Part shown: positions 1 to 64,000 of the stretch, one piece after another
Numbering within the stretch: the first letter of the stretch is position 1
Layout: each line of letters opens with the position of its first letter
NCBI GenBank assembly: GCA_026929865.2
Contig: JAMBYZ020000028.1
Location: 36,497-100,496, forward strand
Direction of reading: 5' to 3'
From: Hyperoplus lanceolatus
Lineage: Eukaryota; Chordata; Actinopteri; Uranoscopiformes; Ammodytidae
Length of the DNA stretch: 64,000 bases
The notes under the pieces: model-generated
Told to the model about the DNA's origin: nothing
The model's database searches: none
What the model saw: the letters and a program-made list of their open reading frames with translations, nothing else
Position numbers and translations under genes: made by a program

Positions 1-123
1 ATTTTGGATTAAATTTTAAAAAAACACCCTGTTATTCCAGAGTCATTCCACTGCAGGGTCATAATTCACAACCCCATGAGGTCACACAAAAAGATTCAGG
101 ACATTCTGATGTGTACTTTCAGG

Positions 124-248
124 GTGACCTCATGGGGTGACCTCATGGGGTTGTGAACTTTGCCCCTGGAGTTGAATGACTCTGGAATAACAAGCAGGGC
201 GTTTTTTTAATTGAATCGAAATCATATCTAATTTGTCTCATATTTTCA
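124..248 (-). repeat. Reversed block 1 (short form)
   Basis: Only one reversed segment is present. The block is about 166 bp (one monomer) shorter than usual, as expected from recombination between the two GGGCGTTTTTTT tracts of a full block. It also carries AACAAGCAGGGCG, a small insertion. Confidence 0.88.
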
Positions 249-1738
249 AAATTAGATATGATTTTGGTTTCAATAAAAAAAAAAACGCCCTGTTATTCCA
301 GAGTCATTCCACTTCAGGGTCATAGTTCACAACCCCATGGGGTCCCCCAAGAAGTTTCAGGACATTCTGATGTGTAGTTTCAAAATAAAAGCCCACTAGA
401 TATTGAAAATATGAAAGAAATTAGATATGATTTTGGATTCAATTAAAAAAAAACCGCCCTGTTATTCCAGAGTCATTCCACTCCAGGGTCATAGTTCACA
501 ACCCCATGAGGTCCCCCAGGAAGTTTCAGGACATTCTGATGTTTAGTTTCAAAATAAAAGCCCACTAGATATTGAAAATATGAGAGAAATTAGATATGAT
601 TTTGGATTCAATTTTTAAAAAAACACCCTGTTATTCCAGAGTCATTCCACTCCAGCGTCATAGTCCACGACCCCTCGAGGCCGCACAAAAAGTTTCAGGA
701 CATTCTGATATGTAGTTTCAAAATTAAAGCGCACTAGATATTGAAAATATGAGAGAAATTACATATGATTTTGGATTACATTTTTAAAAAAACCGCCCTG
801 TTTTTCCAGTGTCATTCCACTCCAGGGTCATAGTTCACGACCCCATGAGGCCACACAAACAGTTTCAGGACATTCTGATGTGTAGTTTCAGAATAAAAGC
901 CCACTAGATATTGAAAATATGAGAGAAATTAGATATGATTTTGGATTTAATTTAAAAAAAAACGCCCTGTTATTCCAGAGTCATTCCACTCCAGGGTCAT
1001 AGTTCACGACCCCATGAGGCCACACAAACAGTTTCAGGACATTTAGATGTGTAGTTTCAGAATAAAAGCCCACTAGATATTGAAAATATGAGAGAAATTA
1101 GATATGATTTTGGATTCAATTAAAAAAAAAACGCCCTGTTATTCCAGAGTCATTCCACTCCAGGGTCTTAGTTCACGACCCCATGAGGCCGCACAAAAAG
1201 TTTCAGGACATTCTGATGTGTAGTTTCAGAATAAAAGCCCACTAGATATTGAAAATATGAGAGAAATTACATATGATTTTGGATTAAATTTTTTAAAAAA
1301 CGCCCTGTTATTCCAGAGTCATTCCACTCCAGGGTCATAGTTCACGACCCCATGAGGCCACACAAACAGTTTCAGGACATTCTGATGTGTAGTTTCAGAA
1401 TAAAAGCCCACTAGATATTGAAAATATGAGAGAAATTAGATATGATTTTGGATTCAATTAAAAAAAAAAACGCCCTGTTATTCCAGAGTCATTCCACTCC
1501 AGGGTCATAGTTCACGACCAAATGAGGCCACACAAACAGTTTCAGGACATTTAGATGTTTAGTTTCAGAATAAAAGCCCACTAGATATTGAAAATATCAG
1601 AGAAATTAGATATGATTTTGGATTAAATTTTTAAAAAAACACCCTGTTATTCCAGAGTCATTCCACTGCAGGGTCATAATTCACAACCCCATGAGGTCAC
1701 ACAAGAAGATTCAGGACATTCTGATGTGTACTTTCAGG

Positions 1739-2027
1739 GTGACCTCATGGGGTGACCTCATGGGGTTGTGAACTTTGACCCTGGAGTTGAATAACTCTGG
1801 AATAACAGGGCGTTTTTTTTAAATTGAATCCAAAATCATATCTAATTTCTCACATATTTTCAATATCAAGTGGGCTTTTATTCTGAAACTACACATCAGA
1901 ATGTCCTGAAACTTGTGTGTGGCCTCATGGGGTCGTGAACTATGACCCTGGAGTGGATTTTTCTGGAATAACAGGGCGTTTTTTTAATTGAATCCGAAAT
2001 CATATCTAATTCGTCTCATATTTTCAA
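1739..2027 (-). repeat. Reversed block 2
   Basis: Full length, preceded by F7-F5. The right junction is the alpha form, with CAAAACTAGATAA. Confidence 0.9.
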
Positions 2028-2669
2028 AACTAGATAATTTTTTGGATTCAATTAAAAAAAAAACGCCCTGTTATTCCAGAGTCATTCAACTCCAGGGTCA
2101 TAGTTCACGACCCCATGAGGTCCCCCAAGAAGTTTCAGGACATTCTGATGTGTAGTTTCAGAATAAAAGCCCATTAGATATTGAAAATATGAGAGAAATT
2201 AGATATGATTTTGGATTCAATTTAAAAAAAAACGCCCTGTTATTCCAGAGTCATTCCACTCCAGGGTCATAGTTCACGACCCCATGAGGTCCCCCAAGAA
2301 GTTTCAGGACATTCTGATGTGTAGTTTCAGAATAAAAGCCCACTAGATATTGAAAATATGAGAGAAATTAGATATGATTTTGGATTCAATTTAAAAAAAA
2401 ACGCCCTGTTATTCCAGAGTCATTCCACTCCAGGGTCATAGTTCACAACCCCATGAGGTCCCCCAAGAAGTTTCAGGACATTCTGATGTGTAGTTTCAAA
2501 ATAAAAGCCCACTAGATATTGAAAATATCAGAGAAATTAGATATGATTTTGGATTCAATTTTTAAAAAAACACCCTGTTATTCCAGAGTCATTCCACTGC
2601 AGGGTCATAATTCACAACCCCATGAGGTCACACAAGAAGATTCAGGACATTCTGATGTGTACTTTCAGG

Positions 2670-2957
2670 GTGACCTCATGGGGTGACCTCATGGGGTTGG
2701 GACACTTTGACCCTGGAGTTGAATGACTCTGGAATAACAGGGCGCTTTTTTTAAATTGAATCAAAATCATATCTAATTTCTCTCATATTTTCAATATCAG
2801 TGGGCTTTTATTCTGAAACTACATCAGAATGTCCTGAAACTTGTGTGAGGCCTCATGGGGTCGTGAACTATGACCCTGGAGGGGATTTTTCTGGAATAAC
2901 AGGACGGTTTTTTTTTATTGAATCCGAAATCATATCTAATTCGTCTCATATTTTCAA
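2670..2957 (-). repeat. Reversed block 3
   Basis: Carries the private GGTTGGGACACTTTG word shared (as GGTTGGACAC) with blocks 5 and 8. The right junction is beta. Confidence 0.9.
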
Positions 2958-3430
2958 AATTAGATATGATTTTGGATTCAATTTTTAAAAAAACGCCCTG
3001 TTATTCCAGAGTCATTCCAATCCAGGGTCATAGTTCACAACCCCATGAGGCCACACAAAAAGTTTCAGGACATTCTGATGTGTAGTTTCAGAATAAAAGC
3101 CCACTAGATATTGAAAATATGAGAGAAATTAGATATGATTTTGGATTCAATTTTTTAAAAAACGCCCTGTTATTCCAGAGTCATTCCACTCCAGGGTCAT
3201 AGTTCACAACCCCATGAAGCCACACAAAAAGTTTCAGGATATTCTGATGTGTACTTTCAAAATAAAAGCCCACTTGATATTGAAAATATCAGAGAAATTA
3301 GATATGATTTTGGATTCAATTTTTAAAAAAACACCCTGTTATTCCAGAGTCATTCCACTGCAGGGTCATAATTCACAACCCCATGAGGTCACACAAGAAG
3401 ATTCAGGACATTCTGATGTGTACTTTCAGG

Positions 3431-3718
3431 GTGACCTCATGGGGTGACCTCATGGGGTTGTGAACTTTGACCCTGGAGTTGAATAACTCTGGAATAACAG
3501 GGCGCTTTTTTAAATTGAATCCAAAATCATATCTAATTTCTCACATATTTTCAACATCAAGTGGGCTTTTTATTCTGAAACTACACATCAGAATGTCCTG
3601 AAACTTTGTGTGGCCTCATGGGGTCGTGAACTATGACCCTGGAGTGGAATTTTCTGGAATAAAGGGCGTTTTTTTTTAATTGAATCCGAAATCATATCTA
3701 ATTCGTCTCATATTTTCA
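3431..3718 (-). repeat. Reversed block 4
   Basis: Full length with an alpha junction. AATAACAGGGCG is shortened to AATAAAGGGCG. Confidence 0.9.
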
Positions 3719-4360
3719 AAACTAGATAATTTTTTGGATTCAATTAAAAAAAAAACGCCCTGTTATTCCAGAGTCATTCAACTCCAGGGTCATAGTTCAT
3801 GACCCCATGAGGTCCCCCAAGAAGTTTCAGGACATTCTGATGTGTAGTTTCAGAATAAAAGCCCATTAGATATTGAAAATATGAGAGAAATTAGATATGA
3901 TTTTGGATTCAATTTAAAAAAAAACGCCCTGTTATTCCAGAGTCATTCCACTCCAGGGTCATAGTTCACGACCCCATGAGGTCCCCCAAGAAGTTTCAGG
4001 ACATTCTGATGTGTAGTTTCAGAATAAAAGCCCACTAGATATTGAAAATATGAGAGAAATTAGATATGATTTTGGATTCAATTTAAAAAAAAACGCCCTG
4101 TTATTCCAGAGTCATTCCACTCCAGGGTCATAGTTCACAACCCCATGAGGTCCCCCAAGAAGTTTCAGGACATTCTGATGTGTAGTTTCAAAATAAAGCC
4201 CACTAGATATTGAAAATATCAGAGAAATTAGATATGATTTTGGATTCAATTTTTAAAAAAACACCCTGTTATTCCAGAGTCATTCCACTGCAGGGTCATA
4301 ATTCACAACCCCATGAGGTCACACAAGAAGATTCAGGACATTCTGATGTGTACTTTCAGG

Positions 4361-4644
4361 GTGACCTCATGGGGTGACCTCATGGGGTTGGACACTTTGA
4401 CCCTGGAGTTGAATGACTCTGGAATAACAGGGCGTTTTTTTAAATTGAATCCAAAATCATATCTAATTTCTCTCATATTTCAATGGAGTGGGCTTTTATT
4501 CTGAAACTACACATCAGAATGTCCTGAAACTTTGTGAGCCTCATGGGGTCGTGAACTATGACCCTGGAGGGGAATTTTTCTGGAATAACAGGACGTTTTT
4601 TTTTATTGAATCCGAAATCATATCTAATTGTCTCATATTTTCAA
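4361..4644 (-). repeat. Reversed block 5
   Basis: Has the GGTTGGACAC variant and a beta junction. A small deletion reduces CAATATCAAGTGGG to CAATGGAGTGGG. Confidence 0.88.
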
Positions 4645-5117
4645 AATTAGATATGATTTTGGATTCAATTTTAAAAAAAACGCCCTGTTATTCCAGAGTC
4701 ATTCCAATCCAGGGTCATAGTTCACAACCCCATGAGGCCACACAAAAAGTTTCAGGACATTCTGATGTGTAGTTTCAGAATAAAAGCCCACTAGATATTG
4801 AAAATATGAGAGAAATTAGATATGATTTTGGATTCAATTTTTAAAAAAACGCCCTGTTATTCCAGAGTCATTCCACTCCAGGGTCATAGTTCACAACCCC
4901 ATGAAGCCACACAAAAAGTTTCAGGATATTCTGATGTGTACTTTCAAAATAAAAGCCCACTTGATATTGAAAATATCAGAGAAATTAGATATGATTTTGG
5001 ATTCAATTTTTAAAAAAACACCCTGTTATTCCAGAGTCATTCCACTGCAGGGTCATAATTCACAACCCCATGAGGTCACACAAGAAGATTCAGGACATTC
5101 TGATGTGTACTTTCAGG

Positions 5118-5410
5118 GTGACCTCATGGGGTGACCTCATGGGGTTGTGGACTTTGACCCTGGAGTTGAATGACTCTGGAATAACAGGGCGTTTTTTTTA
5201 ATTGAATCCAAAATCATATCTAATTTCTCTCATATTTTCAATATCAAGTGGGCTTTTATTCTGAAACTACACATCAGAATGTCCTGAAACTTTGTGTGTG
5301 GCCTCATGGGGTCGTGAACTATGACCCTGGAGTGGAATTTTCTGGAATAACAGGGGCGTTTTTTTTTTAATTGAAATCGAAATCATATCTAATTCGTCTC
5401 ATATTTTCAA
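5118..5410 (-). repeat. Reversed block 6
   Basis: Has the GTTGTGGACTTTG variant shared with blocks 9, 11 and 15, and an alpha junction. Confidence 0.9.
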
Positions 5411-5826
5411 AATTAGATAATTTTTTGGATTCAATTAAAAAAAAAACGCCCTGTTATTCCAGAGTCATTCCACTCCAGGGTCATAGTTCACAACCCCATG
5501 AGGTCCTCCAAGAAGTTTCAGGACATTCTGATGTGTAGTTTCAAAATAAAAGCCCACTAGATATTGAAAATATGAGACAAATTAGATATGATTTTGGATT
5601 CAATTTAAAAAAAAAACCGCCCTGTTATTCCAGAGTCATTCCACTCCAGGGTCATAGTTCACGACCAAATGAGGCCACACAAACAGTTTCAGGACATTTA
5701 GATGTGTAGTTTCAGAATAAAAGCCCACTAGATATTGAAATGATCAGAGAAATTAGATATGATTTTGGATTCAATTTTTAAAAAAACACCCTGTTATTCC
5801 AGAGTCATTCCACTGCAGGGTCATAA

Positions 5827-5919
5827 TTCACAACCCCATGAGGTCACACAAGAAGATTCAGGACATTCTGATGTGTACTTTCAGGGTGACCTCATGGGGT
5901 GACCTCATGGGGTTGTGAA
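5827..5919. repeat. Left-junction hairpin (reference copy)
   Basis: The 21 bases at 5827-5847 (F5, from TTCACAACCCC to GGTCAC) are the exact reverse complement of 5899-5919. The spacer is 51 nt and contains a first copy of GTGACCTCATGGG (5886-5898), which could pair instead with the last 13 bases of the left arm. The same structure recurs at nearly every intact block. Confidence 0.88.
5886..5911 (+). repeat. 13-bp tandem duplication at the left breakpoint (reference copy)
   Basis: GTGACCTCATGGG occurs twice in a row, with the second copy leading into the reversed monomer. The same duplication marks the left edge of nearly all intact blocks. That points to a single founding rearrangement rather than repeated independent inversions. 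Confidence 0.9.
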
Positions 5920-5928
5920 CTTTGACCC
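5916..5928 (-). other. Stronger DR1-like word inside reversed block (reference copy)
   Basis: On the minus strand this reads GGGTCAAAGTTCA, close to the classic RXR/HNF4-type DR1 with an A spacer. It occurs in the first reversed segment of most blocks, including the two short ones (variant at 124-248). Confidence 0.4.
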
Positions 5929-6814
5929 TGGAGTTGAATAACTCTGGAATAACAGGGCGTTTTTTTAAATTGAATCCAAAATCATATCTAATTTCTCACA
6001 TATTTTCAATATAAATTGGGCTTTTATTCTGAAACTACACATCAGAATGTCCTGAAACTTTGTGTGGCCTCATGGGGTCGTGAACTATGACCCTGGAGTG
6101 GAATTTTTCTGGAATAACAGGGCGTTTTTTTAATTGAATCCGAAATCATATCTAATTCGTCTCATATTTTCAAAACTAGATAATTTTTTGGATTCAATAA
6201 AAAAAAAACGCCCTGTTATTCCAGAGTCATTCAACTCCAGGGTCATAGTTCACGACCCCATGAGGTCCCCCAAGAAGTTTCAGGACATTCTGATGTGTAG
6301 TTTCAGAATAAAAGCCCATTAGATATTGAAAATATGAGAGAAATTAGATATGATTTTGGATTCAATTAAAAAAAAAACGCCCTGTTATTCCAGAGTCATT
6401 CCACTCCAGGGTCATAGTTCACGACCCCATGAGGTCCCCCAAGAAGTTTCAGGACATTCTGATGTGTAGTTTCAGAATAAAAGCCCACTAGATATTGAAA
6501 ATATGAGAGAAATTAGATATGATTTTGGATTCAATTTAAAAAAAAACGCCCTGTTATTCCAGAGTCATTCCACTCCAGGGTCATAGTTCACAACCCCATG
6601 AGGTCCCCCAAGAAGTTTCAGGACATTCTGATGTGTAGTTTCAAAATAAAAGCCCACTAGATATTGAAAATATCAGAGAAATTAGATATGATTTTGGATT
6701 CAATTTTTAAAAAAACACCCTGTTATTCCAGAGTCATTCCACTGCAGGGTCATAATTCACAACCCCATGAGGTCACACAAGAATATTCAGGACATTCTGA
6801 TGTGTACTTTCAGG

Positions 6815-7108
6815 GTGACCTCATGGGGTGACCTCATGGGGTTGGACACTTTGACCCTGGAGTTGAATGACTCTGGAATAACAGGGCGTTTTTTTTAAAT
6901 TGAATCCAAAATCATATCTAATTTCTCTCATATTTTCAATATCGAGTGGGCTTTTATTCTGAAACTACACATCAGAATGTCCTGAAACTTTGTGTGAGGC
7001 CTCATGGGGTCGTGAACTATGACCCTGGAGGGGAATTTTTCTGGAATAACAGGACGTTTTTTTTTTTTATTGAATCCGAAATCATATCTAATTCGTCTCA
7101 TATTTTCA
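6815..7108 (-). repeat. Reversed block 8
   Basis: Has the GGTTGGACAC variant with an alpha junction, and an unusually long T tract near 7057-7068. Confidence 0.9.
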
Positions 7109-7751
7109 AAATTAGATAATTTTTTGGATTCAATTAAAAAAAAAATGCCCTGTTATTCCAGAGTCATTCCACTCCAGGGTCATAGTTCAAAACCCCATGA
7201 GGTCCCCCAAGAAGTTTCAGGACATTCTGATGTGTAGTTTCAAAATAAAAGCCCACTAGATATTGAAAATATGAGAGAAATTAGATATGATTTTGGATTC
7301 AATTTTTAAAAAAACGCCCTGTTATTCCAGAGTCATTCCAATCCAGGGTCATAGTTCACGACCCCATGAGGCCACACAAAAAGTTTCAGGACATTCTGAT
7401 GTGTAGTTTCAGAATAAAAGCCCACTAGATATTGAAAATATGAGAGAAATTAGATATGATTTTGGATTCAATTTTTAAAAAAACGCCCTGTTATTCCAGA
7501 GTCATTCCACTCCAGGGTCATAGTTCACAACCCCATGAAGCCACACAAAAAGTTTCAGGATATTCTGATGTGTACTTTCAAAATAAAAGCCCACTTGATA
7601 TTGAAAATATCAGAGAAATTAGATATGATTTTGGATTCAATTTTTAAAAAAACACCCTGTTATTCCAGAGTCATTCCACTGCAGGGTCATAATTCACAAC
7701 CCCATGAGGTCACACAAGAAGATTCAGGACATTCTGATGTGTACTTTCAGG

Positions 7752-8042
7752 GTGACCTCATGGGGTGACCTCATGGGGTTGTGGACTTTGACCCTGGAGT
7801 TGAATGACTCTGGAATAACAGGGGGTTTTTTTAAATTGAATCCAAAATCATATCTAATTTCTCTCATATTTTCAATATCAAGTGGGCTTTATTCTGAAAC
7901 TACACATCAGAATGTCCTGAAACTTTGTGTGTGGCCTCATGGGGTCGTGAACTATGACCCTGGAGTGGAATTTTCTGGAATAACAGGGCGTTTTTTTTTT
8001 AATTGAAATCGAAATCATATCTAATTCGTCTCATAATTTCAA
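7752..8042 (-). repeat. Reversed block 9
   Basis: Has the GTGGACTTTG variant, CAGGGGGTTTT in place of CAGGGCGTTTT, and an alpha junction. Confidence 0.88.
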
Positions 8043-8853
8043 AATTAGATAATTTTTTGGATTCAATTAAAAAAAAAACGCCCTGTTATTCCAGAGTCAT
8101 TCCACTCCAGGGTCATAGTTCACGACCCCATGAGGTCCCCCAAGAAGTTTCAGGACATTCTGATGTGTAGTTTCAGAATAAAAGCCCACTAGATATTGAA
8201 AATATGAGAGAAATTAGATATGATTTTGGATTCAATTTAAAAAAAAATGCCCTGTTATTCCAGAGTCATTCCACTCCAGGGTCATAGTTCACAACCCCAT
8301 GAGGTCCCCCAAGAAGTTTCAGGACATTCTGATGTGTAGTTTCAAAATAAAAGCCCACTAGATATTGAAAATATGAGAGAAATTAGATATGATTTTGGAT
8401 TCAATTTTTAAAAAAACGCCCTGTTATTCCAGAGTCATTCCACTCCAGGGTCATAGTTCACGACCCCATGCGGCCACACAAAAAGTTTCAGGACATTCTG
8501 ATGTGTAGTTTCGGAATAAAAGCCCACTAGATATTGAAAATATGAGAGAAATTAGATATGATTTTGGATTCAATTTTTAAAAAAACGCCCTGTTATTCCA
8601 GAGTCATTCCACTCCAGGGTCATAGTTCACAACCCCATGAAGCCACACACAAAGCTTCAGGATATTCTGATGTGTACTTTCAAAATAAAAGCCCACTTGA
8701 TATTGAAAATATCAGAGAAATTAGATATGATTTTGGATTCAATTTTTAAAAAAACACCCTGTTATTCCAGAGTCATTCCACTGCAGGGTCATAATTCACA
8801 ACCCCATGAGGTCACACAAGAAGATTCAGGACATTCTGATGTGTACTTTCAGG

Positions 8854-9140
8854 GTGACCTCATGGGGTGACCTCATGGGGTTGGGAACTTTGACCCTGGA
8901 GTTGAATGACTCTGGAATAACAGGGCGTTTTTTAAATTGAATCCAAAATCATATCTAATTTCTCTCATATTTTCAATATCGAGTGGGCTTTTATTCTGAA
9001 ACTACACATCAGAATGTCCTGAAACTTTGTGTGTGGCCTCTTGGGGTCGTGAACTATGACCCTGGAGTGGAATTTTCTGGTATAACAGGGCGTTTTTTTT
9101 TATTGAATCAAATCATATCTAATTCGTCTCATATTTTCAA
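8854..9140 (-). repeat. Reversed block 10
   Basis: The private words GGCCTCTTGGGG and downstream AATTCCCTG match block 13 at a 4.65-kb offset. Alpha junction. Confidence 0.9.
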
Positions 9141-9852
9141 AATTAGATAATTTTTTGGATTCAATTAAAAAAAAAATTCCCTGTTATTCCAGAGTCATTC
9201 CACTCCAGGGTCATAGTTCAAAACCCCATGAGGTCCCCCAAGAAGTTTCAGGACATTCTGATGTGTAGTTTCAAAATAAAAGCCCACTAGATATTGAAAA
9301 TATCAGAGAAATTAGATATGATTTTGGATTCAATTTTTAAAAAAACTCCCTGTTATTCCAGAGTCATTCCACTCCAGGGTCATAGTTCACGACCCCATGA
9401 GGCCACACAAAAGTTTCAGGACATTCTGATGTGTAGTTTCAGAATAAAAGCCCACTAGATATTGAAAATATGAGAGAAATTAGATATGATTTTGGATTCA
9501 ATTTAAAAAAAAAACGCCCTGTTATTCCAGAGTCATTCCACTCCAGGGTCATAGTTCACAACCCCATGAGGTCACCCAAGAAGTTTCAGGACATTCTGAT
9601 GTGTAGTTTCAAAATAAAAGCCCACTAGATATTGAAAATATGAGAGAAATTAGATATGATTTTGGATTCAATTTTTAAAAAAACGCCCTGTTATTCCAGA
9701 GTCATTCCACTCCAGGGTCATAGTTCACGACCCCATGAGGCCACACAAAAAGTTTCAGGACATTCTGATGTGTAGTTTCAGAATAAAAGCCCACTAGATA
9801 TTGAAAATATGAGAGAAATTAGATATGATTTTGGATTCAATTTTTAAAAAAA

Positions 9853-10021
9853 CGCCCTGTTATTCCAGAGTCATTCCACTCCAGGGTCATAGTTCACAAC
9901 CCCATGAAGCCACACAAAAAGTTTCAGGATATTCTGATGTGTACTTTCAAAATAAAAGCCCACTTGATATTGAAAATATCAGAGAAATTAGATATGATTT
10001 TGGATTCAATTTTTAAAAAAA
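9853..10021 (+). repeat. Type F4 monomer, lead-in to a reversed block
   Basis: Diagnostic words are ATGAAGCCACAC, CAGGATATTC, GTGTACTTTCAAAAT, CCCACTTGATATTG and AATATCAGAG. Clean copies lie directly before type F5 and a reversed block, for example near 3214, 4901, 7535, 8637, 9904, 13286, 27485, 40960, 41912 and 42998. A few (31130, 31625, 44918) have been separated from F5 by rearrangement. Confidence 0.85.
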
Positions 10022-10120
10022 CACCCTGTTATTCCAGAGTCATTCCACTGCAGGGTCATAATTCACAACCCCATGAGGTCACACAAGAAGATTCAGGACA
10101 TTCTGATGTGTACTTTCAGG
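10022..10120 (+). repeat. Type F5 truncated monomer at left junction (reference copy)
   Basis: The monomer starts ACACCCTG (AACAGCCTG in the 29-37 kb copies) and has CACTGCAGGGTCATAATTC, GAGGTCACACAAGAAGATTC and GTGTACTTTCAG. It then stops and the reversed block begins. It is always about 99 bp long and almost always found next to a block. It provides the left arm of the left-junction hairpin. Confidence 0.88.
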
Positions 10121-10408
10121 GTGACCTCATGGGGTGACCTCATGGGGTTGTGGACTTTGACCCTGGAGTTGAATGACTCTGGAATAACAGGGAGGTTTTT
10201 TAAATTGAATCCAAAATCATATCTAATTCCTCTCATATTTTCAATATCAAGTGGGCTTTTTATTCTGAAACTACACATCAGAATGTCCTGAAACTTTGTG
10301 TGTGGCTCATGGGGTCGTGAACTATGACCCTGGAGTGGAATTTTCTGGAATAACAGGGCGTTTTTTTAATTGAATCCGAAATCATATCTAATTCGTCTCA
10401 TATTTTCA
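10121..10408 (-). repeat. Reversed block 11
   Basis: Intact paralogue of the scrambled block 14. It has the GTGGACTTTG variant and an alpha junction. Confidence 0.9.
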
Positions 10409-11629
10409 AAACTAGATAATTTTTTGGATTCAATTTTCAAAAAAACGCCCTGTTATTCCAGAGTCATTCCACTCCAGGGTCATAGTTCACGACCCCATGA
10501 GGCCACACAAAAAGTTTCAGGACATTCTGATGTGTAGTTTCAGAATAAAAGCCCACTAGATATTGAAAATATGAGAGAAATTAGATATGATTTTGGATTC
10601 AATTTTAAAAAAACGCCCTGTTATTCCAGAGTCATTCCACTCCAGGGTCATAGTTCACGACCCCATGAGGCCACAGAAAAGTTTCAGGACATTCTGATGT
10701 GTAGTTTCAGAATAAAAGCCCACTAGATATTGAAAATATGAGAAAAATTAGATATGATTTTGGATTCAATTTAAAAAAAAAATGCCCTGTTATTCCAGAG
10801 TGATTCCACTCCAGGGTCATAGTTCACAACCCCATGAGGTCCCCCAAGAAGTTTCAGGACATTCTGATGTGTAGTTTCAAAATAAAAGCCCACTAGATAT
10901 TGAAAATATGAGAGAAATTAGATATGATTTTGGATTCAATTTAAAAAAAAACTCCCTGTTATTCCAGAGTCATTCCACTCCAGGGTCATAGTTCACGACA
11001 CCATGAGGTCCCCCAAGAAGTTTCAGGACATTGTGATGTGTAGTTTCAGAATAAAAGCCCACTAGATATTGAAAATATGAGAGAAATTAGATATGATTTT
11101 GATTTCAATTTAAAATAAACGCCCTGTTATCCCAGAGTCATTCCACTCCAGGGTCATAGTTCACAACCCCATGAGGTCACCCAAGAAGTTTCAGGACATT
11201 CTGATGTGTAGTTTCAAAATAAAAGCCCACTAGATATTGAAAATATGAGAGAAATTAGATATGATTTTGGATTCAATTTTTAAAAAAACGCCCTGTTATT
11301 CCAGAGTCATTCCACTCCAGGGTCATAGTTCACAACCCCATGAGGTCCCCCAAGAAGTTTCAGGACATTCTGATGTGTAGTTTCAAAATAAAAGCCCACT
11401 AGATATTGAAAATATGAGAGAAATTAGATATGATTTTGGATTAAATTTTTAAAAAAACCTCCCTGTTATTCCAGAGTCATTCCACTCCAGGGTCATAGTT
11501 CACAACCCCATGAGGTCCCCCAAGAAGTTTCAGGACATTCTGATGTTTAGTTTCAGAATAAAAGCCCACTAGATATTGAAAATATGAGACAAATTAGATA
11601 TGATTTTGGATTCAATTTAAAAAAAAAAA

Positions 11630-11798
11630 CGCCCTGTTATTCCAGAGTCATTCCACTCCAGGGTCATAGTTCACGACCAAATGAGGCCATACAAACAGTT
11701 TCAGGACATTTAGATGTGTAGTTTCAGAATAAAAGCCCACTAGATATTGAAAATATCAGAGAAATTAGATATGATTTTGGATTCAATTTTTAAAAAAA
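11630..11798 (+). repeat. Type F7 monomer (reference copy)
   Basis: Diagnostic words are CACGACCAAATGAGG, CAAACAG and GACATTTAGATG. Seen three times, at 1471-1640, 5618-5786 and here. Each copy takes the place of F4 just before F5 and a reversed block. A copy near 1020-1090 has TTTAGATG but not ACCAAATG and may be an intermediate. Confidence 0.8.
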
Positions 11799-11897
11799 CA
11801 CCCTGTTATTCCAGAGTCATTCCACTGCAGGGTCATAATTCACAACCCCATGAGGTCACACAAGAAGATTCAGGACATTCTGATGTGTACTTTCAGT

Positions 11898-12185
11898 GTG
11901 ACCTCATGGGGTGACCTCATGGGGTTGTGAACTTTGACCCTGGAGTTGAATAACTCTGGAATAACAGGGCGTTTTTTTAAATTGAATCCAAAATCATATC
12001 TAATTTCTCACATATTTTCAATATCAATTGGGCTTTTATTCTGAAACTACACATCAGAATGTCCTGAAACTTTGTGTGTGGCCTCATGGGGTCGTGAACT
12101 ATGACCCTGGGAATTTTTCTGGAATAACAGGGCGTTTTTTTTTTTTGGAATCCGAAATCATATCTAATGCGTCTCATATTTTCAA
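11898..12185 (-). repeat. Reversed block 12
   Basis: The left edge reads TTTCAGTGTGACC, one base different from other blocks. Preceded by F7-F5. The second segment lost a few bases after GACCCTGG. Confidence 0.88.
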
Positions 12186-13502
12186 AACTAGATAAATTTT
12201 TGGATTCAATTAAAAAAAAAACGCCCTGTTATTCCAGAGTCATTCCATTCCAGGGTCATAGTTCACAACCCCATGAGGTCCCCCAAGAAGTTTACGGACA
12301 TTCTGATGTGTAGTTTCAAAATAAAAGCCCACTAGATATTGAAAATATGAGAGAAATTAGATATGATTTTGGATTCAATTTTTAAAAAAACTCCCTGTTA
12401 TTCCAGAGTCATTCCACTCCAGGGTCATAGTTCACAACCCCATGAGGTCACCCAAGAAGTTTCAGGACATTCTGATGTGTAGTTTCAAAATAAAAGCCCA
12501 CTAGACATTGAAAATATGAGAGAAATTAGATATGATTTTGGATTCAATTTTTAAAAAAACGCCCTGTTATTCCAGAGTCTTTCCACTCCAGGGTCCTAGT
12601 ACACGACCCCATGAGGCCACACAAAAAGTTTCAGGACATTCTGATGTGTAGTTTCAGAATAAAAGCCCACTAGATATTGAAAATATGAGAGAAATTAGAT
12701 ATGAATTTGGATTCAATTTAAAAAAAAACGCCCTGTTATTCCAGAGTCATTCCACTCCAGGGTCATAGTTCACGACCCCATGAGGTCCCCAAGAAGTTTC
12801 AGGACATTCTGATGTGTAGTTTCAGAATAAAAGCCCACTAGATATTGAAAATATGAGAGAAATTAGATATGATTTTGTATTCAATTTAAAAAAAAATGCC
12901 CTGTTATTCCAGAGTCATTCCACTCCAGGGTCATAGTTCACAACCCCATGAGGTCCCCCAAGAAGTTTCAGGACATTCTGATGTGTAGTTTCAAAATAAA
13001 AGCCCACTAGATATTGAAAATATGAGAGAAATTAGATATGATTTTGGATTCAATTTTAAAAAAACGCCCTGTTATTCCAGAGTCATTCCACTCCAGGGTC
13101 ATAGTTCACGACCCCATGCGGCCACACAAAAAGTTTCAGGACATTCTGATGTGTAGTTTCGGAATAAAAGCCCACTAGATATTGAAAATATGAGAGAAAT
13201 TAGATATGATTTTGGATTCAATTTTTAAAAAAAACGCCCTGTTATTCCAGAGTCATTCCACTCCAGGGTCATAGTTCACAACCCCATGAAGCCACACACA
13301 AAGTTTCAGGATATTCTGATGTGTACTTTCAAAATAAAAGCCCACTTGATATTGAAAATATCAGAGAAATTAGATATGATTTTGGATTCAATTTTTAAAA
13401 AAACACCCTGTTATTCCAGAGTCATTCCACTGCAGGGTCATAATTCACAACCCCATGAGGTCACACAAGAAGATTCAGGACATTCTGATGTGTACTTTCA
13501 GG

Positions 13503-13788
13503 GTGACCTCATGGGGTGACCTCATGGGGTTGTGAACTTTGACCCTGGAGTTGAATGACTCTGGAATAACAGGGCGTTTTTTTAAATTGAATCCAAAATC
13601 ATATTAATTCTCTCATATTTTCAATATCGAGTGGGCTTTTATTCTGAAACCCACATCAGAATGTCCTGAAACTTTGTGTGTGGCCTCTTGGGGCCGTGAA
13701 CTATGACCCTGGAGGGGAATTTTCTGGAATAACAGGGCGTTTTTTTTTATTGAAATCGAAATCATATCTAATTCGTCTCATATTTTCA
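13503..13788 (-). repeat. Reversed block 13
   Basis: Paralogue of block 10, with GGCCTCTTGGGGCC and an alpha junction. Confidence 0.9.
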
Positions 13789-14771
13789 AAATTAGATAAT
13801 TTTTTGGATTCAATTAAAAAAAAAATTCCCTGTTATTCCAGAGTCATTCCACTCCAGGGTCATAGTTCAAAACCCCATGAGGTCCCCCAAGAAGTTTCAG
13901 GACATTCTGATGTGTAGTTTCAAAATAAAAGCCCACTAGATATTGAAAATATGAGAGAAATTAGATATGATTTTGGATTCAATTTTTAAAAAAAACTCCC
14001 TGTTATTCCAGAGTCATTCCACTCCAGGGTCATAGTTCACGACCCCATGAGGACACACAAAAAGTTTCAGGACATTCTGATGTGTAGTTTCAGAATAAAA
14101 GCCCACTAGATATTGAAAATATGAGAGAAATTAGATATGATTTTGGATTCAATTTAAAAAAAAAAAAACGCCCTGTTATTCCAGAGTCATTCCACTCCAG
14201 GGTCATAGTTCACAACCCCATGAGGTCACCCAAGAAGTTTCAGGACATTCTGATGTGTAGTTTCAAAATAAAAGCCCACTAGATATTGAAAATATGAGAG
14301 AAATTAGATATGATTTTGGATTCAATTTAAAAAAAACGCCCTGTTATTCCAGAGTCATTCCACTCCAGGGTCATAGTTCACGACCCCATGAGGCCACACA
14401 AAAAGTTTCAGGACATTCTGATGTGTAGTTTCAGAATAAAAGCCCACTAGATATTGAAAATATGAGAGAAATTAGATATGATTTTGGATTCAATTTTTAA
14501 AAAAACGCCCTGTTATTCCAGAGTCATTCCACTCCAGGGTCATAGTTCACAACCCCATGAAGCCACACAAAAAGTTTCAGGATATTCTGATGTGTACTTT
14601 CAAAATAAAAGCCCACTTGATATTGAAAATATCAGAGAAATTAGATATGATTTTGGATTCAATTTAAAAAAAAACACCCTGTTATTCCAGAGTCATTCCA
14701 CTGCAGGGTCATAATTCACAACCCCATGAGGTCACACAAGAAGATTCAGGACATTCTGATGTGTACTTTCC

Positions 14772-14995
14772 AGGGGGGTGGGGGGGGTCCTCATGGGGTT
14801 GTGGACGGGCCTGGGGTTTAGGACTCTGGGTTTTTTTGGGCCGGATTGGGAGGGGTTATCTCTTTTTTCTCATATTTCCATTTCCATGGGTTTTTTCTAA
14901 AATAAAATCCCCTAAATTTAATTGGTGTTACATAATGAATAAAAGCCGCAATTGATATTGAAAATATCCAGATGTAAATCAAAGATATGTTTTTG
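14772..14995 (-). repeat. Reversed block 14 (scrambled)
   Basis: Recognisable pieces (CCTCATGGGGTTGTGGAC, CTCATATTTCCATTTCC) lie among G and T runs, and the second reversed segment is missing. It re-enters forward sequence at AATAAAAGCCGCAATTGATATTG. The flanks are near-identical copies of those around intact block 11. Confidence 0.7.
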
Positions 14996-16294
14996 GATTC
15001 AATTTTAAAAAAACGCCCTGTTATTCCAGAGTCATTCCACTCCAGGGTCATAGTTCACGACCCCATGAGGCCACACAAAAAGTTTCAGGACATTCTGATG
15101 TGTAGTTTCAGAATAAAAGCCCACTAGATATTGAAAATATGAGAGAAATTAGATATGATTTTGGATTCAATTTATAAAAAAACGCCCTGTTATTCCAGAG
15201 TCATTCCACTCCAGGGTCATAGTTCACGACCCCATGAGGCCACACAAAAGTTTCAGGACATTCTGATGTGTAGTTTCAGAATAAAAGCCCACTAGATATT
15301 GAAAATATGAGAAAAATTAGATATGATTTTGGATTCAATTTAAAAAAAAAATGCAATGTTATTCCAGAGTCATTCCACTCCAGGGTCATAGTTCACAACC
15401 CCATGAGGTCCCCCAAGAAGTTTCAGGACATTCTGATGTGTAGTTTCAAAATAAAAGCCCACTAGATATTGAAAATATGAGAGAAATTAGATATGATTTT
15501 GGATTCAATTTAAAAAAAAACGCCCTGTTATTCCAGAGTCATTCCACTCCAGGGTCATAGTTCACGACACCATGAGGTCCCCCAAGAAGTTTCAAGGACA
15601 TTGTGATGTGTAGTTTCAGAATAAAAGCCCACTAGATATTGAAAATATGAGAGAAATTAGATATGATTTTGGATTCAATTTAAAAAAAACGCCCTGTTAT
15701 TCCAGAGTCATTCCACTCCAGGGTCATAGTTCACAACCCCATGAGGTCACCCAAGAAGTTTCAGGACATTCTGATGTGTAGTTTCAAAATAAAAGCCCAC
15801 TAGATATTGAAAATATGAGAGAAATTAGATATGATTTTGGATTCAATTTTAAAAAATTGCCCTGTTATTCCAGAGTCATTCCACTCCAGGGTCATAGTTC
15901 ACGACCCCATGAGGCCACACAAAAAGTTTCAGGACATTCTGATGTGTAGTTTCAGAATAAAAGCCCACTAGATATTGAAAATATGAGAGAAATTAGATAT
16001 GATTTTGGATTCAATTTTTAAAAAAACGCCCTGTTATTCCAGATTCATTCCACTCCAGGGTCATAGTTCACAACCCCATGAAGCCACACAAAAAAGTTTC
16101 AGGATATTCTGATGTGTACTTTCAAAATAAAAGCCCACTTGATATTGAAAATATCAGAGAAATTAGATATGATTTTGGATTCAATTTTTAAAACACCCTG
16201 TTATTCCAGAGTCATTCCACTGCAGGGTCATAATTCACCAAACCCCATGAGGTCACACAAGAAGATTCAGGACATTCTGATGTGTACTTTCAGG

Positions 16295-16598
16295 GTGACC
16301 TCATGGGGTGACCTCATGGGGTTGTGGACTTTGACCCTGGAGTTCGAGACTCTGGAATAACAGGGCGTTTTTAGAATTGAATCCAAAATCATATCTCATT
16401 TTATATTTTATATTTCAAGTGTTTTTATCTGGGTTTTTGTGTGAAACTACACCGATCCCCAAAATGTCCTAGCTTTGTGTGTTTGGCCTCAGGGTGTAGG
16501 TTATGACCCCTGGAGGTTCCCTTTCTGGAAGTAATTTTGGACAGGGCGTTGTGTTTTTAATTGCGAAATCATATCTAATTCGGTCGTCATATTTTCAA
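16295..16598 (-). repeat. Reversed block 15 (indel-rich)
   Basis: The left half is normal. From about 16360 it has many small insertions, such as GGTCGTCATATTTTC at the right end. Alpha-like junction. Confidence 0.75.
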
Positions 16599-17419
16599 AA
16601 TTAAGATAATTTTTGATTCAATTAAAAAAAAAAAACGCCCTGTTATTCCAGAGTCATTCCACTCCAGGGTCATAGTTCACAACCCCATGAGGTCCCCCAG
16701 AGAGTTTCAGGACATTATGATGTGTAGTTTCAAAATAAAAGCCAACTAGATATTGAAAATATGAGAGAAATTAGACATGATTTTGGATTCAATTTAAAAA
16801 AACGCCCTGTTATTCCAGAGTCATTCCACTCCAGGGTCATTGTTCACAACCCCATGAGGTCCCCCAAGAAGTTTCAGGACATTCTGATGTGTAGTTTCAG
16901 AATAAAAGCCCACTAGATATTGAAAATATGAGAGAAATTAGATATGATTTTGGATTCAATTTAAAAAAAAACGCCCTGTTATTCCAGAGTCATTCCACTC
17001 CAGGGTCATAGTTCACGACCCCATGAGGCCACACAAAAAGTTTCAGGACATTCTGATGTGTAGTTTCAGAATAAAAGCCCACTAGATATTGAAAATATGG
17101 AGAGAAAGTAGTTATGATTTTGGATTCAATTTAAAAAAAAACGCCCTGTTATTCCAGAGTCATTCCACTCCAGGGTCATAGTTCACAACCCCATGAGGTC
17201 ACCCAAGAAGTGTCAGGACATTCTGATGTGTAGTTTCAAAATAAAAGCCCACTAGATATTGAAAATATGAGAGAAATAAGATATGATTTTTTGGTTTCAA
17301 TTTTAAAAAAACGCCCTGTTATTCCAGAGTCATTCCACTCCAGGGTCATAGTTCACGACCCCATGGAGGCCACACAAAAAGTTTCAGGACATTCTGATGT
17401 GTAGTTTCAGAATAAAAGC

Positions 17420-17572
17420 CCATGGGGTGACCTCATGGGATATTGAACTTAGACCCTGCAGAGTAGGAATATCTGGAATGACATGGCATTTTGGAAATTC
17501 AATCAAAATCATATCTGAGAATGGACTTTTATTCTGAAACTACATATCAGAATGTCTGAAACTTGTGTGTGG
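17420..17572 (-). repeat. Reversed block 16 (partial, blended)
   Basis: Forward AATAAAAGCCCATGGGG runs straight into GTGACCTCATGGGATATTGAAC, mixing forward and reversed words. The rest is a shortened reversed copy ending in GTGTGTGGCCCG. Confidence 0.65.
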
Positions 17573-19405
17573 CCCGTTATTCCAGAGTCACTGCTAGGGT
17601 CTACAGAAATTTTTCTGGACATCCCTTATGAGGTCACCCAAGAAGTGTCAGGACATTCTGATGTGTATCGGGGTTTCATATCAATTAAAGCTCATAGATT
17701 TTCAAAATATGAGAGAGAAATTAGATATGATTTTGGATTCAAATTAAAAAAAAATGCCCTGTTATTCCAGAGTCAGTTCCACCCCAGGGTCATAGTTCAC
17801 GACCCCATGAGGTCCCCCAAGAAGTCTCCAGGGACATTCTGATGTGTAGTTTCAGAATAAAAGCCCACTAGATATTGAAAATATGAGAGAAATTAGATAT
17901 GATTTTTGGATTCAATTTTAAAAAAAACGTCCTGTTATTCCAGAGTCATTCCACTCCAGGGTCATAGTTCACGACCCCATGAGGCCACAAAAAGTTTCAG
18001 GACATTCTGATGTGTAGTTTCAGAATAAAAGCCCACTAGAATATTGAAAATATGAGAAAAATTAGATATGATTTTGGATTCAATTTAAAAAAAAAAACGC
18101 CCTGTTATTCCAGAGTCATTCCACTCCAGGGTCATGGATTCACGGCCCCATGCAGGTCACCCCAAAAGAGAGTTTCAGGGACATTCTGATGTGTAGTTTC
18201 AAAATAAAATAGAGGCCCACTAGATATTGAAAATATGAGAGAGAAATTAGATATATGATTTTGGATTAAATTTTTAAAAAAACGCCCTGTTATTTCAGAG
18301 TAATTCCACTCCAGGGTCATAGTTCGCGCCTCCATGAGGTCACACAAAAAGTTTCAGGACATTCTGATGTGTAGTTTCAGAATTAAAGCCCACTAGATAT
18401 TGAAAATATGAGAGAAATTAGATATGATTTTGGATTACATTTTAAAAAAAAAAATGCCCTGTTATTCCAGAGTCATTCCATCTCCAGGGTCATAGTTCGA
18501 CCCCATGAGGCCCACACAACAGTTTCAGGACATTCTGATGTCTAGTTTCAGAATAAAAGCCCACTAGATATTGAAAATATGAGAGAAATTGGACATGATT
18601 TTGGATTCAATTTAAAAAAAAAACGCCCTATTATTCCCAGAGTCATTCCACTCCAGGGTCATAGTTCACAACCCCATGAGGTCCCCCAAGAAGTTTCAGG
18701 AGATTCTGATGTGTAGTTTCAAAATAAAATTCCCACTAGATATTGAAAATATCAGAGAAATTAGATAAGATTTTGGATTCAATTTTTAAAAAAAAACGCC
18801 CTGTTATTCCAGAGTCATTCCACTTCAGGGTCATATTTCACGACCCTCATAAGGTCACCCACAAAGTTTCAGGACATTCTGATGTGTGTAGTTTCAGAAT
18901 ATAAGCCCGCTAGATCTAGAAAATATGAGAGAAATTACATATGATTTTGGATTAAATTTTAAAAAAAAACGCCCTGTTATTCCAGAGTCATTCCACTCCA
19001 GGGTCGTGGATCTTCCGACCCCATGAGACCACACAAAAAGTTTCAGGACATTCTAATGTGTAGTTTCAGAATAAAAGCCCACTAGATATTGAAAATATGA
19101 GAAATTAGATATGATTTTGGATTCAATTTTTAAAAAAACGCCCTGTTATTCCAGAGTCATTCCACTCCAGGGTCATAGTTCACAACCCCATGAGGTCCCA
19201 CAAAAAGTTTACTAGGAGGTCATTTCTGATGTGTACTTTCAAAATAAAAGCCCACTAGATATTGAAAATATCAAGAAATTAGATATGATTTTGGATTCAA
19301 TTTTTAAAAAAACGCCCTGTTATTCCAGAGTCATTCCACTCCAGGGTCATAGTTCACGACCCCATGAGGGATCACACAAAAAGTTTCAGGACATTCTGTA
19401 TATGT

Positions 19406-19668
19406 GGTATTCATGGGAGTAAAGCGCTTCTTGGGGTTTTGTGAACTTTGACCCTGGAGATTACATATGACTCTGGAAATATAAATTATTTTTTAAATTA
19501 ATAAAATCATATTAATTTCTCTGTTATTTTCACAAATGAACTGTCTGAGTTCCACAACAGAGATGTCCTAGATCATGTGAGCCTCATGAGGTCATTCAAC
19601 TATGTTTTAGGTATTTTCTGGAATGTGTAGAGTTTTTTTTAATTAAATGAAATCCTACTAGATATTGA
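19406..19668 (-). repeat. Reversed block 17 (scrambled)
   Basis: TTGTGAACTTTGACCCTGGAG and AAATCATATTAATTTCTCTG mark its orientation. Much of the second segment is diverged. Confidence 0.65.
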
Positions 19669-20677
19669 AAATATTTTAAAAATTAGATGATGATTTTGGA
19701 TTCAATTAAAAAAAAAACGCCCTGTTATTCCAGAGTCATTCCACTTCCAGGGTTCATAGTCCCCCACGGCCCCATCAGGGATTTACCCAACAAGTTTCAG
19801 GACATTCTGATGTGTAGTTTCAAAATTAAAGCCCACTAGATGTTAGAAAATATGAGAGAAATTAGGTATGATTTTGGATTCAATTTTTTAAAAAAACGCC
19901 CTGTTATTCCAGAGTCATTCCACTCCCAGGGTCATAGTTCACGACCCCATGAGGCCACACACAAAGTTTCAGGACATTCTGATGTCTAGTTTCAGAATAA
20001 AAGCCCACTAGATATTGAAAATATGAGAGAAATTAGATATGATTTTGGATTAAATTTAAAAAAAAAAACGCCCTGTTATTCCAGAGTCTTTCCCTTTCAG
20101 GGATTCATGAGTTTCACGACCCCATGAGGTCACCCCAAAAAGTTTCAGGACATTCTAATGTGTAGTTTCAGGAATAAAAGCCCACTAGATATTGAAAATA
20201 TAGGAGAGAAATTAGATACGATTTTGGATTCAATTTTTAATTTAAACGCCCTGTTTTTCCAGAGTCATTCCACTCCCAGGGTCGTAGTTCACGACCCCAT
20301 GGGGTTCACCCAAGAAGTTTCAGGACATTCTGATGTGTACTTTCAGAATAGAAGCCCACTAGATATTGAAAATATGAGAGAAATTAGATATGATTTTGGA
20401 TTCAATTTTATAACCCTGTTATTTCAAAGTCATTCACCTCCAGGGTCATAGTTCACAACCCCATGAGGTCACCCAAGAAGTTTCAGGACATTCTGATGTG
20501 TAGTTTCAAAAATAAAAAGCCTTTAGATATTGAAAATTTAAGTGAAATTAGATATGTTTTAGAGCATAATTTTTAAAAAAAACCCTGTTATTTCAAAGTC
20601 ATTTCTAACTCTAGGGTCATAATTAACATTTTTTGCAGTTCCTTTAGAAGACTCAGGACATTTCAATGTGCAGCTTT

Positions 20678-20990
20678 CACGGTGGCCTCAGCAGGGGACC
20701 CTCATGGGACAAGGACTATGTTGGGGTTAGAAATGACTCCCCCCTGAAGCGTTGTGAATCAAAAGCCATCACCCATCATAGCCCAATTCTCCATAAGCTC
20801 AATATCAAGTTAGACATTCTAATTAAAATCTGAAAATCACACATCAAAATCTCCTGAAACCTGATGTGTAATGTGGGGTCGTAGTGCCTGACCCTGAAAG
20901 TGAAAGATTACTTCTGGAATAACAGGGGCGGCCCAAATTTTTTTGGTGAATCGGAAATCCTCTGGAATTTTGTCTCATATTTTCAAAAAA
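20678..20990 (-). repeat. Reversed block 18 (scrambled)
   Basis: Identified by GGGGACCCTCATGGGAC, CACACATCAAAATCTCCTG, TCTGGAATAACAGGGGCGG and a near-normal right edge TTTGTCTCATATTTTC. Confidence 0.68.
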
Positions 20991-21803
20991 TTAGATATGA
21001 TTTTGGATTCAGATAAAAAAAAAAACGCCCTATTATTTCAAGTCATTCCACTCCAGGGTCATAGTTCACAACCCCATGAGGTCCCCAAGAAGTTTTCAGG
21101 ACATTCTGATGTGTAGTTTCAAAATAAAAGCCCACTAGATATTGAAAATATGAAAAGAAAGTAGATATGATTTTGGATTCAATAAAAAAAAAAACGCCCT
21201 GTTATTCCAGAGTCATTCACTCCAGGTCTGCGTTCCACAACTTATGAGGTCCCCCAAGAAGTTTCAGGACATTCTGATGTGTAGTTTCAAAATAAAAGCC
21301 CACTAGATATTGAAAATATGAAAGAAATTAGATATGATTTTGGATTCAATTAAAAAAAAAACGCCCCTGTTTCCAGAGTCATTCCACTCCAGGGTCATAG
21401 TTCACGACCCCATGAGGCCACACAAAAAGCTTCAGGACATTCTGATGTGTAGTTTCAGAATAAAAGCCCACTAGATATTGAAAATATGAGAGCAATTAGA
21501 TATGATTTTGGATTCAATTTTTTAAAAAAACGCCCTGTTATTTCAAAGTCATTCACACTCCAGGGTCATAGTTCACGACCCCATGAAAAATACTAAAAGT
21601 TTCAGGATATTCTGATGACTAGCGCTTTCAAAATAAAAGCCCACTTGATATTGAAAATATGAGAGAAATTAGATATGATTTCTGGATTCAATTTAAAAAA
21701 AAAACGCCCTGTTATTCCAGAGTCATTCCACTGCAGGGTCATACTTCACAACCCCATGAGGTCACACAAGAAGATTCAGGACATTCTGATGTGTACTTTC
21801 AGG

Positions 21804-22092
21804 GTGACCTCATGGGGTGACCTCATGGGGTTGTGAACTTTGACCCTGGAGTTGAATGACTCTGGAATAACAGGGGTTTTTTTAAATTGAATCAAAATCA
21901 TATCTAATTCTCTCATATTTTCAATATCATGAGGTACTGTTATTCTGGAACTTCACATCAGAATATCAAACTGAACTTTTGTGTGGCCTCATGGGGTCGT
22001 GATATGACTATGACCCTTGGAAGTGGAAATTTTCTGGAATAACAGGGCGTTTTTTTAGAGTGGATCGAGAAATCATATCAAATTTTCTCACT
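21804..22092 (-). repeat. Reversed block 19 (right end lost)
   Basis: The left half is clean. The right edge dissolves into the unrecognisable AT-rich stretch 22093-22225. Confidence 0.75.
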
Positions 22093-24431
22093 AGATATTT
22101 TAAGGAGTTGAATTTTATTTTTATAAAAATTTTTCTATTGTTCTTCCGTTCTTCCGTTCTAGGTCTGGGGTTTGAGGCCCCTTAAAGACTTACACAAAAA
22201 TTTTATTTGAAATTTTAAAATTATTAAAAAATTCCCACTAGATATTGAAAATATGAGAAGAATTAGATATGATTTTGGATTCAATTAAAAAAAAACGCCC
22301 TGTTATTCCAGAGTCATTCCACTGCAGGGTCATAATTCACAACCCCATGAGGTCCCCCAAGAAGTTTCAAGACATTCTGATGTGTAGTTTCAAAAATAAA
22401 AGCCCACTATATATTTAAAATATGAGAGAAATTAGATATGATTTTGGAGTCAATTTTTAAAAAAAACTCCCTGTTATTCCAGAGTCATTCCACTCCAGGG
22501 TCATAGTTCACGACCCCATGAGGCCACACACAAGTTTCAGGACATTCTGATGTGTAGTTTCAGAATAAAAGCCCACTAGATATTGACAATATGAGAAAAA
22601 TTAGATGTGATTTTGGATTCAATTTAAAAAAAAAACGCCCTGTTATTCCAGAGTCATTCCACTCCAGGGTCATAGTTCACAACCCCTTGAGGTCCCCCAA
22701 GATCTTTCAGGACATTTCGATGTTTTTTTTTAAATAAAAAGCCCACTAGATATTGAAAATATGAGAGAAATTAGATATGATTTTTTGATTCAATTTTTAA
22801 AAAAAACTCCCTGTTATTCCAGAGTCATTCCACTCCAGGGTCATAGTTCACGACCCCATGAGGCCCCACACAAAGTTTCAGGACATGCTGATGTGTAGTT
22901 TCAGAATAAAAGCCCACTAGATATTGAAAATATGAGAAAAATTAGATATGATTTTGGATTCAATTAAAAAAAACGCCCTGTTATTCCAGAGTCATTCCAC
23001 TCCAGGGTCATAGTTCACGACCCCATGAGGCCACACAAACAGTTTCAGGACATTCTGATGTGTAGTTTCAGAATAAAAGCCCACTAGATATTGAAAATAT
23101 GAGAGAAATTAGATATGATTTTGGATTCAATTTAAAAAAAAAACGCCCTGTTATTCCAGAGTCATTCCACTCCAGGGTCATAGTTCACAACCCCATGAGG
23201 TCCCCCAAGAAGTTTCAGGACATTCTGATGTGTAGTTTCAAAATAAAAGCCCACTAGATATTGAAAATATGAGAGAAATTAGATATGATTTTGGATTCAA
23301 TTTTTTAAAAAAACGCCCTGTTATTCCAGAGTCATTCCACTCCAGGGTCATAGTTCACGACCCCATGAGGCCACACAAAAGTTTCAGGACATTCTGATGT
23401 GTAGTTTCAGAATAAAAGCCCACTAGATATTGAAAATATGAGAGAAATTAGATATGATTTTGGATTCAATTTTTAAAAAAACGCCCTGTTATTCCAGAGT
23501 CATTCCACTCCAGGGTCATAGTTCACGACCCCATGAACCCACACAAAGTTTCAAGGTTTCAGGTTTTCTGATGTGTACTTTCGAAATAAAAGCCCACTTG
23601 ATATTGAAAATATCAGAGAAATTAGATATGATTTTGGATTCAATTTTTAAAAAAACGCCCTGTTATTCCAGAGTCATTCCACTCCAGGGTCATAGTTCAC
23701 GACCCCATGAGTCCACAAACAAAGTTTCAGGACATTCTGATGTGTAGTTTCAGAATAAAAGCCCACTAGATATTGAAAATATGAGAAAAATTAGGTATGA
23801 TTTTGGATTCAATTAAAAAAAAAAACGCCCTGTTATTCCAGAGTCATTCCACTCCAGGGTCATAGTTCACAACCCCATGAGGTCCCCAAGAAGTTTCAGG
23901 ACATTCTGATGTGTAGTTTCAAAATAAAAGCCCACTATATATTGAAAATATGAGAGAAATTAGATATGATTTTGGATTCAATTTTTAAAAAAACTCCCTG
24001 TTATTCCAGAGTCATTCCACTCCAGGGTCTTAGTTCACGACCCCATGAGGCCACACACAAAGTTTCAGGACATTCTGATGTGTAGTTTCAGAATAAAAGC
24101 CCACTAGATATTGAAAATATCAGAGAAATTAGATATGATTTTGGATTCAATTTTAAAAAAACGCCCTGTTATTCCAGAGTCATTCCACTCCAGGGTCATA
24201 GTTCACAACCCCATGAGGTCCCCCAAGAAGTTTCAGGACATTCTGATGTGTAGTTTCAAAATAAAAGCCCACTAGATATTGAAAATATGAGAGAAATTAG
24301 ATAGGATTTTGGATTAAATTTTTAAAAAAAAACACCCTGTTATTCCAGAGTCATTCCACTGCAGGGTCATAATTCACAACCCCATGAGGTCACACAAGAA
24401 GATTCAGGACATTCTGATGTGTACTTTCAGG

Positions 24432-24718
24432 GTGACCTCATGGGGTGACCTCATGGGTTTTGAACTTGACCTTGACTTTGGAGTTCAATCACTGGGGAAT
24501 AACAGCGCGTTTTTTTAGAATTAATCCGAACTCATATCTAATTTCTCTCATATTTTCAATATCAAGTGGGCTATTAATTCTGAAACTACACATCATAATG
24601 TCCTGAAAGTCTTGTGTCTCACATGGGGTGGGTGAACCTATGACCCTGGAGTGGTTTTCTGGAATAACAGGGCGTTTTTATTGAATCTAAATCATATCTA
24701 ATTTGTCTCATATTTTCA
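24432..24718 (-). repeat. Reversed block 20
   Basis: Diverged in the first segment (GAACTTGACCTTGACTTTGG) but ends in a clean beta junction. Confidence 0.82.
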
Positions 24719-25709
24719 AAATTAGATATGATTTTGGGTTCAATAAAAAAAAAAACGCCCTGTTATTCCAGAGTCATTCCACTCCGGGGTCATAGTTCAC
24801 AACCCCATGAGGTCCCCCAAGAAGTTTCAGGACATTCTGATGTGTAGTTTCAAAATAAAAGCCCACTAGATATTGAAAATATGAGAGAAATTAGATATGA
24901 TTTTGGATTCAATTTTTAAAAAAACGCCCTGTTATTCCAGAGTCATTCCAGTCCAGCGTCATAGTCCACGACCCCGAGGCCACCCAAACAGTTTCAGGAC
25001 ATTCTGATGTGTAGTTTCAGAATAAAAGCCCACTAGATATTGAAAATATGAGAGAAATTAGATATGATTTTGGATTCAATTAAAAAAAAAAACGCCCTGT
25101 TATTCCAGAGTCATTCCACTCCAGGGTCATAGTTCACAACCCCATGAGGTCACCCAAGAAGTTTCAGGACATTCTGATGTGTAGTTTCAAAATAAAAGCC
25201 CACTAGATATTGAAATATGAGAGAAATTAGATATGATTTTGGATTCAATTAAAAAAAAACGCCCTCTTATTCCAGAGTCATTCCACTCCAGGGTCATAGT
25301 TCACAACCCCATGAGGTCCCCCCAAGAACTTTCAGGACTTTCTGATGTGTAGTTTCAAAATAAAAGCCCACTAGATATTGAAAATATGAGAGAAATTAGA
25401 TATGATTTTGGATTCAATTTTTTAAAAAACGCCCTGTTATTCCAGAGTCTTTAAACTCCAGGGTCATAGTTCACGACCCCATGAGGTCACCCAAGAAGTT
25501 TCAGGACATTCTGATGTGTAGTTTCAAAATAAGAGCCCATTAGATGATTGAAAACATGGAGAGAAATTAGATATGATTTTGGATTCAATTTTAAAAAAAC
25601 GCCCTGTTATTCCAGAGTCATTCCACTGCAGGGTCAATTCTAACCCCTGTCAACAACAAGTCAAGTGGAATTTTGTCATACTAGAAGATCAGAATGTCCT
25701 GACCTTGGG

Positions 25710-25970
25710 GTGACCTCATGGGGTTGTGAACTTTGACCCTGGAGTTGGGTGACTCTGGAATAACAGCGGTTTTTTTTTGAATTGAAAAAATCATATCTAA
25801 TTTCTCTCATATTTTCAAATTAGATGTGATTTTGGATTCAATCAAAAACGTCCTGTTATTCCAGTGTCGTTCCCTCGGGGTAGTGCACACCATGGAGGGA
25901 TTTCTGGAATAACAGGGCGTTTTTATTTGATCCGAAGATCATATCTAATTTGTCTCATATTTTCAAAATT
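25710..25970 (-). repeat. Reversed block 21 (mosaic)
   Basis: Two reversed pieces (25710-25817 and about 25895-25970) flank a short forward piece containing TTAGATGTGATTTTGG and CGTCCTGTTATTCCAG. The lead-in F5 is also damaged. Confidence 0.72.
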
Positions 25971-26002
25971 AGATATGATTTTGGATTCAATTTAAAAAAA
26001 AA

Positions 26003-26172
26003 CGCCCTGTTATTCCAGAGTCATTCCACTCCAGGGTCATAGTTCACAACCCCATGAGGTCCCCCAAGAAGTTTCAGGACATTCTGATGTGTAGTTTCAA
26101 AATAAAAGCCCACTAGATATTGAAAATATGAGAGAAATTAGATATGATTTTGGATTCAATTTTTTAAAAAAA
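26003..26172 (+). repeat. Type F2 monomer (reference copy)
   Basis: Diagnostic words are CACAACCCC, GAGGTCCCCCAAGAAG and TAGTTTCAAAATAAAAG. The three differences from F1 travel together, so F2 is a true subfamily rather than noise. The A in TCAAAAT breaks the small hairpin seen in F1. An F2 copy is usually the first or second forward monomer after a reversed block. A sub-variant reads AAGAACTTTC. Confidence 0.85.
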
Positions 26173-26947
26173 CGCCCTGTTATTCCAGAGTCATTCCACT
26201 CCAGCGTCATAGTCCACGACCCCTCGAGGCCACACAAAAAGTTTCAGGACATTCTGATGTGTAGTTTCAGAATAAAAGCCCACTAGATATTGAAAATATG
26301 AGAGAAATTAGATATGATTTTGGATTCAATTTAAAAAAAAAACGCCCTGTTATTCCAGAGTCATTCCACTCCAGGGTCATAGTTCACAACCCCATGAGGT
26401 CACCCAAGAAGTTTCAGGACATTCTGATGTGTAGTTTCAAAATAAAAGCCCACTAGATATTGAAATATGAGAGAAATTAGATATGATTTTGGATTCAATT
26501 AAAAAAAAACGCCCTCTTATTCCAGAGTCATTCCACTCCAGGGTCATAGTTCACAACCCCATGAGGTCCCCCAAGAACTTTCAGGACTTTCTGATGTGTA
26601 GTTTCAAAATAAAAGCCCACTAGATATTGAAAATATGAGAGAAATTAGATATGATTTTGGATTCAATTTTTTAAAAAACGCCCTGTTATTCCAGAGTCTT
26701 TAAACTCCAGGGTCATAGTTCACGACCCCATGAGGTCACCCAAGAAGTTTCAGGACATTCTGATGTGTAGTTTCAAAATAAAAGCCCACTAGATATTGAA
26801 AATATGAGAGAAATTAGATATGATTTTGGATTCAATTTTAAAAAAAAACGCCCTGTTATTCCAGAGTCATTCCACTGCAGGGTCATAATTCACAACCCCA
26901 TGAGGTCACACAAGAAGATTCAGGACATTCTGATGTGTACTTTCAGG

Positions 26948-27228
26948 GTGACCTCATGGGGTGACCTCATGGGGTTGTGAACTTTGACCCTGGAGTTGAA
27001 TGACTCTGGAAAAACAGGGTTTTTTAAATTGAATCCAAAATCATATCTAATTTCTCTCATATTTTCAATAAACAAGTGGGCTTTATTCTGAAACTACACA
27101 TCAGAATATCCTGAAACTTTGTGTGTGCCTCAGGGGTCGTGAATATGAACCTGGAGTGGAATTTTCTGGAATAACAGGGCGTTTTTTAATTGAATGAAAT
27201 CATATCTAAATTTTTCTCATATTTTCAA
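26948..27228 (-). repeat. Reversed block 22
   Basis: Near full length with a beta junction. This is the clean counterpart of mosaic block 21 in the 1.25-kb duplication. Confidence 0.88.
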
Positions 27229-27701
27229 AATTAGATATGATTTTGGATTCAATTTTAAAAAAAACTCCCTGTTATTCCAGAGTCATTCCACTCCAGGGTC
27301 ATAGTTCACGACCCTATGAGGCCACACAAAAAGTTTCAGGACATTCTGATGTGTAGTTTCAGAATAAAAGCCCACTAGATATTGAAAATATGAGAGAAAT
27401 TAGATATGATTTTGGATTCAATTTTTAAAAAAATGCCCTGTTATTCCAGAGTCATTCCACTCCAGGGTCATAGTTCACGACCCCATGAAGCCACACAAAA
27501 AGTTTCAGGATATTCTGATGTGTACTTTCAAAATAAAAGCCCACTTGATATTGAAAATATCAGAGAAATTAGATATGATTTTGGATTCAATTTTTAAAAA
27601 AACACCCTGTTATTCCAGAGTCCTTCCACTGCAGGGTCATAATTCACAACCCCATGAGGTCACACAAGAAGATTCAGGACATTCTGATGTGTACTTTCAC
27701 A

Positions 27702-27987
27702 GTGACCTCATGGGGTGACCTCATGGGGTTTATGAACTTTGACCCTGGAGTTGAATGACTCTGGAATAACAGGGCGAGGGGGTTTTTAAAATGAATCCAA
27801 AATCATATCTAATTTCTCTCATTTTCAATATCAAGTGGGCTTTTATTCTGAAACTACCACATCAGAATGTCCTGAAACTTGTGGGTCATGGGGTCGTGAA
27901 CTATACCCCTGAGGTGGAATTTTCTGGAATAACAGGGCGTTTTTTTAATTGAATCGAAATCATATCTAATTTGTCTCATATTTTCAA
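27702..27987 (-). repeat. Reversed block 23
   Basis: The left edge reads CACAGTGACC and the first segment GGGGTTTATGAAC. A GGGCGAGGGGG insertion precedes the T tract. Confidence 0.85.
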
Positions 27988-29475
27988 AATTAGATATGAT
28001 TTTGGATTCAATTAAAAAAAAAACGCCCTGTTATTCCAGAGTCATTCCACTCCAGGGTCATAGTTCACAACCCCATGAGGTCCCCCAAGAAGTTTCAGGA
28101 CATTCTGATGTGTGGTTTCAAAATAAAAGCCCACTAGATATTGAAAATATGAGAGAAATTAGATATGATTTTGGATTCAATTTTTAAAAAAAACGCCCTG
28201 TTATTCCAGAGTCATTCCACTCCAGTGTCATAGTCCATGACCCCTCGAGGCCACACAAAAAGTTTCAGGACATTCTGATGTGTAGTTTCAGAATAAAAGC
28301 CCACTAGATATTGAAAATATGAGAGAAATTACATATGATTTTGGATTACATTTTTAAAAAAACGCCCTGTTATTCCAGAGTCATTCCACTCCAGGGTCAT
28401 AGTTCACGACCCCATGAGGCCACACAAACAGTTTCAGGACATTCTGATGTGTAGTTTCAGAATAAAAGCCCACTAGATATTGAAAATATGAGAGAAATTA
28501 GATATGATTTTGGATTCAATTTAAAAAAAAACGCCCTGTTATTCCAGAGTCATTCCACTCCAGGGTCATAGTTCACAACCCCATGAGGTCACCCAAGAAG
28601 TTTCAGGACATTCTGATGTGTAGTTTCAAAATAAAAGCCCACTAGATATTGAAAATATGAGAGAAATTAGATATGATTTTGGATTCAATTAAAAAAAAAA
28701 CGCCCTGTTATTCCAGAGTCTTTCCACTCCAGGGTCATAGTTCACAACCCCATGAGGTCCCCCAAGAACTTTCAGGACATTCTGATGTGTAGTTTCAAAA
28801 TAAAAGCCCACTAGATATTGAAAATATGAGAGAAATTACATAAGATTTCGGATTAAATTTTTAAAAAAACGCCCTGTTATTCCAGAGTCATTCCACTCCA
28901 GGGTCATAGTTCACGACCCCATGAGGCCACACAAACAGTTTCAGGACATTCTGATATGTAGTTTCAAAATAAAAGCCCACTAGATATTGAAAATATGAGA
29001 GAAATTAGATAAGATTTTGGATTCAATTTAAAAAAAAACGCCCTCTTATTCCAGAGTCATTCCACTCCAGGGTCATAGTTCACAACCCCATGAGGTCCCC
29101 CAAGAACTTTCAGGACATTCTGATGTGTAGTTTCAAAATAAAAGCCCACTAGATATTGAAAATATGAGAGAAATTACATATGATTTCGGATTACATTTTT
29201 AAAAAAACGCCCTGTTATTCCAGAGTCATTCCACTCCAGGGTCATAGTTCACGACCCCATGAGGCCACAAAAACAGTTTCAGGACATTCTGATGTGTAGT
29301 TTCAAAATAAAAGCCCACTTGATATTGAAAATATCAGAGAAATTCGATATGATTTTGGATTCAATTTTTAAAAAAACAGCCTGTTATTCCAGAGTCATTC
29401 CACTGCAGGGTCATAATTCACAACCCCATGAGGTCACACAAGAAGATTCAGGACATTCTGATGTGTACTGTCAGG

Positions 29476-29755
29476 GTGACCTCATGGGGTGACCTCATGG
29501 GGTTGTGAACTTTGACCCTGGAGTTGAATCACTGTGGAATAACAGGTGGGTTTTTTAAATTGGAATCAAAATCCTATCTAATTCTCTGATATTTTCAATA
29601 TCAAGGGTCTTATTCGACAACACACATGAATGTCCTGAAAGTTGTGTGTGGCCCCTTGGGGTCGTGAACTAGGACCCTGGAGTGGAATTTTCTGGAATAA
29701 CAGGGCGTTTTTTTATTTGAATCGAAATCATATCTAATTTGTCTCATATTTTCAA
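29476..29755 (-). repeat. Reversed block 24
   Basis: Has small deletions in the middle (CAATATCAAGGGTC) and GGCCCCTTGGGG in the second segment, as in blocks 25, 27 and 28. Confidence 0.86.
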
Positions 29756-29960
29756 AATTAGATATGATTTTGGATTCAATTAAAAAAAAAACGCCCTGTT
29801 ATTCCAGAGTCATTCCACTCCAGGGTCATAGTTCACAACCCCATGAGGTCCCCCAAGAAGTTTCAGGACATTCTGATGTGTAGTTTCAAAATAAAAGCCC
29901 ACTAGATATTGAAAATATGAGAGAAATTAGATATGATTTTGGATTCAATTTTTAAAAAAA

Positions 29961-30129
29961 CGCCCTGTTATTCCAGAGTCATTCCACTCCAGCGTCATAG
30001 TCCACGACCCCTCGAGGCCACACAAAAAGTTTCAGGACATTCTGATGTGTAGTTTCAAAATTAAAGCGCACTAGATATTGAAAATATGAGAGAAATTACA
30101 TATGATTTTGGATTCAATTTTTAAAAAAA
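29961..30129 (+). repeat. Type F6 monomer with CTCGAG (reference copy)
   Basis: Diagnostic words are CAGCGTCATAGTCCACGACC, CCCTCGAGGCC, AAAATTAAAGCGCACTAG and ATTACATATG. It is the most CpG-rich type. The CTCGAG word occurs at 674, 26223, 28244, 30011, 33558, 33727, 35340, 39521, 46176, 47752, 48598, 51823, 52165, 53777, 54453, 54792 and 60781. Decayed relatives lie near 24955 (deletion) and 44405 (CTCAAG). Confidence 0.85.
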
Positions 30130-30397
30130 CGCCCTGTTATTCCTGAGTCATTCCACTCCAGGGTCATAGTTCACGACCCCATGAGGCCACACAAACAGTT
30201 TCAGGACATTCTGATGTGTAGTTTCAAAATAAAAGCCCACTTGATATTGAAAATATCAGAGAAATTCGATATGATTTTGGATTCAATTTTTAAAAAAACA
30301 GCCTGTTATCCCAGAGTCATTCCACTGCAGGGTCATAATTCACAACCCCATGAGGTCACACAAGAAGATTCAGGACATTCTGATGTGTACTTTCAGG

Positions 30398-30692
30398 GTG
30401 ACCTCATGGGGTGACCTCATGGGGTTGTGAACTTTGACCCTGGAGTTGAATCACTCTGGAATAACAGGGCGTTTTTTTTTAAATGGAATCCAAAATCATA
30501 TCTAATTTCTCTCATATTTTCAATATCAAGTGGGCTTTTATTATGAAACTACACATCAGAAGGTCCTGAAACTTTGTGTGTGGCCCCTTGGGGTCGTGAA
30601 CTATGACCCTGGAGTGGAATTTTTCTGGAATAACAGGGCGTTTTTTTTTTAATTGAATCCGAAATCATATCTAATTTGTCTCATATTTTCAA
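30398..30692 (-). repeat. Reversed block 25
   Basis: Right junction ATTATATATGATTTTGG (call it gamma), shared with blocks 26, 28, 37 and 38. Contains GGCCCCTTGGGG. Confidence 0.9.
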
Positions 30693-32179
30693 AATTATAT
30701 ATGATTTTGGATTCAATAAAAAAAAAAACGCCCTGTTATTCCAGAGTCATTCCACTCCAGGGTCATAGTTCACGACCCCATGAGGCCACACACAAAGTTT
30801 CAGGACATGCTGATGTGTAGTTTCAGAATAAAAGCCCACTAGATATTGAAAATATGAGAAAAATTAGATATGATTTTGGATTCAATTTAAAAAAAAACGT
30901 CCTGTTATTCCAGAGTCATTCCACTCCAGGGTCATAGTTCACGACCCCATGAGGCCACACAAACAGTTTCAGGACATTCTGATGTGTAGTTTCAGAATAA
31001 AAGCCCACTAGATATTGAAAATATGAGAGAAATTAGATATGATTTTGGATTCAATTTAAAAAAAAACGCCCTGTTATTCCAGAGTCATTCCACTCCAGGG
31101 TCATAGTTCACGACCCCATGTAGCCACACAAAAAGTTTCAGGATATTCTGATGTGTACTTTCAAAATAAAAGCCCACTTGATATTGAAAATATCAGAGAA
31201 ATTAGATATGATTTTGGATTCAATTTTTAAAAAAACAGCCTGTTATTCCAGAGTCATTCCACTGCAGGGTCATAGTTCACAACCCCATGAGGTCACCCAA
31301 GAAGTTTCAGGACATTCTGATGTGTAGTTTCAAAATAAAAGCCCACTAGATATTGAAAATATGAGAGAAATTAGATATGATTTTGGATTCAATTTTTAAA
31401 AAAACGCCCTGTTATTCCAGAGTCATTCCAATCCAGAGTCATAGTTCACGACCCCATGAGGCCACACAAAAAGTTTCAGGACATTCTGATGTGTAGTTTC
31501 AGAATAAAAGCCCACTAGATATTGAAAATATGAGAGAAATTAGATATGATTTTGGATTAAATTTTTAAAAAAACGCCCTGTTATTCCAGAGTCATTCCAC
31601 TCCAGGGTCATAGTTCACGACCCCATGAAGCCACACAAAAAGTTTCAGGATATTCTGATGTGTACTTTCAAAATAAAAGCCCACTTGATATTGAAAATAT
31701 CAGAGAAATTAGATATGATTTTGGATTCAATTTTTAAAAAAACGCCCTGTTATTCCAGAGTCATTCCACTCCAGGGTCATAGTTCACGACCCCATGAGGC
31801 CACACAAACAGTTTCAGGACATTGTGATGTGTAGTTTCAGAATAAAAGCCCACTAGATATTGAAAATATGAGAGAAATTAGATATGATTTTGGATTCAAT
31901 TTTTTAAAAAACGCCCTGTTATTCCAGAGTCATTCCACTCCAGGGTCATAGTTCACGACCCCATGAGGTCACCCAAGAAGTTTCAGGACATTCTGATGTG
32001 TAGTTTCAAAATAAAAGCCCACTAGATATTGAAAATATGAGAGAAATTAGATATGATTTTGGATTCAATTTAAAAAAAAACGCCCTGTTATTCCAGAGTC
32101 ATTCCACTGCAGGGTCATAATTCACAACCCCATGAGGTCACAAAAGAAGATTCAGGACATTCCGATGTGTACTTTCAGG

Positions 32180-32458
32180 GTGACCTCATGGGGTGACCTC
32201 ATGGGGTTGTGAACTTTGACCCTGGAGTTGAATGACTCTGGAATAACAGGGCGTTTTTTAAATTGAACCAAAATCATATCTAATTTTCTCATATTTTCAA
32301 TATCTAGTGGGCTTTATTCTGAAACTACACATCAGAATGCCTGAAATTTGTGTGGCCTCATGGGGTCGTGAACATGACCCTGGAGTGGAATTTTCTGGAA
32401 TAACAGGGCGTTTTTTTAATTGAATCCGAAATCATATCTAATTTGTCTCATATTTTCA
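32180..32458 (-). repeat. Reversed block 26
   Basis: Preceded by an F5 copy with private ACAAAAGAAG and ACATTCCGATG. Gamma junction. Paralogue of block 37 at 17.82 kb. Confidence 0.88.
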
Positions 32459-34791
32459 AAATTATATATGATTTTGGATTCAATAAAAAAAAAACGCCCT
32501 GTTATTCCAGAGTCATTCCACTCCAGGGTCATAGTTCACAACCCCATGAGGCCACACACAAAGTTTCAGGACATGCTGATGTGTAGTTTCAGAATAAAAG
32601 CCCACTAGATATTGAAAATATGAGAAAAATTAGATATGATTTTGGATTCAATTAAAAAAAAAACGTCCTGTTATTCCAGAGTCATTCCACTCCAGGGTCA
32701 TAGTTCACGACCCCATGAGGCCACACAAACAGTTTCAGGACATTCTGATGTGTAGTTTCAGAATAAAAGCCCACTAGATATTGAAAATATGAGAGAAATT
32801 AGATATGATTTTGGATTCAATTTAAAAAAAAACGCCCTGTTATTCCAGAGTCATTCCACTCCAGGGTCATAGTTCACAACCCCATGAGGTCACCCAAGAA
32901 GTTTCAGGACATTCTGATGTGTAGTTTCAAAATAAAAGCCCACTAGATATTGAAAATATGAGAGAAATTAGATATGATTTTGGATTCAATTTTTAAAAAA
33001 ACGCCCTGTTATTCCAGAGTCATTCCAATCCAGGGTCATAGTTCACGACCCCGTGAGGCCACACAAAAAGTTTCAGGATATTCTGATGTGTAGTTTCAAA
33101 ATAACAGCCCACTAGATATTGAAAATATGAGAGAAATTAGATATGATTTTGGATTCAATTTTTAAAAAAACGCCCTGTTATTCCAGAGTCATTCCACTCC
33201 AGGATCATAGTTCACGACCCCATGTAGCCACACAAAAAGTTTCAGGATATTCTGATGTGTAGTTTCAGAATAAAAGCCCACTAGATATTGAAAATATGAG
33301 AGAAATTAGATATGATTTTGGATTCAATTTTAAAAAAACACCCTGTTATTCCAGAGTCATTCCACTCCAGGGTCATAGTTCACAACCCCATGAGGTCCCC
33401 CAAGAAGTTTCAGGACATTCTGATGTGTAGTTTCAAAATAAAAGCCCACTAGATATTGAAAATATGAGAGAAATTAGATATGATTTTGGATTCAATTTTT
33501 AAAAAAACGCCCTGTTATTCCAGAGTCATTCCACTCCAGTGTCATAGTCCATGACCCCTCGAGGCCACACAAAAAGTTTCAGGACATTCTGATGTGTAGT
33601 TTCAGAATAAAAGCCCACTAGATATTGAAAATATGAGAGAAATTAGATATGATTTTGGATTCAATTAAAAAAAAAACGCCCTGTTATTCCAGAGTCATTC
33701 CACTCCAGTGTCATAGTCCATGACCCCTCGAGGCCACACAAAAAGTTTCAGGACATTCTGATGTGTAGTTTCAGAATAAAAGCCCACTAGATATTGAAAA
33801 TATGAGAGAAATTACATATGATTTTGGATTACATTTTTAAAAAAAACGCCCTGTTATTCCAGAGTCATTCCACTCCAGGGTCATAGTTCACGACCCCATG
33901 AGGCCACACAAACAGTTTCAGGACATTCTGATGTGTAGTTTCAGAATAAAAGCCCACTAGATATTGAAAATATGAGAGAAATTAGATATGATTTTGGATT
34001 CAATTTAAAAAAAAACGCCCTGTTATTCCAGAGTCATTCCACTCCAGGGTCATAGTTCACGACCCCATGAGGTCCCCCAAGAAGTTTCAGGACATTCTGA
34101 TGTGTAGTTTCAAAATAAAAGCCCACTAGATATTGAAAATATGAGAGAAATTAGATATGATTTTGGATTCAATTTTTAAAAAAAACGCCCTGTTATTCCA
34201 GAGTCATTCCACTCCAGGGTCATAGTTCACAACCCCATGAGGTCCCCCAAGAAGTTTCAGGACATTCTGATGTGTAGTTTCAAAATAAAAGCCCACTAGA
34301 TATTGAAAATATGAGAGAAATTAGATATGATTTTGGATTCAATTTTTAAAAAAACGCCCTGTTATTCCAGAGTCATTCCACTCCAGGGTCATAGTTCACG
34401 ACCCCATGAGGCCACACAAAAAGTTTCAGGACATTCTGATGTGTAGTTTCAAAATAAAAGCCCACTAGATATTGAAAATATGAGAGAAATTACATATGAT
34501 TTCGGATTAAATTTTAAAAAAAACGCCCTGTTATTCCAGAGTCATTCCACTCCAGGGTCATAGTTCACGACCCCATGAGGCCACACAAACAGTTTCAGGA
34601 CATTCTGATGTGTAGTTTCAAAATAAAAGCCCACTTGATATTGAAAATATCAGAGAAATTCGATATGATTTTGGATTCAATTTTTAAAAAAACAGCCTGT
34701 TATTCCAGAGTCATTCCACTGCAGGGTCATAATTCACAACCCCATGAGGTCACACAAGAAGATTCAGGACATTCTGATGTGTACTTTCAGG

Positions 34792-35084
34792 GTGACCTCA
34801 TGGGGTGACCTCATGGGGTTGTGAACTTTGACCCTGGAGTTGAATCACTCTGGAATAACAGGGCGTTTTTTTTAAATGGAATCCAAAATCATATCTAATT
34901 TCTCTCATATTTTCAATATCAAGTGGGCTTTTATTATGAAACTACACATCAGAAGGTCCTGAAACTTTGTGTGTGGCCCCTTGGGGTCGTGAACTAGGAC
35001 CCTGGAGTGGAATTTTTCTGGAATAACAGGGCGTTTTTTTTTAATTGAATCCGAAATCATATCTAATTTGTCTCATATTTTCAA
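34792..35084 (-). repeat. Reversed block 27
   Basis: Paralogue of block 24. Contains GGCCCCTTGGGG and a beta junction. Confidence 0.9.
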
Positions 35085-35726
35085 AATTAGATATGATTTT
35101 GGATTCAATTAAAAAAAAAACGCCCTGTTATTCCAGAGTCATTCCACTCCAGGGTCATAGTTCACAACCCCATGAGGTCCCCCAAGAAGTTTCAGGACAT
35201 TCTGATGTGTAGTTTCAAAATAAAAGCCCACTAGATATTGAAAATATGAGAGAAATTAGATATGATTTTGGATTCAATTTTTAAAAAAACGCCCTGTTAT
35301 TCCAGAGTCATTCCACTCCAGCGTCATAGTCCACGACCCCTCGAGGCCACACAAAAAGTTTCAGGACATTCTGATGTGTAGTTTCAAAATTAAAGCGCAC
35401 TAGATATTGAAAATATGAGAGAAATTACATATGATTTTGGATTAAATTTTTAAAAAAACGCCCTGTTATTCCTGAGTCATTCCACTCCAGGGTCATAGTT
35501 CACGACCCCATGAGGCCACACAAACAGTTTCAGGACATTCTGATGTGTAGTTTCAAAATAAAAGCCCACTTGATATTGAAAATATCAGAGAAATTCGATA
35601 TGATTTTGGATTCAATTTTTAAAAAAACAGCCTGTTATTCCAGAGTCATTCCACTGCAGGGTCATAATTCACAACCCCATGAGGTCACACAAGAAGATTC
35701 AGGACATTCTGATGTGTACTTTCAGG

Positions 35727-36018
35727 GTGACCTCATGGGGTGACCTCATGGGGTTGTGAACTTTGACCCTGGAGTTGAATCACTCTGGAATAACAGGGCG
35801 TTTTTTTTAAATGGAATCCAAAATCATATCTAATTTCTCTCATATTTTCAATATCAAGTGGGCTTTTATTATGAAACTACACATCAGAAGGTCCTGAAAC
35901 TTTGTGTGTGGCCCCTTGGGGTCGTGAACTATGACCCTGGAGTGGAATTTTTCTGGAATAACAGGGCGTTTTTTTTAATTGAATCCGAAATCATATCTAA
36001 TTTGTCTCATATTTTCAA
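35727..36018 (-). repeat. Reversed block 28
   Basis: Paralogue of block 25 at 5329 bp, with a gamma junction. Confidence 0.9.
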
Positions 36019-36491
36019 AATTATATATGATTTTGGATTCAATAAAAAAAAAAACGCCCTGTTATTCCAGAGTCATTCCACTCCAGGGTCATAGTTCACG
36101 ACCCCATGAGGCCACACACAAAGTTTCAGGACATGCTGATGTGTAGTTTCATAATAAAAGCCCACTAGATATTGAAAATATGAGAGAAATTAGATATGAT
36201 TTTGGATTCAATTTAAAAAAAAACGCCCTGTTATTCCAGAGTCATTCCACTCCAGGGTCATAGTTCACGACCCCATGTAGCCACACAAAAAGTTTCAGGA
36301 TATTCTGATGTGTACTTTCAAAATAAAAGCCCACTTGATATTGAAAATATCAGAGAAATTAGATATGATTTTGGATTCAATTTTTAAAAAAACAGCCTGT
36401 TATTCCAGAGTCATTCCACTGCAGGGTCATAATTCACAACCCCATGAGGTCACACAAGAAGATTCAGGACATTCTGATGTGTACTTTCAGG

Positions 36492-36806
36492 GTGACCTCA
36501 TGGGGTGACCTCATGGGGTTGTGAACTTTGACCCTGGAGTTTGAATCACTCTGGAATAAACAGGGCGTTTTTTAAATTGAATCCAAAAATCATCTAATTC
36601 TACTCTCATATTTTCAATATCAAGTGGGGTTTTGAAAATATTCTGAAACTACACATCATTTGGATCAATTGAAAAAAAACTGTTATTCCAGTCATTCCAT
36701 CCGGGGTCATAGTTCATGACCCCATGGAGTGCCACAGGAATTTTCAGGACATTCTGATGTGTAGTTTCAGAATCCAAAATCCCATCTAGATTTGTCTCAT
36801 ATTTTG
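36492..36806 (-). repeat. Reversed block 29 (mosaic)
   Basis: A reversed piece to about 36660 is followed by a forward piece 36661-36770 (TGTTATTCCAGTCATTCC, GACATTCTGATGTG). A second, short reversed piece follows at about 36772-36806. Confidence 0.7.
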
Positions 36807-38807
36807 AGAAATTAGATATGATTTTGGATTCAATTAAAAAAAAAACGCCCTGTTATTCCAGAGTCATTCCACTCCAGGGTCATAGTTCACAACCCCATGA
36901 GGTCCCCCAAGAAGTTTCAGGACATTCTGATGTGTAGTTTCAAAATAAAAGCCCACTAGATATTGAAAATATGAGAGAAATTAGATATGATTTTGGATTC
37001 AATTTTTAAAAAAACTCCCTGTTATTCCAGAGTCATTCCACTCCAGGGTCATAGTTCACAACCCCATGAGGCCACACACAAAGTTTCAGGACATGCTGAT
37101 GTGTAGTTTCAGAATAAAAGCCCACTAGATATTGAAAATATGAGAAAAATTAGATATGATTTTGGATTCAATTTAAAAAAAAAACGTCCTGTTATTCCAG
37201 AGTCATTCCACTCCAGTGTCATAGTTCACGACCCCATGAGGCCACACAAACAGTTTCAGGACATTCTGATGTGTAGTTTCAGAATAAAAGCCCACTAGAT
37301 ATTGAAAATATGAGAGAAATTAGATATGATTTTGGATTCAAATTAAAAAAAAACGCCCTGTTATTCCAGAGTCATTCCACTCCAGGGTCATAGTTCACAA
37401 CCCCATGAGGTCACCCAAGAAGTTTCAGGATATTCTGATGTGTAGTTTCAAAATAAAAGCCCACTAGATATTGAAAATATGAGAGAAATTAGATATGATT
37501 TTGGATTAAATTTTTAAAAAAACGCCCTGTTATTCCAGAGTCATTCCAATCCAGGGTCATAGTTCACGACCCCGTGAGGCCACACAAAAAGTTTCAGGAT
37601 ATTCTGATGTGTAGTTTCAAAATAAAAGCCCACTAGATATTGAAAATATGAGAGAAATTAGATATGATTTTGGATTCAATTTTAAAAAAAAACACCCTGT
37701 TATTCCAGAGTCATTCCACTCCAGGGTCATAGTTCACGACCCCATGAGGCCACACACAAAGTTTCAGGACATTCTGATGTGTAGTTTCAGAATAAAAGCC
37801 CACTAGATATTGAAAATATGAGAGAAATTAGATATGATTTTGGATTAAATTTTTAAAAAAAACGCCCTGTTATTCCAGAGTCATTCCAATCCAGGGTCAT
37901 AGTTCACGACCCCATGAGGCCACACAAAAAGTTTCAGGATATTCTGATGTGTAGTTTCAAAATAAAAGCCCACTAGATATTGAAAATATGAGAGAAATTA
38001 GATATGATTTTGGATTCAATTTTAAAAAAAACACCCTGTTATTCCAGAGTCATTCCACTCCAGGGTCATAGTTCACGACCCCATGAGGCCACACACAAAG
38101 TTTCAGGACATTCTGATGTGTAGTTTCAGAATAAAAGCCCACTAGATATTGAAAATATGAGAGAAATTAGATATGATTTTGGATTCTATTTAAAAAAAAA
38201 ACGCCCTGTTATTCCAGAGTCATTCCACTCCAGGGTCATAGTTCACGACCCCATGAGGTCACCCAAGAAGTTTCAGGACATTCTGATGTGTAGTTTCAAA
38301 ATAAAAGCCCACTAGATATTGAAAATATGAGAGAAATTAGATATGATTTTGGATTCAATTTTTAAAAAAACGCCCTGTTATTCCAGAGTCATTCCAATCC
38401 AGGGTCATAGTTCACGACCCCGTGAGGCCACACAAAAAGTTTCAGGATATTCTGATGTGTAGTTTCAAAATAACAGCCCACTAGATATTGAAAATATGAG
38501 AGAAATTAGATATGATTTTGGATTCAATTTTTAAAAAAACGCCCTGTTATTCCAGAGTCATTCCACTCCAGGGTCATAGTTCACGACCCCATGTAGCCAC
38601 ACAAAAAGTTTCAGGATATTCTGATGTGTACTTTCAAAATAAAAGCCCACTTGATATTGAAAATATCAGAGAAATTAGATATGATTTTGGATTCAATTTT
38701 TAAAAAAACGCCCTGTTATTCCAGAGTCATTCCACTGCAGGGTCATAATTAACAACCCCATGAGGTCACACAAGAAGATTCAGGACATTCTGATGTGTAC
38801 TTTCAGG

Positions 38808-39095
38808 GTGACCTCATGGGGTGACCTCATGGGGTTGTGAACTTTGACCCTGGAGTTGAATGACTCTGGAATAACAGGGCGTTTTTTTAAATTGAATCCA
38901 AAATCATATCTAATTTCTCTCATATTTTCAATATCAAGTGGGCTTTTATTCTGAAACTACACATCGGAATGTCCTGAAACTTTGTGTGGCCTCATGGGGT
39001 CGTGAACTATGACCCTGGAGTGGAATGACTCTGGAATAACAGGGCGTTTTTTTAATTGAATCCAAAATCATATCTAATTTGTCTCATATTTTCAA
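38808..39095 (-). repeat. Reversed block 30
   Basis: Unusually complete: the second segment keeps GTGGAATGACTCTGG where other blocks have lost bases. This makes it the best candidate for the ancestral form. Beta junction. Confidence 0.9.
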
Positions 39096-40076
39096 AATTA
39101 GATATGATTTTGGATTCAATAAAAAAAAAAACGCCCTGTTATTCCAGAGTCATTCCACTCCAGGGTCATAGTTCACAACCCCATGAGGTCCCCCAAGAAG
39201 TTTCAGGACATTCTGATGTGTAGTTTCAGAATAAAAGCCCACTAGATATTGAAAATATGAGAGAAATTACATATGATTTTGGATTACATTTTTAAAAAAA
39301 CGCCCTGTTATTCCAGAGTCATTCCACTCCAGGGTCATAGTTCACGACCCCATGAGGCCACACAAACAGTTTCAGGACATTCTGATGTGTACTTTCAAAA
39401 TAAAAGCCCACTTGATATTGAAAATATCAGAGAAATTAGATATGACTTTGGATTCAATTGTTAAAAAAAACGCCCTGTTATTCCAGAGTCATTCCACTCC
39501 AGCGTCATAGTCCACGACCCCTCGAGGCCACACAAAAAGTTTCAGGACATTCTGATGTGTAGTTTCAAAATTAAAGCGCACTAGATATTGAAAATATGAG
39601 AGAAATTATATATGATTTTGGATTCAATTTAAAAAAAAACGCCCTGTTATTCCAGAGTCATTCCACTCCAGCGTCATAGTTCACGACCCCATGAGGCCAC
39701 ACAAAAAGTTTCAGGACATTCTGATGTGTAGTTTCAGAATAAAAGCCCACTAGGTATTGAAAATATGAGAGAAATTAGATATGATTTTGGATTAAATTTT
39801 TTAAAAAACGCCTTGTTATTCCAGAGTCATTCCACTCCAGGGTCATAGTTCACGACCCCATGAAGCCACACAAAAAGTTTCAGGATATTCTGATGTGTAT
39901 TTTCAGAATAAAAGCCCACTAGATATTGAAAATATGAGAGAAATTAGATATGAGTTTGGATTCAATTTTAAAAAAAACGCCCTGTTATTCCAGAGTCATT
40001 CCACTGCAGGGTCATAATTCACAACCCCATGAGGTCACACAAGAAGATTCAGGACATTCTGATGTGTACTTTCAGG

Positions 40077-40365
40077 GTGACCTCATGGGGTGACCTCATG
40101 GGGTTGTGAACTTTGACCCTGGAGTTGAATGACTCTGGAATAACAGGGCTTTTTTTAAATTGAATCAAAATCATATCTAATTTCTCTCATATTTTCAATA
40201 TCAAGAGGGATTTTATTCTGAAACTACACATCAGAATGTCCTGAAACTTTGTGGGTGGACTCATGGGGTCGTGAACTATGACCCTGAGTGGAATTTTCTG
40301 GAATAACAGGGCGTTTTTTTTTTAATTGAATCCGAAATCATATCAAATTTGTCTCATATTTTCAA
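40077..40365 (-). repeat. Reversed block 31
   Basis: Right arm variant ATCATATCAAATTTG, shared only with block 32. Confidence 0.9.
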
Positions 40366-41176
40366 AATTAGATATGATTTTGGATTCAATTAAAAAAAAA
40401 ACGCCCTGTTATTCCAGAGTCATTCCACTCCAGGGTCATAGTTCACAACCCCATGATGTCCCCCAAGAAGTTTCAGGACATTCTGATGTGTAGTTTCAAA
40501 ATTAAAGTGCACTAGATATTGAAAATATGAGAGAAATTACATATGATTTTGGATTAAATTAAAAAAAAAACGCCCTGTTATTCCAGAGTCATTCCACTCC
40601 AGGGTCATAGTTCACGACCCCATGAGGCCACACAAACAGTTTCAGGACATTCTGATGTGTAGTTTCAGAATAAAAGCCCACTAGATATTGAAAATATGAG
40701 AGAAATTAGATATGATTTTGGATTCAATTTAAAAAAAAACTCCCTGTTATTCCAGAGTCATTCCACTCCAGGGTCATAGTTCACAACCCCATGAGGTCAC
40801 CCAAGAAGTTTCAGGAAATTCTGATGTGTAGTTTCAAAATAAAAGCCCACTAGATATTGAAAATATGAGAGAAATTAGATATGATTTTGGATTCAATTTT
40901 TAAAAAAACGCCCTGTTATTCCAGAGTCATTCCACTCCAGCGTCATAGTTCACGACCCCATGAAGCCACACAAAAAGTTTCAGGATATTCTGATGGTTAC
41001 TTTCAAAATAAAAGCCCACTTGATATTGAAAATATCAGAGAAATTAGATATGATTTTGGATTCAATTTTTAAAAAAACACCCTGTTATTCCAGAGTCATT
41101 CCACTGCAGGGTCATAATTCACAACCCCATGAGGTCACACAAGAAGATTCAGGACATTCTGATGTGTACTTTCAGG

Positions 41177-41464
41177 GTGACCTCATGGGGTGACCTCATG
41201 GGGTTGTGAACTTTGACCCTGGAGTTGAATGACTGGGAATAACAGGGCGTTTTTTTAAATTGAATCCAAAATCATATCTAATTTCTCTTATATTTTCAAT
41301 ATCTAGTGGGCTTTTATTCTGAAACTACACATCAGAATGTCCTGAAACTTTGTGTGTGGCCTCATGGGGTCGTGAACTATGACCCTGGAGTGGAATTTTC
41401 TGGAATAACAGGGCGTTTTTTTAATTGAATCCGAAATCATATCAAATTTGTCTCATATTTTCAA
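41177..41464 (-). repeat. Reversed block 32
   Basis: Shares ATCATATCAAATTTG with block 31, one 1.1-kb unit upstream. Confidence 0.9.
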
Positions 41465-42107
41465 AATTAGATATGATTTTGGATTCAATAAAAAAAAAAA
41501 CGCCCTGTTATTCCAGAATCATTCCACTCCAGGGTCATAGTTCACAACCCCATGATGTCCCCCAAGAAGTTTCAGGACATTCTGATGTGTAGTTTCAAAA
41601 TTAAAGCGCACTAGATATTGAAAATATGAGAGAAATTACATATGATTTTGGATTAAATTTAAAAAAAAACGCCCTGTTATTCCAGAGTCATTCCACTCCA
41701 GGGTCATAGTTCACGACCCCATGAGGCCACACAAACAGTTTCAGGACATTCTGATATGTAGTTTCAGAATAAAAGCCCACTAGATATTGAAAATATGAGA
41801 GAAATTAGATATGATTTTGGATTCAATTTAAAAAAAAACGCCCTGTTATTCCAGAGTCAATCCACTCCAGCGTCATAGTTCACGACCCCATGAAGCCACA
41901 CAAAAAGTTTCAGGATATTCTGATGTGTACTTTCAAAATAAAAGCCCACTTGATATTGAAAATATCAGAGAAATTAGATATGATTTTGGATTCAATTTTT
42001 AAAAAAAACACCCTGTTATTCCAGAGTCATTCCACTGCAGGGTCATAATTCACAACCCCATGAGGTCACACAAGAGGATTCAGGACATTCTGATGTGTAC
42101 TTTCAGG

Positions 42108-42397
42108 GTGACCTCATGGGGTGACCTCATGGGGTTGTGAACTTTGACCCTGGAGTTGAATGACTCTGGAATAACAGGGCGTTTTTTTTAAATTGAATCC
42201 AAAATCATATCTAATTTCTCTCATATTTTCAATATCAAGTGGGCTTTTTATTCTGAAACTACACATCAGAATGTCCTGAAACTTTGTGTGTGGCCTATGG
42301 GGTCGTGAGTCATGACCCTGGAGTGGAATTTTTGGAATAACAGGGAGTTTTTTTTAATTGAATCCGAAATCATATCTAATTTGTCTCATATTTTCAA
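42108..42397 (-). repeat. Reversed block 33
   Basis: Carries the reference right-junction palindrome. GGCCTATGGGG has lost two bases. Confidence 0.9.
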
Positions 42398-42423
42398 AAT
42401 TAGATATGATTTTGGATTCAATT
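42356..42423. repeat. Right-junction palindrome (reference copy)
   Basis: AAATCATATCTAATTT at 42367-42382 pairs perfectly with 42397-42412 around a 14-nt loop, GTCTCATATTTTCA. Beyond one mismatch (42366 against 42413) another 10 bp pair, AATTGAATCC with GGATTCAATT. Homology then continues into the CGCCCTG region, because a reversed monomer faces a forward one. Such a site could extrude a cruciform; that is inference. Confidence 0.9.
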
Positions 42424-43208
42424 TTTAAAAAAACGCCCTGTTATTCCAGAGTCATTCCACTCCAGGGTCATAGTTCACGACCCCATGAAGCCACACAAAA
42501 AGTTTCAGGACATTCTGATGTGTAGTTTCAGAATAAAAGCCCACTAGATATTGAAAATATGAGAGAAATTAGATATAATTTTGGATTCAATTTTCAAAAA
42601 AACGCCCTGTTATTCCAGAGTCATTCCACTCCAGGGTCATAGTTCACAACCCCATGAGGTCCCCGAAGAAGTTTCAGGACATTCTGATGTGTAGTTTCAG
42701 AATAAAAGCCCACTAGATATTGAAAATATGAGAGAAATTAGATATGATTTTTGATTAAATATTTAAAAAAACGCCCTGTTATTCCACAGTCATTCCACTC
42801 CAGGGTCATAGTTCACGACCCCATGAGGCCAAACAAAAAGTTTCAGGACATTCTGATGTGTAGTTTCAGAATAAAAGCCCACTAGATATTGAAAATATGA
42901 GAGAAATTAGATATGATTTTGGATTCAATTTTTATAAAAACGCCCTGTTATTCCAGAGTCATTCCACTCCAGGGTTATAGTTCACGACCCCATGAAGCCA
43001 CACAAAAAGTTTCAGGATATTCTGATGTGTACTTTCAAAATAAAAGCCCACTTGATATTGAAAATATCAGAGAAATTAGATATGATTTTGGATTCAATTT
43101 TTTAAAAAACACCCTGTTATTCCAGAGTCATTCCACTGCAGGGTCATAATTCACAACCCCATGAGGTCACACAAGAAGATTCAGGACATTCTGATGTGTA
43201 CTTTCAGG

Positions 43209-43497
43209 GTGACCTCATGGGGTGACCTCATGGGGTTGTGAACTTTGACCCTGGAGTTGAATCACTCTGGAATAACAGGGTGTTTTTTTTAAATTGAATC
43301 CAAAATCATATCTAATTTCTCTCATATTTTCAATATCAAGTGGGCTTTTATTCTGAAACTACACATCAGAATGTCCTGAAACTTGTGTGTGGCCTCATGG
43401 GGTCGTGAACTATGACCCTGGAGTGGAATTTTCTAGAATAACAGGGCGTTTTTTTAATTGAATCCGAAATCATATCTAATTTGTCTCATATTTTCAA
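43209..43497 (-). repeat. Reversed block 34
   Basis: Full length with a beta junction. It is the last block before the retroelement insertion. Confidence 0.9.
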
Positions 43498-43678
43498 AAT
43501 TAGATATGATTTTGGATTCAATTAAAAAAAAAAAGCCCTGTTATTCCAGAGTCATTCCACTCCAGGGTCATAGTTCACAACCCCATGAGGTCCCCCAAGA
43601 AGTTTCAGGACATTCTGATGTGTAGTTTCAAAATGAAAGCCCACTAGATATTAAAAATATGAGAGAAATTAGATATGA

Positions 43679-43981
43679 ATGAATACTTTATTCCGGACTC
43701 AAAGTTCCATATAAAAAGACAATACAAATACAATACAAACACAAGTCAACACAGATTAAAATACATACAAGCATCCATTCCAATGTTTCCACAGCCCAGA
43801 GGAGTACCTTGTATCACTCTGTTTAGTGTCAGTGAGTGCAATTATTACTTTGTTTTTTGACTCAAGAAGTCGACACATAAATGTATACATTAAATTCCTC
43901 AACACAGCATGAAAGGTGGGGACATTACTTGTCACAAACAAGGAGCTAGCACTAGTCCACCTTGGAAGCTTATATGATTTT
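43679..43981 (-). mobile_element. Probable 5'-truncated LINE (non-LTR) 3' end inserted in the satellite
   Basis: About 300 bp here has no similarity to the monomer. Read on the minus strand it ends TTTGAGTCCGGAATAAAG followed by TATTCATTC. That is an AATAAA signal just before a short simple-sequence tail, as at the 3' end of many non-LTR retrotransposons. The insertion splits the monomer word AGATATGATTTTGG. GATATGA lies on the left (43672-43678) and recurs on the right (43982-43988 and again overlapping at 43987), a plausible short target-site duplication blurred by local TATGAT repetition. No reverse-transcriptase motif fits in this length. The clade cannot be named by eye. It could instead be a SINE or a processed gene fragment. 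Confidence 0.55.
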
Positions 43982-45638
43982 GATATGATATGATTTTGGA
44001 TTCAATTTTTAAAAAAACTCCCTGTTATTCCAGAGTCATTCCACTCCAGGGTCATAGTTCACGACCCCATGAGGCCACACACAAAGTTTCAGGACATTCT
44101 GATGTGTAGTTTCAGAATAAAAGCCCACTAGATATTGAAAATATGAGAAAAATTAGATATGATTTTGGATTCAATGTAAAAAAAAAGCCCTGTTATTCCA
44201 GAGTCATTCCACTCCAGGGTCATAGTTCACAACCCCATGAGGTCCCCCAAGAAGTTTCAGGACATTCTGATGTGTAGTTTCAAAATAAAAGCCCACTAGA
44301 TATTGAAAATATGAGAGAAATTAGATATGATTTTGGATTCAATTTTTAAAAAAACATCCTGTTATTCCAGAGTCATTCCACTCCAGCGTCATAGTCCACG
44401 ACCCCTCAAGGCCACACAAAAAGTTTCAGGACATTCTGATGTGTAGTTTCAAAATTAAAGCGCACTAGATATTGAAAATATGAGAGAAATTACATATGAT
44501 TTTGGATTAAATTTTTTAAAAAACGCCCAGTTATTCCAGAGTGATTCCACTCCAGGGTCATAGTTCACGACCCCATGAGGCCACACAAACAGTTTCAGGA
44601 TATTCTGATGTGTAGTTTCAGAATAAAAGCCCACTAGATATTGAAAATATGAGAGAAATTAGATATGATTTTGGATTCAATTTAAAAAAAAACGCCCTGT
44701 TATTCCAGAGTCATTCCACTCCAGGGTCATAGTTCACAACCCCATGAGGTCCCCCAAGAAGTTTCAGGACATTTTGATGTGTAGTTTCAGAATAAAAGCC
44801 CACTAGATATTGAAAATATGAGAGAAATTAGATATGATTTTGGATTCAATTTTTAAAAAAACTCCCTGTTATTCCAGAGTCATTCCACTCCAGGGTTATA
44901 GTTAACGACCCCATGAAGCCACACAAAAAGTTTCAGGATATTCTGATGTGTACTTTCAAAATAAAAGCCCACTTGATATTGAAAATATGAGAGAAATTAG
45001 ATATTATTTTGGATTCAATTTGAAAAAAAAACGCCCTGTTATTCCAGAGTCATTCCACTCCAGGGTCATAGTTCACAACCCCATGAGGTCCCCCAAGAAC
45101 TTTCAGGACATTCTGATGTGTAGTTTCAAAATAAAAGCCCACTAGATATTGAAAATATGAGAGAAATTAGATATGATTTTGGATTCAATTTTTAAAAAAA
45201 CGCCCTGTTATTCCAAAGTCATTCCACTCCAGGGTCATAGCTCACGACCCCATGAGGCCACACAAAAAGTTTCAGGACATTCTGATGTGTAGTTTCAGAA
45301 TAAAAGCCCACTAGATATTGAAAATATGAGAGAAATTAGATATGATTTTCGATTAAATTTTTTTTAAAAACGCCCTGTTATTCCAGAGTCATTCCACTCC
45401 AGGGTCATAGTTCACGACCCCATGAAGCCACACAAAAAGTTTCAGGATATTCTGATGTGTAGTTTCAGAATAAAAGCCCACTAGATATTGAAAATATGAG
45501 AGAAATTAGATATGATTTTGGATTCAATTTAAAAAAAAACGCCCTGTTATTCCAGAGTCATTCCACTGCAGGGTCATAATTCACACCCCCATGAGGTCAC
45601 ACAAGAAGATTCAGGACATTCTGAAGTGTACTTTCAGG

Positions 45639-45920
45639 GTGACCTCATGGGGTGACCTCATGGGGTTGTGAACTTTGACCCTGGAGTTGAATGACTCTGG
45701 AATAACAGGGCGTTTTTTTAAAATTGAATCCAAAATCTCTATCATTCCATTTTCAATATCAAGTGGGCTTTTATTCTGAAACTACACATCAGAATGTCCT
45801 GAAACTTTGTGGTGGCCTCATGGGGTCGTGAACTATGACCCCGGAGTGGAATTTTCTGGAATAACAGGGCGTTTTTTTTAATTGAATCCGAAATCATATC
45901 TAATTTGTCTCATATTTTAA
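45639..45920 (-). repeat. Reversed block 35
   Basis: A deletion removes part of ATCATATCTAATTTCTC. Right junction TATTTTAAAAATTAG (call it delta). Confidence 0.86.
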
Positions 45921-47073
45921 AAATTAGATATGATTTTGGATTCAATAAAAAAAAAACGCCCTGTTATTCCAGAGTCATTCCACTCCAGGGTCATAGTTCA
46001 CAATCCCATGAGGTCCCCCAAGAAGTTTCAGGACATTCTGATGTGTAGTTTCAAAATAAAAGCCCACTAGATATTGAAAATATGAGAGAAATTAGATATG
46101 ATTTTGGATTAAATTTTTAAAAAAACACCCTGTTATTCCAGAGTCATTCCACTCCTGCGTCATAGTCCACGACCCCTCGAGGCCACACAAAAAGTTTCAG
46201 GACATTCTGATGTGTAGTTTCAAAATTAAAGCGCACTAGATATTGAAAATATGAGAGAAATTACATATGATTTTGGATTAAATTTAAAAAAAAAACGCCC
46301 TGTTATTCCAGAGTCATTCCACTCCAGGGTCATAGTTCACAACCCCATGAGGTCACCCAAGAAGTTTCAGGACATTCTGATGTGTAGTTTCAAAATAAAA
46401 GCCCACTAGATATTGAAAATATGAGAGAAATTAGATATGATTTTGGATTCAATTTGTAAAAAAAAAACGCCCTGTTATTCCAGAGTCATTCCACTCCAGG
46501 GTCATAGTTCACAACCCCATGAGGTCCCCCAAGAACTTTCAGGACATTCTGATGTGTAGTTTCAAAATAAAAGCCCACTAGATATTGAAAATATGAGAGA
46601 AATTAGATATGATTTTGGATTCAATTTTTAAAAAAACGCCCTGTTATTCCAGAGTCATTCCACTCCAGGGTCATAGCTCACGACCCCATGAGGCCACACA
46701 AAAAGTTTCAGGACATTCTGATGTGTAGTTTCAGAATAAAAGCCCACTAGATATTGAAAATATGAGAGAAATTAGATATGATTTTGGATTAAATTTTTTT
46801 AAAAAACGCCCTATTATTCCAGAGTCATTCCACTCCAGGGTCATAGTTCACGACCCCATGAAGCCACACAAAAGTTTCAGGATATTCTGATGTGTAGTTT
46901 CAGAATAAAAGCCCACTATATATTGAAAATATGAGAGAAATTAGATATGATTTTGGATTCAATTTAAAAAAAAACGCCCTGTTATTCCAGAGTCATTCCA
47001 CTGCAGGGTCATAATTCACAACCCCATGAGGTCACACAAGACGATTCAGGACATTCTGATGTGTACTTTCAGG

Positions 47074-47328
47074 GTGACCTCATGGGGTGCCCATGGGGTT
47101 GTGAACTTTGACCCTGGAGATGAATGACTGAGAAATTAGATATGTTTTTTTAAATTGAATCCAAAATTTTTAAAAATTTTCCCTATTATTCGAGCTTTTA
47201 TTCTGAAACTCCACATCAGAATGTGCTGAAACTTTGTGTGTGGCCACACAAAAAGTTTCAGGACATTCTGAATAAAGGGCGTTTTTTTAATTGAATCGAA
47301 ATCATATCTAATTTGTCTCATATTTTAA
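47074..47328 (-). repeat. Reversed block 36 (mosaic)
   Basis: Left edge shortened to GTGACCTCATGGGGTGCCC. Forward fragments (GAGAAATTAGATATG near 47130; CCACACAAAAAGTTTCAGG near 47244) are embedded in reversed sequence. Delta junction. Confidence 0.72.
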
Positions 47329-50002
47329 AAATTAGATATGATTTTGGATTCAATAAAAAAAAAACGCCCTGTTATTCCAGAGTCATACCACTCCAGGGTC
47401 ATAGTTCACAACCCCATGAGGTCCCCCAAGAAGTTTCAGGACATTCTGATGTGTAGTTTCAAAATAAAAGCCCACTAGATATTGGAAATATGAGAGAAAT
47501 TAGATATGATTTTGGATTCAATTTAAAAAAAAACGCCCTGTTATTCCAGAGTCATTCCACTCCAGGGTCATAGTTCACAACCCCATGAGGTCCCTCAAGA
47601 ACTTTCAGGACATTCTGATGTGTAGTTTCAAAATAAAAGCCCACTAGATATTGGAAATATGAGAGAAATTAGATACGATTTTGGTTTCAATTTAAAAAAA
47701 ACGCCCTGTTATTCCAGAGTCATTCCACTCCAGCGTCATAGTCCACAACCCCTCGAGGCCACACAAAAAGTTTCAGGACATTCTGATGTGTAGTTTCAAA
47801 ATTAAAGCGCACTAGATATTGAAAATATGAGAGAAATTACATATGATTTTGGATTAAATTTAAAAAAAAAACGCCCTGTTATTCCAGAGTCATTCCACTC
47901 CAGGGTCATAGTTCACAACCCCATGAGGTCACCCAAGAAGTTTCAGGACATTCTGATGTGTAGTTTCAAAATAAAAGCCCACTAGATATTGGAAATATGA
48001 GAGAAATTAGATATGATTTTGGATTCAATTTAAAAAAAAACTCCCTGTTATTCCAGAGTCATTCCACTCCAGGGTCATAGTTCACAACCCCATGAAGTCA
48101 CCCAAGAAGTTTCAGGACATTCTGATGTATAGTTTCAAAATAAAAGCCCACTAGATATTGAAAATATGAGAGAAATTAGATATGAGTTTGGATTCAATTT
48201 AAAAAAAAAAACCCTGTTATTCCAGAGTCATTCCACTCCAGGGTCATAGTCCACGACCCCATGAGGCCACAAAAAGTTTCAGGACATTCTGATGTGTAGT
48301 TTCAAAATAAAAGCCCACTAGATATTGAAAATATGAGAGAAATTAGATATGATTTTGGATTCAATTTAAAAAAAAACGCCCTGTTATTCCAGAGTCATTC
48401 CACTCCAGGGTCATAGTTCACAACCCCATGAGGTCACCCAAGAACTTTCAGGACATTCTGATGTGTAGTTTTCAAAATAAAAGCCCACTAGATATTGAAA
48501 ATATGAGAGAAATTAGATATGATTTTGGATTCAATTTTAAAAAAAACGCCCTGTTATTCCAGAGTCATTCCACTCCAGGGTCATAGTTCACGACCCCCTC
48601 GAGGCCACACAAAAGTTTCAGGACATTCTGATGTGTAGTTTCAAAATAAAAGCCCACTAGATATTGAAAATATGAGAGAAATTAGATATGATTTTGGATT
48701 CAATTTTTAAAAAAAACGCCCTGTTATTCCAGAGTCATTCCACTCCAGGGTCATAGTTCACAACCCCATGAGGCCACCCAAGAAGTTTCAGGACATTCTG
48801 ATGTGTAGTTTCAAAATAAAAGCCCACTAGATATTGAAAATATGAGAGAAATTAGATATGATTTTGGATTCAATTTTAAAAAAAACGCCCTGTTATTCCA
48901 GAGTCATTCCACTCCAGGGTCATAGTTCACGACCCCATGAGGCTGTAGCCACACAAAAGTTTCAGGATATTCTGATGTGTACTTTCAAAATAAAAGCCCA
49001 CTAGATATTGAAAATATCAGAGAAATTAGATATGATTTTGGATTCAATTTTTAAAAAAACAGCCTGTTATTCCAGAGTCATTCCACTGCAGGGTCATAGT
49101 TCACAACCCCATGAGGTCACCCAAGAAGTTTCAGGACATTCTGATGTGTAGTTTCAAAATAAAAGCCCACTAGATATTGAAAATATGAGAGAAATTAGAT
49201 ATGATTTTGGATTCAATTTTTAAAAAAACGCCCTGTTATTCCAGAGTCATTCCAATCCAGGGTCATAGTTCACGACCCCATGAGGCCACACAAAAAGTTT
49301 CAGGACATTCTGATGTGTAGTTTCAGAATAAAAGCCCACTAGATATTGAAAATATGAGAGAAATTAGATATGATTTTGGATTCAATTTTTAAAAAAACGC
49401 CCTGTTATTCCAGAGGCATTCCACTCCAGGGTCATAGTTCACGACCCCATGAAGCCACACAAAAAGTTTCAGGACATTCTGATGTGTACTTTCAAAATAA
49501 AAGCCCACTTGATATTGAAAATATCAGAGAAATTAGATATGATTTTGGATTCAATTTTAAAAAAACGCCCTGTTATTCCAGAGTCATTCCACTCCAGGGT
49601 CATAGTTCACGACCCCATGAGGCCACACAAACAGTTTCAGGACATTCTGATGTGTAGTTTCAGAATAAAAGCCCACTAGATATTGAAAATATGAGAGAAA
49701 TTAGATATGATTTTGGATTCAATTTTTTAAAAAACGCCCTGTTATTCCAGAGTCATTCCACTCCAGGGTCATAGTTCACGACCCCATGAGGTCACCCAAG
49801 AAGTTTCAGGACATTCTGATGTGTAGTTTCAAAATAAAAGCCCACTAGATATTGAAAATATGAGAGAAATTAGATATGATTTTGGATTCAATTTAAAAAA
49901 AAACGCCCTGTTATTCCAGAGTCATTCCACTGCAGGGTCATAATTCACAACCCCATGAGGTCACAAAAGAAGATTCAGGACATTCCGATGTGTACTTTCA
50001 GG

Positions 50003-50296
50003 GTGACCTCATGGGGTGACTTCATGGGGTTGTGAACTTTGACCCTGGAGTTGAATGACTCTGGAATAACAGGGCGTTTTTTTTAAATTGAACCCAAAAT
50101 CATATCTAATTTTTCTCATATTTTCAATATCTAGTGGGCTTTTATTCTGAAACTACACATCAGAATGTCCTGAAACTTTGTGTGTGGCCTCATGGGGTCG
50201 TGAACTATGACCCTGGAGTGGAATTTTTCTGGAATAACAGGGCGTTTTTTTTTTAATTGAATCCGAAATCATATCTAATTTGTCTCATATTTTCAA
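50003..50296 (-). repeat. Reversed block 37
   Basis: The second 13-mer reads GTGACTTCATGGG. Gamma junction. Paralogue of block 26. Confidence 0.9.
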
Positions 50297-51276
50297 AATT
50301 ATATATGATTTTGGATTCAATAAAAAAAAAAACGCCCTGTTATTCCAGAGTCATTCCACTCCAGGGTCATAGTTCACAACCCCATGAGGCCACACACAAA
50401 GTTTCAGGACATTCTGATGTGTAGTTTCAGAATAAAAGCCCACTAGATATTGAAAATATGAGAGAAATTAGATATGATTTTGGATTCAATTTAAAAAAAA
50501 CGCCCTGTTATTCCAGAGTCATTCCACTCCAGGGTCATAGTTCACAACCCCATGAGGTCCCCCAAGAAGTTTCAGGACATTCTGATGTGTAGTTTCAAAA
50601 TAAAAGCCCACTAGATATTGGAAATATGAGAGAAATTAGATATGATTTTGGATTCAATTTAAAAAAAAAACGCCCTGTTATTCCAGAGTCATTCCACTCC
50701 AGGGTCATAGTTCACAACCCCATGAGGTCCCCCAAGAACTTTCAGGACATTCTAATGTGTAGTTTCAAAATAAAAGCCCACTAGATATTGAAAATATGAG
50801 AGAAATTAGATATGATTTTGGATTCAATTTTTAAAAAAACGCCCTGTTATTCCAGAGTCATTCCACTCCAGGGTCATAGTTCACGACCCCATGAGGCCAC
50901 ACAAACAGTTTCAGGACATTCTGATGTGTAGTTTCAGAATAAAAGCCCACTAGATATTGAAAATATGAGAGAAATTAGATATGATTTTGGATTCAATTTT
51001 TTAAAAAACGCCCTGTTATTCCAGAGTCATTCCACTCCAGGGTCATAGTTCACGACCCCATGAGGTCACCCAAGAAGTTTCAGGACATTCTGATGTGTAG
51101 TTTCAAAATAAAAGCCCACTAGATATTGAAAATATGAGAGAAATTAGATATGATTTTGGATTCAATTTAAAAAAAAACGCCCTGTTATTCCAGAGTCATT
51201 CCACTGCAGGGTCATAATTCACAACCCCATGAGGTCACAAAAGAAGATTCAGGACATTCTGATGTGTACTTTCAGG

Positions 51277-51398
51277 GTGACCTCATGGGGTGACCTCATG
51301 GGGTTGTGAACTTTGACCCTGGAGTTGAATGACTCTGGAATAACAGGGCGTTTTTTTAATTGAAATCGAAATCATATCTAATTTGTCTCATATTTTCA
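51277..51398 (-). repeat. Reversed block 38 (short form)
   Basis: Has lost one reversed monomer, as in block 1. Gamma junction, preceded by F5 with ACAAAAGAAG. Confidence 0.9.
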
Positions 51399-53061
51399 AA
51401 ATTATATATGATTTTGGATTCAATAAAAAAAAAACGCCCTGTTATTCCAGAGTCATTCCACTCCAGGGTCATAGTTCACAACCCCATGAGGCCACACACA
51501 AAGTTTCAGGACATGCTGATGTGTAGTTTCAGAATAAAAGCCCACTAGATATTGAAAATATGAGAAAAATTAGATATGATTTTGGATTCAATAAAAAAAA
51601 AACGCCCTGTTATTCCAGAGTCATTCCACTCCAGGGTCATAGTTCACAATCCCATGAGGTCCCCCAAGAAGTTTCAGGACATTCTGATGTGTAGTTTCAA
51701 AATAAAAGCCCACTAGATATTGGAAATATGAGAGAAATTAGATATGATTTTGGATTCAATTTAAAAAAAAAACGCCCTGTTATTCCAGAGTCATTCCACT
51801 CCAGGGTCATAGTCCACGACCCCTCGAGGCCCCACAAAAAGTTTCAGGACATTCTGATGTGTAGTTTCAAAATTAAAGCCCACTAGATATTGAAAATATG
51901 AGAGAAATTACATATGATTTTGGATTAAATGGTTTAAAAAAAAACGCCCTGTTATTCCAGAGTCATTCCACTCCAGGGTCATAGTTCACAACCCCATGAG
52001 GTCACCCAAGAAGTTTCAGGACATTCTGATGTGTAGTTTCAAAATAAAAGCCCACTAGATATTGAAAATATGAGAGAAATTAGATATGATTTTGGATTCA
52101 ATTTGAAAAAAAAACGCCCTGTTATTCCAGAGTCATTCCACTCCTGCGTCATAGTCCACGACCCCTCGAGGCCACACAAAAAGTTTCAGGACATTCTGAT
52201 GTGTAGTTTCAAAATTAAAGCGCACTAGATATTGAAAATATGAGAGAAATTACATATGATTTTGGATTAAATTTTTAAAAAAAACGCCCTGTTATTCCAG
52301 AGTCATTCCACTCCAGGGTCATAGTTCACAACCCCATGAGGTCACCCAAGAAGTTTCAGGACATTCTGATGTGTAGTTTCAAAATAAAAGCCCACTAGAT
52401 ATTGAAAATATGAGAGAAATTAGATATTATTTTGGATTCAATTTGAAAAAAAAACGCCCTGTTATTCCAGAGTCATTCCACTCCAGGGTCATAGTTCACA
52501 ACCCCATGAGGTCCCCCAAGAACTTTCAGGACATTCTGATGTGTAGTTTCAAAATAAAAGCCCACTAGATATTGAAAATATGAGAGAAATTAGATATGAT
52601 TTTGGATTCAATTTTTAAAAAAACGCCCTGTTATTCCAGAGTCATTCCACTCCAGGGTCATAGCTCACGACCCCATGAGGCCACACAAAAAGTTTCAGGA
52701 CATTCTGATGTGTAGTTTCAGAATAAAAGCCCACTAGATATTGAAAATATGAGAGAAATTAGATATGATTTTGGATTAAATTTTTTTAAAAAACGCCCTG
52801 TTATTCCAGAGTCATTCCACTCCAGGGTCATAGTTCACGACCCCATGAAGCCACACAAAAAGTTTCAGGATATTCTGATGTGTAGTTTCAGAATAAAAGC
52901 CCACTAGATATTGAAAATATGAGAGAAATTAGATATGATTTTGGATTCAATTTAAAAAAAAACGCCCTGTTATTCCAGAGTCATTCCACTGCAGGGTCAT
53001 AATTCACAACCCCATGAGGTCACACAAGAAGATTCAGGACATTCTGATGTGTACTTTCAGG

Positions 53062-53351
53062 GTGACCTCATGGGGTGACCTCATGGGGTTGTGAACTTTG
53101 ACCCTGGAGTTGAATGACTCTGGAATAACAAGGCGTTTTTTAAATTGAATCCAAAATCATATCTAATTTCTCTCATATTTTCAATATCAAGTGGGCTTTT
53201 ATTCTGAAACTACACATCAGAATGTCCTGAAACTTTGTGTGTGGCCTCATGGGGTCGTGAACTATGACCCTGGAGTGGAATTTTCTGGAATAACAGGGCG
53301 TTTTTTTTTTAATTGAATCCGAAATCATATCTAATTTGTCTCATATTTTAA
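53062..53351 (-). repeat. Reversed block 39
   Basis: Full length with a delta junction. Paralogue of block 36 at 5988 bp. Confidence 0.9.
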
Positions 53352-56300
53352 AAATTAGATATGATTTTGGATTCAATAAAAAAAAAAACGCCCTGTTATT
53401 CCAGAGTCATTCCACTCCAGGGTCATAGTTCACAACCCCATGAGGTCCCCCAAGAAGTTTCAGGACATTCTGATGTGTAGTTTCAAAATAAAAGCCCACT
53501 AGATATTGGAAATATGAGAGAAATTAGATATGATTTTGGATTCAATTTAAAAAAAAACGCCCTGTTATTCCAGAGTCATTCCACTCCAGGGTCATAGTTC
53601 ACAACCCCATGAGGTCCCCCAAGAACTTTCAGGACATTCTGATGTGTAGTTTCAAAATAAAAGCCCACTAGATATTGAAAATATGAGAGAAATTAGATAT
53701 GATTTTGGATTCAATTTAAAAAAAAACGCCCTGTTATTCCAGAGTCATTCCACTCCAGGGTCATAGTCCACAACCCCTCGAGGCCACACAAAAAGTTTCA
53801 GGACATTCTGATGTGTAGTTTCAAAATAAAAGCCCACTAGATATTGAAAATATGAGAAAAATTAGATATGATTTTGGATTCAATTTAAAAAAAAACGCCC
53901 TGTTATTCCAGAGTCATTCCACTCCAGGGTCATAGTTCACAACCCCATGAGGTCCCCCAAGAACTTTCAGGACATTCTGATGTGTAGTTTCAAAATAAAA
54001 GCCCACTAGATATTGAAAATATGAGAGAAATTAGATATGATTTTGGATTACATTTTTAAAAAAACGCCCTGTTATTCCAGAGTCATTCCACTCCAGGGTC
54101 ATAGTTCACGACCCCATGAGGCCACACAAACAGTTTCAGGACATTCTGATGTGTAGTTCCAGAATAAAAGCCCACTAGATATTGAAAATATGAGAGAAAT
54201 TAGATATGATTTTGGATTCAATTTAAAAAAAAACTCCCTGTTATTCCAGAGTCATTCCACTCCAGGGTCATAGTTCACAACCCCATGAGGTCACCCAAGA
54301 AGTTTCAGGACATTCTGATGTGTAGTTTCAAAATAAAAGCCCACTAGATATTGAAAATATGAGAGAAATTAGATATGAGTTTGGATTCAATTTAAAAAAA
54401 AAAACCCTGTTATTCCAGAGTCATTCCACTCCAGCGTCATAGTCCACGACCCCTCGAGGCCACACAAAAAGTTTCAGGACATTCTGATGTGTAGTTTCAG
54501 AATAAAAGCCCACTAGATATTGAAAATATGAGAGAAATTAGATATGATTTTGGATTCAATTTAAAAAAAAACGCCCTGTTATTCCAGAGTCATTCCACTC
54601 CAGGGTCATAGTTCACAACCCCATGAGGTCCCCCAAGAACTTTCAGGACATTCTGATGTGTAGTTTCAAAATAAAAGCCCACTAGATATTGAAAATATGA
54701 GAGAAATTAGATATGGTTTTGTATTAAATTTTTTAAAAAAACACCCTGTTATTCCAGAGTCATTCCACTCCTGCGTCATAGTCCACGACCCCTCGAGGCC
54801 ACACAAAAAGTTTCAGGACATTCTGATGTGTAGTTTCAAAATTAAAGCGCACTAGATATTGAAAATATGAGAGAAATTACATATGATTTTGGATTAAATT
54901 TTAAAAAAAAACGCCCTGTTATTCCAGAGTCATTCCACTCCAGGGTCATAGTTCACAACCCCATGAGGTCACCCAAGAAGTTTCAGGACATTCTGATGTG
55001 TAGTTTCAAAATAAAAGCCCACTAGATATTGAAAATATGAGAGAAATTAGATATGATTTTGGATTCAATTTGAAAAAAAAACGCCCTGTTATTCCAGAGT
55101 CATTCCACTCCAGGGTCATAGTTCACAACCCCATGAGGTCCCCCAAGAACTTTCAGGACATTCTGATGTGTAGTTTCAAAATAAAAGCCCACTAGATATT
55201 GAAAATATGAGAGAAATTAGATATGATTTTGGATTCAATTTAAAAAAAAACGCCCTGTTATTCCAGAGTCATTCCACTCCAGGGTCATAGTTCACGACCC
55301 CATGAGGCCACACAAAAAGTTTCAGGACATTCTGATGTGTAGTTTCAGAATAAAAGCCCACTAGATATTGAAAATATGAGAGAAATTAGATATGATTTTG
55401 GATTCAATTTAAAAAAAAACGCCCTGTTATTCCAGAGTCATTCCACTCCAGGGTCATAGTTCACAACCCCATGAGCCACACAAGAAGTTTCAGGACATTC
55501 TGATGTGTAGTTTCAGAATAAAAGCCCACTAGATATTGAAAATATGAGAGAAATTAGATATGATTTTGGATTCAATTTAAAAAAAAACGCCCTGTTATTC
55601 CAGAGTCATTCCACTCCAGGGTCATAGTTCACAACCCCATGAGGTCCCCCAAGAAGTTTCAGGACATTCTGATGTGTAGTTTCAAAATAAAAGCCCACTA
55701 GATATTGAAAATATGAGATAGAAATTAGATATGATTTTGGATTCAATTTAAAAAAAAACGCCCTGTTATTCCAGAGTCATTCCACTCCAGGGTCATAGTT
55801 CACAACCCCATGAGGTCCCCCAAGAACTTTCAGGACATTCTGATGTGTAGTTTCAAAATAAAAGCCCACTAGATATTGAAAATATGAGAGAAATTAGATA
55901 TGATTTTGGATTCAATTTTAAAAAAAAACGCCCTGTTATTCCAGAGTCATTCCCTCCAGGGTCATAGTTCACAACCCCATGAGGTCCACCCAAAAGCTTT
56001 CAGGACATTCTGATGTGTAGTTTCAAAATAAAAGCCCACTAGATATTGAAAATATGAGAGAAATTAGATATGATTTTGGATTCAATTAAAAAAAAAACGC
56101 CCTGTTATTCCAGAGTCATTCCACTCCAGGGTCATAGTTCACAACCCCATGAGGTCACCCAAGAAGTTTCAGGACATTCTGATGTGTAGTTTCAAAATAA
56201 AAGCCCACTAGATATTGAAAATATGAGAGAAATTAGATATGATTTTGGATTCAATTTTAAAAAAAACGCCCTGTTATTCCAGAGTCATTCCACTCCAGGG

Positions 56301-56435
56301 TCATAGTTCACAACCCCATGAGGCCACACAAAAAGTTTCAGGACATTCTGATGTGTAGTTTCAGAATAAAAGCCCACTAGATATTGAAAATATGAGAGAA
56401 ATTAGATATGATTTTGGATTCAATTTAAAAAAAAA

Positions 56436-56603
56436 CGCCCTGTTATTCCAGAGTCATTCCACTCCAGGGTCATAGTTCACGACCCCATGAGGCCACACAA
56501 AAAGTTTCAGGACATTCTGATGTGTAGTTTCAGAATAAAAGCCCACTAGATATTGAAAATATGAGAGAAATTAGATATGATTTTGGATTCAATTTAAAAA
56601 AAA
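56436..56603 (+). repeat. Type F1 monomer (reference copy)
   Basis: This is the commonest forward type. Diagnostic words are CACGACCCC, ATGAGGCCACACAAAAAG and TAGTTTCAGAATAAAAG. The pair ATTCTGA...TCAGAAT forms a 7-bp inverted repeat with a 9-nt loop. GGGTC...GACCC forms a second small inverted repeat, and both are intact in this type. A sub-variant has ACAAACAG in place of ACAAAAAG. Confidence 0.85.
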
Positions 56604-57301
56604 CGCCCTGTTATTCCAGAGTCATTCCACTCCAGGGTCATAGTTCACGACCCCATGAGGTCCACACAAGAAGTTTCAGGACATTCTGATGTGTAGTTTC
56701 AGGGGGGGGTGGGGGGTGGGAATAAAAGCCCACTAGATATTGAAAATATGAGAGAAATTAGATATGATTTTGGATTCAATTTTTAAAAAAAAACGCCCTG
56801 TTATTCCAGAGTCATTCCACTCCAGGGTCATAGTTCACAACCCCATGAGGTCAGCCAAGAAGTTTCAGGACATTCTGATGTGTAGTTTCAAAATAAAAGC
56901 CCACTAGATATTGAAAATATGAGAGAAATTAGATATGATTTTGGATTCAATTTTTAAAAAAAACACCCTGTTATTCCAGAGTCATTCCACTCCAGGGTCA
57001 TAGTTCACGACCCCATGAGGCCACACAAAAAGTTTCAGGACATTCTGATGTGTAGTTTCAGAATAAAAGCCCACTAGATATTGAAAATATGAGAGAAATT
57101 AGATATGATTTTGGATTCAATTTAAAAAAAAACGCCCTGTTATTCCAGAGTCATTCCACTCCAGGGTCATAGTTCACAACCCCATGAGGTCACCCAAGAA
57201 GTTTCAGGACATTCTGATGTGTAGTTTCAAAATAAAAGCCCACTAGATATTGAAAATATGAGAGAAATTAGATATGATTTTGGATTCAATTTAAAAAAAA
57301 A

Positions 57302-57470
57302 CGCCCTGTTATTCCAGAGTCATTCCACTCCAGGGTCATAGTTCACAACCCCATGAGGTCACCCAAGAAGTTTCAGGACATTCTGATGTGTAGTTTCAAA
57401 ATAAAAGCCCACTAGATATTGAAAATATGAGAGAAATTAGATATGATTTTGGATTCAATTTAAAAAAAAA
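57302..57470 (+). repeat. Type F3 monomer (reference copy)
   Basis: This resembles F2 but has GAGGTCACCCAAGAAG. Adjacent copies at 57133-57640 are nearly identical to each other, which suggests very recent local amplification. Confidence 0.8.
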
Positions 57471-57501
57471 CGCCCTGTTATTCCAGAGTCATTCCACTCC
57501 A

Positions 57502-57514
57502 GGGTCATAGTTCA
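57502..57514 (+). other. Nuclear-receptor DR1-like word (reference copy in forward monomer)
   Basis: GGGTCATAGTTCA reads as two AGGTCA-like half-sites spaced by one base. It recurs in most F1-F4 monomers. A match by eye is not evidence of binding. Confidence 0.4.
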
Positions 57515-59627
57515 CAACCCCATGAGGTCACCCAAGAAGTTTCAGGACATTCTGATGTGTAGTTTCAAAATAAAAGCCCACTAGATATTGAAAATATGAG
57601 AGAAATTAGATATGATTTTGGATTCAATTTAAAAAAAAAACGCCCTGTTATTCCAGAGTCATTCCACTCCAGGGTCATAGTTCACAACCCCATGAGGCCC
57701 CCCAAGAAGTTTCAGGACATTCTGATGTGTAGTTTCAAAATAAAAGCCCACTAGATATTGAAAATATGAGAGAAATTAGATATGATTTTGGATTCAATTT
57801 AAAAAAAAAACGCCCTGTTATTCCAGAGTCATTCCACTCCAGGGTCATAGTTCACAACCCCATGAGGCCACACAAAAAGTTTCAGGACATTCTGATGTGT
57901 AGTTTCAAAATAAAAGCCCACTAGATATTGAAAATATGAGAGAAATTAGATATGATTTTGGATTCAATTTTTAAAAAAAACGCCCTGTTATTCCAGAGTC
58001 ATTCCACTCCAGGGTCATAGTTCACGACCCCATGAGGCCACACAAAAAGTTTCAGGACATTCTGATGTGTAGTTTCAGAATAAAAGCCCACTAGATATTG
58101 AAAATATGAGAGCAATTAGATATGATTTTGGATTCAATTTAAAAAAAAACGCCCTGTTATTCCAGAGTCATTCCACTCCAGGGTCATAATTCACAACCCC
58201 ATGAGGTCACCCAAGAAGTTTCAGGACATTCTGATGTGTAGTTTCAGGGACCATAAAAGGCCCACCTATGGGATATTGAAACTATGACGAGAAGTTGAAT
58301 GAGATATGATTTTAATTGGATCCAATTTATAACTATAACTCCCTGTTATTCACAGAGGGTCATTCCACTCCAGGGTCATAGTTCACAACCCCATGAGGTC
58401 ACAAGAAGTTTCAGGACATTCAGGATTTGTGTAGTTTCAAAATAAAAGCCCACTAGATTTTGTAAAATATGAGAGAAATTAGATATGATTTTGGATTCAA
58501 TATAAAAAAAAACGCCCTGTTATTCCAGAGTCATTCCACTCCAGGGTCATAGTTCACAACCCCATGAGGTCCCCCAAGAAGTTTCAGGACATTCTGATGT
58601 GTAGTTTAAAAATAAAAGCCCACTAGATATTGAAAATATGAGAGAAATTAGATATGATTTTGGATTCAATTTAAAAAAAAACGCCCTGTTATTCCAGAGT
58701 CATTCCACTCCAGGGTCATAGTTCACAACCCCATGAGGTCACCCAAGAAGTTTCAGGACATTCTGATGTGTAGTTTCAAAATAAAAGCCCACTAGATATT
58801 GAAAATATGAGAGAAATTAGATATGATTTTGGATTCAATTTTAAAAAAAACGCCCTGTTATTCCAGAGTCATTCCACTCCAGGGTCATAGTTCACAACCC
58901 CATGAGGTCACCCAAGAAGTTTCAGGACATTCTGATGTGTAGTTTCAAAATAAAAGCCCACTAGATATTGAAAATATGAGAGAAATTAGATATGATTTTG
59001 GATTCAATTTGAAAAAAAAACGCCCTGTTATTCCAGAGTCATTCCACTCCAGGGTCATAGTTCACAACCCCATGAGGTCCCCCAAGAACTTTCAGGACAT
59101 TCTGATGTGTAGTTTCAAAATAAAAGCCCACTAGATATTGAAAATATGAGAGAAATTAGATATGATTTTGGATTCAATTTTTAAAAAAACGCCCTGTTAT
59201 TCCAGAGTCATTCCACTCCAGGGTCATAGCTCACGACCCCATGAGGCCAGACAAAAAGTTTCAGGACATTCTGATGTGTAGTTTCAGAATAAAAGCCCAC
59301 TAGATATTGAAAATATGAGAGAAATTAGATATGATTTTGGATTAAATTTTAAAAAAAACGCCCTGTTATTCCAGAGTCATTCCACTCCAGGGTCATAGTT
59401 CACGACCCCATGAAGCCACACAAAAAGTTTCAGGATATTCTGATGTGTAGTTTCAGAATAAAAGCCCACTAGATATTGAAAATATGAGAGAAATTAGATA
59501 TGATTTTGGATTCAATTTAAAAAAAAAACGCCCTGTTATTCCAGAGTCATTCCACTGCAGGGTCATAATTCACAACCCCATGAGGTCACACAAGAAGATT
59601 CAGGACATTCTGATGTGTACTTTCAGG

Positions 59628-59640
59628 GTGTTCATGGGGT
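59628..59640 (-). repeat. Reversed block 40 (scar only)
   Basis: After a normal F5 lead-in, only GTGTTCATGGGG remains before forward AAAAGCCCACTGG. It is a deletion derivative or a consensus collapse. Confidence 0.65.
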
Positions 59641-61168
59641 AAAAGCCCACTGGATATTGAATAATAGGAGCTTAGAAATTAGATATAATTTTGGATTCAA
59701 TTTTAAAAAAAGTGGCCCTGTTATTCCAGAGTCATTCCACTCCAGGGTCATAGTTCACAACCCCATGAGGCCACACAAACAGTTTCAGGACATTCTGATG
59801 TGTAGTTTCAGAATAAAATCCCACTCATATAATTTGAAAATATTTTCAAAATTAGATATGATTTTGGATTCAATAAAAAAAAAAAGGCCCTGTTATTCCA
59901 GAGTCATTCCACTCCAGGGTCATAGTTCACAACCCCATGAGGTCCCCCAAGAAGTTTCAGGACATTCTGATGTGTAGTTTAAAAATAAAAGCCCACTGGA
60001 TATTGGAAATATGAGAGAAATTAGATATGATTTTGGATTCAATTAAAAAAAAAACGCCCTTTTAAACCAGAGTCATTCCACTCCAGGGTCATAGTTCACA
60101 ACCCCATGAGGTCCCCCAAGAAGTTTCAGGACATTCTGATGTGTAGTTTCAAAATAAAAGCCCACTAGATATTGAAAATATGAGAGAAATTAGATATGAT
60201 TTTGGATTCAATTTCTAAAAAAACTCCCTGTTATTCCAGAGTCATTCCACTCCAGGGTCATAGTTCACGACCCCATGAGGCCACACAAAAAGTTTCAGGA
60301 CATTCTGATGTGTAGTTTCAAAATAAAAGCCCACTAGATATTGAAAATATGAGAGAAATTAGATATGATTTTGGATTCAATTTAAAAAAAAACGCGCTGT
60401 TATTCCAGAGTCATTCCACTGCAGGGTCATAGTTCACGACCCCATGAGGCCACACAAAAAGTTTCAGGACATTATGATGTGTAGTTTCAGAATAAAAGCC
60501 CACTAGATATTGAAAATATGAGAGAAATTAGATATTATTTTGGATTCAATTTTAAAAAAAACGCCCTGTTATTCCAGAGTCATTCCACTCCAGGGTCATA
60601 GTTCACAACCCCATGAGGTCACCCAAGAAGTTTCAGGACATTCTGATGTGTAGTTTCAAAATAAAAGCCCACTAGATATTGAAAATATGAGAGAAATTAG
60701 ATATGAGTTTGGATTCAATTTAAAGAAAAACGCCCTGTTATTCCAGAGTCATTCCACTCCAGCGTCATAGTCCACAACCCCTCGAGGCCACACAAAAAGT
60801 TTCAGGACATTCTGATGTGTAGTTTCAAAATAAAAGCCCACTAGATATTGAAAAAATGAGAAAAATTAGATATGATTTTGGATTCAATTTAAAAAAAAAC
60901 GCCCTGTTATTCCAGAGTCATTCCACTCCAGGGTCATAGTTCACGACCCCATGAGGTCCCCCAAGACGTTTCAGGACATTCTGATGTGTAGTTTCAGAAT
61001 AAAAGCCCACTAGATATTGAAAATATGAGAGAAATTAGATATGATTTTGGATTCAATTTAAAAAAAAAACGCCCTGTTATTCCAGAGTCATTCCACTGCA
61101 GGGTCATAATTCACAACCCCATGAGGTCATCCAAGAATATTCAGGACATTCTGATGTGTACTTTCAGG

Positions 61169-61462
61169 GTGACCTCATGGGGTGACCTCATGGGGTTGTG
61201 AACTTTGACCCTGGAGTTGAATGACTCTGTAATAACAGGGCTTTTTTTTTAAATTGAATCCAAAATCATATCTAATTTCTCTCATATTTTCAATATCAAG
61301 TGGGCTTTTATTCTGAAACTACACATCAGAATGTCCTGAAACTTTGTGTGTGGCCTCATGGGGGCGTGAACTATGACCCTGGAGTGTAATTTTTCTGGAA
61401 TAACAGGGCGTTTTTTTTTTAATTGAATCCGAAATCATATCTAATTTGTCTCATATTTTCAA
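61169..61462 (-). repeat. Reversed block 41
   Basis: Full length with a beta junction. TCTGTAATAACAGGGC and GGGGGCGTG are private variants. Confidence 0.9.
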
Positions 61463-63142
61463 AATTAGATATGATTTCTGATTCAATAAAACAAAAAAAC
61501 GCCCTGTTATTCCAGAGTCATTCCACTCCAGGGTCATAGTTCACGACCCCATGAGGCCAGGCAAAAAGTTTCAGGACATTCTGATGTGTAGTTTCAGAAT
61601 AAAAGCCCACTAGATATTGAAAATATGAGAGAAATTACATATGATTTTGGATTAAATTTTTTAAAAAACGCCCTGTTATTCCAGAGTCATTCCACTCCAG
61701 GGTCATAGTTCACAACCCCATGAGGCCACACAAACAGTTTCAGGACATTCTGATGTGTAGTTTCAGAATAAAAGCCCACTAGATATTGAAAATATGAGAG
61801 AAATTAGATATGATTTTGGATTCAATTTTAAAAAAAACGCCCTGTTATTCCAGAGTCATTCCACTCCAGGGTCATAGTTCACGACCCCATGAGGCCACAC
61901 AAACAGTTTCAGGACCTTCTGATGTGTAGTTTCAGAATAAAAGCCCACTAGATATTGAAAATATGAGAGAAATTAGATATGATTTTGGATTCAATTTAAA
62001 AAAAAACGCCCTGTTATTCCAGAGTCTTTCCACTCCAGGGTCATAGTTCACGACCCCATGAGGCCACACAAAAAGTTTCAGGACATTCTGATGTGTAGTT
62101 TCAGAATAAAAGCCCACTAGATATTGAAAATATGAGAGAAATTACATATGATTTTGGATTAAATTTTTTAAAAAACGCCCTGTTATTCCAGAGTCATTCC
62201 ACTCCAGGGTCATAGTTCACAACCCCATGAGGTCCCCCAAGAAGTTTCAGGACATTCTGATGTGTAGTTTCAAAATAAAAGCCCACTAGATATTGAAAAT
62301 ATGAGAGAAATTAGATATGATTTTGGATTCAATTTAAAAAAAAACGCCCTGTTATTCCAGAGTCATTCCACTCCAGGGTCATAGTTCACGACCCCATGAG
62401 GCCACACAAAAAGTTTCAGGACATTCTGATGTGTAGTTTCAGAATAAAAGCCCACTAGATATTGAAAATATGAGAGAAATTAGATATGATTTTGGATTCA
62501 ATTTAAAAAAAAAACGCCCTGTTATTCCAGAGTCATTCCACTCCAGGGTCATAGTTCACAACCCCATGAGGTCACCCAATAAGTTTCAGGACATTCTGAT
62601 GTGTAGTTTCGAAATAAAAGCCCACTAGATATTGAAAATATGAGAGAAATTAGATATGATTTTGGATAAAATTTAAAAAAAAACGCCTTGTTATTCCAGA
62701 GTCATTCCACTCCAGGGTCATAGTTCACGACCCCATGAGGCCAAACAAAAAGTTTCAGGACATTCTGTTGTGTAGTTTCAGAATAAAAGCCCACTAGATA
62801 TTGAAAATATGAGAGAAATTAGATATGATTTTGGATTCAATTTTAAAAAAAACGCCCTGTTATTCCAGAGTCATTCCACTCCAGGGTCATAGTTCACGAC
62901 CCCATGAGGCCACACAAACAGTTTCACGACCTTCTGATGTGTAGTTTCAGAATAAAAGCCCACTAGATATTGAAAATATGAGAGAAATTAGATATGATTT
63001 TGGATTCAATTTAAAAAAAAACGCCCTGTTATTCCAGAGTCTTTCCACTCCAGGGTCATAGTTCGACGGGGGGGAAAACTGAGGTCACAACCCCATGAGG
63101 TCACCCAAGAAGTTTCAGGACATTCTGATGTGTACTTTCAGG

Positions 63143-63188
63143 GTGACCTCATGGGGTGACCTCATGGGGTTGTGAACTTTGACCCTGG
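63143..63188 (-). repeat. Reversed block 42 (minimal, 46 bp)
   Basis: Keeps both 13-mers and TTGTGAACTTTGACCCTGG, then joins forward AATTAGATATG directly. The F5 lead-in is replaced by an F3-like copy preceded by a G-rich insertion at 63068-63074. Confidence 0.82.
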
Positions 63189-63670
63189 AATTAGATATGA
63201 TTTTGGATTCAATTTAAAAAAAAACGCCCTGTTATTCCAGAGTCATTCCACTCCAGGGTCATAGTTCACGAACCCCATGAGGTCCCCCAAGAAGTTTCAG
63301 GACATTCTGATGTGTAGTTTCAAAATAACCAGGGCTTAATTAGATATTGAAAATATCAATGAGAGAAATTAGATATGATTTTGGATTCAATTTAAAAAAA
63401 AACGCCCTGTTATTCCAGAGTCATTCCACTCCAGGGTCATAGTTCACGACCCCATGAGGCCACACAAAAAGTTTCAGGACATTCTGATGTGTAGTTTCAG
63501 AATAAAAGCCCACTAGATATTGAAAATATGAGAGAAATTAGATATGATTTTGGATTCAATTTTTAAAAAAACGCCCTGTTATTCCAGAGTCATTCCACTG
63601 CAGGGTCATAATTCACAACCCCATGAGGTCACACAAGAAGATTCAGGACATTCTGATGTGTACTTTCAGG

Positions 63671-63958
63671 GTGACCTCATGGGGTGACCTCATGGGGTTG
63701 TGAACTTTGACCCTGGAGTTGAATGACTCTGGAATAGCAGGGCGTTTTTAAATTGAATCCAAAATCATATCTAATTTCTCTGATGATTTTCAATATCAAG
63801 GTGGACTTTATTCTGAAACTACACATCAAATGCCAAAAACTTGTGTGGGCCTCATGGGGTGTAAACTTCTGTTGACCCCTGAGATTGGAATTTTTCTGGA
63901 ATAACAGGGCGTTTTTTTTTGAATCAGAAATCCTGTCTAATTTGTCTCATATTTTCAA
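63671..63958 (-). repeat. Reversed block 43
   Basis: Full length but indel-rich in the second segment (AAATGCCAAAAACTTG). Right junction beta-like. Confidence 0.82.
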
Positions 63959-64000
63959 AATTAGATATGATTTTTGATTCAATAAAAAAAAAAAACGCCC

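Follow-up and report, generated by a model that had tools for sequence, protein, structure and literature searches.

Introduction

Satellites with inverted blocks built into the array are uncommon but already known, and the array described here is another case. In primate alpha satellite, the higher-order units are mostly head-to-tail and have a set length in each array. The closest layout that we found is that of TmSat2 from Tribolium madens, a 704-bp repeat with inverted segments of ~300 bp that is intermixed with TmSat1 (PMC13081366, as excerpted); other such satellites may be in print. The same excerpts cite the major satellite of Tribolium brevicornis, a 1061-bp repeat with ~470-bp inverted segments, and call long dyad symmetries in satellite repeats "not so common" (PMC13081366). 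A preliminary description of the DNA studied here had claimed forty-three sites carrying a reversed ~290-bp block of fixed structure, or its remnant, within a satellite array.

Results

The window (the whole 64,000-nt stretch of DNA analysed) is an AT-rich satellite array of forward 169-bp monomers (1..64000, plus strand; TRF and nhmmer), with the 169-bp period found by TRF across its entire length; 272 near-full forward monomers were analysed. Monomer orientation calling with nhmmer returned 474 matches to the monomer profile, 358 on the plus and 116 on the minus strand, which bears out the mixed orientation. No Rfam family at gathering score and no tRNA was found in the window. Exact satellite patterns had 0 matches in bacterial, archaeal and viral contigs, which is uninformative for an animal or plant satellite because the sets hold only those groups. 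Literature on the 12- to 15-letter satellite words, or on "169 bp" satellites or repeats, had no evident link to the array as judged by titles and abstracts.

Our own count also gives 43 sites: 30 standard reversed blocks, 2 short, 9 noisy, 1 truncated and 1 collapsed. A standard block is a left junction plus a right junction giving 279-294 bp, in keeping with the size first described. Mechanical calling yielded 37 left junctions (30 standard, 2 short and the noisy blocks at 14771, 16295, 20677, 21804 and 36492), and reading by eye added six sites: four noisy ones (17416, 19426, 25660 and 47074), a truncated one (63143) and a collapsed one (59628). Of the end points given earlier, 124 coincides with the opening block and 63958 with the right junction of the final one. 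Blocks lie on the minus strand. In the standard block at 1739..2026 (288 bp), the 13-bp duplication is followed by a reversed monomer from ~60 to 1, a whole monomer and a further part from ~169 to 116. The other standard blocks are at 2670..2956, 3431..3718, 4361..4643, 5118..5409, 5886..6172, 6815..7108, 7752..8041, 8854..9139, 10121..10408, 11897..12184, 13503..13788, 24432..24718, 26948..27227, 27704..27986, 29475..29754, 30398..30691, 32180..32458, 34792..35083, 35727..36017, 38808..39094, 40077..40364, 41177..41463, 42108..42396, 43209..43496, 45639..45919, 50003..50295, 53062..53350, 61169..61461 and 63671..63957; the interiors of those at 24432, 29475 and 63671 are noisy. The short blocks (124..248 and 51277..51398) have one monomer fewer.

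The breakpoints are fixed, as had been proposed. Forward sequence is left at monomer position 97 in 32 of the 45 plus-to-minus switches and reversed sequence is entered at position 68 in 35, while 31 of the 45 minus-to-plus switches re-enter at position 131. A left-junction 44-mer (up to 2 mismatches) and a right-junction 31-mer (up to 6 mismatches) each occur 36 times on the plus strand and 0 times on the minus strand, counts that are beyond chance and confirm that reversed blocks sit inside the array. At the example block, the left flank ("left97", monomer positions 1-97; 1642..1738, plus strand) carries characteristic variants including a PstI site (CTGCAG), the left junction holds the 13-bp duplication GGGTGACCTCATG in 2.3 copies (1737..1766, plus strand; TRF), and the right flank (2027..2064, plus strand) restarts at monomer position 131. 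The 24-base core of the duplication is exact at 35 places. The block consensus aligns to the forward satellite consensus over 277 of 290 bp and the remaining 13 are the satellite-derived duplication; insertion of a transposable element was rejected since the block is satellite-derived throughout, with no non-satellite sequence. The junction positions are also compatible with a plain two-break inversion that made the first block with small breakpoint deletions (~16 and 62 bp), followed by the same multiplication as in the model below. This origin requires two deletions plus the 13-bp duplication, and we regard it as unlikely. Junction microhomology, estimated by eye, amounts to only ~1-3 bp and does not separate the candidate mechanisms.

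The blocks appear to derive from a single inversion by copying, not from repeated independent inversions: their junctions and 13-bp duplication are the same, their 97-bp left flanks are near-identical, and they share substitutions confined to blocks. In the 30 standard copies, left97 shows 0.76% substitutions, and a 28-mer with two left97 variants has 32 occurrences in the window, all among the 43 sites. The block-only variants GTCAAAGTTCAC and GATTTCGGATTC are found 28 and 20 times in reverse monomers and 0 times in forward ones. Of 33 inner reversed monomers whose hits cover 155 or more model positions, 29 are closest to another reversed monomer. Block subfamilies exist and alternate locally; at least 8 variants are common to the blocks 30397, 34791 and 35726. 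Some observations count against a single event: the nearest relative of the other 4 of the 33 is a forward monomer, two of these coming from standard copies, and the left flank of site 19426 lacks the left97 variants. Some left97 differences are, by reading, also present in ordinary forward monomers and hence are not specific to left97. The right flank (38 bp) has diverged by 7.5%, far above left97, so that co-inheritance of block and flank is one-sided.

Two further readings bear on these shared variants. Many independent inversions at a hot spot with identical breakpoints could be argued from the forty-three sites and the ordinary left flank at 19426, but the 13-bp duplication, the left97 variants and the block-only substitutions would each have had to originate anew time and again; we rejected this reading as highly improbable. 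Long-read libraries do contain inverted chimeras and some sites are garbled, which would suit chimeric-read or assembly artefacts. Such artefacts are not expected to give identical breakpoints, substitutions specific to blocks or subfamilies of blocks that are inherited, and a purely artefactual origin was rejected as hardly credible on those grounds. The earlier word "recurrent" applies to the many copies of one event, with flank and block-only variants shared, and not to repeated events of inversion.

Spacing from block to block is inconstant, ranging between roughly 530 bp and 6.6 kb, with 2 to more than 30 full forward monomers per block. Across 22 neighbouring pairs of standard blocks, the whole-monomer count n between blocks is 3 to 14, and it is longer elsewhere. 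With such varying numbers of forward monomers from one block to the next, higher-order units are local only and there is no single one. The preliminary description had made the block part of the higher-order unit. This holds in that the left 97 bp accompany the block and that the block belongs to local multi-block units; it does not hold for one unit common to the array.

Private changes peak in the centre of the blocks. Across the 30 standard copies of the 43 (the noisiest being left out), private substitutions number 103 in 6090 base-copies of the block middle, 14 in 2610 of the edges (Fisher p 6e-6) and 12 in 2910 of left97, with 66, 8 and 2 private indel columns, respectively. The outermost parts of the block, its initial 58 bp and final 29 bp, are nearly on a par with the flank in cleanness. 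The block's private rate is best judged against left97 from these 30 copies. Private rates of 272 forward monomers and of 30 blocks cannot be compared strictly, since the number of singletons falls as copies are added. Block errors correlate only moderately with noise in neighbouring forward sequence (Spearman 0.38, p 0.026) over 35 of the 43 sites, the error table and correlation omitting the 2 short blocks, the collapsed and truncated ones, 14771, 17416, 19426 and 20677.

The noisy blocks differ in appearance, and in some, forward and reverse sequence are mixed letter by letter or G-runs occur. Mixtures are seen at 25660..25969, where the left flank is also noisy (23 errors), and at 36492..36808 (left97 96/97). 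G-rich garbling follows a 97/97 left flank at 14771..14936, although the forward monomers there are clean. The block at 16295..16597 has an insertion in its 97/97 left flank, that at 17416..17574 an only partly recognisable left97, that at 19426..19604 the left flank already described, that at 20677..20987 a noisy left flank (75/90 matching), that at 21804..22101 a disturbed right end and that at 47074..47332 a left97 of 96/97. Noise also reaches beyond the blocks: besides such left flanks, forward monomers within 16-26 kb are noisy. In the truncated block (63143..63206), the left flank shows G-rich garbling and the block jumps directly to the forward sequence of the right junction; at the collapsed site 59628 (59531..59640, plus strand), left97 is followed by a few junction bases before forward sequence resumes.

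The accuracy of nanopore reads drops at inverted duplicates (PMC7229812, as excerpted), and centre-peaked private changes match the prediction from fold-back during nanopore reading. Part of the "remnant" decay may therefore be technical, and the nine noisy sites and the collapsed one may represent standard blocks whose consensus was damaged, instead of biological remnants. As in the excerpted nanopore report, low accuracy and missed bases begin at the inversion junction; that artefact was described on yeast and human reads, whereas ours is deduced from assembled sequence (PMC7229812). Alternatively, interior noise and remnants would be genuine, with long hairpins mutating, breaking and decaying in vivo, so that blocks intact at birth are lost through mutation and deletion that the hairpins drive. 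The short and truncated blocks with clean ends (51277, 63143) and the peak of private changes in the block interior speak for this real but lesser possibility. Against it, the block's outer parts are almost flank-clean, the letter mixtures and G-runs look like consensus failure, and several noisy blocks, though not 14771, have noisy forward monomers nearby. Degraded copies, or "remnants", do exist as first described; garbling and interior-peaked changes suggest that some may be sequencing or consensus damage.

The blocks create long inverted repeats with short loops (by eye, about 14 nt on the right and 40 nt on the left). One block region has a predicted folding energy of -245.8 kcal/mol (z -37), compared with -40.1 kcal/mol (z +1.5) for a single length-matched piece of forward sequence. 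By this prediction, the inverted repeats could extrude as hairpins or cruciforms. The period of 169 bp is near nucleosomal length. Together with the strong dyad folding, this might indicate that the blocks are maintained as centromere punctuation, their hairpins or conserved junction recruiting centromere proteins or phasing chromatin. Conserved inversion sites, proposed to be important in Tribolium (PMC13081366, as excerpted), would fit. Block spacing is not regular, however, and conservation of left97 is expected equally from recent co-amplification, which leaves this role doubtful.

Discussion

We propose, as the likely reading, that one ancestral fold-back or template switch during replication or repair created the first block. 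Provided that the switch led back into the same monomer, forward positions 98-130 (~33 bp) would have been replaced by ~290 bp of reverse-complement satellite, with slippage adding the 13-bp duplication at the entry point. Unequal exchange, together with local duplication of parts of the array, would then have multiplied block and left flank, and the spacing between copies would have drifted by whole monomers. Fold-back of the block probably degrades long-read consensus too, which would account for many garbled or collapsed copies. By default, judging from sequence, we would regard the blocks as a neutral by-product of array turnover. A bolder view would make the block a self-propagating element, its hairpin promoting template switching or breakage that copies block and left flank, drives array turnover and perhaps contributes to centromere identity; we hold this to be decidedly improbable.

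With junctions and a flank that allow it to be followed along an array, a single event serves as a natural tracer for the spread of satellite segments. Should the sequencing reading of the noise be true, such blocks may come out garbled or be missing in assemblies, and counts of degenerate satellite units therefore need a check of whether decay sits mainly in inverted segments.

Primate alpha satellite and this array share a ~170-bp monomer, multi-monomer units and unequal exchange. Unlike alpha satellite, the array has a built-in reversed block and a variable unit length; a constant multi-monomer unit was not found in the window (n = 3 to 14). With the Tribolium brevicornis satellite it shares a long dyad symmetry inside the satellite repeat, but there the dyad lies within the repeat unit itself, whereas here unit length varies (PMC13081366, as excerpted). 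As far as the excerpts of PMC13081366 describe TmSat2, the likeness is closest: (i) subunits are related to the neighbouring satellite and some are inverted, as reverse matches and alignment to the forward consensus show here; (ii) a long imperfect inverted repeat of ~300 bp is present; (iii) it is interspersed among related satellite arrays with conserved inversion sites (here 32/45 exits at 97 and 31/45 re-entries at 131). Multi-kilobase inverted subarrays (macro-dyad symmetry), a further TmSat2-like feature, were not found within the window, where clean reversed stretches reach 294 bp at most. The likeness is one of layout, not of sequence comparison, and the monomer is 169 bp here versus ~110 bp in Tribolium madens (PMC13081366, as excerpted). 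TmSat2 forms arrays of its own, whereas the reversed block here interrupts a directional array in place (PMC13081366, as excerpted).

Results

The window is filled entirely by a tandem satellite array with a 169-bp, AT-rich monomer. A monomer-profile search of it gave 358 forward and 116 reverse matches, the reverse ones confined to short islands. In a typical island the forward monomer runs to position 97 and is followed by a 13-bp duplication, then by reversed sequence comprising what is left of a partial monomer, a complete monomer and ~55 bp of the next; the forward strand resumes at position 131. Plus-to-minus switches exit at 97 in 32 of 45 cases and enter the reverse strand at model position 68 in 35 of 45; minus-to-plus switches exit at 113 in 28 of 45 and re-enter at 131 in 31 of 45. 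Most exceptions lie in noisy blocks, where the profile match is broken up.

Mechanical calling identified 37 left junctions (30 standard, two short and five noisy blocks), to which four noisy sites, one truncated and one collapsed were added. The resulting total of 43 equals that of the preliminary description, whose block geometry was also right. Three of the 43 were assigned by judgement: the collapsed site at 59531-59640 and the noisy ones at 17416 and 19426. The short blocks (124-248 and 51277-51398) lie far apart and each lacks one monomer length; the monomer may have been lost once, with the short form then spreading, or twice independently. The longest run without a clean reversed block, 53351-61168 (~7.8 kb, 45.8 copies by TRF), contains only the collapsed site. 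Of the 44 PstI sites (CTGCAG) in the window, 35 head stretches that fit the block unit more closely in alignment than they fit a forward array. The other nine lie in the two short blocks, the noisy block at 14701, within another noisy block (17456), in the collapsed site (59555) and in forward monomers without a block (22322, 31262, 49086 and 60419).

In 21 of 22 pairs of neighbouring standard blocks the spacing agrees with 255+n*169 bp to within 12 bp, a fit to be expected wherever junctions are fixed and the monomer is regular, and not independent evidence. Since n runs from 3 to 14 in these pairs, and spacing from about 530 bp to 6.6 kb over the whole list, the single higher-order unit proposed earlier is not upheld. 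The sole misfit, 43208 to 45638, is off by 22 bp and contains a non-satellite insert (43703-43985). An open frame there (43756-44001, minus strand, 81 residues, the first of them satellite) gave only one match in Pfam, below threshold; it looks like the C-terminal end of the reverse-transcriptase protein of an animal LINE.

Discussion

The blocks are probably many copies of one event. In the 97 bp of forward monomer that adjoin the block on its left, substitutions amount to 0.76% among the 30 standard copies; eight positions differ from the forward consensus, some of which vary in ordinary monomers too. A 28-mer carrying two of these variants occurs 32 times, always at one or other of the 43 sites, and the core of the 13-bp duplication is matched exactly at 35 places. 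The reversed block carries substitutions not present on the forward strand, and the nearest relative of an inner reversed monomer is another reversed monomer in 29 of 33 cases (exceptions: noisy copies 25770 and 36568, standard copies 38882 and 50077). The preliminary description had called the blocks recurrent; with left flank and block-only variants common to the copies, this holds for one event copied and not for repeated inversion. The 38 bp to the right are more variable (7.5%), so the linkage is one-sided. Block subfamilies with common variants alternate locally, as with left junctions 1738/3430/5885 and 2669/4360/6814 in the first 8 kb and 30397/34791/35726 further along, and forward-monomer haplotypes recur with them (the inter-block string 4 4 11 appears three times), which points to local duplication of array segments as the way in which the blocks spread.

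A template switch fits as the origin. Copying would have departed from the forward template after position 97, followed the opposite strand for ~290 bp with one 13-bp slip on the way, and come back to the forward template at 131; microhomology at the junctions, judged by eye, is ~1-3 bp. The data would equally be explained by a plain two-break inversion that lost about 16 and 62 bp at its breakpoints; the slip and the short loops make template switching the preferred origin. As the block entry segment does not match the reverse complement of the left flank beside it, either another monomer served as its template or it has since diverged. Folded as single-stranded DNA, the second block region (593 nt, one block of the 43) gave -245.8 kcal/mol (z -37) and one forward stretch of equal length -40.1 kcal/mol (z +1.5); these predicted values describe a potential of single-stranded DNA and are not evidence for hairpins in cells.

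Noise is concentrated in the block middle (unit positions 156-358). Across the 30 standard copies, private substitutions per base-copy number 103/6090 in the middle, 14/2610 at the edges, 12/2910 in the left 97 bp and 5/1140 in the right flank, and private indel columns 66, 8, 2 and 2. Omitting the five noisiest copies (n = 25) preserves the shape (substitutions 58, 3 and 8 in middle, edges and left flank; indel columns 40, 2 and 0). For 272 near-full forward monomers the rates per base are 0.0028 (private substitutions) and 0.0029 (private indels); restricting the set to the 250 monomers that lie outside 16.2-22.3 kb lowers them to 0.0021 and 0.0018. A uniform cause, such as age or lack of homogenisation, should affect the edges too, yet these are far cleaner. 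PMC7229812 reports a drop in nanopore accuracy at inverted duplicates; from this we infer that fold-back during reading would produce errors starting some way into the block from either read direction, with both strands failing together in the middle only. Noisy copies 36492 and 25660 mix forward and reverse sequence, which fits failed consensus. Against fold-back errors, which presuppose a nanopore platform, noise also affects the left flanks at 20677, 25660 and 63143, the noise is partly regional (16-26 kb), and its link to local forward noise is only moderate (Spearman 0.38, 35 sites). The earlier term remnant calls for caution, since some of the sites so named may reflect sequencing or consensus damage. 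Between 16000 and 26000 the forward monomers, too, are rich in private indels, with values of up to about 3 per monomer in a 2-kb bin, which suggests an older segment or a consensus of low quality. Lesser peaks lie at 46-48, 58-60 and 62-64 kb, and G-rich garbled stretches interrupt otherwise regular satellite at 14771-14936 and about 63065-63080.

The reversed-block array is real, uncommon and of an already known kind. In the literature examined, the nearest layout is TmSat2 of Tribolium madens, which PMC13081366 describes as a 704-bp unit with ~300-bp inverted repeats, intermixed with TmSat1 arrays and conserved in its inversion sites; long dyads in satellite repeats are there called not so common. 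Compared by layout, the present array has the features of TmSat2, macro-dyads excepted.
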